Positions 1-64,000 of a stretch of DNA of 64,000 nucleotides are shown in pieces. Made by a program: the position numbers and the translations under genes. Location of the stretch: the NCBI GenBank assembly GCA_016871515.1, contig VHDE01000009.1, positions 16,077-80,076 on the forward strand. Reading direction: 5' to 3'. The DNA is from Verrucomicrobiota bacterium. GTDB lineage: Bacteria > Verrucomicrobiota > Verrucomicrobiia > Limisphaerales > SIBE01. The notes beneath the pieces are model-generated. The model saw only the letters and a list, made by a program, of their open reading frames with translations. It made no database searches and was not told the DNA's origin. The stretch's first letter is position 1; each line of letters begins with the position of its first letter.

Positions 1-74
1 CCGCTTCAGCGACCATTCTCACCGGAACTTCGAACACAGAAGCGGCCTAAACGCCCCATCCTGGGGTAGGTTCC

Positions 75-102
75 GCAATTTTGAGCACGTGCTCAAAATT
101 GC
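75..102. repeat. 28-bp perfect loopless palindrome GCAATTTTGAGCACGTGCTCAAAATTGC
   Basis: Read directly; both 14-nt halves are exact reverse complements. Confidence 0.95.
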
Positions 103-115
103 TCGAATGAGGCCA

Positions 116-646
116 CTATGACTTTGGGGCGCGACCGATCAGCTTGATCGCGGATGCGTGCGCCATTACGACATCAGGGTCGCTTTGCAGTGACTCGAAG
201 TAATGCCCGGAAAAATCCTGGCCGTGCTCGGCCGGAGCTAGCAGCAGCCCGGATTGGCGGACCAGCGCGTCGGCCGTCTGAGTTGTTAACGGCTCTTTCT
301 CGTCCAGCACCTCGTCCATGGAGACGATCAATTGGGAGAGCGGATGCAGCCAGGCGAACCACGGATCATGCGTGAGCAACTGCAGAAATTGGTTGGGCGA
401 CTGGATCGTGCCTACGATTTTCTCATAGCGGGTCCGTTCGAACTCGACCAGCGCCTTATGCAGACTCAGGAGGGCGTTCCGGATTTCGAGCAACCGCTTG
501 GCCTCGACCGAACGTGATTCAGAATTAGTCTTTCCAGACGAAGCGCGCATTTTGTTCAAGTCTGACGATCCGTTAAGCTCACGACAGCGCACACTCGTCT
601 TCGCCACGCCCGTCGTCAAGCGCAGCGGCCCGCCGAAGCCAAGCAA
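116..646 (-). CDS. conserved hypothetical protein (helical, LLEIRNALLSLHKAL...QSPNQFLQLLTHDPWFAWLHPLSQLIVSMDE); true start possibly near 550
   Basis: Open frame with protein-like composition; recognisable conserved hypothetical motif. Confidence 0.7.
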   Translation of the reverse strand: MLGFGGPLRLTTGVAKTSVRCRELNGSSDLNKMRASSGKTNSESRSVEAKRLLEIRNALLSLHKALVEFERTRYEKIVGTIQSPNQFLQLLTHDPWFAWLHPLSQLIVSMDEVLDEKEPLTTQTADALVRQSGLLLAPAEHGQDFSGHYFESLQSDPDVVMAHASAIKLIGRAPKS

Positions 647-734
647 ACAAACAGAGCGCGAATGCCCGGGAAGTGTTTAACGTAGCGCCGAATTGTATTC
701 GGCGGATCGTCCGCAAGTTCGAGCGTCCTGGAAG

Positions 735-802
735 ATGCGGACGGTCTGCCGATTGCAAATCGGCGATACAGCAGACTGAGAGTCTGCGTTACGATAGATC
801 CG
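735..802. repeat. palindromic repeat, family 'TGCCGATTGCAAATCGGC / CAGACTGAGAGTCTG' (single arm)
   Basis: Same words recur at 16780-16912 and 55840-55985. Confidence 0.8.
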
Positions 803-808
803 TACCTA

Positions 809-1708
809 CTATGAGGCTTTGCACTGCTCAGTCTTTACCTCGTCAATCACCTTCTCCAAGCGACGGCCGTATTCGATATAATTCGCGCGCATCGCGTCGT
901 CGTTGCTAGCTTTGGCAGTTGCATCGTGAAAGACCACGACCATATGCGGCTCGATGGAGATGCCGGCATCGTAGCCGCGCGCCATAGCGTCCTTGAGAAT
1001 GTCCCGCACTCGGCCCTGCCCTTCCCCAGGCCAATTGTAATCAGCGTCATTCTTCGCCGGATTCCAAGTCGCATCCTTAACGTGAATGTGGACGACGTGA
1101 TCGCGCACGTTGATCCAGAACTCCCACGGATCCTGTTTAGGCCACGGCTTGGCTTTGCTGCGGTCGGCGTTGAAGATTGGATTCGCCGTATCAAATACCC
1201 ATTTGAGACCGGGCGCTTTGTCGAGCAACTCCAGCGCATGTTGCCAGCTCATGCCACCGTAATTCATGCAGTTCTCGTGCACGGGCTGAATCCCGGCATC
1301 GAGGAACATCTTCGTCACTTCGCGGACGCGGCGAAAAACTTCCGGCGGCGTTTTGTATTCATCATCGCCGGGTTTGAAACTCATCACGCGAATATATTTT
1401 GTGCCGAGCCGCTGCATCCGCGGAATAGCGCGGCGAACCTCGGCCAAGGTGATGTCGAATGGATCGCTGACTTTCTTGGCCCAATTCATGACCGTGGAGC
1501 CAAAGCAATAAATGCCGACGCCAGCGGTTCCCAATTGGTCCACCGCCAGGTCAAACGCCTTGTCCGGAATGTCGTGGAGATTCGCTTTCGCAAATCCCGG
1601 CACTTCCACGCCGCGCATTTCAATGTGCCGCCAGCCGAGCTCTTTCGTCGCGGCAATCTGTCCGTCAATTGAGTTGGCGCCTTCGTCGCCGATGCCTGTG
1701 AGGATCAT
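809..1708 (-). CDS. sugar phosphate isomerase/epimerase (AP endonuclease 2-like TIM barrel)
   Basis: Protein features: HENCMNYGGMSW, WVFDTANPIF, HVHIKDA-type motif (VVHIHVKDATW), SIEPHM. Confidence 0.85.
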   Translation of the reverse strand: MILTGIGDEGANSIDGQIAATKELGWRHIEMRGVEVPGFAKANLHDIPDKAFDLAVDQLGTAGVGIYCFGSTVMNWAKKVSDPFDITLAEVRRAIPRMQRLGTKYIRVMSFKPGDDEYKTPPEVFRRVREVTKMFLDAGIQPVHENCMNYGGMSWQHALELLDKAPGLKWVFDTANPIFNADRSKAKPWPKQDPWEFWINVRDHVVHIHVKDATWNPAKNDADYNWPGEGQGRVRDILKDAMARGYDAGISIEPHMVVVFHDATAKASNDDAMRANYIEYGRRLEKVIDEVKTEQCKAS

Positions 1709-1718
1709 TGTTTTTATG

Positions 1719-1838
1719 GTTACGAGGTTACATGCGTTTCATAGTTACAAGGTCGCATGAGAGCCACATTGTTGTGACGACCGGTGGAGGCCGGTAACCG
1801 ATGCACCAATGTAACCATGCAACACATGTAACCTTGCT
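1719..1838. repeat. low-complexity imperfect repeat built on GTTACA / ATGTAAC words
   Basis: ggttacgaggttacatg...atagttacaaggtcgcatg ... caatgtaaccatgcaacacatgtaacc. Confidence 0.6.
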
Positions 1839-1844
1839 AACAGC

Positions 1845-3008
1845 TCAACGATTAAACGACTTCGTAAAATCATCCGCCGTGCTCTGGACGACTTTCTTCT
1901 CATGCTTCGATTCCGCGATAAGCTGATTCAGTTTCTTTTCCCACGCCGCGCTGTCCATCGGCAGCTCGATCGTCTGATTAATCAAAGACGAATAAAGAAG
2001 AACATTAGCGAGTTCGACGGAACCCAAACCATCCGTGCCGTGCGCGATGAGTGGCGCGCCATCGAGGATCGCATCGACGAAATTCTGCATCAAGGTCGCG
2101 TGCGGATTCGGAGCGTTCTCGATGGGAATATCAACGTTCCAGATGTCGGGTTTGGCAAAGCCGCTCTTCGACGTTTTGCTGAACTCGATCATGTCGGCAT
2201 CGTTGCGGGTGAACTTCAGCTGGTTGTTTTCGAGGACCAGCCGTCCGCGCGTTCCGTGCAATTCGAAACGGTTGCTTCCAGGCGATTCACCAGTGGACGA
2301 AATGAAAACCCCGGCGCAGCCATTGGCCCATTCCATGTAGGTCGTGATATTATCTTCGACCTCAATATTGTGATACCGGCCGAGCTGACAAAACCCGCGC
2401 ACACGCGCTGGCATCCCGCAGAGCCACTGGAGCATGTCGAGCTGGTGCAGGCACTGATTCAGCAGCACACCGCCGCCCTCGCCTTTCCAGGTCGCGCGCC
2501 AGCCGCCGCTCGCGTAATAAGCTTCTGTCCGATACCAATCGGTAATAATCCAGTTCATGCGGACCAATTGGCCGAGTTCGCCGCTCTGAATGAGTTTGCG
2601 GATTTTCACGTAGCGCGGTTCGACGCGCAGCTGGAACATGCCCGCGAATATTTGTTTGGGATTTTCTTTGTATGCGGCAAACAAACGTTCGGCATCGGCC
2701 TTGTGCGCGGAAATGGGCTTCTCGACCATGACATGAAGGCCGTTGTTCAAGGCGTCGATGCCGATGGTCGTGTGCAAGTAATGCGGCGTGGCAATGACGA
2801 TAGCGTCAATCGCGCCGGACCGGATCATCTCTTCACTTCGGTCGAAAGTCTTGAGTTGTTTGTGTTGCTTGAACGGTTCGAGGCTGGGCGCGTAAGCATC
2901 GCTGACCGCGGTCAATTCGCAACGCGAGATTTTTTTGTCGAGCAGATAGCTTGTGTGAAATTTGCCAATATTGCCCAGACCGACGACGCCGAGACGGACT
3001 TGTTTCAT
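1845..3008 (-). CDS. Gfo/Idh/MocA family oxidoreductase
   Basis: N-term VRLGVVGLGNIGKFHTSYLL, VEKPIS motif, NQCLHQLDMLQWL. Confidence 0.92.
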   Translation of the reverse strand: MKQVRLGVVGLGNIGKFHTSYLLDKKISRCELTAVSDAYAPSLEPFKQHKQLKTFDRSEEMIRSGAIDAIVIATPHYLHTTIGIDALNNGLHVMVEKPISAHKADAERLFAAYKENPKQIFAGMFQLRVEPRYVKIRKLIQSGELGQLVRMNWIITDWYRTEAYYASGGWRATWKGEGGGVLLNQCLHQLDMLQWLCGMPARVRGFCQLGRYHNIEVEDNITTYMEWANGCAGVFISSTGESPGSNRFELHGTRGRLVLENNQLKFTRNDADMIEFSKTSKSGFAKPDIWNVDIPIENAPNPHATLMQNFVDAILDGAPLIAHGTDGLGSVELANVLLYSSLINQTIELPMDSAAWEKKLNQLIAESKHEKKVVQSTADDFTKSFNR

Positions 3009-3201
3009 GTTAGGATCGTTTGTTTTTGCTCATGTTCGCGAACCGCGAGAGCCGAGTATCGCCGTGAGCGGAAAATTCGGGCAAGCTCAAAAGGTATTTG
3101 TCCGTGTGTCGTCCCGGAGGAACCGTGCGAGAATGGCCGGCGTTTAGCGCCAGCCTTCTCCGAAACAAAGTTTCGCGCATTGCGCCCATGAAACCTGGCA
3201 G

Positions 3202-3280
3202 GACAGCGCGTCTCGCCTGTCTATGCTCTTGGTGTCCGCAAATGCTGGACAGGCGGGACGCCTATCTTGCCGCGCAGGTT
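3202..3280. repeat. REPIN-like element, 'GACAGGCGNNACGCCTGTC' family
   Basis: aggacagcgcgtctcgcctgtctatgctcttggtgtccgcaaatgctggacaggcgggacgcc. Confidence 0.75.
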
Positions 3281-3332
3281 CAGAGGGCTCGAATTACGCT
3301 GGCATTATGAGCCGGAAAAAGCGCCACCAGCT

Positions 3333-4052
3333 TCATCGAAGAATCCAAGCGAGCAGCGGGGCGATGAAAAGGCTCGGCAAGTAATCGGCCAAAGGCGCTT
3401 TTTTCAGATCCAGAATAATGAGCGCAATCGAGCAAATGAGCAGGCCGCCGGTGGCATTGATCGAATCCATCAACGCTTGGTTGCGCAGGAACGGTTCAAG
3501 CGCTTTAGCGCCAAGAGTGATCGCGCCTTGATAGACAACCACAGGAATGGCCGACAGTAAGACTCCCGGTCCGAAGGTCTTTGCGAAGGCCATGGTCGCC
3601 AGACCGTCCATGACCGATTTGATCGCGAGAGTTCGGAAGTTGCCAGTCAGACCATCTTGCAAGGCGCCCAAGACAGCCATCGGCCCAACACAGAAGAGCA
3701 GCGTGCACGTAATGAAACCTTCGCTGGCTCCCTTTCCTTCGGTCGAACCGGCGTGCGAAAGGTGTTCCTTGGCATAGGCGCCGAGACGGTTCAGCAGCTG
3801 TTGCAGACGAAGAAGCTTGCCTGCCAGATTGCCTAAGATCAGCGCGAGCGCCACCAAGCCGAGCTGTTTCAGAACTTGACCAAAGCTTCCGTTAAGAGCG
3901 CTCCAGGTCGTGCTAAGTCCCACATAAACAGTAAAGACTCCCAACGCCATCTTGAGGAGCGATTGATTGGCGCGCGAGATTTCCCTGGCCACGGTTAAGC
4001 CAATAATCCCGCCAGCCAAAATGGCTGTTCCATTCAAAACAGTTCCGATCAT
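3333..4052 (-). CDS. DUF554 family membrane protein
   Basis: MIGTVLNGTAILAGGIIGL...FITCTLLFCVGPMAVLGALQDGL...MDSINATGGLLI. Confidence 0.9.
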   Translation of the reverse strand: MIGTVLNGTAILAGGIIGLTVAREISRANQSLLKMALGVFTVYVGLSTTWSALNGSFGQVLKQLGLVALALILGNLAGKLLRLQQLLNRLGAYAKEHLSHAGSTEGKGASEGFITCTLLFCVGPMAVLGALQDGLTGNFRTLAIKSVMDGLATMAFAKTFGPGVLLSAIPVVVYQGAITLGAKALEPFLRNQALMDSINATGGLLICSIALIILDLKKAPLADYLPSLFIAPLLAWILR

Positions 4053-4128
4053 GCCTGGAAACTGTGGGACTCCCCCAACCTGGCAAGGACGCATTCCACT
4101 GCGCATTCAGGGGATTTCGGGGACCCGG

Positions 4129-4419
4129 TGGAATCTAACGCCTTTCGGTAATTCAAAGAGCATTTGTCCCGTAGGGACCCGATGAAAATAGGCCGGCGTT
4201 TCAACGCCGGGGACGGCGGCCAAGCGCGCCTGAGTCCCGGATGGGACGGCTGAAGCTCAATGGACGATGCGCACAATTCGACCGTCCCTTCCGGACTTGA
4301 ACTTCTGGCCGTTTGGTTCCCGGCGTTGAAACGCCGGGCTATTTTCACTCTGTCCCTCCGGGACAACCATCTGCCACAAGGCCTTGAATTGCCGAACGGC
4401 ATTAGAGTGGAATCGTTCC
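4129..4419. repeat. large palindromic element R1 (GTCCCGNNGGGAC / CCGGCGTTTCAACGCCGG doublet with AATTCAAAG/CTTGAATT ends)
   Basis: Near-identical architecture at 9890-10112, 24850-25086, 27937-28221. Confidence 0.85.
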
Positions 4420-4553
4420 TTGCCGCTGGAGCCCCGTTGTTGGGGGAAAACGCGTGAAACATGCGGTCAAGTGTGAGAGGCGCCATCTACCCTGGAAAGT
4501 AAAAACATCATTGCAATTCCCGGCATCCGCGGGCAGATTCTCTGCACTTTGTT

Positions 4554-4631
4554 CGGGGCGTAGCGTAGCCTGGCTAGCGCGCGTGTTTCGGGTACACGAG
4601 GTCGTGAGTTCAAATCTCACCGCCCCGACCA
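4554..4631 (+). tRNA. tRNA-Pro (anticodon CGG), CCA encoded
   Basis: CGGGGCG acceptor pairs CGCCCCG; anticodon arm CGTGT-TTCGGGT-ACACG; T arm GTGAG-TTCAAAT-CTCAC; ends ACCA. Confidence 0.95.
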
Positions 4632-4710
4632 TTTCGCAGAAGTGAAGCATTGTCCGTGGCTTGACAAAGGAGCTGAACGTGTGGAAGGAACTCTGACGCG
4701 GCTTCGGAGT

Positions 4711-4805
4711 TGAAAACGTTCAACCTCCAACGCTCAACTTTCAACGTTCAGCACAGAACCGATTTGAACGTTGCGAGTTGAAAGTTGAAAGTTTGACGTT
4801 GAATT
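4711..4805. repeat. word-like imperfect inverted repeat of TTCAAC/GTTGAA words
   Basis: aacgttcaacctccaacgctcaactttcaacgttcag...ttgaacgttgcgagttgaaagttgaaagtttgacgttgaa. Confidence 0.75.
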
Positions 4806-4857
4806 GCGCCCTTCGACGCTCACTGTAGGTATGTGGTCAAAGTCACCCCTCCCCTTT

Positions 4858-4942
4858 CGTCCTCGTAGGACAGGCGTCACGCCTGTTCTGCATCTGCGTA
4901 CACGAAAAGCAGGACAGGCGGGACGCCCTGTCCTGCCAAGTT
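4858..4942. repeat. REPIN-like element, 'GACAGGCG..CGCCTGTC' family
   Basis: aggacaggcgtcacgcctgttctgc...gcaggacaggcgggacgccctgtcctgc. Confidence 0.85.
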
Positions 4943-4976
4943 CATCGAGAGGGCTAAGGAGTGAAGTCTCATCGAC

Positions 4977-5972
4977 ATGACGTTTGCCCAACCGTATTTT
5001 CTCTTCTTGCTTTTGTTGTTGCCGCTTTGCGCCTGGCTCAAGGGGCGTCGCGGACAACAAGCTGCGTTCCTCTATTCGTCGGTCCAACTGGTCAAAGGGA
5101 TCATGGGGATTACGCGGTCCCACGTAGGAAGCATTCTCCTGAAGCTCCGCTGGCTGGCACTGATGCTTTTCATTATTGGACTCGCGCGTCCGCAATTGGG
5201 CGAGGGCGAGACGGAGATCAAGGCCAGTGGAATCGATATCGTTGTTGCCTTAGATTTATCAGGCAGCATGGCAGCAGAGGATTTCGAAATCAAAGGGAAG
5301 CGCGTGAACCGCCTGATGATTGCCAAGGAAGTGCTGAAGGAGTTCATTGGCAAACGCGCCAGCGACCGCATTGGATTGGTTGCGTTCGCCGGGCGCGCTT
5401 ACATCGCCGGTCCGTTAACGCTCGACCACGATTTCCTGCTCCAGAATGTTGAGCGCCTGGACCTGGGAACAATCGAGGATGGGACAGCAATGGGGGCGGG
5501 CTTGACCGCTGCTTTGAACCGGTTGCGTGAACTTAAGTCTAAAAGTAAGATTGTGATCCTGATGACGGACGGACAGAACAACGCCGGCAAAGTTCCGCCC
5601 CTCACAGCCGCCGAAGCGGCGCAAGCCTTGCAAGTGAAGGTTTATACGATTGGCGTTGGCACTCGCGGCACTGCTCCCATGCCGCAAAGGGACCCGTTCG
5701 GACGAACCGTTTACGTGCAGACGCCGGTCGATATTGATGAAGAGACGCTGAAGACGGTCGCCAGCCGAACCGGCGGCAAGTACTACCGTGCTGACAGCGC
5801 GAACACGTTGCGCCAAATTTATGCCGAGATCGACCAGCTTGAGAAAACGGAAATCGAAGTGAAAAAGCACCAGCGCTATCGCGAACTGTTTCCGTGGGTG
5901 GTGTTGCCCGGTCTGTTTCTGGTGTTGCTCGAGATTATCCTGAGCAATTCGGTCTGGAGGAAATTGCCATGA
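4977..5972 (+). CDS. batA: VWA domain protein, BatA-like
   Basis: VVALDLSGSMAAEDF (MIDAS DxSxS), IVILMTDGQNN, C-terminal TM; ATGA overlap with next gene. Confidence 0.85.
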   Translation: MTFAQPYFLFLLLLLPLCAWLKGRRGQQAAFLYSSVQLVKGIMGITRSHVGSILLKLRWLALMLFIIGLARPQLGEGETEIKASGIDIVVALDLSGSMAAEDFEIKGKRVNRLMIAKEVLKEFIGKRASDRIGLVAFAGRAYIAGPLTLDHDFLLQNVERLDLGTIEDGTAMGAGLTAALNRLRELKSKSKIVILMTDGQNNAGKVPPLTAAEAAQALQVKVYTIGVGTRGTAPMPQRDPFGRTVYVQTPVDIDEETLKTVASRTGGKYYRADSANTLRQIYAEIDQLEKTEIEVKKHQRYRELFPWVVLPGLFLVLLEIILSNSVWRKLP

Positions 5973-7927
5973 GCTTCGCCAATGGACGGATGCTGTGGCT
6001 GTTGTGGATCACGATGCCGCTGTTGGGGTGGTTCCTCTGGTGGGCCTGGCGCAGAAAACAGGTGTTAATCGCGCAGTTCGTTCAATCGCGACTGCTGGCG
6101 CATTTGACGGTGGGCGTTTCCAAACGGATGCAAAAAGCGCGTCTGGCGCTGCTTTGGGCAGCGGTCGGATTGTTGATCCTCACGCTGGCGCGGCCCCAAT
6201 GGGGCTTTGTCTGGGAGGAAGCGAAACAAAAAGGACTCGATATTGTGGTCGCGATTGACACGTCGCGAAGCATGCTGGCCGAGGACGTGGCGCCGGATCG
6301 GTTGACGCGCGCGAAATTGGCGGCGCTGGATTTGGCGCGTTTGGCCAAGAACGACCGCTTCGGGTTAGTCGCGTTTGCTGGGACAGCTTTCCTGCAATGT
6401 CCGCTTACGTTAGATGATGAAGCTTTTCGGCAAAGCGTGAATGCGTTGGATGTCGGAATTATTCCACAGGGAGGCTCGTCGCTTACCGAGGCTATTCAGA
6501 CCGCAGCCAAGGCTTTTAAGGAGGAAGGCGACAACCATCGGATTCTCATTCTGCTTACCGACGGCGAAGATCACGAAGCGGGCGCAACGGAAGCCGCTGA
6601 GCTAGCCGGCGCCTCGCGCGTTCGCATTTTCACGGTGGGCGTTGGAACTGCCGCGGGGGAACTGCTCCCCCAAATCGACGAAAAGGGAGTCTCTTCCTAC
6701 GTTAAGGACAGCGAAGGCAAAGTCGTAAAATCGCGACTCAATGAAAGCCTTCTTTCCGAGATTGCCACAAAAACCCAAGGCTTTTACCTGCCTCTAAGCG
6801 GACCAACGGCTATGGATGTTCTCTTCGAACGCGGCCTCGCCCCGTTGCCTCGAGGTGAGGTGTCGAGCAAATTGGTCAAACGATTTAAAGAACAATTCCA
6901 ATGGCTGCTCGGACTTGCCATTGCATTACTGGTTCTGGAAATGTTTCTGCCGGATCGCAAGCGTGTCGCGAAAACAAGTTCCGCTGCCGACGCATCCATC
7001 AATGCGGGCCTGCGCAAGGCGGTCACCCCAGTGGCATTGGCCTTCTTGACATTGAACGCCGCCGCCTCGCCCGGCACGGCTCTTCGGCGATATGAAGCCG
7101 GCAAGTACGACGAGGCCCAGGCGGAATATCAGCGCTTGCTCGAACGCAAACCCGATGACGCCCGATTGCAGTACAATGCCGGCGCCGCCGCCTATCAAGC
7201 CGACAAGTTCGACGAAGCGGCCAAGCATTTCGGCGCTTCCATCACTTCGCCTGATTTGGACCTCCAACAGCGGGCCTACTACAACCTGGGCAATAGCCTT
7301 TATCGCATCGGCGATCAACAGGCCGAGTTGCCCAAGAAAATGCAGTCGTGGGAACAGTCGATTAAGCAATTCGAAAGCTCACTCAAGCTTAACCCTCAAG
7401 ATGCTGATGCGAAGTTCAATCTCGACTTCGTCAAGAAAAGGATCGAGGAGCTGAAACAACAACAGCAGCAGCAGCAACAGAAGCAAAATCAAAACGACAA
7501 AGACAAGAACAACGAGGAGAAGAATTCGGACAAGAACCAGGACGAATCCAAGCAAGACAAAAACGAGGAATCTCAACCGAAGCCGGATGAATCACAGCCG
7601 AAACCGAAACCCGAACAGCAGGATCAACAGTCTCAAAAGCAGGACCAGCAGCAGAAAGAAGAGAAGGACCTGCAGAATCAACACAAGCCAGGAGAGGAAA
7701 AGAGGCCGGAGAAGGAATCGAAACCACAAGCTAAACCCTCGTCGCAATCCGGAGACAAAGAAGATCAGGAGTCTACTCCGGCCAATGACGAGGTTCGCCC
7801 GGGCCAAATGACCCGCGAGCAGGTCAAACAATTGCTCGAGGCTCAAAAGAATTATGAGAAGGCCATGATCTTTGCGCCAAAGGAAAAGGCCGAGAAGTCT
7901 AAGAACCGAGTTTTCAAGGATTGGTAA
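5969..7927 (+). CDS. VWA + TPR protein, BatB/BatC-type fusion with long Gln/Lys-rich tail
   Basis: VVAIDTSRSMLAEDV, ILLTDGEDHE, TPR ARLQYNAGAAAYQADKFDEAAKHF; ATG at 5969 overlaps batA stop. Confidence 0.85.
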   Translation: MSFANGRMLWLLWITMPLLGWFLWWAWRRKQVLIAQFVQSRLLAHLTVGVSKRMQKARLALLWAAVGLLILTLARPQWGFVWEEAKQKGLDIVVAIDTSRSMLAEDVAPDRLTRAKLAALDLARLAKNDRFGLVAFAGTAFLQCPLTLDDEAFRQSVNALDVGIIPQGGSSLTEAIQTAAKAFKEEGDNHRILILLTDGEDHEAGATEAAELAGASRVRIFTVGVGTAAGELLPQIDEKGVSSYVKDSEGKVVKSRLNESLLSEIATKTQGFYLPLSGPTAMDVLFERGLAPLPRGEVSSKLVKRFKEQFQWLLGLAIALLVLEMFLPDRKRVAKTSSAADASINAGLRKAVTPVALAFLTLNAAASPGTALRRYEAGKYDEAQAEYQRLLERKPDDARLQYNAGAAAYQADKFDEAAKHFGASITSPDLDLQQRAYYNLGNSLYRIGDQQAELPKKMQSWEQSIKQFESSLKLNPQDADAKFNLDFVKKRIEELKQQQQQQQQKQNQNDKDKNNEEKNSDKNQDESKQDKNEESQPKPDESQPKPKPEQQDQQSQKQDQQQKEEKDLQNQHKPGEEKRPEKESKPQAKPSSQSGDKEDQESTPANDEVRPGQMTREQVKQLLEAQKNYEKAMIFAPKEKAEKSKNRVFKDW

Positions 7928-7954
7928 TGGATGTGGATATGCAGATAGAAAGGC

Positions 7955-8066
7955 GCGGACAAGGCTGTCCGCGCTCCGTACGGTTCATGGCAGGACAGCG
8001 CCTCCCGCCTGTCCTGCTTTTGGTGTACGCAAATGCCGGACAGGCGAGACGCCTGTCCTACGACGA
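7955..8066. repeat. composite of GCGGACAAGGCTGTCCGC and GACAGGCG..CGCCTGTCC arms joined by GTACGGTTCATGG
   Basis: Read directly between batBC and batD. Confidence 0.8.
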
Positions 8067-8096
8067 GTTCATGGCGAGGATTAAAGAGAGGGGATC

Positions 8097-9863
8097 GTGC
8101 AACTGAGCATTCAGTGCTTTCTCAGCCTGGCCGCATTATGGATCGCGCAACTGCCGCTTCAGGCCGCATCGCTTACTGCAAGTTTCGACCGGACCACCAT
8201 CACAGCCGGGGAAAGCGCCGTCCTATCGCTCACGTTTGAGGGCAGTAATCCAGGAGGTCCGCCTGCTGTTCCGTCGCAGCCGAATCTCACGATTCAGTAC
8301 GCAGGACAGTCGAGTCAATTCACCATTGTCAACGGCCAGACGAGTTCCAGCTTGATTTATAGTTACCGGGTCACACCTTCGCAGCCCGGCGACTACGTAA
8401 TCCCTCCGGTGCAAGCCGTCATCGATAACAAGCCGCTCTCCACGCCACGGTTAAGGCTCAAAGTGGTGAAAGCGAGTGACAACGTCGCGAGCGGCGGCGT
8501 CAAGCATGCCCTCATTAGGTTGATTGTTCCAAAGACTGACGTCTATGTCGGCGAGGTCTTCCCTGTGGAAGTCCAGTTGTATGTACAAAACGCGCAAAAC
8601 ATGGATTTGCCGCAACTGGAAGCGGAGGGATTTACCTTGGGCGCCATGCCGAAACAGCCAGATCGCAGCCAAGTTCAAAGCGGCAACGCCATTTACAACG
8701 TTTATGTTTTCAAAGTGGCCGCTTCCGCCGTGAAGACGGGAAAGCTGACGCTGGGCCCCGCGAAATGCAATGTCGTCTTGCGCTATCGCAAAGCGCGAGA
8801 CCCGGCGGACGTATTTGATTTCTTCGGCGGCGGTGCAGAACTGCGGCAAGTTCATCTCGCGAGTGATCCGCAAATGATGGATGTTCTTCCGTTGCCCAGT
8901 GACAACAAACCCGAATCGTTCAACGGCGCAATCGGCCAGTTCTCATTCGCGGTCAGCGCCAGCCCGACCAATGTCATTGCGGGAGATCCGATCACAATGA
9001 AGATTCAAATCGCCGGAACCGGGACGCTGGACGCCTTGCCATTTCCGTCCCAAGGTGAGTGGCGTGACATCAAAACCTATCCGCCCACCAGCAAGGTGGA
9101 AATAACTGACGTGCTCGGCATGGCTGGCGTGAAGACATTCGAACAGGTCATTATTCCGCAAAACTCGGAAGTGAAAGAATTGCCGGCGATTGCCTTTAGT
9201 TACTTTGACCCGGAAAAAAAAGCTTACCAAACACAGCAACACCGGCCGATACCCATTACAGTTAGCCGCAGCACTGCAGTTCAGCCACGGCCCACGGTTG
9301 TCGCCGAGGGACCGCCCGCCGCTGATGATGCGGCGGCGCGCGATATCGTTCATATCAAACCGACCTTCGGCTCGCTCGGTCAGATTCAACCGCCGTTGGT
9401 CCGCCAAACCTGGTTCCTGCTCTTGCAAGCGGTTCCGCTGGCCGTGTGGATATCGGCGCTGGTCTGGCGCAAACGCCAGGAAGCACTCGCCAATAATCCA
9501 CGTCTGCAGCGCCGTTTGCGAGTGGCCGAATTTGTGCGGAATGGCCTGGAAGAATTGCATGCGCTCGCCGCCGCAAACCAAACCGAAGAATTCTTCGCAG
9601 TCGTCTTTCGGCTTCTTCAAGAGCAACTGGGCGAGAGACTGAACTTGCCCGCGTCATCGATCACTGAAGCCGTGGCAGACGAACATCTGCCCGCACGCGG
9701 GGCTTCGCCGGATTTAATCGAGCGCCTTCATAATCTGTTCGCGGCCTGCAATCAGGCACGCTATGCGCAGCAACGAACAGCCCAGGAATTGATGTCGATT
9801 GTTCCTCAAGTCGAAGCGGCTCTCCGAGAACTTTTGGAATTACCGGATGAAACCTCCCACTAA
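8097..9863 (+). CDS. batD: BatD-like protein (GTG start)
   Basis: Position in the Bat operon; SLTASFDRTTITAGESAVLSLTFEGS, C-terminal TM then cytoplasmic helical domain. Confidence 0.85.
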   Translation: MQLSIQCFLSLAALWIAQLPLQAASLTASFDRTTITAGESAVLSLTFEGSNPGGPPAVPSQPNLTIQYAGQSSQFTIVNGQTSSSLIYSYRVTPSQPGDYVIPPVQAVIDNKPLSTPRLRLKVVKASDNVASGGVKHALIRLIVPKTDVYVGEVFPVEVQLYVQNAQNMDLPQLEAEGFTLGAMPKQPDRSQVQSGNAIYNVYVFKVAASAVKTGKLTLGPAKCNVVLRYRKARDPADVFDFFGGGAELRQVHLASDPQMMDVLPLPSDNKPESFNGAIGQFSFAVSASPTNVIAGDPITMKIQIAGTGTLDALPFPSQGEWRDIKTYPPTSKVEITDVLGMAGVKTFEQVIIPQNSEVKELPAIAFSYFDPEKKAYQTQQHRPIPITVSRSTAVQPRPTVVAEGPPAADDAAARDIVHIKPTFGSLGQIQPPLVRQTWFLLLQAVPLAVWISALVWRKRQEALANNPRLQRRLRVAEFVRNGLEELHALAAANQTEEFFAVVFRLLQEQLGERLNLPASSITEAVADEHLPARGASPDLIERLHNLFAACNQARYAQQRTAQELMSIVPQVEAALRELLELPDETSH

Positions 9864-9889
9864 GGCCATCTTTGAATCGCGGGAAGGAA

Positions 9890-10112
9890 ATCTGGCCGTT
9901 CTCCCAAAGGGAGATTTGACAATAGCCCGGCAGTTCACTGCCGGGTTCGGTTCGCAATTGCATTTAGTCCCGGAAGGGACGGCTGAATCGTTTGCATCCT
10001 CCATTGAGGTTCAGCCGTTCCGTTCGGAACTCGCGCGCCCTTGGTCACTGTCCCCAGCGTTGAAACGCCGGGCTATTTTCAACCAGTTCCTACGGAACAA
10101 ATGCTCTTTGAT
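9890..10112. repeat. palindromic element R1 copy inserted between batD and batE
   Basis: cagttcactgccgggttcgg...agcgttgaaacgccgggctattttcaac...cggaacaaatgctctttg. Confidence 0.75.
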
Positions 10113-10851
10113 GATCCTTCTGTTCTTTGTCGCTACGGAGATTGCCGTTGTGAAGTTGCAGGCCAACGACGTAACTGCGGCCTTCGAACAGGCCAACCGT
10201 CTTTACGAACAGAACAAATATTCTGAAGCGGCAGGCGCCTATCAAAAACTGGTCGAAGCTCGACGCGTCTCGGCCCCGCTCTACTTTAATCTTGGGAACG
10301 CGCTCTTTAAGTCAGGCCAAGTTGGCAAAGCGATTATCAGTTACCGCTTCGCCCAAACCCTGGCGCCGCGCGATCCCGACATCAAAGCGAACCTGCGTTT
10401 CGCCCGCGACACGGTTCAAGGTGGCCCCGGCTTGTCTCGAAATCGGTGGGCTGAGTTGGTGAAGACCTTGACTTTGGGTGAACTGACGATGATTACCGTC
10501 CTGACGTTCTGGATTTGGATGAGCCTTTTGATCGTGCGAGAATTGCGCATGAGTCTTCAAACGGCGCTCTCGAGCTACACACGCGCCGCCGGTGTTGTCA
10601 CCCTTGTCTTTGCCGGCTGGCTTATGGCCTCTCACTACGCCCATTTTGAAGCCGAATCAGCGGTGGTGGTGGCGCCTGAAGCCGCCGTCCGCTACGGGCC
10701 GCTCGAAGAATCGCAAAGCTTTTACACACTCCGCGACGGCGCTGAAGTTGCGGTCATCGGACGAAAGGCAAGCTGGCTGCAAGTGAAGGACGCGTCGCAA
10801 CGCGTCGGTTGGGTGCAAAGCAAACAAGTTGGGCTGCTGCCGCCCGGATAG
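10111..10851 (+). CDS. batE: BatE-like TPR + SH3 domain protein
   Basis: TPR ANRLYEQNKYSEAAGAYQKLV; C-terminal SH3-like AAVRYGPLEESQSFYTLRDGAEVAVIGRKASWLQVKD; ORF 9799 start lies in repeat. Confidence 0.8.
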   Translation: MILLFFVATEIAVVKLQANDVTAAFEQANRLYEQNKYSEAAGAYQKLVEARRVSAPLYFNLGNALFKSGQVGKAIISYRFAQTLAPRDPDIKANLRFARDTVQGGPGLSRNRWAELVKTLTLGELTMITVLTFWIWMSLLIVRELRMSLQTALSSYTRAAGVVTLVFAGWLMASHYAHFEAESAVVVAPEAAVRYGPLEESQSFYTLRDGAEVAVIGRKASWLQVKDASQRVGWVQSKQVGLLPPG

Positions 10852-10889
10852 GACCGCAATTGGCCGGGCGTGCGCGCTTTGAATGAAGG

Positions 10890-11198
10890 TCATTTGTAGA
10901 GCGCGTTCGTCCAGTTGCTCTGCGTGTAAGGCTCGATCAATTTGTCCCAATCGAAGAAATTGGTCGGGTTATCCAGCAGAGTGAATGCGTCCGGGTAACG
11001 TTCGCGCTCCTGCACGTACATCAACAGGCCCAGGCCAATTTGCCGCAAGTTTCCCCGGCACCTGGCTTGAAAAGCTTTCTCCTTGGCCTTCACCAGCGCG
11101 GGCAACAGCAAGCTCGAGCAAGCTCGCGAGAATCGCAATAATGGCAATGACCACCAGCATTCGATAAGAGTAAATCCCTTGCGCTTCTGGCCTTTCAT
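10890..11198 (-). pseudogene. degraded type II secretion/prepilin-like protein with compensated frameshift in the pilin helix
   Basis: KGFTLIE in one frame, LVVIAIIAILASLL in the next, LLLPALVKAKEKAF back in the first; short C-terminus. Confidence 0.8.
11107..11126. repeat. 10-bp tandem duplication AGCAAGCTCG x2 inside the prepilin remnant
   Basis: agcaagctcgagcaagctcg. Confidence 0.95.
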
Positions 11199-11262
11199 GA
11201 TTTTGTCCTCCATTATTTTGTCTCTTCCAGTCGAAACCAAATGATCGAGGACAAAATCATAA
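11192..11262. repeat. TCATGATTTTGTC / GACAAAATCAT imperfect inverted repeat
   Basis: Same words recur at 48070-48158. Confidence 0.75.
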
Positions 11263-11290
11263 AGGCTCGAGTCCAGGTTCACAGCAAGCT

Positions 11291-13045
11291 TTAGGTTTCC
11301 AGTCTGACCGTTGGCGCAGCATCCTTGCCCCGGGGTTCGGGCGGCAAGACGCCGCTCGAACTCGCAGACAGGATGTCTGCTCTACGATCGGAAGCCTTCT
11401 CAACATTTGCGCTGTCGTGAAGCGCGCTCTTCCAATCGGACGGGTTCGCGGCAATCGCTCGGAAATAGCTCAGAAATTGGTGGCGTGCAGACCAGGCCAG
11501 GATGAAATCGAACGTCAGCGCCAAGCCAAGCCAAACGAGCGGCTCCGATAGCACGCCGTGCCGGGCGACGCGTGTCAGGCCCCAAAGGCCGACCGTAGCC
11601 ACGGCAAACAGATAGATCAGCCATCTCCACCAAAGCACGCGAACCAGCGTCTGAGCGATAGCTCTGTTTAGCCCACGTGCTCTGATCGCCGTCCACATTC
11701 CCACCCACCGCAGCGCCACCAGGTCCGCGACAAACACCGGAAGGCTCATGAGCAGCCAAATCCTGCCCGTTTCCGAAGACGATCCCCGCCCCAAGGAGAG
11801 CACAATCCCAATCCATGCCGCTACTGCGAGGGACAAGATGACGATGACAGGCCACGCAAATTGGCGCCGCAAGGCCATGGTTTGCCCCCGAACCATCTCG
11901 CCCACTTGGAGAGGCGTGCAGGCCAGCAATTCGAGCGCGCTACATCGACGGTCCTCAATCCAGCGATGGCAAGTTTCGCCCGTTAACCAGACTTTCACGA
12001 GGACCTGGACAGTAAACACCAGAAAGAGCGAGAGCTCATAAGATCCAAGCGAATATTTCGCGTATCCCCAGAGAGCGAGGACCGTGAACGGCAATATTAG
12101 CACCCAGACCAACTTGGATTTATGACGTTCCCGGGCACAGAGCCAGAGAACTGGATTTTGGTCTAAGAGACTGCGGCGATAAAGAGCGCGCTCCTCCGGT
12201 TTGCCAAGACGCCAGCTTCGCGAAAGCTCACTCCAATAATCCAGCTTGCGGCCTTTGGGCCGATCCTTCCACACCCGCGGCACGATGGCACAGGCCGAAG
12301 CCAGGAGCACCCACGACAACCCATGCGTCATAGCGACGGAGCTATAAAACATCGCGCTCTGCACCGGTCCCAGCGCCGGAGATTGAGCCATTCTAAATGC
12401 AAAAGCCGGACTCGGCGCCAAGATGTTTTGGTTAAGATCCGAAAACCTTCCTCCCACAGGATCGTTGAACATCAGGTGCAATCCAATCTCGTACGGGACC
12501 GCCGTGACAATGAGCATCAACAGCAATGCCGCAAAAACAGCTCTGCGCTCGTTCGTGCTGATCGCGGAGACAAACACTCCAGCCGAAAGTGTGAAGAATA
12601 ATGTGTTGCCTAAAACCAACGCCGTGCGCGCAACTTCAGCGCCCGTCACACCACCCAAGGGCAAGGTCAGCGCCATCATCGGGACTAAAGCGAGCAAGCC
12701 GTACACGGCATGAATCGATGAGGACAACATTTTCCCAAAAATGATGTCGTAACCTTTGAGGTCCGTCAGAAACAGCAGTCCTATCGTGCCCTCTCGCTTT
12801 TCGGCGCTCAGACAATCCGCCGTGACCAGAGGCCCGAGTGGAAGGCAATAAACGAAACCGATGATGGAGAGGGTTGAGAAAAGCGTTTTGCCTTGGCCGG
12901 CCATTGGAGCAGTGGGCGCGGTGACAAGAAGCAGACACAAAGTGAAGAAGCCTGCCACGGCGCACGCGAGCACTCGTACCCAGTAAGTGCTTCGTCTTCG
13001 TGCTTGAACGGTCAGTTCTCGTGTTACAACTGGCAACAGTCGCAT
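11291..13045 (-). CDS. ABC-2 type transporter permease, ~584 aa; last ~25 aa repeat-derived
   Basis: Multiple TM segments; REGTIGLLFLTDLKGYDIIFGKMLSS; repeat words cagacaggatgtctgctctac at C-terminus. Confidence 0.8.
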   Translation of the reverse strand: MRLLPVVTRELTVQARRRSTYWVRVLACAVAGFFTLCLLLVTAPTAPMAGQGKTLFSTLSIIGFVYCLPLGPLVTADCLSAEKREGTIGLLFLTDLKGYDIIFGKMLSSSIHAVYGLLALVPMMALTLPLGGVTGAEVARTALVLGNTLFFTLSAGVFVSAISTNERRAVFAALLLMLIVTAVPYEIGLHLMFNDPVGGRFSDLNQNILAPSPAFAFRMAQSPALGPVQSAMFYSSVAMTHGLSWVLLASACAIVPRVWKDRPKGRKLDYWSELSRSWRLGKPEERALYRRSLLDQNPVLWLCARERHKSKLVWVLILPFTVLALWGYAKYSLGSYELSLFLVFTVQVLVKVWLTGETCHRWIEDRRCSALELLACTPLQVGEMVRGQTMALRRQFAWPVIVILSLAVAAWIGIVLSLGRGSSSETGRIWLLMSLPVFVADLVALRWVGMWTAIRARGLNRAIAQTLVRVLWWRWLIYLFAVATVGLWGLTRVARHGVLSEPLVWLGLALTFDFILAWSARHQFLSYFRAIAANPSDWKSALHDSANVEKASDRRADILSASSSGVLPPEPRGKDAAPTVRLET

Positions 13046-13156
13046 GCGTCCGATATACCCTGTGGCGATAGACTGCCTCAGACCTTGCGTTGTTCAACGA
13101 ATATCTGCAGAAACTAGGAATTGAATTCGTGACGCCTGCGACTACTGTGGCTGCAG

Positions 13157-13561
13157 ATGAAGCCTTCTGTAATTATTCGCTCCCTTGCATTCGGTCTTGG
13201 AACTTTCGTTGCGCTTTGCGGAGCTGCCCACGGGCAAGTGGCCGCCGGCGGCGGGGTCGCTGGATCTCCCGGTGCTGGCGCCGGAGGCGGTGGAATCGGC
13301 GGCATTAACCAACCGGGGATCGTGTATGTCACGATTCCAGCCCCGAAGGTTTACCCATCAGTGATCGCGCGAAATTTTTTCGCGCTTAATGGACTCAATC
13401 TAACTCCGGGACCGGTGCGGAATCAGGCGCAACAGGCTTTCCCAGCGGGCCCGGGTTTCGCGCGGCGCCCATTCTCTCCAAGAGTTCCGCAAATGCTTCC
13501 GCGACTCAGTCCGTATTTGGCGCGGAACGCAGGCATCGGCGCGCAACGATTGCCACGTTAA
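13157..13561 (+). CDS. small secreted Gly/Pro-rich hypothetical protein
   Basis: Signal peptide-like MKPSVIIRSLAFGLGTFVALCGAAHGQ then Gly-rich linker. Confidence 0.55.
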   Translation: MKPSVIIRSLAFGLGTFVALCGAAHGQVAAGGGVAGSPGAGAGGGGIGGINQPGIVYVTIPAPKVYPSVIARNFFALNGLNLTPGPVRNQAQQAFPAGPGFARRPFSPRVPQMLPRLSPYLARNAGIGAQRLPR

Positions 13562-13567
13562 GCTGCT

Positions 13568-13640
13568 CCGCACGACAGGCGTCTCGCCTGTTCCAAAACT
13601 CCTTGTCGCACCCAGACAGGCGAGACGGCTGTCCCCCGAG
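13568..13640. repeat. REPIN-like element, GACAGGCG family
   Basis: acgacaggcgtctcgcctgttcc...agacaggcgagacggctgtcc. Confidence 0.8.
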
Positions 13641-13719
13641 TTGAACATTTAGAAACCTGACGAATTCCAGCGCAGAGTGAAACTCCGGGCCACGGTGAAC
13701 GCATCGGCGCGAATCGTTC

Positions 13720-13917
13720 AGTGCATCCCGAAGTTGTCGGTAGCGGCGGGCATCCTGCCTGCCGTAGAGGGCGTGCATCTTGCCGCCCGGAGCAACGCTT
13801 GAAAACGAGGAGGCTGCCTTCTAGTGCGTGCGCGTGATCCGCCGGGCAGGATGCCTCGGCTCTACGGCAGGCAGGATGCCCGCCGCTACGATGTGCCGAC
13901 AACTTCGGGATGCACCG
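13720..13917. repeat. large palindromic element R6 (GGCGGGCATCCTGCCTGCCG doublet, CATCCCGAAGTTG ends)
   Basis: catcccgaagttgtcggtagcggcgggcatcctgcctgccg...cggcaggcaggatgcccgccgctacgatgtgccgacaacttcgggatg. Confidence 0.9.
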
Positions 13918-13972
13918 CGAGACGTTCAAGTTGAACTTTGAAGTTCGTATCGGTTGTTTGTATCGTGGTGCG

Positions 13973-16015
13973 ATGTCATTGCCTGCGCTCCAGCGAGAGC
14001 CCGCCCGCAAGCCGATCCCCCTCACAGAACTCCGGGGCGTCGGCCCGGAGAGGGCTTCGCAATTGGCGCGGCTTGGGCTGCACGCAGTCGCTGATCTGTT
14101 CTTGCATCGGCCGCGGCGATATGAGGATCGGCGGCGGTTTCGGGAAATTGCCGCGCTGGCCTTGGATGAACCGGCGACGGTCCGCGGCCAGATTGTCGCG
14201 CTGGGCATCAAACGCTATGCGCGCGGGGCGAAATCTGTATTCGAGTTCATTCTCGATGACGGAACTGGTCGTTTGCATTGCCGCTGGTGGAACCTTCCGT
14301 ACATGGAACAGTACTTCAAACAAGGGGACGACGTTTTGGTGTACGGCAAGGTTCACTCGTTACGCCCGCGAACTATCGATCATCCGGAAACGGAAGTGAT
14401 CGAGACCGGGTCCGAGAATTCGATTCATTTGAATCGCATCGTTCCAGTTTACCCACTCACTGAAGGTGTGACCCAGCGCTGGCTGCGGTCGCTGGTTTGG
14501 CATGCTCTCGCCGAATATGCAGCGCACATTCCCGAGCCGTGGCCAGGGCAAAAGCCTGCTGATGTGCCTAGTCAACAAGAAGCGGTGCGAATGTTGCATT
14601 TCCCAGCGGAATCCGACGATGCGGCAAAAGCGCGCGCGCGTCTGGCGCTCGATGAGTTCGTCGCCCTCCAGCTCGCTATCCAATCGCGTCGAAAGAAGCT
14701 TTACGCGAAGGCTAAGGGCTGGCCCTGCACCGGTGATAACCGATGGATGAAACCCTTTCTGGCGAAGCTCGGCTTCGCATTAACCGAGGCGCAAACGAAA
14801 GTGCTCCGGGAGTTGCGCAAAGACATGGCGGGCGGCCAGCCCATGCGGCGGTTGCTCCAGGGCGACGTTGGTTCGGGCAAGACAGTGGTTGCGGGTTGCT
14901 GCGCACTCATGGCTCTGGAAAGCGGATTCGCTGTCGCGCTTATGGCCCCCACCGAAATTCTCGCCGAACAGCATTATCAGAATTTCCGGCGCTGGTTCGA
15001 GCCGCTCGGAATTCCGGTTGAGCTTTGCACGGGGAGCCGCAAGACGGCGAGCCTTCGCAGTTCAACGTTGAACGTTCCAAGTTCAAAGGAGGCAACGCCT
15101 GCGCCAAAGCTCGTCATTGGCACGCATGCGTTGATTGAAGAATCGGTTTCGCTGGGGCAGCTCGGCTTGGTGATCATTGATGAACAACACAAGTTTGGTG
15201 TGGCACAACGTGAAAGGCTGTTGCGCAAAGGGCATTATCCGCACCTTTTGGTCATGACCGCGACGCCGATTCCTCGGACGTTGGGACTCACATTGTACGG
15301 AGACTTGGACATCTCCGTCATTGATGAGTTGCCGGCCGGACGCGGGTCGATCAAGACGTTTGTTCGAGGACCTGAGAAGCTGCCGAAAGTCTGGGCATTT
15401 GTCCGCAGCAAACTCGCGGAAGGCCATCAAGCGTACGTGGTTTATCCGCGCGTCGAGGACTCCGGCAGCGGTGGATTGAAAGCTGTCACGCGGGAATGGA
15501 GCGCGTTGCAGAAGCAACTTGATCCTTGCAAGGTTGGCTTGTTGCATGGACGCCTTCCGGCCGAGGAAAAGGAGCGGGTGATGGCTGCGTTTCGAGATGG
15601 AGGTCTCGCGGTGCTGTTGGCAACTCCGCTGATCGAAGTTGGCATGGATGTCCCGAATGCGACGGTCATGTTGATTGAAAACGCCGAACAATTTGGATTG
15701 GCGCAGTTGCATCAGTTGCGCGGCCGTATCGGTCGCGGCGCCAAGGAATCGTTCTGCATTCTGATTGCTGGACCAAAGAGCAAAGAATCGGAGAAACGTC
15801 TCCAGATTCTGGCAGAGACGACTGACGGTTTTAAGATTGCCGAAGCTGACTTGCAATTGCGAGGACCGGGAGACTTTCTCGGCCAGCAACAGAGCGGGTT
15901 GCCACCGCTCCGGTTTGGCGACCTGGCGAATGATGGGCCGCTCATCGAGCGCGCCCGCGTACTGGCCGCGGCGATGATGGAAGCCGCGGAAACTTACCCG
16001 GATCAAGGAGCATGA
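13973..16015 (+). CDS. recG: ATP-dependent DNA helicase RecG
   Basis: LLQGDVGSGKTVVA, MAPTEILAEQHYQNF, IIDEQHKFGVAQR, VMTATPIPRTL, QLRGRIGRG. Confidence 0.97.
   Translation: MSLPALQREPARKPIPLTELRGVGPERASQLARLGLHAVADLFLHRPRRYEDRRRFREIAALALDEPATVRGQIVALGIKRYARGAKSVFEFILDDGTGRLHCRWWNLPYMEQYFKQGDDVLVYGKVHSLRPRTIDHPETEVIETGSENSIHLNRIVPVYPLTEGVTQRWLRSLVWHALAEYAAHIPEPWPGQKPADVPSQQEAVRMLHFPAESDDAAKARARLALDEFVALQLAIQSRRKKLYAKAKGWPCTGDNRWMKPFLAKLGFALTEAQTKVLRELRKDMAGGQPMRRLLQGDVGSGKTVVAGCCALMALESGFAVALMAPTEILAEQHYQNFRRWFEPLGIPVELCTGSRKTASLRSSTLNVPSSKEATPAPKLVIGTHALIEESVSLGQLGLVIIDEQHKFGVAQRERLLRKGHYPHLLVMTATPIPRTLGLTLYGDLDISVIDELPAGRGSIKTFVRGPEKLPKVWAFVRSKLAEGHQAYVVYPRVEDSGSGGLKAVTREWSALQKQLDPCKVGLLHGRLPAEEKERVMAAFRDGGLAVLLATPLIEVGMDVPNATVMLIENAEQFGLAQLHQLRGRIGRGAKESFCILIAGPKSKESEKRLQILAETTDGFKIAEADLQLRGPGDFLGQQQSGLPPLRFGDLANDGPLIERARVLAAAMMEAAETYPDQGA
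15059..15087. repeat. TTCAACGTTGAA repeat words inserted in frame in recG
   Basis: agttcaacgttgaacgttccaagttcaaa encodes SSTLNVPSSK in a variable loop between LCTGS and VIGTHALI. Confidence 0.65.
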
Positions 16016-16551
16016 GCGCTGGGACCAAACAGCTGGCTCTCGTTGCCTTAGGTTCAAATCTGGGTCAGTCGCGGCAGATTATTTCCGGCGCGATGGCGTC
16101 TTTACAACAGCTCAGTGCTGAACCTCTGTTGAAGTCATCGATCTGGCGCAGCGCTCCGGTCGATTGCCCGCCGGGATCACCGGACTTTCTGAATGCCGCG
16201 GTTGCGTTCGTTCCGCGTGCGGCAGAAACGCCCGAGAGCTTGCTCGTGAAACTCCAGGATTTGGAGAGAGAGTTCGGACGCCAGCCGAAAAGGTTGCTCA
16301 ATGAACCCCGTCCGCTTGACTTGGACTTGATTGCCTTTGGAAACGAGACTCGGTCAAAGCCCGAACTGACTTTGCCGCATCCACGAGCGCATCTGCGGCG
16401 ATTTGTGCTCGAGCCGCTGAATGAAATCGCTCCAGAGTTTGTCTTTCCGGGCCAAACGCGCAGCGTGAGGGATCTGCTGTCACTGCTCAACGGGAAGGAG
16501 CAGGTCGAGTGTCTCGCGTTTGGTGATGTCCGCCGCCGGGAGGGTCCTTAG
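16012..16551 (+). CDS. folK: 2-amino-4-hydroxy-6-hydroxymethyldihydropteridine diphosphokinase
   Basis: LALVALGSNLGQ, LLVKLQDLEREFGRQ, PRPLDLDLIAFG, LPHPRAHLRRFVLEPL. Confidence 0.95.
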   Translation: MSAGTKQLALVALGSNLGQSRQIISGAMASLQQLSAEPLLKSSIWRSAPVDCPPGSPDFLNAAVAFVPRAAETPESLLVKLQDLEREFGRQPKRLLNEPRPLDLDLIAFGNETRSKPELTLPHPRAHLRRFVLEPLNEIAPEFVFPGQTRSVRDLLSLLNGKEQVECLAFGDVRRREGP

Positions 16552-16553
16552 CT

Positions 16554-16579
16554 CAATTGTGAGCGGCCGCTCACAATTG
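16554..16579. repeat. 26-bp perfect palindrome CAATTGTGAGCGGCCGCTCACAATTG
   Basis: Exact reverse-complement halves; begins 3 nt after folK stop. Confidence 0.95.
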
Positions 16580-16699
16580 GCCAAAACCGGCAGACGACTG
16601 GTCTCACGACACGCATTGGCGCCAGGAACCGATCGGAGCATACGTCGGCGCGGCAGCGTCTAGGAGGTCTTGGAGTGCCACCAGTGAAAGGCATAAACA

Positions 16700-16725
16700 G
16701 GATTTTGCGCACGTGCGCAAAATCC
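16700..16725. repeat. 26-bp perfect palindrome GGATTTTGCGCACGTGCGCAAAATCC
   Basis: Exact reverse-complement halves. Confidence 0.95.
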
Positions 16726-16779
16726 AGCTAACCGCCGAAAACCGTTTCGCTCGTCGATTCGATAGTATCGAAGTATCCG

Positions 16780-16912
16780 TTTGGCGTAGCGCACTGCCCA
16801 GTCTGCCGTTTCGCCGGTTGCCAATCGGCAGAGTTTGGCGCGCGCTCAACCAAACGCCGGAGCGCAGGAGGGCATCCTGCGAAACAGAAACTGAGTAGTC
16901 TGCGTTACGCTA
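16780..16912. repeat. palindromic repeat R4 (CAGTCTGCCG...CCAATCGGCAG...CTGAGTAGTCTGCGTTACG), degenerate
   Basis: Shares words with 735-802 and 55840-55985. Confidence 0.6.
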
Positions 16913-16950
16913 AACACACACGTCTCGAATCCCATTCTGCAACCACATGT

Positions 16951-19611
16951 TTAGCTTTGCTGGCCGTTGCCATCGGCGCCGCCTCCATCGAGGTCGATTA
17001 GAATATCCCGCGGTTCGGCGCCTTTGCTGGGGCCGACGATGCCCCGGTTTTCCAATTCATCCATGATGCGCGCGGCACGCGTGTAGCCGAGGCGAAGACG
17101 CCGTTGCATCAGCGAGACGCTAGCCTTTTGTTCGCTGCGAATCACCTCGATGCATTGCTGGATCAAGTCTTCGTCTTCGTCGCAACCATCGCCCTCTTCC
17201 ATGCTGCTGACGGGCTTCGACAGTTGCTGGTGAATTTCGACTTCGTAGCTTGGCTTGCCTTGCTGAGCGATGAAATCAACGACCCCTTGGATTTCTTGAT
17301 CGGTGATTAAGGCGCCTTGCGCGCGCGTCAATTTCGCTGAGCCGGGCGGAAGATAAAGCATATCGCCTTTGCCGAGCAGTTTGTCAGCGCCCATGGCGTC
17401 GAGAATCGTGCGCGAATCAACCTTGGCAGCGACTTGAAAGGCGATGCGCGCCGGAATGTTCGCTTTGATGACGCCCGTGATGACATCGACGCTCGGCCGC
17501 TGCGTCGCAACGATACAATGAATGCCGGCGGCGCGCGCCATCTGCGTGATGCGAGCGATGGCCATTTCGACATCGGCCGGGGCGACCAACATCAAGTCGG
17601 CCAATTCGTCGATAATCACCACAATGTAACTGAGCTTGTCGGGAATAATGATTTCGTCCTCGCGCGGGACAACGATCTCTTCGTCGAGTTCGACCGCAAA
17701 GCCCTCGGAGCTGACCTCGATCTTTTCCTTCTTGGCGGTCAGCGGCAATTCCGGTTCGGGCGGAGGCATCGGACGGCCTTTGGGCCGGTCATTGAAGGAT
17801 TTGATATTGCGCACGCCGACCTTCGCAAAGATTTGATATCGCTTCTCCATTTCATTGACGACCCAGCGCAGAGCGAGAATGACTTTCTTGGGATCGTTCA
17901 CGACCGGGACGACGAGATGAGGCAGCGCGTTGTACTGCTGAAGTTCGACCACCTTCGGATCGATCATGACGAAACGCAATTGGTCGGGTGGAAAACGGTA
18001 GAGCAGGGAAGCGATAATCGCGTTGATGCAAACCGATTTGCCAGAACCGGTGCTGCCGGCAATGAGCAGGTGTGGCATCTCGGCCAGGTCGGCGATGATC
18101 GGATGGCCGTAGACATCCTTGCCCAACGCCAGCGGAATCCGCGCCTTGGTTTTCACCCATTCCTCGGATTCCAAAAGGTCGCGCATGATCACTTTGGTCT
18201 TAATGATATTGGGAACTTCGACACCAACGGAACTTTTGCCGGGCACCGGCGCGAGGATGTGAATCCGCTCGGCCTTGAGAGCGGCTGCGATGTTGTTGGT
18301 CAGCGCGGTAATTTTTTCGAGCTTCACGCCGGGCGCCGGATGCAACTCGTATCGTGTGATGGTCGGCCCTTTAGTGATGTCGCCAAGAGCCACTTCGATG
18401 TCGAACTGCGCCAGGGTGCTTTGCATCAAGCGCGCGTTGGCCATCAATTCTTCTTTGGATTCGGTCGGCTTGACACTGGCGTCGGGAAAGTTCAGCAAAC
18501 TGAGCGGCGGCAATTGATAATTGCCAATCAAAGGCGTGGCGGCCACGGCAATCGGTTTTGGTTTGCGCGGCTTGAGCTTTGCGGCGCCGGAGAGATCGCG
18601 AATGACCGGGACGCGATCGCTCGTTTTCCCGTTTCCGTTCCCGTTTGCTTCGGCCTCCTTTCCGTCTGACTCTTTGGCGTCGGATGGCGGCGTCTCACTG
18701 GAAGCCGCCTTGGGTTCGGTCGCCTTGCCGAGAACCTCAGCGGTGGTGGCAGCCGCGATTTCCTTTGCGGTGATGACTTCGCCTTCGAGGACAGGTTCAG
18801 GCGGCCGGCTTGAGTTAGCTTGGAATGGGTTGGACTTTGGGGACGATTTGCTGCGCGGTTGAGGAACGCTCAGATCGCGGACGGTCGGCTCAGGAACCGG
18901 CTTGAGATCCGCGCCGAGTCCGGATGTTTCAACTTGTTCCTGGAGTTTCTTGGCTTGTTTCGCCAGGTCGCGGGCTCGGCGCTCGAGGGCCTCTTCATGG
19001 GCGGCGAGACCAGCGGATGGCTCATCCGAAGAAGCTGAGGCTGCTTGCTTCCGTCGTTGCCAGACCGTGCGCAGCCATTCGCCGAGTTGAAAGTTTGTCA
19101 GAAACAACAGGCTGATTGCATAGACCGTGGCCAGGACAATGATCGCGCCTTTGCCGAAATGTTTCAGCCCGTAGTTGTGCAGCGTGATTCCGACCAAGCC
19201 GCCCGCGCGGCCCGCGTCTCGGTTCAGGTCGAGATTCAATGTGTCGGAATACAAATCGAGAACACCTGTAAACGCGACGAGCAAGAGCAGAGCCCAGAGC
19301 ACACGCCGATGCAAATAAGCGAAAAGCTCGAAGAAACTGGCGAGGCCAAAACCGAGCAGGAAAACAGGGACAACGTAGGCGGAAGCGCCTAAGAGAAAGA
19401 ACAAGCCGTAAGCCGAGTACGCGCCGATGGGGCCAATCCAGTTGTGAGCGTCCTTGTGTGGTGAACTCGTATTAAACGAGAGATCGTAGCGGTCATACGA
19501 AAACAGCGCGACTCCTAGCAAGACCGCTAGCGAGAGAAGCAGGATGCCGGCAATATCGCTGGAGTTGCGTGATGGCAATGTGTTCGATGCTGCTTTCCGA
19601 GCCATAGGCAC
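16951..19611 (-). CDS. ftsK: DNA translocase FtsK/SpoIIIE
   Basis: 4-TM N-terminus, Walker A HLLIAGSTGSGKSVCINAII, gamma winged helix LMQRRLRLGYTRAARIMDELENRGIVGP. Confidence 0.97.
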   Translation of the reverse strand: MPMARKAASNTLPSRNSSDIAGILLLSLAVLLGVALFSYDRYDLSFNTSSPHKDAHNWIGPIGAYSAYGLFFLLGASAYVVPVFLLGFGLASFFELFAYLHRRVLWALLLLVAFTGVLDLYSDTLNLDLNRDAGRAGGLVGITLHNYGLKHFGKGAIIVLATVYAISLLFLTNFQLGEWLRTVWQRRKQAASASSDEPSAGLAAHEEALERRARDLAKQAKKLQEQVETSGLGADLKPVPEPTVRDLSVPQPRSKSSPKSNPFQANSSRPPEPVLEGEVITAKEIAAATTAEVLGKATEPKAASSETPPSDAKESDGKEAEANGNGNGKTSDRVPVIRDLSGAAKLKPRKPKPIAVAATPLIGNYQLPPLSLLNFPDASVKPTESKEELMANARLMQSTLAQFDIEVALGDITKGPTITRYELHPAPGVKLEKITALTNNIAAALKAERIHILAPVPGKSSVGVEVPNIIKTKVIMRDLLESEEWVKTKARIPLALGKDVYGHPIIADLAEMPHLLIAGSTGSGKSVCINAIIASLLYRFPPDQLRFVMIDPKVVELQQYNALPHLVVPVVNDPKKVILALRWVVNEMEKRYQIFAKVGVRNIKSFNDRPKGRPMPPPEPELPLTAKKEKIEVSSEGFAVELDEEIVVPREDEIIIPDKLSYIVVIIDELADLMLVAPADVEMAIARITQMARAAGIHCIVATQRPSVDVITGVIKANIPARIAFQVAAKVDSRTILDAMGADKLLGKGDMLYLPPGSAKLTRAQGALITDQEIQGVVDFIAQQGKPSYEVEIHQQLSKPVSSMEEGDGCDEDEDLIQQCIEVIRSEQKASVSLMQRRLRLGYTRAARIMDELENRGIVGPSKGAEPRDILIDLDGGGADGNGQQS

Positions 19612-19747
19612 AGATTATAAAAAGGAATTTCGTTGAACAGTGAAATTTGAGAAAAAGAGGACGCAAACTCTCTGTTCACTACTCGCCATGACGCTCATAC
19701 TCCCAATGCGCGCAACATGTGCCTGGAAACTCTCCATGAGCCTCCTG

Positions 19748-19842
19748 GTATGTAGTCCCGCCTTTAGGCGGCAGCATTTTGCTGGCGCCGAAAGAGATTT
19801 GCGGATAGCAACCGCACCGGCTGAAGCCGGGACTACATACCG
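19748..19842. repeat. palindromic repeat R8 (TAGTCCCGCCTTTAGGCGG...CCGGCTGAAGCCGGGACTACA)
   Basis: Read directly. Confidence 0.8.
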
Positions 19843-19954
19843 CAGCAGCAGGTTCATGGTCCCAATGCGCGTCCAATCTTGGAGGTCGAGGCTCCCCCAT
19901 GAACCGCCGGTGATAGGCAGCTCTTTTCAGGAGCTGGAACGTCCAAAATCCGCC

Positions 19955-20035
19955 AGGTTTTGGAGTGCGGCAGTCCTCTGCCGCTTTGGAACCCAACCGC
20001 GAAAAGCGGCAGAGGACTGCCGCACTCCAAGACGC
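19955..20035. repeat. palindromic repeat R7 (GGAGTGCGGCAGTCCTCTGCCGCTTT inverted doublet)
   Basis: tggagtgcggcagtcctctgccgctttgg...gcgaaaagcggcagaggactgccgcactcca. Confidence 0.95.
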
Positions 20036-20089
20036 TGTCGCGACGACGAATGCTGCCATTCGCCAAACGCGACGACGTTTCGTTACAAC

Positions 20090-22462
20090 CTAATACAACA
20101 AATACTTCTGTCGCCGGCGTTTGAATTCGTCCAAATCGATTGCCCAGGTTTGCCGTATCTCGGAGATGGATTTGCCCGCGCGGATGGCATCGATCGTGAC
20201 TCGATGGCCGAGCAGACGGTCAAATTTCTCAAGATCGAAATCTTTCGGATAAAGCCGATGCAACGTCTGAGCAATCGTCAGGCCGATATCGAGCACCTCA
20301 CAACGGTCGCGATCTGTCAGAACAATGTTCGCGCCGGCGCATAGCTTGTCCTTGAAGACACTCGCGTTCGGGGTAAATCGAATGGGGACAAAACGGACGC
20401 CAGCCAATCCGGCGCGATTCAACTCCGCGCATAATTTGACGTCCTCTATATAAGGTGCGCCCACCACTTCAAATGGCGTTCCGGTTCCGCGTCCGACGGA
20501 AACCGCGGTTGTTTCGAGGAGCCCGACCCCATGGTAAAGAGCGGCTCCGGTCAGGCTGCGCATGTTGGGCGAGGGATTAATCCAAGGCAGCGTGGTTTGG
20601 TCGAACCAAAGATCGCGCGTCCAGCCTTCGAGGGCGACAACACTAAGGTCTGCTTTGAAATCGCGCTCGGCGTTGAACATGCGCGCGAGTTCGCCGACGG
20701 TCATGCCGTGGCGCACGGGAATTGGATGAAACGCAGTGAAACTGGTTTCGCCATTAAGCACGGGACCGTCGATGGCGAGGCCATTGATTGGGTTTACGCG
20801 ATCCAACACAAAGAATTTTAACTTCGCATTCCCGGCTGCTTCGAGGCAATTGCCCATCGTGGAAATGTAGGTGTAAAAACGGCAGCCGATGTCCTGGATG
20901 TCGAAGACAAGCGCATCAAGGTCCTTCAGTTGTCCGGGCTTTGGAGAACGGGTCGCGCCATAAAGACTGAAAATGGGCAAGCCTGTTTTCTCGTCCACAC
21001 TGTCCGACACCTTTTCATCCAAAACGCCGCGAATGCCGTGTTCGGGACTGAACAACGCTTTGAGTGAGACGCCCGGCGCTTTGTGCAAGAGATCGATGGT
21101 TGGGTTCCGTTCGCGATCGGCGCCAGTGTGATTGGTGATGAGTCCGACGCGCACACCTTTGAGAGGAGCGAACTGTTGTTGGGCGAGAACGTCGATGCCA
21201 TTGCGCACGATTATTGTCCGCGGCCGGTTGGTTGTGAGGGAACTCGCGGCATTGGGCGCAGGTCGCGGAGGCAAAGCGCCGGGAGCGCCCGCGAAATTGA
21301 AACCGATGACGGCTTCCGCAGCCAGCGAAGCCAGAGCGGCTCGGAGGGGCAGCACATCTCCGGCGCCGTCTGGATGCACGCGGTTGGAAAGAAACATCCA
21401 AAACGTTTTTGAGAACGGATCAATCCAAAGGCACGTGCCGGTCCAGCCCGTGTGTCCGAATGAGCCGAGCGGGAAATGTTTGCCTCGGGGCCCGCTGTAC
21501 CCGGAATCGATATCCCACCCCAAGCCGCGGCGCGAGGGCACTGCTTCGGGCGATTGCACGCTGGTCATGAAACGCACCGTTTCCGGTTTGAGAATGCGCA
21601 CGCCGTCCAGAGAGCCGTTGTTCAACAGCATCCGAGCGTAACGCGCCAAGTCCGCAGCGGTCGTGAACAACCCGGCGTGCCCGGCGACGCCACCCATGCG
21701 CCGCGCCGTGGGATCGTGGACCTTTCCGCGCAACATTTCAGATTCGGTTCTCTCGGTCGGCGCGATGCGCGGCAATGTGTTTGTCGACGGAAAGAAGCTT
21801 GTATCGACCATCCGCAAGGGCCGAAAAATCTCGTTGGCCGCGAATTGATCGAGGCGCACACCGCTGGCGCGCTGAACGATCTCCCCGAGAAGAATGAAAT
21901 TGATGTCACTGTAGCGGAAGACTGTTCCTGGGGCGTTGAGCGGTTTTTCGGCGCAGGCTAATTCAATACCTTTTTCGTAGCCGGCCCAGGGCGGGCTGGC
22001 GCCGAGTCCCGGACGCAGGCCGGAAGTGTGAGTCAAAAGATGGCGCAATGTGATCCCCTCCTTTCCTTGAACGCCGAATTGAGGAAGGTACGTTGTGACG
22101 GGCGCATCCAGCGCAAGTTTTCCGCGTTCGAAAAGAAGCATGATCGCCGGAGCCGTAACGACGACTTTGGTTAACGACGCGGCGTCGAAAATGGTGTCTT
22201 CGGTCATTGGTTCGGGCGCTGGGAGAAGCGCGCGGCGTCCGTAAGCTTTGTGATAACTGGTCCCGTTGCGTTCGAGCCAGAGGACGCCTCCGGGGATCTT
22301 GTTGCTTTGAACCGTTTGCAGGATGGCTGAATCCATTTCGGCGAGCTTCGCAGCAAAGAACACCCCGATTCGACGATCAGAAGAAGGCGAAGGGGTTTTA
22401 CACGCGAAGAGGACAAGAACGACACTGACCGAGAAGAACGACAACGAAATAATTGAACGCAT
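20090..22462 (-). CDS. fusion: serine beta-lactamase-fold hydrolase (N) + DUF1343/NamZ exo-N-acetylmuramidase-like domain (C); lipoprotein signal
   Basis: N: FDAASLTKVVVT (SxxK), YSDINFILLGEI (YxN), HTGWTGT; C: GLITNHTGAD, FSPEHGIRG, FDIQDIGCRFYTYISTM, DRVNPINGL, NPSPNMRS; LVLFACKTPS lipobox. Confidence 0.92.
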   Translation of the reverse strand: MRSIISLSFFSVSVVLVLFACKTPSPSSDRRIGVFFAAKLAEMDSAILQTVQSNKIPGGVLWLERNGTSYHKAYGRRALLPAPEPMTEDTIFDAASLTKVVVTAPAIMLLFERGKLALDAPVTTYLPQFGVQGKEGITLRHLLTHTSGLRPGLGASPPWAGYEKGIELACAEKPLNAPGTVFRYSDINFILLGEIVQRASGVRLDQFAANEIFRPLRMVDTSFFPSTNTLPRIAPTERTESEMLRGKVHDPTARRMGGVAGHAGLFTTAADLARYARMLLNNGSLDGVRILKPETVRFMTSVQSPEAVPSRRGLGWDIDSGYSGPRGKHFPLGSFGHTGWTGTCLWIDPFSKTFWMFLSNRVHPDGAGDVLPLRAALASLAAEAVIGFNFAGAPGALPPRPAPNAASSLTTNRPRTIIVRNGIDVLAQQQFAPLKGVRVGLITNHTGADRERNPTIDLLHKAPGVSLKALFSPEHGIRGVLDEKVSDSVDEKTGLPIFSLYGATRSPKPGQLKDLDALVFDIQDIGCRFYTYISTMGNCLEAAGNAKLKFFVLDRVNPINGLAIDGPVLNGETSFTAFHPIPVRHGMTVGELARMFNAERDFKADLSVVALEGWTRDLWFDQTTLPWINPSPNMRSLTGAALYHGVGLLETTAVSVGRGTGTPFEVVGAPYIEDVKLCAELNRAGLAGVRFVPIRFTPNASVFKDKLCAGANIVLTDRDRCEVLDIGLTIAQTLHRLYPKDFDLEKFDRLLGHRVTIDAIRAGKSISEIRQTWAIDLDEFKRRRQKYLLY

Positions 22463-22565
22463 AAGTGCGGACACGAAATGAACAGAAGCTCGCGAAGAAC
22501 GCAAAGAAAATGGTAACAGGCAGGCAAACCTCCTGGTTTGCGGGAAGCGCAGCAGCACTTCTTCC

Positions 22566-22603
22566 TTCCGGATTATTTCGATGTACGTTGAAATAATCCG
22601 GAA
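22566..22603. repeat. inverted repeat TTCCGGATTATTTC-N10-GAAATAATCCGGAA
   Basis: 14-bp perfect arms upstream of the NamZ fusion. Confidence 0.9.
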
Positions 22604-22627
22604 CTGGCAAAATGTCCAAACGCTACC

Positions 22628-22654
22628 AAAAAGAACGCCGGGCTTTCGCCCGGC
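22628..22654 (-). terminator. rho-independent terminator GCCGGGC-GAAA-GCCCGGC-GTTCTTTTT (minus strand)
   Basis: Perfect stem plus U tract just downstream of the 22678 stop. Confidence 0.85.
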
Positions 22655-22677
22655 CTCTCGGTGTTCTTTGGATTCCC

Positions 22678-24663
22678 TTACGGTTTGAAGCGATAAAACC
22701 TCGCCGCGCCGGCAACGGCAGCGGTGAAATGGCTCGTGGCATTGGCGACATCGGTCCAGGAGCCAGTTATCGCGTTAGCCGACTGCAGTGTTCCGGTTCC
22801 GGTCCACTCGAGGTTGAGGTTCGTTCCGGTCCGGGCAAACTTTGAGAACTTGGCCGCCGTTACTGGAGGTCCGCCTGTTGTGATGGCGCTGAGTTCCAAA
22901 CCGAAGACGATGTCCGAACTTCCTGGATCGGTCTGGTGCACTTCCGCGGCGAGGACGTTATCGCCAGCAACCAGTGCGGCGGCAGGAATTTCGAATGGTC
23001 CTTCGTAAATGTTTCGACCTTCGTGGCTGGTTGCGGCCGTGGTGACGGTGACAGGCCCGGCTGCGATTCCGAACCGATAGACTTCGACGCCATTGAGGTA
23101 AAGCACGAAGCCATCGTCCACCAAATGCCGAATGCTTAACTTTGCTCCCGCGGGATTGCCGTTAAACGTGAAGTGAGTGCGGAAATAATCCGTGAGGATG
23201 CCCTTTCCAGCCGGCGATTGGCGCACCAATGTGGTTCGGATTGGCTCGCTGGTCGCGTCAGTTTCAGCGGCGAGAAGAGCAGCGCCCTCTGGCCAAGCAC
23301 TGTCATTGAACGTTTTGTCTTTCCAGGCTGTTCCCAGATCCTTTCCGGTATTCTCATAACGCCACTTCTGTTTGTCGTCGATCGCAATCAAGATAGTGCC
23401 GGTCTGATTGGTTGGCGGCGGTGTGACCACGGGCGGTGTGATGGAAACGAGCAATTCTGCGCCGAAAACAATGTCCGAGCTGCTGGTTCCGGATTGATGG
23501 ACCTCAACTGCGAAGCCATTATCGCCGGCAACCAAGTTGGCTCCCGGAATCGTATAAGGACCCTCATACGCAGCTTCATGGCCCCCGAACGAGGTCAAGA
23601 AGTCAAAGGTCGCTCCGGCCGCCAATCCAAAACGATGAATTTCCGCGCCATTGAGTTAAAAAACGGCGCCGTCATCGATCACGTGGCGCAGGAACAGATC
23701 TCCTCCGAGGGGACCCGTGTAGTTAAAATGAGTTCGAAAATAGAACGTCTGAACGTATTCGCCATTGTCATTGAAGCGCTCGATGGGTGTTCGAATAGGC
23801 TCCGGCGTGTTGCCGGTTTCCTGGGCGATAAGCGCCATTCCTTCGGGCCACGCGGAATCGTTGAAGGTCTTTTCCTTCCAAGCCGTTCCTAGGTCCGTCC
23901 CAGAGCGATCGTACTTCCACACTTGTTTGTCATCGATGGCAACCAACGTTGTCGTCGTGGCGCGCGTCGCGAGCACGAAATCATTTGGGCTGACATGCGC
24001 CGGCGTCGCGTTATCGCTATAAATTAGCCGGACATTAACCGTCGATTTCTCCGGCAGGTTGGTAGCGGGGTCATACACGACGGTCGTCTGATTCGCGGGA
24101 TCGACCAATCGCGTGATGGTTGGTGTCACGTTTTGACCGTTGACCAAGAGCCGAAGAGAACTGGCATTGAGCCGGGTGGCTCCGTCCGCAATCGTAATCG
24201 CAATATTAGAGTCCACGGGAACTCCAGTCGCGCCATGGAGAGGACTCACGGACGACACAAACGGCTCGTCCACCGTTCCCCAGACAATCGTGAGAAGAGG
24301 TCTCTCGTCGATGTTAGAATGTTCCGACGAGCTGAAATCAGTCCCGTCTGTTCCGCTCGGAAGGAAAATCCAGCCATGATTCGGCTTGGTTCCGTCTGAC
24401 CATGCCTGCAGCGTGCTGATCGGCAGCGGAATGATGGTCTTGTTTCCATTGCCAGGGAATGTGGAATCTTCGGTGGCCGCGGCTTCGCCGTCGTCGGCCA
24501 GAACGCCATCCGTTCCGTTAGTGATTCCCAACTGCTCGATTCCTGCAAGGGTACGAGCATCTTGTAATGCAATAGGTGAAAGTCGTGCATTTTTAAGAAG
24601 ATTTTTTGGCTTGTGGTTTGAACAGAAGATCGCAAAGGACCCGAAGATCTGAGCATTCCCCAA
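22678..24663 (-). pseudogene. surface protein with tandem 'AIDDK..W+Y...G.DLGTAW' jelly-roll-like modules, split by one TAA codon and 5' truncated
   Basis: ORFs 22678-23625 and 23656-24663 are collinear in one frame; DDGAVF*LNGAEIHRFG vs intact paralog DDAAVFYLNGTEIHRFG. Confidence 0.85.
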
Positions 24664-24712
24664 TCAAATTTCTTTGCGGGCTTCGCGATCTTTCTGTTAG
24701 CCGGGTTTTCAA
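24620..24712. repeat. AACAGAAGATCGCAAAG / CTTTGCGGGCTTCGCGATCTTTCTGTT imperfect inverted repeat
   Basis: Related words at 22478-22515. Confidence 0.6.
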
Positions 24713-24849
24713 GATGGGTTTGGTTGCGGCTTCGCCGCGCTGGGGACTTTGGGTTCGTTGCCAGTGTTCGTGATTTGCACGGTTAAGCTGGCGAAAAGTA
24801 TCTTGGCTTTCGCCGGACGCGGAAATCGTCGCAATCGAGGCTGTCGCAG

Positions 24850-25086
24850 TTTTAGGCCAATGCCTTTGGGTAATTCAAAGCCCTTTGGTGAGCGGTTGTC
24901 CCGGAGGGACAGGGTGAAAATAGCCCGGCGTTTCAACGCCGGGAACCGAGCTCCGGAGACCACGTCCCGAAGGGACGGCTGAATTCGGCCTCAGTCGCCG
25001 CCCCGGCGTTGAAACGCCGGGCTATTTTCGCTCCGTCCCTCCGGGACAAATGCTCTTTGTATTGCCGAAGGGCATTGGGTTTTAGG
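24850..25086. repeat. palindromic element R1, best-preserved copy
   Basis: ttttaggccaatgcctttgggtaattcaaag...tttgtattgccgaagggcattgggttttagg; inner GTCCCGGAGGGAC and CCCGGCGTTTCAACGCCGGG. Confidence 0.9.
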
Positions 25087-25897
25087 CGACTCCCGGATTT
25101 GGCCCGCGACTTGTCCGCTGGGTTGGATTCGTCCGCCCTGCAGCCTTTTCCGGCGTGCCGCAATCGGGGCAATCGGGCCTTCGTCGGATGCGGAGGCGTT
25201 GAAAATGCATGCTTTCCAAATCCATCGCCAGAAGAACTCCGGCCAGCGGTTTGCCCAAGCCCGTAATCAGTTTGATGACCTCGACTGCTCCAAGGCAACC
25301 AGCGGTGCCGGACACGGCGCCAATGACAGGAAACTCGCGCTTCCAATGCGGTGGTTTTTCTGGGTAGAGGCAGCGGAGGCAAGGTGTTCGTCCCGGCAGA
25401 ATCGTGGTGAGCTGAGCTTCAAAGGAATACATGGCGCACTCGACCATCGGTTTGCGAGCCGCGACAGCGGCGCGATTCAAGGCAAACCGTTCTTCAAAGA
25501 GGGGCGCAGCATCCACAACTACGTCTGCCTGGGAAACCAATTCATCCACATTGGACTCAGTGACGTTCTGTTCGACTGCGGTAATCTTCAAGCGGGGATT
25601 CAGTTCGCGGAGGCGGCGGACCAGTGTCTCCATGCGAGGCTGGCCAATGCGATCGTAGCGTTGCAGGAGTTGACGATTGAGGTCGCTGGGTTTCAAGCTG
25701 CCCGCGTGGGCGAGCACGAGCCGTCCGATTCCTGCGGCCGCTAATTGATACGCCACCATTCCGCCCAGACCCCCAACCCGCGAGATCAGCACGGAAGCTG
25801 CCTTCAGTTTGCGTTGACCTTCTTCGCCAAAGCCCGGCACCCACATTTGCCATTCGTAAACCGCGCGCTCTTCGGATGTCAGTTCCGGCAATGTCAT
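25082..25897 (-). CDS. moeB: ThiF/MoeB/HesA family adenylyltransferase
   Basis: VLISRVGGLGGMVAYQLAAAGIGRLVLAH, DLNRQLLQ, CLRCLYPE, GTAGCLGAVEVIKLI. Confidence 0.85.
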   Translation of the reverse strand: MTLPELTSEERAVYEWQMWVPGFGEEGQRKLKAASVLISRVGGLGGMVAYQLAAAGIGRLVLAHAGSLKPSDLNRQLLQRYDRIGQPRMETLVRRLRELNPRLKITAVEQNVTESNVDELVSQADVVVDAAPLFEERFALNRAAVAARKPMVECAMYSFEAQLTTILPGRTPCLRCLYPEKPPHWKREFPVIGAVSGTAGCLGAVEVIKLITGLGKPLAGVLLAMDLESMHFQRLRIRRRPDCPDCGTPEKAAGRTNPTQRTSRGPNPGVA

Positions 25898-25903
25898 GTT
25901 AAT

Positions 25904-26545
25904 TCAGGATGCCTCTCGCACCTTTCCATCGTCGAGGCGAAAGAGCAGATCGGCAAGCTGCGCGGCTTCCCGGGCGCTATGCGTAATATGCAGCGCGGTA
26001 ATTCCCAACTCGCGCTGGATTCGCTTCAACAAACTGGCGAGATCATCGCGCAAATCCTCATCGAGCGCCGAAAGCGGTTCATCGAGCAGCAGCACGCTTG
26101 GCTTCGCGGCAAGAGCGCGGCCGAGCGCAACGCGCTGGCGTTCGCCACCGGACAAGTCGTGCGGCAATCGGTGCAACAGGGAAGTGACGCCAAGATGCTC
26201 GGCTAATTCGCCAACGCGCTGCTCGATTTCCGCAATGGGCCGCCGGCGCAGACGAAGCGCAAACCCGATTTGCTCGCGCACTGTCATCGTGGGAAACATC
26301 GCGCCGTCCTGGGGCACATAACCAATCCCACGCACGCCGGGCGGCTCGCCGGTCACATCGCGGCTGTCAATCTTGACGGCGCCTGAAGCCGGCTGACGCA
26401 GACCACAAATGATTTCCAGCAACGTCGTTTTCCCGCAACCTGTCCGGCCCATCAAGACGGCGTAACGCCCCGTGGGAATCTCGAAGGAGACGTTTTCCAG
26501 ACGGAATGCGCCGGCATGCCAGGAGATATTCTCCAGACGAATCAT
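25904..26545 (-). CDS. modC: ABC transporter ATP-binding protein (molybdate-type)
   Basis: GRTGCGKTTLLEII, DLSGGERQRVALGRAL, LLLDEPLSALDE; next to modB. Confidence 0.9.
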   Translation of the reverse strand: MIRLENISWHAGAFRLENVSFEIPTGRYAVLMGRTGCGKTTLLEIICGLRQPASGAVKIDSRDVTGEPPGVRGIGYVPQDGAMFPTMTVREQIGFALRLRRRPIAEIEQRVGELAEHLGVTSLLHRLPHDLSGGERQRVALGRALAAKPSVLLLDEPLSALDEDLRDDLASLLKRIQRELGITALHITHSAREAAQLADLLFRLDDGKVREAS

Positions 26546-26614
26546 GCGCGGACGAAAAACCCGAAACAAATCCCGGGCCCCGAAACGTTACCGAAAATGC
26601 GGAAGGCGCCGGTG

Positions 26615-26915
26615 CGGCGCGACAGCGTCTTGGACTGCGGTGACGGAGTCTGCGAAGTCACCGCTTTGGGCGCGGATGGAACAGCCACACGCGACCACGC
26701 GCCTGTCTGGACGCTTCGCATGAACCGTACGGAGCGCGGACAGCCTTGTCCGCGCGGTTTGAGCAAACTGATAGAAATACGCGGGCAAGGCTGTCCGCGC
26801 TCCGTACGGTTCATGGTCCCAATGCGCACCCAAAAAGCGTCGAGGCTCCTCGCAAAGCGGCGATTGCGGAGACTCCATCGCCACAGCGTTTGGGATTGCG
26901 GCACTCCATAGGCAG
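26615..26915. repeat. nested composite of R7 and GCGGACAAGGCTGTCCGC arms between modC and modB
   Basis: Outer acagcgtcttggactgcgg/gattgcggcactcc; inner ccgtacggagcgcggacagccttgtccgcgc...gcgggcaaggctgtccgcgctccgtacgg. Confidence 0.85.
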
Positions 26916-26929
26916 TCGTCATTTTAATC

Positions 26930-26985
26930 TTTGCCATTTTGAGTTGTTTCGGATTTCGAGATTCGAATTTCGGGTTTTATACTTT
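26930..26985. repeat. low-complexity GATTTCGAGATTCGAATTTCGGGTTTT word repeat
   Basis: Read directly. Confidence 0.5.
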
Positions 26986-27765
26986 CTCGCCTGCCAACCG
27001 CACCGCGACGAGCACCACCATCGCGAGTGCAACCATTAAGATGCTGACCGCGACGGCTGCTTCCAGATTTCCCACGCTTAACTCGAGCCAGACAGAGGTC
27101 GGCAGCACTTCGGTTTTCATGCGCGTCGCGCCGGCAAAAACCAGGATCGGGCCGAACTCGCCCAAGCTTCGCGCCCAGGCGATACTCGCGGCGGCAAACA
27201 TCCCGCGCCGTGCTGCGGGCAGTGTCACGAGCCACACGGCGCGCCCGCGCGAACAGCCCAGTGTCATCGCCACATTTTCGGGCCGCGGCGAAAGATGATC
27301 GAACGTTCCACGCATCGTTCGCACGGCGAAGGCTGCGCCAATCACGAATTGCGCCAGCACAACACCGGCTACTGTGTAGGTGAATGGAACAACGCTTTCG
27401 ACGGCGCGTCCGAAAGGCGTTTGAAACAGAATCAACAGACATAAGCCGACGACCATCGGCGGAAGAACAATCGGCACGTCCAATGCGGCGTCGAGCATGG
27501 ATTTGCCCCGGAAGCGTCCGCGCGACAGCAGATAGCCGACGGGCACCGCGAGCAGCAACGAAAGAAGCGCAGTGGCTGTGCAAGTCGCGAGACTAAGGCC
27601 GATTGAGTAACGGATTTCGCGCGCGGCCAGCGCGCGCCACCAATGGCCAGGTGTTGTGTAGGCCGCGGTTGCAGCCAGCATCGACAGAATAAAAAGCAGG
27701 TAAAGCCCGGTGATCAACCCGAGTGCAATCCAGAACGACGAGAGGCGCGAGCGTGGCGAACTCAT
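26977..27765 (-). CDS. modB: molybdate-type ABC transporter permease
   Basis: DVPIVLPPMVVGLCLL, LGCSRGRAVWLVTLPAARRGMFAAASIAWARSLGEFGPIL (EAA loop). Confidence 0.93.
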   Translation of the reverse strand: MSSPRSRLSSFWIALGLITGLYLLFILSMLAATAAYTTPGHWWRALAAREIRYSIGLSLATCTATALLSLLLAVPVGYLLSRGRFRGKSMLDAALDVPIVLPPMVVGLCLLILFQTPFGRAVESVVPFTYTVAGVVLAQFVIGAAFAVRTMRGTFDHLSPRPENVAMTLGCSRGRAVWLVTLPAARRGMFAAASIAWARSLGEFGPILVFAGATRMKTEVLPTSVWLELSVGNLEAAVAVSILMVALAMVVLVAVRLAGEKV

Positions 27766-27783
27766 CCCCTCCCCATGAACCTA

Positions 27784-27856
27784 AAGGTAGGGCGGCGTTG
27801 CTGCGCCGCCTTGGCAAACCCACGATGTTGGCGGCGCAGCAACGCCGCCCTACCGA
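27784..27856. repeat. palindromic repeat R9 (GTAGGGCGGCGTTGCTGCGCCGCC doublet)
   Basis: ggtagggcggcgttgctgcgccgcc...ggcggcgcagcaacgccgccctacc. Confidence 0.95.
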
Positions 27857-27936
27857 CGCAGTGGTTCATGGGTGCAATGAGCGAAATCCTGTTTCGGAGA
27901 AATCTCTCCCCGAAACTGCATCGTTTGGTCGAGACG

Positions 27937-28221
27937 GATTTGACTCTAATACATTTCGGTAATTCAGGTCCCCGACGCAGATGGTCCCGGAGGGACTGCG
28001 CGAGAATAGCCCGGCGTTTTAACGCCGGGAACCGAATCACGAGAGATTCGAGTCCCGAAGGGACGACTGAAATGCGTTTGAGAATCGAGCGTTTCAGCTG
28101 CCCCTTCGGGACTTGCGCGCACTTGGTCGCGGTCCAGGCGTTAAAACGCCGGGCTATTCTCACGCAGTCCCTCCGGGACAAGACAGGTTTGGAATTACCG
28201 AACGGCATCAGATTCAACTCC
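27937..28221. repeat. palindromic element R1 between modB and modA
   Basis: ctaatacatttcggtaattcagg...ggaattaccgaacggcatcag with inner GTCCCGGAGGGAC, CCCGGCGTTTTAACGCCGGG. Confidence 0.9.
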
Positions 28222-28249
28222 AGCCTTGGATTGCTTCATCGTCCTCGGC

Positions 28250-29782
28250 TCACTTCTCGCGCAGCCATTCGGGGATTTCGATGTCTTTGCTCTTTACGGG
28301 AGCCGCGTCTCCGCGCCAGAGGAAACCGGCTTGTTCGAATTCACCACGATTGGCTTTCAAGAAATCCAACAATCGCCCGGCAAGGCGGCGATTCGGCGAG
28401 TCATGACGAACGGCGAACGGCTGAATGGCCTTTGCTCCAGCGTGCTGAATCGGAATAAACTCCAAATGCTCGGACTGCAACAGCGCATTGACGCGATAGA
28501 CAATTGCCGCGTCCAAGCCGCCCGCCCGCATTTGATTGATCAGAAAATCGGCTGTGGGCACTTCAACCACGACGTTGCTTCGGACCGAATCGAGCAACCC
28601 GGATGATTTCAAAATCCCGCGCGTCATATAACCGAGGGTGGCTTGTTCGGCATTGCACAAGCCGACACGCAAGCCAGGTTGCGCCAGGTCAGCCAGCGTG
28701 CGGACGTTGCGTGAATTCCCCTTGCGAACCGCGATGCCGATGTCGGTCTCGGTCAGCATGACAGCTTCGGGGAATTGTTCGGCAACGGGTGGCACAAAAC
28801 AAAGATCACATGCGTAATAAGCGTCGGGAAACTTCGGACTATTGGCGTCGGCCATCGTCTTCATAGTCGCGCAGAGAATTCCGCAACCGTTGAAAACGGT
28901 CGTAATCGTGATGCCCTCGCGATCGGCGAATAGTCGCAGCAGTTTTTCAAGCGCGGGGCGATTGACCCCGCCACTATAAAGGATCAACTCCGGTTTGTCC
29001 GCCCAAGCATCGCCGGGCGAAGGTTTGAAGCCGTGCTTGGCGAAAACGATTCCGCCCTTGTCAGGAGCGCTGAGAAAACGGGCAAAGCGAAGCGCAGCCG
29101 CGGGTTGCATCGATGCAGTCAGCACGGCGGCACTGGCGGTCTCCGGACGCAACGAAATCTCAGGGATTTCGACGGCCTCGATCTCTTTAAACTGCCGCAC
29201 GGTCGAGTCCCAGATTAAGGCGGCATCGACTGCGCCGAGCGAGAGATCGGCGGCCACTTCGGTGACAGTCGGTTTCATTACGACAGCACGCGCGGCCAGA
29301 GCCTCCCAGGCTGGTCCGAGGTTAGCCCGGACGCTGCGCGAAATCGCGGCGGCTTGCGGGTCCGCCAACGCGGTTCGGACATCGGATCGCTGCAAATCCT
29401 GGAGTGAACGGATGGACTTCGGATTGCCTGCGCGCACGCCAATGACCGGCCGTTGCTGGATGAGCGGAATTGTTTCACGGACCGAGTCAAATTTGCGCGC
29501 GTCCGCAATGCCGGCATCATCGGCGGAAATGAAAAGGTCGCCTTGTTTCGCGACACGAATCGCACTCAGCATTGATCCGGTGTTGCCGTACTGCAGCCGA
29601 ACTTCCACAGCGAATTGACGGCGGTACTCGTTGGCAATGGCCTCGACCGGCTGTTTCAACGCGGCGGCGCAATAAATCGCGAGGGTTTTTTCGGAGCGTG
29701 CTGGCGCGCTTTGGCGATGAAACAACGCGACCGCGCCGAGCGCGACGGCGAGGGCGATGAGAAGGCCGGCTGCAATTCGCAT
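28250..29782 (-). CDS. tandem (two-domain) molybdate/tungstate-type substrate-binding protein
   Basis: Domain 1 AIYCAAALKQPVEAIANEYRRQF; domain 2 LILYSGGVNRPALEKLLRLFADREGITITTVFNGCGIL; next to modB/modC. Confidence 0.88.
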   Translation of the reverse strand: MRIAAGLLIALAVALGAVALFHRQSAPARSEKTLAIYCAAALKQPVEAIANEYRRQFAVEVRLQYGNTGSMLSAIRVAKQGDLFISADDAGIADARKFDSVRETIPLIQQRPVIGVRAGNPKSIRSLQDLQRSDVRTALADPQAAAISRSVRANLGPAWEALAARAVVMKPTVTEVAADLSLGAVDAALIWDSTVRQFKEIEAVEIPEISLRPETASAAVLTASMQPAAALRFARFLSAPDKGGIVFAKHGFKPSPGDAWADKPELILYSGGVNRPALEKLLRLFADREGITITTVFNGCGILCATMKTMADANSPKFPDAYYACDLCFVPPVAEQFPEAVMLTETDIGIAVRKGNSRNVRTLADLAQPGLRVGLCNAEQATLGYMTRGILKSSGLLDSVRSNVVVEVPTADFLINQMRAGGLDAAIVYRVNALLQSEHLEFIPIQHAGAKAIQPFAVRHDSPNRRLAGRLLDFLKANRGEFEQAGFLWRGDAAPVKSKDIEIPEWLREK

Positions 29783-29857
29783 GAGTTTTACGGAAGCACT
29801 GTGCCACAACTGTGGTTTGCTGCCGATGAAAATCTATGAGGCTTGCTCTTTGGCGGT

Positions 29858-29985
29858 GCATCCCGAAGTTGCCGGCACATCGTAGCGGCAGGCATCCTGC
29901 CTGCCGCAGAGCCGAGGCATCCTGCCCGGCGGATCACGCGCACGCACTAGAACGCAGCCTCCTCGTTTCAAGATTTGGCAGAAAA
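29858..29985. repeat. partial palindromic element R6
   Basis: tgcatcccgaagttgccggcacatcgtagcggcaggcatcctgcctgccg...cgcacgcactagaacgcagcctcctcgttt. Confidence 0.85.
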
Positions 29986-30083
29986 CTGTTTCAAAAATCC
30001 CTCTGATTTGGTTAATTCCGGATACGTATGATTCGTCCAACCCGCGCCGAAACCGATGGCTTCGCCGCAGCGTCTCTAGCCGC

Positions 30084-33000
30084 ATGACCGTGCGTCGTTC
30101 TCCCGTTTATTACATTGCCTGCCTTCTTGTTTTGATTGTGTCCTGCCCGGCACGGGCGGCCGACTGGCCGATGTGGCGCTTCGACGCTAACAGGTCCGCC
30201 AGTTCGCCTGAGAATCTGCCCGCCGAACTCCATCTCCAATGGACACGCCAATACCCGCCTCGCGTGCAAGTCTGGGATGATCCGCTCAATCACGACTTGA
30301 TGCCTTACGATAAAGTGTTTGAACCGGTCGTGATGGGTGATCGGATGTTCGTTGGGTTTAATGATTCCGACAAGGTTGTGGCGCTGGATATTCGCGATGG
30401 TGAGGAACTCTGGTCTTTTCATGCGGACGGCCCAGTTCGATTCCCGCCTGTAGGCTGGCAGGACAAAGTCTATTTTTCGAGCGACGATGGTTACATGTAC
30501 TGTGCCGGCGCAATGGATGGGCGTCTGAAATGGAGGTTCCGCGGCGGTCCATCCGAGCGCAAAGTTCTAGGCAATGGACGGGTCATTTCGGCCTGGCCTG
30601 CGCGCGGCGGTCCGGTCTTGCGTGATGGGCGCGTTTATTTCGCGGCCAGTATTTGGCCGTTCATGGGCACGTTCATTTACTCGTTGAACGCAGAAACGGG
30701 CGAGATCGTTTGGGTGAACGACGGCACAGGCGCGCAATTTATCAAGCAACCGCACAGCGCGCCTGCGTTCGCGGGCGTCGCGCCGCAAGGCGCACTTGTC
30801 GCCACGCGAGAGAAATTGCTTGTCCCCGGCGGGCGATCCGTTCCGGCGGCCTTCGATCTGCAAACGGGCGAATTCCGTTACTTCCATATTAACGATGGCG
30901 GCAAAGGGACCGGGGGATCGTTTGTGGTGGCGAATGAAACCGAGTTTTTCGTTCACACACGGCTGCGCGGTGTTCGGGCTGCGAATCTAAAGACTGGCAA
31001 GACCACCCCATTCACTCACGGCGAGCCCGTGCTGGATGGGTCTCTGCTTTATGCCGCGACGGAAAACAAGGAGGGCAGGTTCATTCACGCTGTCGACACC
31101 TCTGAAGTTGTCCCGTGGGAGGATGAGCCGCAGTGGGCGTTGAAATACCTCTGGGACATCAAGGCCGATGCTTCTGGTGACCTCATCAAGGCAGGTCAAC
31201 GGCTCTACGCCGCAGGCACGAATTCACTGACCGCCATCGAGGTCAATTCACAGCAGCCGCGAATTGCCTGGTCGCAACCGGTGCAAGGTGAAGTGCTGCG
31301 CTTGCTGGCTGCGCGCGGGAAATTGTTCGCCGTAACGGCCGACGGGCGCATTATGGCTTTCGGAGGCAGCGATGCCCCTCTCCCCATCCGATGGGAAGAG
31401 GGGAAAGACCGGGGGAATCTGCGATCTAATGACCGCTCTCCAAAGGAATATTCCCTCTCCCCATCGGATGGGGAGAGGGTTAGGGAGAAGGGCATCCCGG
31501 CTGGAAAACAATCCGCCAAAGCGATGGCCAAAGCGAAATCCATATTGAAACAGGCGGGCACGGATGAAGGTTATGCGCTCTGGTTCGGTGTGGACGACGG
31601 TGAACTGATCGAAGCGCTGCTCGTGCAATCGAAGCTGCAGATCGTGGCCGTCGATCCCGACGCCATGAAGGTGGATCGCCTCCGGCGCCGCTTTGACGCG
31701 TCCGGTCTCTACGGCACCCGCGTCGTGCTGCATGCAAGTGATCCAGTGAGTTTCAAGGCGCCGCCGTACATGGCCAATCTGATAGGCATTGGCGAATCGT
31801 TCGTCTCCCAACTACGGGATCGGCAAGTGTGGCAGGCCATTTACGAATCCGTGCGTCCATACGGCGGCGTGATATGGGCGCCGGCCGAAGACCGCACGCA
31901 ATCCGAGTTGGCCTGGTTCATCCAGCGCGCGAATCTCGAAAAAGCAAAACTACACCCGTCGGAGGGGCATTTGCTCGTCATTCGCGACGGCGCATTACCT
32001 GGCGCGGCGGATTGGACGCATCAGTACGGCGACATTGCCAACACCGTAAAATCCGACGATGCCCGAGTGAAAGCGCCGCTCGGGTTGCTCTGGTTTGGCG
32101 GTCCGTCGAACATGGACGTATTGCCGCGTCACGGCCACGGTCCACCCGAACAGGTAGTGGGCGGGCGGATGTTTATCCAAGGCATGAGCAGCATGAGCGC
32201 GCGCGACGTGTACACCGGACGGCTTCTCTGGCACACCGATTTCGGCAACCTCGGCACGTTTGGAATCTATTACAACGAAACTTATACGAACACGCCATTG
32301 AGCACCGCTTACAATCAGAAACACATCCCTGGTGCGAATGGGCGCGGCGCCAATTACATTGCGACCGAAGATGCGCTTTACCTTGTCGCGGGCAGTTCGT
32401 GCCTGGTTGTCGATGCTAGAACGGGCAAAGTCCGCAAAACAATTTCGATGCCGCCACGGCCCGGCGGGACCGAGGCTCCCGAATGGGGTTACATTGGCAT
32501 CTACGAAAACATTCTCCTGGGCGGTTACGGGTTTGCTCATTACCCGCAAAAGTTCACAAGCTTCGAGAAGACCGACGCCGCGACAATCGAGGATTATTCC
32601 GGAAGCGATGGTTTGGCTGCGTTCGACCGGCATACTGGCCGGCTTTTGTGGCGGGTTCAACCGCGTCACAGCTTCATCCATAACGGCATTGTGGCCGGCA
32701 ATGGCCGTGTTTATTGCCTCGATAAACTTCCGCAAAGCGCGGTGGACAAACTTAAGCGCCGCGGCGCCAGCGCTATGGTCAATCATCGGTTGCAGGCGTT
32801 CGATATTCAGTCCGGCAAGCTGCTCTGGGAGGACGAGCGAAACATCTTTGGCACTTGGCTCGGTTATTCCAAACAGCACGATGTCTTGCTGCTGGCGGGC
32901 GCCAGCGCCAGCGACCGGCTTTCCGACGAAGTTGGCCAAGGCATGACGGCGTATCGCGGAACAGACGGCAACGTGCTTTGGCAGGATTTGAAACGCAAAT

Positions 33001-34160
33001 ACACGGGACCTTGTATCTTGCACAACGATCTTATTCTCACGAGCGCCAATTCCTACGAGGCGTCGAGTGGCGCGTTCAAATTGCTTGATGGGACGCCTTA
33101 CCTGATTGAAAACCCGCTCACCGGAAAGCTCGAACCGTGGCGCATCTCCCGGACGTACGGCTGCAACAATATTATTGCCAGCGAAAACCTCCTTACCTTC
33201 CGTTCGGGCGCCGCGGGTTTTTACGATCTGGTTTCGAAGAGCGGCACGGCCAATATCGGCGGCTTTAAGTCTGGCTGCACGGCAAATCTCGTCGTCGCCA
33301 ATGGCGTTCTCAACGCGCCCGATTACACGCGCACGTGCAGTTGCGCCTACCAAAACCAGACTTCCTTGGCCCTGGTGCACATGCCGGAAATGGAGCTGTG
33401 GACTTACAGCCACCTTGGTCTGAATGCTGAGGCTGGCGAGCGGATCGAACGGGTCGGCATTAACTTCGGCGCGCCCGGTGACCGGCGGGCCGAGGACGGA
33501 ACACTTTGGCTGGAGTATCCAACGGTCGGCGGTGATTCGCCGGGGCTTGGCATCAAGGTCACGGGCAGCGACGTCGCTTATTTCCGTCGTCACGCTTCGC
33601 AGGTGAGCGGCGGCCCGGGATTGCGCTGGGTGGCCGCCTCGGGGCTCCGCGATTGCAAAACTATAACGATCACACCCGAGATCGTCCGTCCGAGATTGAC
33701 CAGACCCACGGCCACGCCGGACGATGAGGAAGATGAGGTCATTATTATTAGTACAAACGCTCCGAGTAGCGTCGGATCAAGCGGCGCCCGGACCGGGACC
33801 GGACGAGGAGGCTTCGGTCGCGGCCGAGGAGGCAACTCAGGGATAAACAATGCCAGCGCCAAGCCGCCGCGCACATATTCGCCGATGCCTTACACAGTGC
33901 GCTTGTACTTTCTCGAGCCAGACGAACTAAAATCCGGGCAACGCGTCTTCAGTGTAGCTCTCCAAGGCCGATCGGTGTTGGAGAATCTTGATATTGCGAG
34001 GGACGCCGGAGGCAATAATCGGTCGATGGTAAAGGAGTTCAACGGCGTGATCATCGAAAAGGATCTGGATCTTACGTTCACCCGCGCATCCGGAACACAA
34101 GCCGGTCCAATTCTCTCGGGGATTGAGCTGATTGCTGAACAGTCCGCAGCCGGGAATTAA
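30084..34160 (+). CDS. large PQQ-binding-like beta-propeller protein with embedded Rossmann/methyltransferase-like domain
   Basis: ADWPMWRFDANRSASSP, repeated ALDIRDGEELWSFHADG-type blades; central LQIVAVDPDAMKVDRLRRRFDASGLYGTRVVLHASDP. Confidence 0.88.
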   Translation: MTVRRSPVYYIACLLVLIVSCPARAADWPMWRFDANRSASSPENLPAELHLQWTRQYPPRVQVWDDPLNHDLMPYDKVFEPVVMGDRMFVGFNDSDKVVALDIRDGEELWSFHADGPVRFPPVGWQDKVYFSSDDGYMYCAGAMDGRLKWRFRGGPSERKVLGNGRVISAWPARGGPVLRDGRVYFAASIWPFMGTFIYSLNAETGEIVWVNDGTGAQFIKQPHSAPAFAGVAPQGALVATREKLLVPGGRSVPAAFDLQTGEFRYFHINDGGKGTGGSFVVANETEFFVHTRLRGVRAANLKTGKTTPFTHGEPVLDGSLLYAATENKEGRFIHAVDTSEVVPWEDEPQWALKYLWDIKADASGDLIKAGQRLYAAGTNSLTAIEVNSQQPRIAWSQPVQGEVLRLLAARGKLFAVTADGRIMAFGGSDAPLPIRWEEGKDRGNLRSNDRSPKEYSLSPSDGERVREKGIPAGKQSAKAMAKAKSILKQAGTDEGYALWFGVDDGELIEALLVQSKLQIVAVDPDAMKVDRLRRRFDASGLYGTRVVLHASDPVSFKAPPYMANLIGIGESFVSQLRDRQVWQAIYESVRPYGGVIWAPAEDRTQSELAWFIQRANLEKAKLHPSEGHLLVIRDGALPGAADWTHQYGDIANTVKSDDARVKAPLGLLWFGGPSNMDVLPRHGHGPPEQVVGGRMFIQGMSSMSARDVYTGRLLWHTDFGNLGTFGIYYNETYTNTPLSTAYNQKHIPGANGRGANYIATEDALYLVAGSSCLVVDARTGKVRKTISMPPRPGGTEAPEWGYIGIYENILLGGYGFAHYPQKFTSFEKTDAATIEDYSGSDGLAAFDRHTGRLLWRVQPRHSFIHNGIVAGNGRVYCLDKLPQSAVDKLKRRGASAMVNHRLQAFDIQSGKLLWEDERNIFGTWLGYSKQHDVLLLAGASASDRLSDEVGQGMTAYRGTDGNVLWQDLKRKYTGPCILHNDLILTSANSYEASSGAFKLLDGTPYLIENPLTGKLEPWRISRTYGCNNIIASENLLTFRSGAAGFYDLVSKSGTANIGGFKSGCTANLVVANGVLNAPDYTRTCSCAYQNQTSLALVHMPEMELWTYSHLGLNAEAGERIERVGINFGAPGDRRAEDGTLWLEYPTVGGDSPGLGIKVTGSDVAYFRRHASQVSGGPGLRWVAASGLRDCKTITITPEIVRPRLTRPTATPDDEEDEVIIISTNAPSSVGSSGARTGTGRGGFGRGRGGNSGINNASAKPPRTYSPMPYTVRLYFLEPDELKSGQRVFSVALQGRSVLENLDIARDAGGNNRSMVKEFNGVIIEKDLDLTFTRASGTQAGPILSGIELIAEQSAAGN
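31374..31494. repeat. CCCTCTCCCCATC-GATGGGGAGAGGG repeat inserted in frame inside CDS 30084-34160
   Basis: cccctctccccatccgatgggaagagggg...ccctctccccatcggatggggagagggttagggagaagggc. Confidence 0.9.
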
Positions 34161-34189
34161 GTTTGTAAGCACCGGTTCCACGGTTGGAC

Positions 34190-34262
34190 ATGGGAACTGG
34201 TTGTCCCTGCGGGACAAATGCCTATTGAATTGCCGGAGGATATTAGATTCCATTCGGTCCCG
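34190..34262. repeat. R1 element, one terminus only
   Basis: ttgtccctgcgggacaaatgcctattgaattgccggaggatattagattc. Confidence 0.65.
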
Positions 34263-34470
34263 AAACTTTCCCTGAATTTCTGCAAGCTGGAATCCGAGAT
34301 TGACCTTTCCCCGGGACTGGCTTATTAAGCGCCCAAGTTTGCTGATGAAATCACTCACCGCCAATATTGACTGCGTGCTCAATGATGCGATGCGTCCATG
34401 CGCGAATCGCGTCGGGCACGCGTGCTGTGGCGGGAGGTGGATCCGGTAACTCAAAGCAAAGGATTTTCAA

Positions 34471-34500
34471 CCCACCGCTGGCGTCCGGCGGTGGGTTTTT
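34471..34500 (+). terminator. rho-independent terminator CCCACCGC-loop-GCGGTGGG-TTTTT
   Basis: Stem plus T tract, located about 55 nt upstream of the MATE start codon. Confidence 0.85.
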
Positions 34501-34553
34501 GTTTGCACCCCCCGACGGCCGGTTCGCCAACGGTCACAAGAACGAAGAAGCAT

Positions 34554-35915
34554 ATGGATTTGAGATTAGCGCGAAGATGGCGCCGCTGGACTCGCGAAGT
34601 GCGGCCCACGCTGGCGTTGGCCATGCCGATCATGGGCGGCATGATTGGGCACATGCTCATTGGCATCGCGGATACCATCATGGTGGGACGCGTTGGGGTC
34701 GTGCCACTGGCGGCATCTTCGTTCGTGAACACCATTACGCATTTGCCGTTTATTTTTGCCTGCGGATTGCTCTCGGCAATTGCGGTTCTGACGGCGCAGG
34801 CGCACGGCGCGAAACAACCCCACGAAGCGGGGGAAGTGTTGCGTCATGGTTTCACCATCGCGTTCATCGCGGGCCTGTGCACGCTCGTCGTTTGCTTTTG
34901 TCTGCGGCCATTTCTGGGTTGGTTTGGGCAGCCGGCTGACGTGGTCGCGGCTTCGCATACGTATCTGATTTTGTTCGGCGGGTCGCTCATGCCCGCCATC
35001 GTTTTCCATGGCTGCAAACAATATTGCGAAGCCTTGAACAGGCCGTGGGAGCCAATGCTGATCATGCTCGGTGCAGTGTTGATGAACGTCTTCCTCAACT
35101 GGATCTTGATTTATGGCAATTGGGGAGCGCCGGCGCTCGGCCTTGAAGGAGCGGGCTGGGCCACATTGATTGTGCGGACGAGCATGGCGCTCGCCCTGAT
35201 CGCGCACATCGCGCGCGCTTCTGTTTTCCGGGATTTCAAACCCGTGCGGTGGATCGCGCCATTGAAGCTCGACCGATTTCGCCAGCTATTTCACTTGGGG
35301 ATTCCTGTCGGTGTCCAGCATGTCCTCGAAGTAAGCGCCTTCGCTTTCGCTGCGCTGATGATGGGCTGGATTAGCACAGACGCGATTGCAGCGCACCAGA
35401 TCGCCATTACGTGCGCCGCGACAACATTCATGTTTGGCCTCGGCATTGGGATGGCGGTGTGCATTCGCGTGGGGCATGCTTGGGGCGCCGGCCACTATCA
35501 GCGGATGCGCCGCATGGGGTTTGTGGGGATTGTACTGTCGGCGAGCGTGATGGGATTCTTCGGGCTGGTCTTTGTCGCGGCCGGAACGCCCATCGCCCGC
35601 TGCTTCATCGTTTCACCCGCCGTGATTACTCTCGGAGCGCAACTGTTGATGGTGGCGGCGATATTCCAGGTCGCCGACGGCATTCAAATCGTGGCGATGT
35701 CCGGGTTGCGCGGTCAAAATGACGTGCGCGCGCCGGCTATGATCGCCATGCTTTCGTATTGGATTGTCGCGGTGCCGACAGGATACCTCCTGGCTTTTCG
35801 CGCCCAATACGGCGCGGTCGGCATTTGGATAGGGCTGGCGATTGGGCTGGGCGCCGCCGCAACTTGTTTGACCTGGCGTTTTCATGAGCGCAGCAAGATC
35901 GCGATCACGAGTTGA
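34554..35915 (+). CDS. MATE family efflux transporter
   Basis: LALAMPIMGGMIGHMLIGIADTIMVGRVG, 12-TM pattern, GLRGQNDVRAPAMIAMLSYWIVAVPTGYLL. Confidence 0.92.
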   Translation: MDLRLARRWRRWTREVRPTLALAMPIMGGMIGHMLIGIADTIMVGRVGVVPLAASSFVNTITHLPFIFACGLLSAIAVLTAQAHGAKQPHEAGEVLRHGFTIAFIAGLCTLVVCFCLRPFLGWFGQPADVVAASHTYLILFGGSLMPAIVFHGCKQYCEALNRPWEPMLIMLGAVLMNVFLNWILIYGNWGAPALGLEGAGWATLIVRTSMALALIAHIARASVFRDFKPVRWIAPLKLDRFRQLFHLGIPVGVQHVLEVSAFAFAALMMGWISTDAIAAHQIAITCAATTFMFGLGIGMAVCIRVGHAWGAGHYQRMRRMGFVGIVLSASVMGFFGLVFVAAGTPIARCFIVSPAVITLGAQLLMVAAIFQVADGIQIVAMSGLRGQNDVRAPAMIAMLSYWIVAVPTGYLLAFRAQYGAVGIWIGLAIGLGAAATCLTWRFHERSKIAITS

Positions 35916-35984
35916 TCTCGCCGGTTGCTTGCATAAATGCGGACCACGAGTTTCCTAACGCGGGGCGCCGCCGCAACCAAAACG

Positions 35985-36105
35985 GCGCGCGGATATTCTT
36001 GTCCGCAGCCATTGGAAACGAAAAACTGGCGCTCGAATTTTCGAGATCGGCCAGAGATTCGGACGTTGCTGCGGACAAGAATTTCCGCGCTCCGGAGAAT
36101 CGTCC
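35985..36105. repeat. inverted repeat GCGCGGATATTCTTGTCCGCAGC...GCTGCGGACAAGAATTTCCGCGC
   Basis: Read directly upstream of CDS 36196. Confidence 0.85.
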
Positions 36106-36195
36106 CCCTTTGCGAGCATTTCTGGCGTCCCCACGATGACCGGTTGCGTTTTCGGCTGGTCACGCGGCCTGACCCGAGCCAATGTTACTTTGAAG

Positions 36196-37323
36196 ATGTT
36201 CAACCGACATTTAACTCGATCTGCGCTCTGGCTCGCGGTGGTAGGCGGAGCGTTTTGTGCCGTTTCAGTTTGGGCTTGTTCGGTCCCCGTGTTTCGGTAC
36301 GCACTCGAGAAATGGCCAGCTGACCCCTATCAGGCCATTGTTTTCCACCGCGGCGCTCTTTCGGGCGCTCAGCAAGAAATGGTTCGCGAGCTTGCCCGCG
36401 AGGGAATGGCCGGCCGCTTGCATGCAAACCTCACAGCGCAGACGATCGATTTGGATCAGAATGCAAACCCAGATGTCCTCCAGTTCTGGCAGCAGCTCGG
36501 CGCGGAGAGCGCACCTTGGCTGGTTGTGAAATACCCTTCGCCAACGCGCCTGGCCGGCCGCGTTTTTTCGGGTCCGCTCGACCGAGCGGCCATAGCCCAA
36601 GTTCTTGAATCACCCGCGCGGAAAGAAATCGTGCAGCGGCTTGCTTCTGGCCAAAGCGCTGTTTGGGTGCTGCTCGAGGTTGGCGATCCCAAACAGGACG
36701 ATGCCGCTGCCGAGTTAATCCAGACGCGATTGAAGTATCTTGCCGGTGTTCTCAAACTCCCCAAGATCGAGGCGCAGGATGTCGCGAGCGGACTGATCTC
36801 GGTGCCGGAGCACGCGTTGAAGCTGGAATTCTCTTTGTTGCGGTTGTCACGTGCTGACCACGCGGAACAAGCATTTGTCAAAATGTTGCTCGGCACAGAA
36901 GCGGACCTGGAGGAAATGAAAGAACCGATGGTTTTCCCTATCTTCGGCAGGGCGCGTGCCCTCTATGCGCTCATCGGTAAAGGCATCAACCATGAAACGA
37001 TTGATGAGGCCGCGTCGTTTCTCATTGGTCAATGTTCGTGCCAGGTCAAGGAACAGAATCCGGGCGTCGATCTGCTCTTTGCGGCTGACTGGAACACGCT
37101 CCTGAAAGCCGGTGTTGCAGCCGCGCCCGCCCAAGCTGAGTTGGACAAGGCGGTCGAGCCCGCGCCTGAAACGGCAACCATTTCGGGCGGGGATAATCCC
37201 GAATCCGCCGTGCCTTCGCCGGGTTCTTTCGGCGCGAGCGCCCCATTGACTCGCCCAATTCTAGTGGTTAGCGCTGTCGTGGCACTCGTTGCCGCAATTC
37301 TTATTTTCGCCCGGAGAAAGTGA
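36196..37323 (+). CDS. secreted/membrane-anchored hypothetical protein
   Basis: N-terminal signal WLAVVGGAFCAVSVWACS, C-terminal TM ILVVSAVVALVAAILIFARRK. Confidence 0.7.
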   Translation: MFNRHLTRSALWLAVVGGAFCAVSVWACSVPVFRYALEKWPADPYQAIVFHRGALSGAQQEMVRELAREGMAGRLHANLTAQTIDLDQNANPDVLQFWQQLGAESAPWLVVKYPSPTRLAGRVFSGPLDRAAIAQVLESPARKEIVQRLASGQSAVWVLLEVGDPKQDDAAAELIQTRLKYLAGVLKLPKIEAQDVASGLISVPEHALKLEFSLLRLSRADHAEQAFVKMLLGTEADLEEMKEPMVFPIFGRARALYALIGKGINHETIDEAASFLIGQCSCQVKEQNPGVDLLFAADWNTLLKAGVAAAPAQAELDKAVEPAPETATISGGDNPESAVPSPGSFGASAPLTRPILVVSAVVALVAAILIFARRK

Positions 37324-37387
37324 CGCACTTCGGACGGATGCGCCGCAAGCATGTCAGTTTCCGGAGCCGCGCAATTAAAACTGTCAG

Positions 37388-37515
37388 TCAGGAGCGCAGC
37401 GTTTACGCTGCAGAAACGTTCCCACGTTCGCAGAGTCGAAAGGTTCCGAAGAGTTTCGAGCCATCCGGCAGTTTCACATTCTGCAGCGTGAACGCTGCGG
37501 TCCTTGACCGATAAG
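37388..37515. repeat. palindromic repeat R5 (GCAGCGTTTACGCTGC...GCAGCGTGAACGCTGC)
   Basis: Same layout at 55660-55775. Confidence 0.9.
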
Positions 37516-37741
37516 TCTTAATCGCAAATCGCACCCGTTTCCCCGTTTCCCGACATTTCGCTTGTCAATTTGGCAAAACCCTGCTGTGCTGCTGAACGTT
37601 TCCAAACCGAGAAGCTACCGAAGCGACAGCAAGCCGCAGGCTATCTATGAATAAGGCCCATCGATTTCCAGCACGGACGAGTGTTCGCACGCTGTTCGCC
37701 TGTCGCATTCGGTTTCCAGACGGTCGCAACAACCAAAGACT

Positions 37742-40700
37742 ATGCGAAGAAGTTTCCTCAAGGCGTTTGCGTTATTGATGGCCATCCTAGGGGTGGCTCA
37801 GGTTAAGGTCAGTGTGTTCGCGCAAGGAGCGCCTGTTTCGATCCCGGGTTTGCTTAAGTTCGAGGCTTACCCCAACATCACCGGCAATGCCGTCCAAGGC
37901 CTTTTGGATGATCCCACGTATCCCAACTCGCCTGCTGAAGTGCTCTATGCTGCTTCGTTTGACAGCCGCACCGTTTATCCGACCGACAGCCACGACAATT
38001 ACGGCGCGCGCCTTTCCGGATTCATCACGCCCACCGAAACGGCGCAGTACGAGTTCTTCCTTCGCAGCGATGATGGCGGGCAATTGTATCTGAGCACGGA
38101 CGAGAACCCGGCCAAGGCGGCGCTGATCGCCGAAGAGACCGGTTGCTGCGGGCCTTTCGAAGAATCCGGCGCGCCCGAAACCAGCACACCCATCGCGCTG
38201 ACCGCGGGCAAGCGATATTACATCCATGCGCTTTATAAAGAGGGCGGTGGCGTCGATTACGTGCAAGTTGCTTGGAGAAAGGCTGGCGATACAACCGCGG
38301 CTTCGACCTTGAAACCGATTCCGGCTGCTTACCTTTCATCGATGATTCCAGCGGGCGGCACGATCACCATCACCAAACAACCGGCCAACGCCAGCGTTGC
38401 GCAAAATGACACAGCCACATTCACTGTTGAAGCAACCGCGACCAAGGCAGCCCTGATTCAATGGCAGAAGAACGGTGTGTTCATTCCGGGCAAAACCGGT
38501 TCGATCCTCGCGTTGGGACCTGTGGCCGCAGCCGATAACGGCGCGAAGATTCGGGCCGTCATTTCAATTCCGGGCGCCGTGGTGAATAGCTCGGACGCGA
38601 CGTTGACCGTTACCGCCGACACGACTAGACCGACGATCGTGAATGTGACGGGCAGCGATACATTCGATACGTTGACCGTCGATTTCTCGGAAGCGATCAC
38701 AGCGGCGACTGCGGCCGTTGCGGCAAACTATAGTCTGGACGGTGGCTTGACGGTTTCAAGCGCCACGGTCGTCAGTCCAAGCAAGGTTCGCTTGGCGACA
38801 AGCAAGCAGGCCTTGGGCGCAACGTACAATCTGACGATCAAGAATATTGCGGATACGGCCGGACTCATTAGCGCCGCCGACACCAAGAAAACATTTTCTG
38901 CGTTTGCCAATGTCCGGGGCGGGCTGAAGTTTGAAGCTTACACAGGCATCGGCGGCAACGCGGTCCAAGGCCTTTTAGACGATCCGAAATATCCGAAAAG
39001 CCCTGACGTAGTGGGTTATGTCAGTCAGGCGACGAGCCGTTTGGTTTTCACGGACAACTCGGTCGAGAATTATGGTGGACGCCTTTCCGGGTGGATTATT
39101 CCTCCCGAAACCGCTCAGTACGAATTCTTCATCCGGAGTGATGATGGCGGACAATTGTTCCTTAGTCCGGACGAGGATCCGGCCAAAGCGGTCGCGATTG
39201 CCGAAGAAACAGGATGCTGTGGCCCCTTTGAAGAACCAGGCGCGCCGGAAACATCTGCGCCGATTTCCATGACCGCGGGCAAGCGTTATTACATCCAAGC
39301 GCTTTGGAAGGAAGGCGGCGGCGGCGATTATTGCGATGTCGCCTGGCGCAAAGTGGGCGACACGGCCGTGCCGCGCGCGCTGCCCTACATCCCCGGAACG
39401 GTGCTGGAAACGGTCGCTGCGCCCGGCACCTTCACGCCACCCACCATTGCCTTTGCCGGACCCGCGACAGGAAGCACCTATGACGTGGGGGCTCCCGTAA
39501 CCTTGACCGCCAACGCCACCGCAGCCAGCGGAAAGGTCGTCGCGAAAGTTGAATACTTTGAACAGGGCCGCAAGCTCGGTGAATCGACGGTCGCTCCATA
39601 CACCGTCGTTCTGACCGGATTATCGGCCGACGCTCATGTCATCCGTGCGCGAGCGACGGACAGCGCGGGTATTTATGCCGACGCCGACACGATTTCCATT
39701 TCCGTGGGCGCGCAGGTGGAAAAGATCACGCTCGTAGCCATCGACGATAAGACGTCGTGGCGTTACGACCGATCGGGCCAAGATCTCGGCACAGCGTGGC
39801 GACAGAAGAGTTTCGATGACAGCAAGTGGCCTCAAGGCAAAGCATTGATCGCGGATGAATCAACCACAACCGTCGAACCGATCCGGACTGCGATCAGCCG
39901 GTTCAATGACGCGAACGAATACGTGAAGACGTTCTATTTCCGGACGCGTTTCAATTTTTCCGGCGCGACTGGCGCTGGCGCCAAACTGCAGTTGCGGCAT
40001 GTCATCGATGATGCCGCAGTGTTCTACCTGAACGGGACTGAAATTCATCGTTTCGGCATTGACCAGGGAGTGGTCGTTGACGCGACGACCGATGGCGCGG
40101 GGCATGAGAATGCCTACGAAGGTCCCTTTGACATCCCGACCGCACTCTTGGTCCAAGGCGAGAACGTTCTCACGGCTGAAGTTCATCAGGCCGGCAGCAG
40201 CAGTTCGGATATGGTTTTCGGCGCGGAACTCATCGCTTCAGTTCCGGTCACTGTGACCACGTCCACACTGATTGCCATCGATGATAAAACAACGTGGCGT
40301 TACGACCGCTCTGGCCAGGACCTTGGCGCCGCGTGGCGTGAGAAGAACTATGACGACAGCAAATGGCCCCAAGGCAAAACACTCATCGCGGACGAATCAA
40401 CCACGACGGTTGAACCGATTCGCACGGCCATCAGCCGCTTCAACGATGCGAATGAATACGTCAAAACGTTTTACTTCCGGACCCATTTCAACTTTCCCGG
40501 AGCAAGCACGACCGGAGCAAAGTTAAAGCTCAGACACGTGGTCGATGACGCTGTCGTCATTTATCTGAATGGAACGGAGATCCATCGCTTTGGAATCGGA
40601 GCAGGCGTTGTGGTTGACGCAACTACGGATGGCGGCGGTCATGAGAATGCTTACGAGGGACCGTTTGAAATTCCGATCACAAACCTTCTGCCCGGCGATA

Positions 40701-40987
40701 ATGTGTTGGCTGCTGAGGTCCATCAATCTGGCAGCAGCAGTTCCGACATGGTTTTCGGCGCGGAACTCGTCGCAACGATCCAAGGCGGCGGTCCGCCTCC
40801 TGTGACAGCGGCGAAACTCAATCCGCCAGTGCTTCAAGCTGGCAAGCTTGTGGTCTCGTGGACCGGCACTGCGACTCTCCAGTCGGCCGCCTCCATCACT
40901 GGACCATGGACCGACGTAGCTAATGCTGCGACACCGTTTTCGGTGACGCCGTCGGAGGCAAGACGATTCTATCGTTTAAAACCGTAG
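37742..40987 (+). CDS. large secreted surface protein: 2 PA14 domains, Ig-like segments, 2 tandem AIDDK jelly-roll-like modules, RFYRLKP C-terminus
   Basis: Two copies of LKFEAY..I.GNAVQGLLDDP.YP.SP...DDGGQL(Y/F)LS; two copies of LIAIDDKT.WRYDRSGQDLG. Confidence 0.88.
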   Translation: MRRSFLKAFALLMAILGVAQVKVSVFAQGAPVSIPGLLKFEAYPNITGNAVQGLLDDPTYPNSPAEVLYAASFDSRTVYPTDSHDNYGARLSGFITPTETAQYEFFLRSDDGGQLYLSTDENPAKAALIAEETGCCGPFEESGAPETSTPIALTAGKRYYIHALYKEGGGVDYVQVAWRKAGDTTAASTLKPIPAAYLSSMIPAGGTITITKQPANASVAQNDTATFTVEATATKAALIQWQKNGVFIPGKTGSILALGPVAAADNGAKIRAVISIPGAVVNSSDATLTVTADTTRPTIVNVTGSDTFDTLTVDFSEAITAATAAVAANYSLDGGLTVSSATVVSPSKVRLATSKQALGATYNLTIKNIADTAGLISAADTKKTFSAFANVRGGLKFEAYTGIGGNAVQGLLDDPKYPKSPDVVGYVSQATSRLVFTDNSVENYGGRLSGWIIPPETAQYEFFIRSDDGGQLFLSPDEDPAKAVAIAEETGCCGPFEEPGAPETSAPISMTAGKRYYIQALWKEGGGGDYCDVAWRKVGDTAVPRALPYIPGTVLETVAAPGTFTPPTIAFAGPATGSTYDVGAPVTLTANATAASGKVVAKVEYFEQGRKLGESTVAPYTVVLTGLSADAHVIRARATDSAGIYADADTISISVGAQVEKITLVAIDDKTSWRYDRSGQDLGTAWRQKSFDDSKWPQGKALIADESTTTVEPIRTAISRFNDANEYVKTFYFRTRFNFSGATGAGAKLQLRHVIDDAAVFYLNGTEIHRFGIDQGVVVDATTDGAGHENAYEGPFDIPTALLVQGENVLTAEVHQAGSSSSDMVFGAELIASVPVTVTTSTLIAIDDKTTWRYDRSGQDLGAAWREKNYDDSKWPQGKTLIADESTTTVEPIRTAISRFNDANEYVKTFYFRTHFNFPGASTTGAKLKLRHVVDDAVVIYLNGTEIHRFGIGAGVVVDATTDGGGHENAYEGPFEIPITNLLPGDNVLAAEVHQSGSSSSDMVFGAELVATIQGGGPPPVTAAKLNPPVLQAGKLVVSWTGTATLQSAASITGPWTDVANAATPFSVTPSEARRFYRLKP

Positions 40988-41104
40988 AATGATTTGAGTG
41001 ACGGAGGTTACTCCGTCCTCTTTGCATGGCGGGCTTTGGCTTGAAAAACCGTGTGTACCAGAGCCCGCCATCTTCATTTCGTCGGACGGATTCTATTCCG
41101 TCTC

Positions 41105-41150
41105 GCCTGTGCAAGCTTTTGTCTCATATGAGACAAAAGCTTGCACAGGC
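41105..41150. repeat. 46-bp perfect palindrome GCCTGTGCAAGCTTTTGTCTCATATGAGACAAAAGCTTGCACAGGC
   Basis: Exact reverse-complement halves, no spacer. Confidence 0.97.
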
Positions 41151-41244
41151 TTCGTGGCTTCACCACGCCGCGTCGTGTCAACGTTCCGATCTCCTGCAAT
41201 CAATCGGTTGAATCCATCCAATCTGGTGGCATAATCATCGCCGC

Positions 41245-42351
41245 ATGTTTTGCATCGGCTCCTTAAAGCTTAAGTCGAATTTGTTCCTCTCGCCGCTGGC
41301 GGGTTATACCAATTTGCCATTTCGGCTGACGCTGCGAGAGATTGGAGGATTGGATTTAGCCACGACCGATTTAGTCAATGCGCGATCTCTATTGGAGAAG
41401 AATCCCAAAGCGTTCAAACTTATCGAGACATGCCCGGCGGACCGTCCGTTAGCCGTCCAACTATTCGGAGCCGTTCCCGAAGAGATGCGAGATGCTGCGG
41501 TTTATCTCGAATCCATCGGCATCTCGGCCGTGGATATCAATATGGGTTGCCCCGTCCGCAAAGTCTGCCGCGTAGGCGGCGGCTCGGCGATGATGACCGA
41601 TCTCGATAAAACCACGCAACTCGTCAAAGGCATGGTGGACGCGGTGAAAATTCCCGTAACGGCCAAAATGCGCCTCGGCTGGGATGACGCGAATTGGACC
41701 GCGCCCGACCTGGCGCGCGCCCTGGAAGATGTCGGTGTCTCCGCTATCGCCGTGCATGGCCGGACGCGCGAACAAGGTTTTGAAGGGACGGTGAAGCTGG
41801 CGGGCATTCGGGCTGTGGTCCAAGCCGTGAACCGCATTCCGGTGATCGGCAACGGCGATGTCACGACTCCACAAGCTGCCCAACGGATGTTGGAGGAAAC
41901 CGGTTGCGCGGCCGTCAGCATTGGACGCGGCGCTTTTTACAACCCCTGGATTTTCCTTCACACATCCCATTTTCTGCTCACGGGCGAACTGCTTCCCGAG
42001 CCGAAGTTCGAAGAACGAATTCGCGTCCTGTGCCGTCACTTGGACTTAATGATCGAGGTCTTTGGCGAACAACTCGGATGCCGGATGTTTCGGAAGGTCG
42101 CGCCATGGTACGCCAAGCGATTTGGTCCGGCGAATGAATTCAACAAACGGGTGGTCACGATCTCGACCCGGGAGGAATTTCTTAAAGTTCTCAATCATTA
42201 CTTGAATTGGCGCCAACAGTTCCTGGATGAGAATGGAGCTTTGAAACCAAGCTATCAGCCCGCACCGCTAGTCGCCTCGTTCATGCAAGAACCGGAAGTC
42301 GCAACCCGGCAGTCCATTCCAGTGCCCAAAGGCCCGGTCGAGGTCTGGTGA
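41245..42351 (+). CDS. dus: tRNA-dihydrouridine synthase (Dus family)
   Basis: LFLSPLAGYTNLPFRLTLREIGG, VDINMGCPVRKVCRVGGGSAMM, AVHGRTREQGFEG, VIGNGDVTT, IGRGAFYNPWIF. Confidence 0.93.
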   Translation: MFCIGSLKLKSNLFLSPLAGYTNLPFRLTLREIGGLDLATTDLVNARSLLEKNPKAFKLIETCPADRPLAVQLFGAVPEEMRDAAVYLESIGISAVDINMGCPVRKVCRVGGGSAMMTDLDKTTQLVKGMVDAVKIPVTAKMRLGWDDANWTAPDLARALEDVGVSAIAVHGRTREQGFEGTVKLAGIRAVVQAVNRIPVIGNGDVTTPQAAQRMLEETGCAAVSIGRGAFYNPWIFLHTSHFLLTGELLPEPKFEERIRVLCRHLDLMIEVFGEQLGCRMFRKVAPWYAKRFGPANEFNKRVVTISTREEFLKVLNHYLNWRQQFLDENGALKPSYQPAPLVASFMQEPEVATRQSIPVPKGPVEVW

Positions 42352-42369
42352 ATGAGTGTTCCTATAGCG

Positions 42370-42453
42370 GTTGTGGTAAGCATCTGCCTTTTTGTGCCAA
42401 TGTTCGTCCGGCAGATAGAGCGGGAGCAGAAACGAGGTGTCGCAATAGATCAT
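42370..42453 (-). pseudogene. truncated PIN-domain toxin (VapC-like), only first ~28 aa recognisable
   Basis: MIYCDTSFLLPLYLPDEHWHKKADAYHN then unrelated sequence antisense to dus 3' end. Confidence 0.65.
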
Positions 42454-42689
42454 CGCCGATTGCGAATGATTTGACGAACGACATCTGTTTCCAGACGACG
42501 CTTGCCAAAATCTTCGCGTGCGCGGGCGGCAAAATCAACGCAGGGAACTTCTTTTGCCGGAACCTCCTGATCCGGGACAATTCTAACGTACGGTTTGCCC
42601 CCCCGAAAAACACGGACGACTTCCCCTTGCCGCGAAAGCTCAGCATGACGGGTGACTTCCCGAACGGTAACGATTTTCATGTCTGACAT
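42450..42689 (-). CDS. Phd/YefM-type antitoxin
   Basis: MKIVTVREVTRHAELSRQGEVVRVFRGGKPYVRIVP; ATGA overlap with PIN start. Confidence 0.75.
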   Translation of the reverse strand: MSDMKIVTVREVTRHAELSRQGEVVRVFRGGKPYVRIVPDQEVPAKEVPCVDFAARAREDFGKRRLETDVVRQIIRNRR

Positions 42690-42829
42690 TTTGGCATACA
42701 GTTCCCTTCCGCAATGGCAAAGCGGCGCCTACCTTGGAATTGGACCGGTATGCTCGAATGAATCGTTCTCCGTTCGCGTCCAAAATCCGCGGGTTGGCAG
42801 AAACTCAAATTGGTTGTATTAATACACCC

Positions 42830-45800
42830 ATGATTTTACCCGGTTTTTTGATTCGCAACGTTGGGATGCTGGCTGGCATCGCTTCGTTGTTTTTGGCTGT
42901 ATTGGCTCCGAATGCTGCCGAGAACAAGGCAGCCGAGATGCCGGTCGACTTCAATCGGCAAATTCGTCCCATACTGTCCGACAATTGTTTTGCCTGCCAT
43001 GGACCGGATGATGGCGCGCGCAAAGCCAAGCTGAGGTTGGATATCAAAGACGCAGCGTTCAAAGGCGGCAAATCCGGCGAGCCCGCGATCGTTCCTGGCA
43101 AGGTGGATGAAAGTGAATTGCTCAAACGCATTATATCGACCAACGAAGATGAAGTAATGCCGCCTCCGAAATCGAAGAAGAAACTCACCTGGGAGCAGAT
43201 TGATTTGCTGAAACGTTGGGTCAGCCAAGGCGCACAGTGGACAGGTCATTGGGCTTATGAAAAGCCACAGCGTCCGTCTGTTCCTGCAATCAAGAACCCT
43301 GCGGGAGCGCGCAACGAGATTGACCAGTTCATTCGTGCGCGCCTGGAGAAGGAAGGGCTGCAACCTTCGCCGGAGGCCGACAAGACAACGCTGGCGCGCC
43401 GGGCGGCGCTCGATCTGACAGGTTTGCCTCCCACGATTGAGGAGGTCGATGCGTTTCTGAACGACAAGAGCGCGGATGCTTACGACAAGCTCGTCGATCG
43501 GCTGCTCGTTTCGACCCGCTATGGCGAGCACATGGCGAAGTATTGGCTGGACGGCGCGCGCTATGCCGATTCGCACGGTTATCACATCGATTCCAAACGC
43601 GACATCTGGCCGTACCGCGATTGGGTCATCAAAGCCTTCAATCGAAACATGCCCTTCGACCAGTTCACCATCGAGCAACTCGCGGGCGACCTGTTGCCTA
43701 ATGCCACTACTGATCAGAAGGTTGCCTCAGGCTATGTCCGCTGCAACATGAGCACGGGTGAAGGCGGTGTTATCGAAGCCGAATATCAGGCCAAATATGG
43801 CTTCGATCGCACGGAAACGACCGCAACCATTTGGATGGGATTGACTCTGACATGCGCACGCTGTCACACGCACAAGTACGATCCGATCACCCATCGCGAG
43901 TACTACGGCCTCTATTCGTTCTTCAATAACTTGAACGAGCCGGTCATGGACGGCAATAAACCGAATCCCGACCCGTTCATGCAATTGCCAACCCCCGAAC
44001 AAAAGGCGCGGCAAGATGAGCTCAAATCTCTCATCACAGAAGGTCAGAAGAAAATTGACAGCAAGGTTCCGGAACTCGACAACGCGCAAGTCGTTTGGCA
44101 AGGCGATTGGCACAAGAAACTGAGTGGTGTTTGGACCACATTTAATCGGACAGCAGTGCATTCCGCGCATACGAATGGCGCGACGTTGAAAGTCTTGGAT
44201 GACCTGTCGATTCTCGCTGAAGGTTCGAATCCCACTCAAGATGTCTATGAAGTGAGCAGCAAGATTTCGCTGGGAAAACTCGCGGGTCTTCGGCTCGAAA
44301 CTTTGCCGCATCCTTCGTTGCCGAACGGCGGAAGCGCGCGGAACGCTGACGGCCGTTTTCGTCTGTCCGAAATCGAAGCGGAGTTAGTCACGCCTGAAAT
44401 CGCCGCCAGCACCAATAAACCGAAAAAACTGAGATTTGCTCAAGCCGCCGCCGATGCGGCCGAGAATAACTACGAAGCCCGCAAGGCTATTGACGGCAAC
44501 GCCGAGAGCGCCTGGAGCGTGGCCACGAATTCAATCGCCGAACCGCACCAAGCTGTTTTCGTCCTGTCCGAGCCCGTGGACATACCAATGGATTCGGAAC
44601 TGCGCATTCGTCTGCGGTTTGGAGGCAAAGATTCAGCGGTTGGCCATTTCCGGCTGGCTCTCGCACGCGAAGAAGAATTGGTCCGGCGGCTTATCCCGGC
44701 TAAGCGTGAACCCTGGCGGGTCCTGGGACCCTTCAAAACGGAAGGTCTGCCAGCTGGGTATCTAAAGGAATTTGAACCAGAAAAGGAGCTCGACCTGAAC
44801 AAAACTTACCGAGGGGTTCGCGAAGAGATTCGATGGAATGCCCGTCCAGACCTTGAGGATGGGAAGACGCATTTGCTGGTTCACGAACTGCACGGCGTTC
44901 ATGGGGCGTACTATTTTTATCGCACGGTGGAGGTCACCGGAAATCGGAAAGCCGAGTTGAGCCTGCGCGCGGATGACCTGTTCAAAGTTTGGGTAAATGG
45001 CAGGCTTGTGCTCGAGCGTTCGACACCAGTTAAAGCATCTGACGGTTCGGCTAAGGCGGTTGTCGATTTAAAACCCGGGCAAAACAGCATTCTCGTGAAG
45101 GTGGTCAATCACCAAGGCTACTCGTATTTCGCCTTCGACTCGGATTTGGGCCATGGCGAAGCCCTTCCCGCTGACGTCGCTCCGGTTTTGGCCGCCACCG
45201 CCAAGCCGTCGAAGGAGGAAGCGACGAAGATTCGCAATTTCTACCGCCGCGAGTACTCGCCTGAATTCCGCCAACTCTTTGCGCGGATGGAAGAATTCAA
45301 AGCCGAACAAACTTCGCTCGAGCAATCAATCCCGACGACGATGATAGCGAAAGAACTGGAGAAGCCGCGTGACACAGTCATCTTCAAGCGCGGTGAGTAC
45401 GACAAGCCAGGCGAAAAAGTCTTTGCGGGCGTTCCGGCGATCTTGCCGCCTTTCCCAGAAGGCACGCCCACCAATCGTCTCGGTTTGGCTCAGTGGCTTT
45501 TGAGTCCAGACCATCCTCTGACCGCGCGCGTGACTGTAAATCGAATTTGGCAGCAATTCTTTGGCGTCGGTTTGGTGAAGACGACTGAAGATTTCGGCGT
45601 CCAGGGCGAACCGCCGTCTCATCCGTATTTGCTCGATTGGCTGGCGACAGAGTTTGTCAGGACGGGCTGGGATGTGAAACGACTGCAGCGAATGATCGCT
45701 GCGTCGGCCACCTACCGGCAATCTTCGAAGTTGACCCCAGCCGTGAGTGCGCGCGACCCCGAGAATCGTTTGCTCGCGCGCGGTCCGAGGTTCCGCGTCG

Positions 45801-46417
45801 ATGCCGAGACGTTGCGCGACCTGGCGCTGTATCTTGGGGGACTGCTGGTCGAGAAGCCGGGCGGCCGCAGCGTGAAACCGTACGAGCCACCGGGCTTATG
45901 GGAAGCCGTTTCGTTCAACAACTCGCAAAAGTACGTTCCGGACATTGGAGAAGGCCAATATCGCCGCAGCCTTTACACCTTCTGGAAGCGGCAAAGTCCC
46001 CCGCCGAATATGCTAATCTTTGACGCGCCGACGCGTGAGTACTGCGTGGTCCGACGGCCGCGCACGAACACGCCGTTGCAAGCCTTGGCGCTGCTCAACG
46101 ATCCGCAATTCGTCGAATCTTCTCGCGCCCTTGCCCAGCGGATTCTTTTGGAAGGCGGCGAAACGGTGGAAAGCCGTTTGGCCTATGCGTTTCGGCTGGC
46201 CACGGCACGGCCTCCGCGCCCCGATGAGCTCGACGTGCTGCGAGACGTGCTCGAACAGCAGCTTGCCGATTACCGAAAAGACACCGCGGCGGCTGCGAAG
46301 CTTCTGAACGTTGGAAGCTTTAAGGCAAAGAATGACCTGGATCCCAGCGAACTGGCTGCCTGGACGACTATCGCCAGCATGCTTTTGAATTTGGACGAGA
46401 CAGTCACGAAAGGATGA
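42830..46417 (+). CDS. PSCyt1 haem-c + DUF1549 + DUF1553 protein
   Basis: [106 protein letters not shown]. Confidence 0.95.
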
Positions 46418-46420
46418 GAA

Positions 46421-46598
46421 AGAATGTCGAATGACCAATGACGAAAGAATGACTAAAGCAGCAATGACGAATTCCCGTTTCGGTTGCGCGGGATCAGGCC
46501 GTTTTGAAAACGAGAACACGCTTAGATCCCGCGTATTAGTCATTTCGGGTTCGGCATTCTTTCGACATTCGTCCTTAGTCCTTCGTCATTCAGGGAGC
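46421..46598. repeat. word-like imperfect inverted repeat (GAATGACGAAAGAATGACT ... TTAGTCATT...CTTTCGACATTCG)
   Basis: Read directly between DUF1549/1553 and DUF1501 genes. Confidence 0.65.
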
Positions 46599-46603
46599 GC
46601 TCT

Positions 46604-48055
46604 ATGAACTTGCAAAACGAAATCCAAGCTTACGTCACTCGCCGGCATTTCTTCGGCCGCATGGCGGCCGGAATCGGCGCCGCCGCGTTGGGCTCTTTGC
46701 TCAATCCAAATCTGTTCAGCGCGCTCGCCGACGAGCCAGGCAAAGCCGCCGCACGCAAGCCGCATTTTACGCCCAAAGCCAAGCGCGTCATCTACCTTTT
46801 CATGGCGGGCGGTCCGGCCCAAATGGAATTGCTCGATTACAAGCCCGCGTTGGAGAAACTCCACAACAGCGAATTGCCTGACACTGTCCGCATGGGCCAG
46901 CGCATCACGACGATGACGTCGGGCCAGAAGTCCTTTCCGGTCGTCAAATCTCTGTTCAAATTCTCGCAACAGGGCAAGTCCGGCACGTGGATCAGCGAGT
47001 TGCTGCCGCATATTGGCAGTATCGCCGATGATATTTGCGTCATTAAGACGATCAACACCGAGGCGATCAACCATGATCCGGCCATCACTTCCATTCAGAC
47101 TGGTTTCCAACAGCCTGGCCGGCCGTGCCTCGGATCGTGGATGAGTTACGGGCTGGGCAGCGCCAACGAGAATCTCCCGGCGTTCATCGTGATGATTTCG
47201 AGCGGCAAAGAGAGCGATCAACCGCTTTACACGCGACTCTGGAGTGCTGGCTTCTTGCCTTCGGAATATCAAGGCGTGCAATTCCGAGGGACGGGCGATC
47301 CTGTTCTTTATCTCTCAAATCCTCCAGGCATTTCGTCTGCGAGGCGACGCCGCATGCTGGATGCGATGTCGAAACTCAATGCGAAACAACACGAGGCGTT
47401 CGGCGATCCAGAAATTGCCACGCGAATCGCCCAATACGAAATGGCGTTTCGCATGCAAACCTCCGTGCCCGACCTCGTGGACATCTCGCGCGAATCAGAA
47501 AGTGTGTTGGAAATGTACGGGCCCGACGTGAAGAAGCCGGGCACGTTTGCGTATAATTGTCTCCTGGCTCGACGCATGGCCGAGCGCGGGGTTGGATTTA
47601 TCCAGTTATATCATCGCGGTTGGGACCAGCACGGCAACTTGCCGAAAAGACTTCGCGAACAGACCAAAGACACCGATCAACCGAGCGCAGCGCTCGTCAA
47701 AGATCTCAAGCAACGCGGCATGCTCGATGACACGCTGGTCATTTGGGGCGGCGAATTCGGCCGAACGATTTACAGCCAAGGCAAGATCGAGCCAGACAAC
47801 TACGGACGCGATCATCACGGCCGATGCTATTCAATCTGGATGGCTGGTGGCGGCATCAAGGGCGGGATTACCTACGGCGAGACGGATGACTATTGCTACA
47901 ATATCGTGGAGAACCCCGTCCACATCCACGACCAGAACGCCACCATTCTCCACTGCCTCGGGATCGATCACGAGAAGCTGACGTATCGGTTCCAGGGCCG
48001 CGATTTCCGGCTTACGGACATTCACGGCGAAGTGGTGAAGGGAATCCTGGCGTAG
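46604..48055 (+). CDS. DUF1501 domain protein
   Basis: [59 protein letters not shown]. Confidence 0.95.
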
Positions 48056-48069
48056 TGCCGTTATTATTG

Positions 48070-48158
48070 GATCATGATTTTGTCTTTCATGATTTTGTTT
48101 GTCTCTCAACCTGCTGGGCGCTGAGAGACAAAATCATGAATGAAGGGCAAAATCATCA
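48070..48158. repeat. TCATGATTTTGTC...GACAAAATCATGA inverted repeat
   Basis: ttcatgattttgtttgtctctcaacctgctgggcgctgagagacaaaatcatgaa. Confidence 0.85.
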
Positions 48159-48262
48159 GAAGAGGACTCGGAACGGGACTTTGACGGCGTCACAAAACTT
48201 GAGGCGATGGCGGTTGAAGTTCACCGATTGCAGCTGGCCACTGATTCGAAAGCATCGGCTTC

Positions 48263-49372
48263 TTAGATCGTCAGAGCGCGTTCGCGTGCGACAACTTTCC
48301 AGCGACCGGCGGCGCGGCCATCCTTCACTACGATCGCTTCGGAATGCAAAGCCACCGTGGGACAAATATGGCGCGGAATTCCGTACAGGCAATCGCCCAC
48401 CTTGAACTCATTCGCCCGAGGCGTCTCGATAACTAGATGCTCTTCGCTGTGGCCCGTTGCCGTCGCGTCGGGCAGACCGATCAGTTGAACGCGCGGATGC
48501 GGATTTTCCGCGGCAACAGCCTTGTGACCCAGATCGAGGCAGAGCAGGTTTGTTCCTGGTTTGCTGATGACGCGCGTCAGCAAAAGGGCGGCCGGGAGGA
48601 ATTCGAGGTCGGGCAGTTTGTCTGTGTAACTGAAGTCCCAAAAGATCGTCGTGCCCGGACTGCATTCGGCATCGCCGCGCCGCGCATGAATCGGAAAGGT
48701 TGGCGTCCCACCGGCGACTACTTTCGGCACGGAAAGGCCTGCTTTCAGCAGCTCAGTTTTTAGAGCTAACACTGTTGAAAACGCTGCTTCACAAAGTTTG
48801 GTTCGCTCGGCGACATCAGTCTGATTGATATGGCCGTCATACGCGTGGAGGCCGCCTGGCTTCAGGCCGCGCAACTGATTGACGAAACGGTACAACTCAA
48901 CGGCGGCTCGGCTGGGCGGGATTCCTGTGCGATGCATGCCGCTGTCAATGTCGAGCAAAACCTCCAGCGTCAACTCCGCCGCGGCGAATGTCTCCCCGAG
49001 CGCGCGCGCTGCTTGAGCATCATCGACCACCGCCGAAAATTTCGTCCCGGGAAATTTCCTTGCCAGTTGGAGCAGCCGTTTGACGTTTGGACCAACGGCT
49101 TGGTACGCGAGCAGCACATCCGCCGCTCCGCAAGCGGCCACCATCTCGGTTTCGGCAATCGTGGCGCACTTAAACTTCGATATGCCAGAGGCCATTTGCA
49201 TCCGAATTATTTCCGGAAGTTTGTGCGTTTTGATGTGTGGCCGCAGCCGGTCAACGGCGCCCGCTATGGCCAGCATTCGCTTGATGTTATGCTCGATGCG
49301 CTCGGGATAAACGAGCAACGACGGAGACGGCAGCTCGTTGATATTTTCTACCGAATACCAAGGGCGCGACAT
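48263..49372 (-). CDS. D-threonine aldolase-like PLP enzyme (alanine racemase N-terminal fold)
   Basis: LPSPSLLVYPERIEHNIKRM, RPHIKTHKLPEI, DIDSGMHRTGI, LDLGHKAVAAENP. Confidence 0.88.
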   Translation of the reverse strand: MSRPWYSVENINELPSPSLLVYPERIEHNIKRMLAIAGAVDRLRPHIKTHKLPEIIRMQMASGISKFKCATIAETEMVAACGAADVLLAYQAVGPNVKRLLQLARKFPGTKFSAVVDDAQAARALGETFAAAELTLEVLLDIDSGMHRTGIPPSRAAVELYRFVNQLRGLKPGGLHAYDGHINQTDVAERTKLCEAAFSTVLALKTELLKAGLSVPKVVAGGTPTFPIHARRGDAECSPGTTIFWDFSYTDKLPDLEFLPAALLLTRVISKPGTNLLCLDLGHKAVAAENPHPRVQLIGLPDATATGHSEEHLVIETPRANEFKVGDCLYGIPRHICPTVALHSEAIVVKDGRAAGRWKVVARERALTI

Positions 49373-49464
49373 AGGCCTCGAATGGTTAAATGGTTGAATC
49401 GGTTGAATCGCTAGAGAGTCTGAGTCGCGAGCGAGATGAATGGACGTCGCCCGGGCAAAAGCAA

Positions 49465-49929
49465 TCATTTCTCTATCTCGAAGATAGCCTCGACTTCTAC
49501 GGCGATGTTGCCCGGCAGCGCGACCATGCCCACCGCGCTGCGCGCGCCGATGCCATTATCCTTGCCGAACACGTCAGCGAAGAGCTCGCTGCACCCATTG
49601 ATCACGGCGGGGTGATCGCGGAAATCGGGCGTGCTATTGACCATGCCCAGCAATTTGATCAAGCGTTTCACGCGATCCAGACTGCCAAGTTGTTCGCGAA
49701 GCGTCGCCAGAATGGTCAATCCGACTTGGCGCGCAGCCAGCTTGCCGGCCTGCAAATCCAAATCGGCGCCGACTCTCCCGACCATTAATGTTTTGTCCGT
49801 TTTGAGCGGCCCATGGCCCGAAACGTAAGCAAGGTTATCGACGATCACGACGGGCTTATAGACGCCCGCCGGTTTAGGCGCCGGTGGAAGTTCCAGGTTG
49901 AGTTCTTTGATGCGGGCTTCTGCATTCAT
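49465..49929 (-). CDS. RidA family (YjgF-like) protein
   Basis: DNLAYVSGHGPLK, VGRVGADLDLQAGKLAARQVGLTILATL, FGKDNGIGARSAVGMVALPGNIAVEVEAIFEI. Confidence 0.88.
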   Translation of the reverse strand: MNAEARIKELNLELPPAPKPAGVYKPVVIVDNLAYVSGHGPLKTDKTLMVGRVGADLDLQAGKLAARQVGLTILATLREQLGSLDRVKRLIKLLGMVNSTPDFRDHPAVINGCSELFADVFGKDNGIGARSAVGMVALPGNIAVEVEAIFEIEK

Positions 49930-50048
49930 GCTTCAAAAGATCGATGGTTGAATGTTGTTTGTGATGGATCAGCATTCAATGTGGCTTCCCTTCAAGCAAG
50001 ACATTTTCAGGCAGTTCATGGGATCGGTGGGCGCGTCCTTTGGTCCTT

Positions 50049-50135
50049 TGTGCTGGAGCGGCGTCTCGTAAGAGCGCCGCTACAGTAGCTTTGGCGGGGA
50101 GAATGCGGCGCTCTTACGAGACGCCGCTACAGCCA
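50049..50135. repeat. palindromic repeat R10 (GGCGTCTCGTAAGAGCGCCGCTACAG doublet)
   Basis: gcggcgtctcgtaagagcgccgctacag...gcggcgctcttacgagacgccgctacag. Confidence 0.9.
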
Positions 50136-50220
50136 GAAAAAAAGACGCGCCCTAAAATTGGGATCGGACCGCGAAAGCGATTCGAGCAGAGGGCCAAGAA
50201 CAATTAGTCGGTCGCACGCT

Positions 50221-51625
50221 TCACTTCATCCCTCGCGCTTGCATCACCAGCTTCGTTTTCAGTTCCAGCAAACCAGGCTCGAGGGCAACCGGGTATTCGT
50301 GCGGATTGAGAAAGCGTTTGATGCCCGCGTGGAATGCCGCCAATTGTGATTGCGTGTGCTCGCGCATCCGGTGAATCGAAGGCGACGGATAAACCTGGTT
50401 GCCCTGCCGAAAGACCGGCGCCAGCAGATCGTCAGCCTTGGCGTCCCGCGGAATTTGCTTCCGTCGTGTTGTGTCCAATGGGTCAACAATGCTGAAGTCT
50501 TCGGAAATGCCGCGATCGACATCATAAATCAGATCGCCGATGAATTGGCCGTCCTGTTGGAAGCGGCGGACCTGCTGAATGCCGGGGTTAGAGATCTTAA
50601 TCGCCTGTTCGGATAGCTTGATTCTGTACTTCCATGCGCGGCCTGGCTCACGAACGGCCGTCAGCTTGTAAACACCGCCCATCGCCGGTTGATCGCAAGC
50701 TGTCACCAAGCGAGTGCCAACGCCCCAAACGCTGATGGCTGCCCCTTGATCACGCAGGCTGACGATCGTTTGTTCGTCCAAATCGTTGCTGGCCACCATG
50801 AGGGCTTTCGTGAACCCGGCTTCATCGAGAATTTTTCTGGCTTCAATGCTCAAGTAAGCCAGATCGCCGGAGTCCAAGCGAATCCCCACCATTTCGTGTC
50901 CCTGAGAGCGCAACCACTTCCCGCCCTCAACGGCTTTGCGCACCCCTTCCAACGTGTCGTAAGTATCGACCAGGAAAACGCAGTTGTTCGGCATGGCCTT
51001 CGCGTAAGCTCGAAACGCTTCCAATTCGTCATCGAACGACATGATCCAACTGTGGGCATGCGTTCCCTTGACCGGCATGCCGAAAAGTCTGCCGGCCAGC
51101 AAATTCGAAGTCGCGGCGCAACCACCGATGTAAGCCGCTCGACTGGCGGCGAGCGCGCCGTCAACACCCTGGGCGCGGCGCAAACCAAATTCCAAAACCG
51201 GTTCGCCTCGAGTGGCCGCGCAAATCCGCGCGGCTTTCGTCGCGATGAGCGTTTGAAAATTGACGATGTTAAGCAGAGCGGTCTCGAGAATCTGTCCTTG
51301 AATGATTGGTCCGCGAATGCGCACCAACGGTTCGTATTGGAAATACGATGGTCCCTTCCGGAACTGCGTCGACATCGACAGTTAATCGAAGCGCTCTCAG
51401 GTATTCGACGAACTCCTTGTCGAACAACGGTTGTCCATCGCTTCCGGTCAAACCAGCCAAATAAACAAGATCGGATTCTTCGAATGCGAAATGGTTCAAA
51501 TAGGCAATGACATCTTCCAAACCGCAGTTGACGCTGAACCCGCATTGAAAAGGATTCTTACGAAAGAACAAATGGAAGACCGCTTCTTTGCTGCTCGTGC
51601 CCGATTTCCAATAAGCGTAGGCCAT
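50221..51625 (-). pseudogene. pncB: nicotinate phosphoribosyltransferase, single-nt frameshift
   Basis: ORF1 MAYAYWKSGTSSKEAVFHLFFRKNPF...[13 protein letters not shown]2 [37 protein letters not shown] continues in another frame. Confidence 0.9.
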
Positions 51626-51698
51626 CGTGAGCTGGTAGAGATCGGTCAGCAGAGCGGAGGGAGGTCGGCGTTCGTAGATAGATAATCAGAAACCACTC

Positions 51699-52259
51699 TC
51701 AGTCGCCGCGGCTGAGTTCGAATGAGTCTTCGCGCGGCAGGTTCTCGATAGATATCGGAATCCAATGCACAACTGGACGACGCACAATTGCGCCGTCCAC
51801 GCGCGGTGACAAAGCAATACGCAGTGTCGTTGCTTTATCCTCCGTCAGGCCAAATGAGACTCGCGCATAGCTCTTGTGCGGCGAATATCCCCGAGCAACA
51901 ACGCTCAAACGCGGCAGCCGATCGCCGTTCTCACGGATCATGTCAACGTCATGACCATTGATTGAAGTTATCTGGCCGCCGCCGCACATGAAAATTCCAG
52001 GGCGGCCATGGTGTTCAAGGGAGAAGAAAACGTTCACGCCGTCTCCATGGCCAAAAAGAATCGCCGGTCGAAACATCTGAATACCGAAAGGTTTGAAACG
52101 AAATGGACGCCCTTTCCATTTGTAAAGCGAACGCTCCAGCCATTTGACACCGATAAACGAATTTGTTCCGAAAGTCACTCCTTCAAATTTAAGAACAGAA
52201 CCGTCAGGCAGTTTGATGCGATGATTGGATTGTGCCGGCATCAACAAGCCAATCGCCAT
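51699..52259 (-). CDS. hypothetical protein
   Basis: Long ORF, protein-like sequence; no family recognised. Confidence 0.45.
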   Translation of the reverse strand: MAIGLLMPAQSNHRIKLPDGSVLKFEGVTFGTNSFIGVKWLERSLYKWKGRPFRFKPFGIQMFRPAILFGHGDGVNVFFSLEHHGRPGIFMCGGGQITSINGHDVDMIRENGDRLPRLSVVARGYSPHKSYARVSFGLTEDKATTLRIALSPRVDGAIVRRPVVHWIPISIENLPREDSFELSRGD

Positions 52260-52414
52260 TCCGGCCAGCGCCGAAACACTTAGTGTAATCCATTAGTTGC
52301 TCTTGTTCACGCGAGGATGAGAGAGCGGCAAATCAGGCTCGGCCTGCCTTGGAAGACCATAAGGCCGAACATGCTTTTGGCTTTGCCCCGCGAAATGTCC
52401 GCCCTCGATCTGCC

Positions 52415-55400
52415 TTACTGATCCTTCACCGGTGCAAACGCCGTCAACACTTTGCCATCCGTCCCGTTCCAAACGCGCAGCACGCTGTCTTGTCCGCCGG
52501 CTACGACAATCTTCCCATCGGGCGTCACGGCAGCCGAGTGCATGAAATCACTGACGCCTTCGAACGAACGAACGTTATCTCCATTCTCTTTGAGCCGGCG
52601 CACTTGATTGTCGCCGGAACAGGCCACGGCTTGATCAGTTGGTCCGACGAACGCCACTGTGGTTACTTCCTTGGTAAAGCCCTCGATCGTTTTCTTTCGT
52701 TCGCCGGTCACCAGATCCCAAATCTTGATGACATTGTCTGCGCCAGAACTCGCCAGGATGCGCCCGTCACGCTTCCAACTGACGCCCAGGACGTGATGCG
52801 TGTGGCCTTCGAACGACTTTACAATCTTTCCTGTCGCCAGCTCGACGACCTTCACAAATTTATCCGCCGCTCCCGAAGCCAGATACTTTCCATCGGCTGA
52901 AAAATCGAGACTGAATACGGCGTCGCTGTGAACGTTCTTGATTTCTTGCGCGAGCTTGCCGTCGGCCACTTGCCAAATCTTGATTTCGCCGCCGCGGGTC
53001 GGTTCTCCGCTGCCCGTCGCGAGCAGCTTGCCATCGGGACTGAACCGCAACGCGTTGACGCGGTCCACAATAAGAGAAGCGGAATCGCCAGTTCCAATTA
53101 CCGCTTCGAGTTTCCAGGAGGGGTTCAAGTCCCACGCGACTGCCATTTGCCCCGCTGCCACTGAGATCAACCCTCCATCCTTGATAAAGGCGACGCCAAT
53201 GACTGGCGCCTTGTGGCCGGCGAATGTCTCGAAGGCCGCGCCATTCTCTGCGTTCCACGTATGCACTAAATTGTCATCGCCAGCCGTGCTCAACGTCAGG
53301 TTGTCCGACGAGAACGCCGCGGCGCGAATCGGTTTCTCAGCGTCGGCCGCGTTCTTCTTCGCCAGCTGCAATTCGGCGTCGGCCTTTTTCTGATCAACCT
53401 CGGCGGTCTGAAGCTCAGATTTCGCGGCCGTCACTGCTGCGCTGGCCTGTTCGACAGATTTCTTCGCCAGTTGCAGTTCGTTTTCGGCGGTGGATTTGGC
53501 GAGCTCCGCCTTTTTGAATTCCTTCTCAGTGTCATCGACGCTTTTAGTCGCTGCGGTAATGGCATTGGTCGCCTGTTTATGTTTTTCAGCTGCCTCAGCC
53601 GTGATCTTGTCGAAGAGCGGTTTGAGCCGGCCGGCGGCAAAGGCTTTGGCGGACAGTTCCTCGATGGCTTTCTCGGCGCGGCTCCGAGCGTCACTGGCGA
53701 GCTTCGCCTTTGCGGTCGCGTCTGCCGCGATGCGTTCGGCCACTTCTTTGGTCTTCGCAGCGATAGCGGCTGCTTCGGTTGCCAGTTTTGCGGCGGCCGC
53801 CTTGGCCGCGTCGGTCGATTCGTGGTCGGCAGCCGCTTTCGTTTTTGCGGCGACTGCGGCGGCGTCGGTCGCATTCCGTTCGCTGATCAATCTCGTTTCG
53901 GCGGCTTGTGCAGCGGGCATCTGTGCTTGAGCGGCGGCGCCGACCGCGGCCTTCGCGTCTGCCTCGGCTTGCTTGGACGCCTTATCCGCGGCTTGGAAGT
54001 CCTCCGTCACTTTTTTTGTTTCAGCTTGCAAGGTTGCGAGCGCTTTTTCTGCATCCGACTTGGCGGTTTTAGCCGCGTCGAATTTCTTTTGTTGTTCGGC
54101 GAAATTCTTCTCGGCGGTTGTTAGCGCTTCTGTTCCTTTGGTGACGCGTTCAGTTTCTTTCTTGTGTTGCGTCTCGGCAGTTTGCAGGGCGTTCTTCCGA
54201 TAATTGACTTCGCTGGCGGCAAACGCCGAGGTTCGTTCCGCCTCCAACGCCATTTCCTGGGCGTAACGGTCCCCCTTCAATTCCGCAACCGCTTTTCCAT
54301 CCTTCAGGTCCCAAAGCTTGGCTATATTGTTCAGGCCCACCGAAGCGAGTTTCTTTCCATCGGGGCGAACAGCGATGCTGGCCACGGGAGCACCATGTTT
54401 CATTTCTTTGATCGATTCGCCTTTCTCAACGTTCCAATGGCGGATGGCACCGTCTGCACTCGCTGAAATGATTTCGTTGGTCGCAGACAGAAGTGTGTCC
54501 AATGAAACGATCGCAGCTTCGTGCCCTTTCAGTTCTTTGGCCAACGTCATTTCACCTTTAGCTGACTCCGGCAGTTTCCAAAGGCGAACGACTTTGTCAT
54601 CGCCTCCGGAAGCGACTTGTGATGCCTCCGTGAGCCACGTTATTGCCTTCACGTCGCCAGATGCTTCAACTTGTGAGAACATCTCCCCGCTCTCGATGCT
54701 CCAGATGCGAAGCTTTTTCTCGGCGGCGGCGAGTTTTGTGCTATCGCGGGAAAACTTCAGAACCGTGGAGGCTTGCTCCGCGCCGGCCAGCGCTTTGGCT
54801 TCCTTGCCATTCGCCAAGTCGAACAGTTTGATGCGGCCATCTTCCAGGGCCGCCGCGAGCCACTTCCCGTCAGGACTGACTGCAACCGATTTCCATATGT
54901 TGGTGGGCGCATCTGAAAACACGAGCTTTTGGACGTTCTTCGGGCGGCGCCAAAGCTTGGCTTGGCGATAATCGCCCGAGGCGAGAAGAGTGCCGTCGGG
55001 ATTAAAGGTCAGCGAATGCACCATATCGCGATGCGCGACTTGGCGGTTCTGGTAGATGCTTTCAAGATTAGGATCGGTCAGCCGGGCCACGAATTGGCCG
55101 GAGGGAACATGATAAATGAAAATCTGATTGCCGCGGCCGCAGGCGGCAAATTGGCCATCGGGAGTCAAGGCCACGGCATAGATCGGATTGAGAGTTGCCG
55201 GCAAGGGTCTCCATTCGATCGGGGTGATGCCGCGCACTTCGCCTTTAGCGCCTTGATCAATCCAAAGTTTCAGGAGCCCCAATTCGTCCGGAGTCAAATT
55301 AAGCGCGGCGACTTTGTTATCGCGTGGCGGCATCATCGGGTCGGCCTGGTGGGCCGCCGCCTTGAGCAAGAGACTGTCCGAACCTTTGCCAGGAACGATG

Positions 55401-55657
55401 GCTGGTCCGGATTCGCCGCCTTTGAGAATGGTCTGGGGAGTTTCGAGCACCAGGTCTGCTTTCGCTTTCGTTTGGTTGTGGCAGGCGAGGCAGTTGTTTT
55501 TGAAGATGGGCAGAATCTCCTTTTCAAAATCAACCGTCGTCGTTCGCTTGATCTCGGCGATGGTAATGCCCGAGGCTTTGGTGTCAGCGGGTTTTTCCGC
55601 AGCCTGCCCAGACGTCAGACTGATCGCAAGACAACCAGCCGTCCAAAGGGATCGCAC
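52415..55657 (-). CDS. PSCyt1-like haem-c + WD40 propeller + ~300 aa Ala-rich coiled coil + WD40 protein (GTG start proposed)
   Basis: VDFEKEILPIFKNNCLACHNQTKAKADL; WD40 blades; EVNYRKNALQTAETQHKKETERV... coiled coil; signal peptide MRSLWTAGCLAISLTSGQA. Confidence 0.88.
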   Translation of the reverse strand: MRSLWTAGCLAISLTSGQAAEKPADTKASGITIAEIKRTTTVDFEKEILPIFKNNCLACHNQTKAKADLVLETPQTILKGGESGPAIVPGKGSDSLLLKAAAHQADPMMPPRDNKVAALNLTPDELGLLKLWIDQGAKGEVRGITPIEWRPLPATLNPIYAVALTPDGQFAACGRGNQIFIYHVPSGQFVARLTDPNLESIYQNRQVAHRDMVHSLTFNPDGTLLASGDYRQAKLWRRPKNVQKLVFSDAPTNIWKSVAVSPDGKWLAAALEDGRIKLFDLANGKEAKALAGAEQASTVLKFSRDSTKLAAAEKKLRIWSIESGEMFSQVEASGDVKAITWLTEASQVASGGDDKVVRLWKLPESAKGEMTLAKELKGHEAAIVSLDTLLSATNEIISASADGAIRHWNVEKGESIKEMKHGAPVASIAVRPDGKKLASVGLNNIAKLWDLKDGKAVAELKGDRYAQEMALEAERTSAFAASEVNYRKNALQTAETQHKKETERVTKGTEALTTAEKNFAEQQKKFDAAKTAKSDAEKALATLQAETKKVTEDFQAADKASKQAEADAKAAVGAAAQAQMPAAQAAETRLISERNATDAAAVAAKTKAAADHESTDAAKAAAAKLATEAAAIAAKTKEVAERIAADATAKAKLASDARSRAEKAIEELSAKAFAAGRLKPLFDKITAEAAEKHKQATNAITAATKSVDDTEKEFKKAELAKSTAENELQLAKKSVEQASAAVTAAKSELQTAEVDQKKADAELQLAKKNAADAEKPIRAAAFSSDNLTLSTAGDDNLVHTWNAENGAAFETFAGHKAPVIGVAFIKDGGLISVAAGQMAVAWDLNPSWKLEAVIGTGDSASLIVDRVNALRFSPDGKLLATGSGEPTRGGEIKIWQVADGKLAQEIKNVHSDAVFSLDFSADGKYLASGAADKFVKVVELATGKIVKSFEGHTHHVLGVSWKRDGRILASSGADNVIKIWDLVTGERKKTIEGFTKEVTTVAFVGPTDQAVACSGDNQVRRLKENGDNVRSFEGVSDFMHSAAVTPDGKIVVAGGQDSVLRVWNGTDGKVLTAFAPVKDQ

Positions 55658-55659
55658 TC

Positions 55660-55775
55660 CGATTCGGACCGCAGCGTTTACGCTGCAGAACCGTTCGCAG
55701 GTTCGAACCGTTCCAAAGTTTCGGAGGCGGCCGGCAATTTCACGTTTCTGCAGCGTGAACGCTGCGGTCCTGCGC
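55660..55775. repeat. palindromic repeat R5
   Basis: gaccgcagcgtttacgctgcagaaccgttcgcaggttcgaacc...ttctgcagcgtgaacgctgcggtcc. Confidence 0.9.
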
Positions 55776-55839
55776 GCAACAGACGTTCTCGCCTCGCGCT
55801 CGAACTGATCTCGCGCAGGAATCTCGGAGCGGTACGTGT

Positions 55840-55985
55840 TTGGCGCAGCGCAGACTTTCGGTCGGCTGTATCGCCGATTTGTAATCGGCATACCGTCCGC
55901 ACCTTCGTAGACGCTCGAACTTGCGAGCGATCTGCAGAATACAATTCTGCGATACAGCAGACTGAAAGCCTGCGCTACGACGAAG
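55840..55985. repeat. palindromic repeat R4, near-complete copy
   Basis: gcgcagactttcggtcggctgtatcgccgatttgtaatcggca...ctgcagaatacaattctgcgatacagcagactgaaagcctgcgctacg. Confidence 0.9.
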
Positions 55986-56309
55986 GCAGGCGCGCTAACC
56001 ATGTGCGCGCGGCGCGCTGTCTTTGCCACGCCAAAGACGGATAATAGATTCGTGGTTGGACGAGAGCCGCCCGTTGTGATGCTCTTCGAGGTTGGCCACT
56101 GACGAAGAAGCCGAAAGGTGATTGAGTAATTTCGCAGTTTCATTGGACGATTGCGCATCTGAAATTATCCGCTACGTTGGAGGGTGGCAAGCATTTGCGC
56201 AGGAGAACTTGCGAGAACTTGCTGAACTTGCTTGCATCGGGCCTCTCCAAGGAGATACAACTTGGGGGAATTAATCCGCAATGCCGACTATAACCTCACT
56301 TAGCTTCGC

Positions 56310-58787
56310 ATGAGGGGAATGGCACATCTGAAGCCGGTGCTGCTGCTTCTCGCGGTCGCTCTATTCTTCCCGCTTGCCGCTCGCAGTGCCGACACCGAAC
56401 AACAAGCTATCGCTACGGCGGGCAATCGGATCGTTGAGGTGACGGTTGACCCTAAGTCAATTCAGCTGAATGGACGCAACGAGCGATTCGGCATTCTTGT
56501 TCACGGCAAAACGGCCGCTGGAAATTTCATCGACCTAACGCGTTCATCGCGTTTTCAAGCAAGAACTCCCGAGTTAGTTTCCGTTTCCGCAAGAGGCCGA
56601 GTGCGCGGACTTCGGGATGGCAAGGGGCTGATTGAAGTGGAAGCCGCCAATTCGAAACATGAAGTCGAGGTGACCGTCGCTCAAACCGGGATTCCGCGTC
56701 GTTTTAACTTTGAGGATGACATTACGCCGTTATTCAGCCGGTTCGGTTGCAATTCCTCGGGCTGCCACGGGAAGGCCGAGGGTCAAAACGGCTTTAAGCT
56801 TTCTGTGTTCGGCTATGATCCGTCTGCCGACTACAAGGCTTTGGTGATGGAAAGTCGTGGCCGCCGCATCTCTGCCGGCGCGCCCGAGCATAGTTTGTTA
56901 TTGCTGAAACTTTCCGGAACCATGCCGCACGGAGGCGGGCCGCGCATCCATCCAGGAACGCCAGAATTTGAAACCATTCGGGATTGGATTGCGGCCGGTG
57001 TGCCGTTTGGCGATGCGAAAGATCCGAAAGTCGAAAGCATCGAGATCGTCCCTCGTGAACGCATCTTATCGACGGGGGCGCAACAACAATTGCGCGTCAT
57101 GGCTTCCTATAACAACAACGGAAGGAAGATCGACGTGACGCATCTTGCTCAATTTCAATCGAACAACGAATCGCTCGCTCGCGTGGACGAAGATGGTTTG
57201 GTTTCCGTCGGTGAAATTCCAGGACAGGCCGCGGTCATGGCTCGCTATATGGGAAGCGTCGCTGTGTTTCATGGTGTGATTCCGCGCTCCGAACCAATTG
57301 CCGAGTATCCGCAATTGCCGGAACACAATTTCATAGACCAGCTCGTTCACGCGAAGCTCAAAAAGCTGAACGTGCGCCCGTCTGACTTGGCCGATGATGC
57401 CGAGTTTCTGCGGCGCGTTTATCTCGATGTGATTGGAACATTGCCAACCGCCGCTGAAGCGAGAAAATTCCTGACCGACCAACGATCCAACCGTCGCGCA
57501 CGGTTGGTGGATGAGCTGTTAGAACGTCCGGAATACGCCGATTACTGGGCGTTGAAATGGGCGGATCTTCTTCGCGTGGATCGCCAAGTTCTCGCGCACA
57601 AAGAGGCCTACTCGTACTACAAATGGATTCGCGATCAGATCAGCAGCAACAAGCCGTACGACCGCATCGTGGGCGAGTTGTTGACGGCCGAGGGGCCTCT
57701 TGCGGAAGTTCCCCAAGGCAATTTCTACAAGGTTTTCCAAAAACCGGGCGACGTGGCCAGCACTCTGTCTCAGGTGTTTCTAGGGGTGAGAATCGCCTGC
57801 GCCGAATGCCACCATCACCCGTTCGACCGCTGGAGCCAGACGGATTACTACGGCATGCAGGCGTTCTTTCAACCAGTCAGCCGCAAAAAGGTGTCTCTGG
57901 GCGAGATGCTCTCGTCCGAAGGCAATCCCGAAACGAAAAATCCGCGCACCGGCGAAAAGGTTTATCCGCACACCTTGGGCGCCAAGCCGCCTTCCGCAAA
58001 CCCGCCAGGCGAACTCCGGAAACTGTTGGCCGATTGGTTTACAGCGCCGGAGAATCCGTGGTTCTCGCGCAATCTGGCCAATCGTCTCGTCGCCCACTTC
58101 TTTGGCCGTGGCCTCGTCGAACCGGTCGATGATGTGCGAGCCACTAATCCGCCGAGTAATCCCGAACTGCTCGATGCGTTGGGCGCTCACGTTGCTACGA
58201 CTGGATTCGACCTGAAGCAAGTCATCAGGACGATTACTGCTTCGAGGACTTATCAGCTCTCTTCACGCCCGAACGAAACGAATGCACGTGACGAACAAAA
58301 CTACTCGCGAGCGCTCTTCAAACGATTGCCTGCGGAGGTGCTCCTCGATGCGATCTGCCAAGCCACAGGCATCGGCGAAAAATTTGGCGGCGTCCCCTAC
58401 GGTTCGCGAGCGATTCAACTTTGGGACAGCGATGTCGCCCATTATTTTCTGAAATTGTTTGGCCGGCCCGTCCGCAAAACGGCATGTGAATGCGAACGCA
58501 ACGCCGAAGCGAGCATTGCCCAAGTGTTGCACCTATTAAATTCCCCGGAGATCCAAGCCAAGCTCAGCCACGAGTCTGGCGCATTGGCCAAACTTGAACG
58601 AACCATTCCCGAGAATAGCGCTTTGGTGGAGGAGCTGTACTTGACCTGTTACAGCCGGTTCCCGACGGACAAAGAACGCGAAGTCGCCGAACGCCATATG
58701 CGCGTTTCGAATGCCAGCCGGCGCGCCGCCGTCGAAGATTTGCAATGGAGCATGATCAATTCGCTGGAGTTTATCTTTAATCACTGA
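56310..58787 (+). CDS. Ig-like (BIG2-type) + DUF1549 + DUF1553 protein
   Basis: DDITPLFSRFGCNSSGCHGKAEGQNGFKLSVFGYDPSADY, IACAECHHHPFDRWSQTDYYGM, NRLVAHFFGRGLVEPVDDVRATNPPSNPELL. Confidence 0.93.
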   Translation: MRGMAHLKPVLLLLAVALFFPLAARSADTEQQAIATAGNRIVEVTVDPKSIQLNGRNERFGILVHGKTAAGNFIDLTRSSRFQARTPELVSVSARGRVRGLRDGKGLIEVEAANSKHEVEVTVAQTGIPRRFNFEDDITPLFSRFGCNSSGCHGKAEGQNGFKLSVFGYDPSADYKALVMESRGRRISAGAPEHSLLLLKLSGTMPHGGGPRIHPGTPEFETIRDWIAAGVPFGDAKDPKVESIEIVPRERILSTGAQQQLRVMASYNNNGRKIDVTHLAQFQSNNESLARVDEDGLVSVGEIPGQAAVMARYMGSVAVFHGVIPRSEPIAEYPQLPEHNFIDQLVHAKLKKLNVRPSDLADDAEFLRRVYLDVIGTLPTAAEARKFLTDQRSNRRARLVDELLERPEYADYWALKWADLLRVDRQVLAHKEAYSYYKWIRDQISSNKPYDRIVGELLTAEGPLAEVPQGNFYKVFQKPGDVASTLSQVFLGVRIACAECHHHPFDRWSQTDYYGMQAFFQPVSRKKVSLGEMLSSEGNPETKNPRTGEKVYPHTLGAKPPSANPPGELRKLLADWFTAPENPWFSRNLANRLVAHFFGRGLVEPVDDVRATNPPSNPELLDALGAHVATTGFDLKQVIRTITASRTYQLSSRPNETNARDEQNYSRALFKRLPAEVLLDAICQATGIGEKFGGVPYGSRAIQLWDSDVAHYFLKLFGRPVRKTACECERNAEASIAQVLHLLNSPEIQAKLSHESGALAKLERTIPENSALVEELYLTCYSRFPTDKEREVAERHMRVSNASRRAAVEDLQWSMINSLEFIFNH

Positions 58788-58878
58788 AGGCTGTGACGAT
58801 GATCGAACAGCATTGTGGCAAATGGCCGTCCCGGCGGGACGAATGCTTTTGGGTTCACGGAAACGCACAGGAGATAAT

Positions 58879-60216
58879 ATGAAACGCTCTCACTACTTCT
58901 GCGATGGCATTCACCGACGTGACTTTTTGCGCATCGGCGCCGCCGGTTTGTTGGGCTTTCAAATGACATTGCCAATGTTGCTGGCCGGGCAGGCGCGCGC
59001 TGGCAAAGCCGGAGGAGCCAAGTCGGATGTCTCGCTCATCTTTATTTATCTGAAGGGCGGTTTGAGCACGATCGACACGTTCGATCTGAAGCCCGACGCG
59101 CCTTCAGATATCCGGGGCGAATTCAAATCGATCGCGACCAATGTTCCTGGAATCCGGATCGGGGAACTGCTCACGAAGACCGCGCAGCAGATGGATAAGT
59201 TCTCCTTGATCCGTTCGTTTGGTCATCGCAATGCCGACCATGGCCCAGCCGATCATTACATGCTGACGGGCTACCATCCCATAGCCGGGTTCAACCCAAA
59301 CCTGAAACCCAACAATCAGTTTCCGTCGATTGGGTCGGTGATTGCCCACAAGCTGGGACCGCGCGGCTCAGTTCCCCCCTATGTGTGTTTACCGATCATG
59401 CATGCGAGTGCGGGATCGGCATACTTAGGCGCAGCCGCGGTCCCCTTCGTCATCGAAGCTGATCCGAGCACTCCAGGATTTGCGGTTCCGGACTTGGCGC
59501 CGCCCATGTCCGTGGATGCGTCCCGCTTGGGAGCTCGACGTGAATTGTTGAACCAGGTGGACCGGTACCAACGCCAAGCTGAGGTGGCAGCGAATTCCGG
59601 CGCTCGCAGCGTCAGTGTCTTCGGGCAAAAGGCCTTTGATTTGATGACCTCGCCAGCCGCCAAGAAGGCCTTCGATATCTCGGCTGAACCGGAAAAACTC
59701 CGCGACCAATATGGACGCAACACGCTTGGCCAAAGCTGCTTGATGGCGCGCCGTTTGGTCGAGGCGGGCGTGCGTTGCGTCATGATCGATCATTCGAATT
59801 GGGACACGCACTTCGACAATTTCACTGTCTTAAAGAACCAACTTCTACCTAAGTTTGATGCCGCAGTCTCCACTTTGTTCCGTGACCTTGCGGATCGAGG
59901 TATGCTTGGGAAAACTTTGGTGATCCTGAGTGGTGAATTCGGCCGGACGCCTCGCATCAACAAAGATGCCGGGCGCGATCATTGGAGCAAATGCTTTACC
60001 GTGGCACTCGGTGGCGGTGGTATTCAAGGCGGTCGCGTCGTTGGAACCAGTGATGCCTGGGCGCAAGAACCAGCCGAAAATCCGTACGGGCCAGAGGATC
60101 TCGCCGCAACCATTTATCAATTGCTCGGAATTAATCCTAAAGACGAAATCCACACTCCGGAAGGCCGACCCATTGGGATCGCCAATGGCGGGCGGCTGAT
60201 TGCGGAGTTGGTTTAA
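58879..60216 (+). CDS. DUF1501 domain protein (Tat-like signal)
   Basis: HRRDFLRIGAAGLLGFQ, SLIFIYLKGGLSTIDTFDLKPDAP, VILSGEFGRTPRINKDAGRDHWSKCF. Confidence 0.95.
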   Translation: MKRSHYFCDGIHRRDFLRIGAAGLLGFQMTLPMLLAGQARAGKAGGAKSDVSLIFIYLKGGLSTIDTFDLKPDAPSDIRGEFKSIATNVPGIRIGELLTKTAQQMDKFSLIRSFGHRNADHGPADHYMLTGYHPIAGFNPNLKPNNQFPSIGSVIAHKLGPRGSVPPYVCLPIMHASAGSAYLGAAAVPFVIEADPSTPGFAVPDLAPPMSVDASRLGARRELLNQVDRYQRQAEVAANSGARSVSVFGQKAFDLMTSPAAKKAFDISAEPEKLRDQYGRNTLGQSCLMARRLVEAGVRCVMIDHSNWDTHFDNFTVLKNQLLPKFDAAVSTLFRDLADRGMLGKTLVILSGEFGRTPRINKDAGRDHWSKCFTVALGGGGIQGGRVVGTSDAWAQEPAENPYGPEDLAATIYQLLGINPKDEIHTPEGRPIGIANGGRLIAELV

Positions 60217-60315
60217 GTCCGTAGCAACCATACTCCGCTCATAATTTCGAGTCCGAAGACAGGAGCAAGGTTAGGACTACGAGTAAGCGTAAGAAATCAC
60301 TGGCAGGCTTAACCT

Positions 60316-62724
60316 ATGGCAAAGATGCAAAAGTTCTGGACACTCATCGTCGCCATTTTCACGTCGAGCCAATTGTCCGCCGAAGAACCATCCGTCTCTT
60401 ACATCTTCCCGGCGGGCGGCCAGCGCGGGACGACCGTTCATTTCAAAGTCGGCGGCCATTATCTCAATGGCGATGCCGCGTTTGAGATGCTTGGTTCTGA
60501 CGTCACCGCTAGCTCGCGAGTGCGTGAAACGAACACACTTTGGTTCGAAGGTCCGCTCATTCCGTTGCCAGCTTCTCAACAGGTCGAAGATTATCCCAAA
60601 GACCACGCCGGTCACGTCAAGATCGCCGCGAACGCCGAATTAGGCGTTCGTTACTGGCGAGTCTGGACATCGCAAGGCGCGACAGCAGCCAGAAAGTTCG
60701 AGGTTGGCCAATGGCCTGAGACAGTTGAAGACGAGATCGATGGCCATCCGATCCCCACACACGTGCAATTGCCAGTGACAATCAATGGCCGCATTTTCCC
60801 GCGCGAAGATATCGATGTCTGGTCGTTTCACGCCAAAACCGGCGAGCACATCTCTTGCGAAGTGAATGCGAAACGACTCGGTTCACCGCTGGAAGCGAAG
60901 TTAGAGTTGATCGACCCGCAAGGGCGGCAAATTGGCGAGGCCATTGGTCGAAGTGAGCAAGACCCGCGGTTGCAATTCACTGCTTCCATCGACGGCCTCC
61001 ATCAAGTTCGAATCCAGGATCTGAACGCAGGCGGCCTGCAACATTACGTCTATCGGCTGACACTGACAACGGGACCATCCGTCGCTACGGTTTATCCTTT
61101 GGGCGGCCGTCGCGGCACTAAACTGCAACTTGAGTTGGCCGGTCACGGGCCGGCGTCCGATCGGGCTGAGATCGACTTGCCGAAGGACGCGCTGCAAACC
61201 TACGTCGCTCGATTGCCTTTTGGCACGTCGAGCGCGAGCCGCGTTTTATTGGACGTGGACGACCTCCAGGAGTTCGTGGAGTCGGAGCCCAACGATGACC
61301 CAATGACTGCGAAAGTAGCGATCAGTCCGCCGGCGATGCTGAACGGCCGAATTGCCCAGCGCGGTGATGTTGATCTCTGGACAGTCATTGCCAAGAAGGA
61401 CGAGAGTTTCGAAGTCGATCTGCGTGCCAGCCGCCTTGGCAGCCCATTGGACTCTGTCTTGGTTGTCTCGGATGCCGATGGCAAAGAGCTCGTTCGCAGC
61501 GATGACATTGGCGGGGAACAGACGGACTCGCGATTAACATTCAAATCGCCAGCGGACGGCATTTACCGGCTTCGGGTCCAAGAACGTTTCTCGTCGCGAG
61601 GAGGTGACGAGTTTTCCTACCGTCTTCGAGTCGCGCCGCAACCGGGTCCGGACTTTAGACTCACATTTTCAAGCGACGTGGTGAACGTGTTTCGCGATGT
61701 CGCCGGGCTTACAGAGGAGGAGAAGAAGAAACGCCCGCCGACCAAGACCGCTCAACTGCGCATTGACGCGGAACGCATCGGAGGCTTCGCGGGCGAAATC
61801 GAAATCGCTGTCGAGGGATTGCCTCCTGGCGTGACGGTCAAGGGAACAAAGATCCTCGAGAAACAGTCTCGTCTAGACTTGCACTTCGGTGCTGCGCCGA
61901 CAACAAAGATTGCCGCAACCCACTTGATGGTCCGAGGCAAAGCGAAAATCGACGGTTGCGAAGTGGTTCGCACGGCCTCATTGCCTTTGGCGCGCGGGGA
62001 GCCAGCGCTGGAATCCGTCTTGTTGGCCGTCGCGATACCGACGCCCTTCCGAGCGCGCGGCGAGTATTTATTTGCCTATGGATTGCGCGGGTCCGTTTTT
62101 CATCGGCGCTATTTGCTTGATCGGTGGGATTTCGCGGGGTCGTTGAAGGCTCGCTTGGCTGACCGGCAGGTGCGGCATCTTCAAGGAGTTCGTGGCCCCG
62201 AGATTTCCATTCCTGCTGACGCAAGCGAGTTCGTATATCCATTGACCATGCCGCCGTGGATGGAAATCGGACGAACCAGCCGCTCCGCCGTGATGGTCTC
62301 TGGCGCCGTCAAAGATCACGATGGGACCGAACATATTGTCAGTTACAGCTCGGGCGAACAAAACGACCAGATCATCGCGGTCGTCGCGCCAGCGCTCTTG
62401 AACATCGAAACCGATCGGCGGTCGATGGCCGCGCAACCCAACACCACGATCGATGTGCGCTTATGGGTCAAACGAGACGAAACGCTGGCCAACTCACGTA
62501 TTAAACTCGAATTCGTTCTGCCCACCCATTTCAAAGATCTCGTCGTGGAACCGGTGACCGTGCCCGCCGCGGCGACCGAAGCACTTTTGCGAATCCAATT
62601 CGGCCCCGAATCTGGACCTTTCAATATGCCCGTCACGATCCGCGCGACTTCACTCGATTCGAAAGACCCTCATTTCGCTGAAACAAGTCTGGAACTGGTC
62701 CGACCGGTGGGCGCATTGCGTTAG
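60316..62724 (+). CDS. secreted PPC (pre-peptidase C-terminal)-like domain protein, planctomycete/verrucomicrobial type
   Basis: SYIFPAGGQRGTTVHFKVGGHYL, INGRIFPREDIDVWSFHAKTGEHISCEVNAKRLGSPLEAKLELIDPQG repeated as LNGRIAQRGDVDLWTVIAKKDESFEVDLRASRLGSPLDSVLVV. Confidence 0.85.
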   Translation: MAKMQKFWTLIVAIFTSSQLSAEEPSVSYIFPAGGQRGTTVHFKVGGHYLNGDAAFEMLGSDVTASSRVRETNTLWFEGPLIPLPASQQVEDYPKDHAGHVKIAANAELGVRYWRVWTSQGATAARKFEVGQWPETVEDEIDGHPIPTHVQLPVTINGRIFPREDIDVWSFHAKTGEHISCEVNAKRLGSPLEAKLELIDPQGRQIGEAIGRSEQDPRLQFTASIDGLHQVRIQDLNAGGLQHYVYRLTLTTGPSVATVYPLGGRRGTKLQLELAGHGPASDRAEIDLPKDALQTYVARLPFGTSSASRVLLDVDDLQEFVESEPNDDPMTAKVAISPPAMLNGRIAQRGDVDLWTVIAKKDESFEVDLRASRLGSPLDSVLVVSDADGKELVRSDDIGGEQTDSRLTFKSPADGIYRLRVQERFSSRGGDEFSYRLRVAPQPGPDFRLTFSSDVVNVFRDVAGLTEEEKKKRPPTKTAQLRIDAERIGGFAGEIEIAVEGLPPGVTVKGTKILEKQSRLDLHFGAAPTTKIAATHLMVRGKAKIDGCEVVRTASLPLARGEPALESVLLAVAIPTPFRARGEYLFAYGLRGSVFHRRYLLDRWDFAGSLKARLADRQVRHLQGVRGPEISIPADASEFVYPLTMPPWMEIGRTSRSAVMVSGAVKDHDGTEHIVSYSSGEQNDQIIAVVAPALLNIETDRRSMAAQPNTTIDVRLWVKRDETLANSRIKLEFVLPTHFKDLVVEPVTVPAAATEALLRIQFGPESGPFNMPVTIRATSLDSKDPHFAETSLELVRPVGALR

Positions 62725-62742
62725 TGACGGAAGTTCGCGGCA

Positions 62743-63303
62743 ATGAAATCAGCGATGGGGTTGCTCGATCATTTTCATCCACCCCTGAGCCAGCAGCGGC
62801 ATTGGCACGCTTTTCACAATGCATGGGCCACGTATGTCGCCGCCGGGCTGAACCGGGTACTACCCAAAGGGTGGTTCGCCGAGCCGAACGTTCAGTTCGG
62901 AATCGAGGTGGACGTAGCGGCCTGGAGTCCGTTCGTTGGCCGCGAAAAGCCATTCGCAGGTGAGTGGCGCCCGCCTGCCACGACTCAAACAGTTATGTTG
63001 CCGATGTTGACGGACCGAGCGGAGATTCTCGTCTATCAGACTGAAGGCGGGCCAGTATTGGCTGGCGCGATTGAATTGGTCAGTCCCGAAAACAAAGACC
63101 GTGCGCAAACTCGCAGCGCGTTCGTGGCGAAGTGCCGGAGTTATCTCCAAGAGAACATTGGTGTGATTGTCATCGACATCGTGAGCAGTCGCGCGGCCAA
63201 TCTGCACGGAGAGCTTCTGGAATGTCTTAGTCAATCTGGAGCGAGTCCCACCGACGCGACGGGATGCGACGGGCGGGCGCAAACTTTTATCCGAAAACGG
63301 TGA
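62743..63303 (+). CDS. DUF4058-like protein, C-terminally truncated
   Basis: MGLLDHFHPPLSQQRHWHAFHNAWATYVAAGLNRVLPKGWFAEPNVQFGIEVDVA. Confidence 0.7.
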   Translation: MKSAMGLLDHFHPPLSQQRHWHAFHNAWATYVAAGLNRVLPKGWFAEPNVQFGIEVDVAAWSPFVGREKPFAGEWRPPATTQTVMLPMLTDRAEILVYQTEGGPVLAGAIELVSPENKDRAQTRSAFVAKCRSYLQENIGVIVIDIVSSRAANLHGELLECLSQSGASPTDATGCDGRAQTFIRKR

Positions 63304-63378
63304 TTCATACCCGGGCTCTTTCTGAGCGCTTGCGTCGCATGGAACATCGTAGTCTAATGCGCCTCTCATCGAAGCGTA

Positions 63379-64000
63379 ATGAATGGCAGGCCAGAGCACC
63401 TTTCACAGGCTCGCGCGGTTTTCGCGGCCTGGTTGCGCGAACGGCAGAAAGGATCAGCCCGTGATTTCCATGAACTTTGTTCCGCACACCCGGAATTGTC
63501 CGATTCTTTGCGCGAACTCCAAAGCGGCTTCGAACTCGGTCAGCCCAACGAACCGTTCGACGGTTTTCGCCAGGCGATGCTCGCCCAGTTCTTGAATCGG
63601 GAAGAAATCAAGCTGCGGTCCGAAAACCCAGAATCTCCGAACGCGCCCTCGGACGGTGCGGCGCCTAGTTCGAAGCCAACCACCACGGACCGTTACGTTT
63701 CCGAAGGTGAAGTGGCGCGCGCGGCGGAATGGGTGTGATCTACCGCGTGCGTGACCGTGAATTGGCGCGGACCCTGGCGATGAAAGTAATGACCCTGCGC
63801 GAGGCAGAACGGCCGGGATCAAGTTCCAAACTTGACCGGGCTCGCTTCCTGGAAGAGGCCCAGATCACCGCGCAACTCGATCATCCCGGCATTGTGCCTG
63901 TGCATGAGCTGGGCTTCGACGCGCAAGGGCGGCCGTTTTTCACCATGAAACTGGTGAAGGGCCGCGACCTGAACGAGGTTTTCAAGCTCGTGCGTGCTGA
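63379..64000 (+). pseudogene. serine/threonine protein kinase, frameshifted at a CG run and truncated by window end
   Basis: TTTDRYVSEGEVAR|frameshift|GGMGVIYRVRDRELARTLAMKVM...FLEEAQITAQLDHPGIVPVHELGFDAQGRPFFTMKLVKGRDL. Confidence 0.8.

Follow-up and report, generated by a model that had tools for sequence, protein, structure and literature searches.

The window, i.e., the whole 64 kb stretch analysed here (contig C9:16077-80076 of a 92%-complete, 5.73 Mb assembly in 246 contigs), carries palindromic doublets that we identify with high confidence as REPINs: two inverted REP palindromes, usually with a 5' G[T/G]AG foot. The doublets are very likely non-autonomous and copied by RAYT-type Y1 (HuH) transposases, their many families originating from RAYT-REP divergence, transfer and RAYT loss. 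Doublet architecture, copy number, transposase flanking, co-divergence and empty sites were all directly observed.

Hairpin doublets in the window and the genome

The de novo scan searched for inverted doublets in which each arm is itself a hairpin, with a dinucleotide shuffle as control; genome-wide repeat scans and counts cover a 1.19 Mb sample of the assembly. The window contained 14 such doublets, about twice the average density, and the sample contained 113 versus none in the shuffle, giving the 20-40 nt palindromes in spaced inverted pairs that characterize REPINs and GTAG REPs. These counts ruled out chance palindromes, and a CRISPR was ruled out as there was no regular array of a constant repeat. 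The families extend beyond the window locus, with 2-62 arm copies each in the 1.19 Mb and none in the shuffle (one for one family); the largest are thus high-copy, the small ones below that level. The doublets are mainly extragenic, with 72 of the 113 in intergenic regions as compared with 12.6% of random positions (based on crude gene calls). A GTAG-type foot, G[TG]AG at the arm start, was detected in 124 of the 226 arms versus 7.4% of random 20-mers, and about half of the families have GGAG. No such foot was found on the arms of R1 or F10.

The number of families depends on the threshold. At 65, 70, 75 and 80% arm identity, the 113 doublets of the sample formed 5, 11, 17 and 22 clusters, and those of the window 2, 7, 9 and 10. 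The initial annotation, made from the window alone, had reported at least ten coexisting families; multiple families are indeed present, the 14 doublets forming 9-10 clusters at 75-80% identity. Its description of them as unrelated sequences was overstated, because the G[TG]AG foot is common to many of them and they intergrade, and 95 of the 113 doublets merged at 65% identity (single linkage). The families form a graded set, many of them with a common foot and different stems.

All the families listed in that annotation were recovered within ~40 nt of the positions it gave, either as inverted doublets or as single or diverged arms. The GACAGGCG family is present, with starts corrected to 3198 (3198-3272, F04/F05), 4866 (4866-4937, F04/F05), 7990 (7990-8064, F05/F04) and 13572 (13572-13635, F04, de novo scan). 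Position 7955, formerly listed under it, instead holds a GCGGACAAGG-family arm; the single GCGGACAAGGCTGTCCGC arm (F08) here spans 7954-7977 on the minus strand and is linked via GGTTCATGG to the 7990 doublet. For GCATCCTGCCTGCC, a doublet (GTAGCGGCGGGCATCCTGCCTGCC, F02, de novo scan) was found at 13740-13889, and the second site is only a single arm at 29882 (F02 region 29882-29936, plus strand, repeat calling). Similarly, GGAGTGCGG forms a doublet at 19960-20030 (TTGGAGTGCGGCAGTCCTCTGCCGC, F07, de novo scan), while the sequence at 26615 is only a diverged relative. The exact string TGCCGATTTGTAATCGGCA is absent, although diverged copies of this CAGACTG family (F13) were detected at 682-794 (CGTAACGCAGA; degenerate, repeat D4, 75% identity to 55868-55980), 16784-16911 (degenerate) and 55842-55982 (GCCGATTTGTAATCGGC; repeat calling). 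The de novo scan also recovered doublets of GTAGTCCCGCCTTTAGGCGG (F06, 19747-19841), GGAGCGCGGACAGCCTTGTCCGCG (F08, 26719-26815), GTAGGGCGGCGTTGC (F09, 27774-27870, arms 27786-27854), GCGCGGATATTCTTGTCCGC (F11, 35983-36094), GCAGCGTTTACGCTGC (F12, 37390-37504 and 55666-55770) and GCGGCGTCTCGTAAGAGCGCCGC (F01, 50052-50133).

RAYT transposases flanked by family-specific doublets

Five PF01797 matches were found in the genome itself, and a sixth, weak one with a clade profile. Two of these genes, at C13:59027-59764 and C44:268-963, have identical family-specific repeats on either side and exceed the NCBIfam NF047646 cut-off of 80 bits (81.3 and 101 bits, respectively). The repeats on both sides of the C13 RAYT are the CAGACTG family (F13) of the window. 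Close kin of the transposases of this genome come from verrucomicrobial MAGs, including Limisphaerales / subdivision 3. The PSD1/PSCyt, NamZ and WD40 genes of the window are consistent with the same kinship.

We aligned the members of this clade from relatives and GTDB genomes (alignment A1); H147, H149, Y208 and N212 (HuH and Tyr/Asn columns) were invariant. The tyrosine is presumably catalytic, by correspondence to Y115 of E. coli TnpA-REP. Among the 133 clade loci, which include a few fetched twice, 62 had a doublet within 250 nt (25 on both sides, 37 on one side) and 71 had none detected, as compared with 1 of 44 other Y1 loci, the association counts being inflated by related loci and within-locus repeats. 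A second, weaker-scoring Y1 branch had doublets at 14 of 32 loci, including an F06-type REPtron (L264).

Families were linked to their own RAYTs both in this genome (F13 at C13; F21 at C44) and in relatives (F02 at L176 and L173; F06 at L264 and L253, as arrays; F08 at L163; F15 at L128; F17 at L248, L102 and L133; F22 at L131). A further F13 pairing was found at L166. Each of the window families F02, F06, F08 and F13 borders a RAYT with 3-8 copies per locus, the first three in relatives and F13 in the own genome. A link of F07 to the own-genome Y1 gene on C45 (L261) was weak, with one doublet nearby, and the Y1 proteins with a long C-terminal part (C160, C152, C25) were rejected as drivers since they have no flanking doublets.

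The initial annotation had proposed testing the pairing of transposases with repeat families. Across 59 distinct loci, REP similarity tracked RAYT identity, rising from 0.32 at 30-40% protein identity to 0.93 above 80%, with a Mantel r of 0.406 (permutation sd 0.040, 0 of 2000 permutations) that partly reflects shared ancestry within a few genomes.

Empty sites in related genomes

Two doublet sites of the window, the F10 and F08 loci, were empty in relatives. The CCCTCTCCCCATCCGATGGGGAGAGGG doublet (F10, 31376-31479, scan) lies in frame within the ORF at 30084-34160 and is missing from four orthologues: G002 has a shorter linker at this position, G004 and G006 have no doublet, and in G005 this linker instead contains one REP with a GTGG foot. 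This intragenic doublet had been overlooked in the initial annotation. The intergenic block at 26550-26860, with the F08 doublet, is missing from G002, which retains both flanking genes. The filled/empty junctions are inexact, because the relatives are only ~70-79% identical in genes. For the site at 19.7 kb, the orthologous genes of relatives were on separate contigs or had a different gap. The doublets are thus probably mobile, as judged from these sequence comparisons.

The initial annotation had suggested a shared mechanism, and this reading holds because of the family-specific doublets at the ends of RAYT-class Y1 transposase genes, REP-transposase co-divergence and the empty sites in relatives. 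It had further suggested that structure was propagated rather than one sequence lineage, which is not supported, as each family is its own lineage tied to a transposase lineage, and therefore no copying of structure without sequence is involved. We infer that the transposases copy the doublets, each family apparently being copied by its own small transposase. Based on published E. coli TnpA-REP work and our inference, the RAYT-type Y1 (HuH) transposases would recognise the foot and hairpin in single-stranded DNA and copy REPINs in a pair-specific manner. Each transposase lineage would carry its own REP sequence at its gene ends, and these RAYT-REP pairs may duplicate, diverge and transfer, with later RAYT loss leaving many families of the same architecture but different stems.

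Families without a transposase partner

One-to-one pairing of RAYTs and families was supported across relatives and not in the own genome, which has only two clade RAYTs in its 92%-complete assembly. With only these two REPIN-flanked RAYTs for ~11-20 families, most families look orphaned. Such orphans may have lost their transposase, although repeated loci collapsed at contig ends, or the missing 8% of the assembly, could also account for them. The C44 RAYT gene lies near such an end, its start being 268 nt from the edge.

For F01, F09, F10, F12 and F14, the Y1 loci of the own genome and relatives yielded no clear transposase partner. This would fit an alternative reading of the doublets as MITEs derived from ordinary insertion sequences with a DDE transposase, whose terminal inverted repeats fold by accident, as would their inverted arms and size of 60-200 bp. 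However, the arms are palindromic in their own right and carry a conserved foot, Y1 transposase genes are bordered by family-specific doublets that diverge along with them, and the one clear intragenic site has no obvious target duplication. We thus consider MITEs very improbable, and RAYT-copied REPINs are the preferred reading.

R1 and the Acido-Lenti-1 motif

R1 forms doublets at 4158-4376, 24890-25059 (the best copy) and 27976-28191, all detected by repeat calling and the scan, and a degenerate one at 9923-10110. The first two contain matches to the Rfam family RF01687 (Acido-Lenti-1) at 4319-4365 and 25002-25048, respectively, scoring 39.2 and 37.2 bits with the covariance model, above the gathering score of 37. 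RF01687 was described as an RNA motif (Weinberg 2010, PMC2864571) and carries an sRNA annotation. Here, in contrast, it is a dispersed repeat and the hairpin at the ends of IS200-like Y1 transposase genes. It was detected in 26 of the 30 genomes searched, at ~4 matches per Mb overall and at most 116 in one genome. Around the IS200-like Y1 genes of relatives, matches occurred at 19 of 40 loci, with 14 in 89 kb at the gathering score (~40 times the genomic density), often as an inverted pair that lies immediately beyond the gene (L283, L292, L297, L301, L306, L318).

On these sequence matches, the simplest reading is that Acido-Lenti-1 represents the end hairpin of IS200-like elements and that R1 is a REPIN-like derivative. 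R1 would then be the same sort of element as the other doublets, tied to the IS200-like Y1 transposase branch. The own-genome matches include no IS200-like Y1, therefore R1 is an orphan here too. The location at transposase ends argues against a putative stand-alone sRNA gene, and suggests that one Rfam RNA family (RF01687) is perhaps due for re-annotation as transposon DNA. R1 as a marker of IS200-like Y1 transposase gene ends looks new.

The Rfam classification of R1 as RNA and the mostly intergenic placement would also suit doublets being host structures under selection (terminators, RNA elements or elements that stabilise mRNA) and made alike by convergence, which is very improbable given the dozens of near-identical copies per family, the insertion inside a coding gene, the orthologous sites that are empty and the location of R1 at the ends of transposase genes. 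A later host role for doublets is possible.

A common frame around REPIN families

Nine or so families sit inside a common frame, CATGAACC...GGTTCATGG-NNN-CAATGCG, occurring as doublets or arms (F05, F06, F07, F08, F09, F10, F14, F17 and F22). In the 1.19 Mb, 28 CATGAACC...GGTTCATG pairs were found at most 260 nt apart, against 0.84 expected; in the window, this frame encloses the F08 and F09 doublets. The flanking sequence continues with CTCTCC at one end and with GG-NNN-CAATGCGCG at the opposite end. Frame units are stacked via a spacer of ~53 nt, e.g., GGTTCATGGTCCCAATGCGCG...CCCCATGAACC at 19851-19905 on the plus strand, which connects the F06 and F07 doublets.

The exact frame pattern was found 53 times in the own genome, 73 in G005, 8 in G003, 6 in G006 and 4 in G007, with none in G001, G002 and G004 and no match for the reversed control. 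At least five genomes from the taxonomic family carry the frame; two congeners yielded no copy of it. Frames in G005, G003 and G006 enclose other doublets, and one in G006 encloses a non-REP insert. Within a family the frame-to-foot distance is near-constant, suggesting that framed copies may have spread as a unit. A RAYT as the carrier of the frame was rejected, since no frame was detected near RAYT loci.

We tentatively propose, as a possibility that we hold to be somewhat doubtful, that the frame CTCTCCATGAACC...GGTTCATGG-NNN-CAATGCGCG (~53 bp spacer, tandem stacking) is a platform on which the ~nine families land or are carried. One common unit would then take up REPINs belonging to different transposases and be copied together with them, as a modular repeat with an exchangeable core and a constant shell. 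No description of a shared frame was found in open papers, and the common frame around ~nine families looks new.

Comparison with known systems

Many REPIN families, paired transposases in close relatives and empty sites together offer a setting to test RAYT-REPIN specificity and turnover, with an apparently undescribed shell common to different REPINs. Enterobacterial BIMEs are mosaics of REPs plus additional conserved motifs; here, a single extra motif surrounds many different REP families.

The REP/REPIN grammar is established (Bertels and Rainey 2011, PMC3116915; Di Nocera 2013, PMC3733652; REPtrons, PMC6006769). Genomes that hold several families side by side, REPtrons specific to their repeat and copies within genes have been reported, and the verrucomicrobium O. 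terrae was counted as REP-rich (PMC3733652). REPINs and RAYTs are known from Verrucomicrobia. As the mechanism (REPINs, RAYTs, REPtrons) is already published, no new principle is involved. The window doublets resemble published GTAG-tagged REP families (PMC3733652) in the GTAG foot, dimers, multiple families per genome with repeat-specific REPtrons and in-gene copies, but they have other stems, orphan families and a variant foot, GGAG, absent from the variants given there. As in described REPINs and RAYTs (PMC3116915, PMC6006769), inverted REP pairs with a spacer are dispersed intergenically and a Y1 HuH transposase lies between its own REPs. In contrast to them, the families here far outnumber the transposases in one genome, the foot is often GGAG, ~240 bp identical repeats lie on either side of the C13 RAYT, and a common outer frame encloses many families.

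REPIN frames and apparent insertion sites

A common frame, CATGAACC...GGTTCATGG-NNN-CAATGCGCG, surrounds many distinct families of REPINs (inverted pairs of REP palindromes), with sites at 19851-19905, 26719-26815 and 27774-27870 of the window and at loci L368-L387. Units of this frame stack in tandem, and their distribution is patchy across relatives.

The linker holding the F10 doublet (31376-31479, in frame inside the ORF at 30084-34160) carries in the relative G005 (L321, G005:C539) a single GTGG-footed REP different from F10, and is one site hit by two independent insertions. In the genome itself, the REP of another family, F06, seems interrupted by a sequence related to the R1 doublets (TAATGCCTTTCGGTAAT...) at C12:11219-11435 and C12:17288-17486 (L061), which appears to be a nested insertion.

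RAYT transposases and RF01687

Identical direct repeats flank the RAYTs (REP-associated Y1 transposases) on this genome's own contigs C13 (L005; repeat of about 240 nt) and C44 (L003), which suggests a recent event that involved the whole unit, or a duplication. RAYT domains of the same clade also occur, in frame, within very long ORFs of 560-1040 aa (L100, G003:C42; L162, G006:C328; L122; L089; G005:C686); entire REPIN-RAYT units may have inserted there without breaking the frame. Judged by eye, these ORFs resemble helicases and restriction subunits.

Of 40 loci with IS200-like Y1 transposase genes in relatives (L281-L320), 19 have RF01687 (Acido-Lenti-1 'sRNA') at the gene ends. This family is matched in the window at 4319-4365 and 25002-25048, and its Rfam 'sRNA' label is probably wrong.
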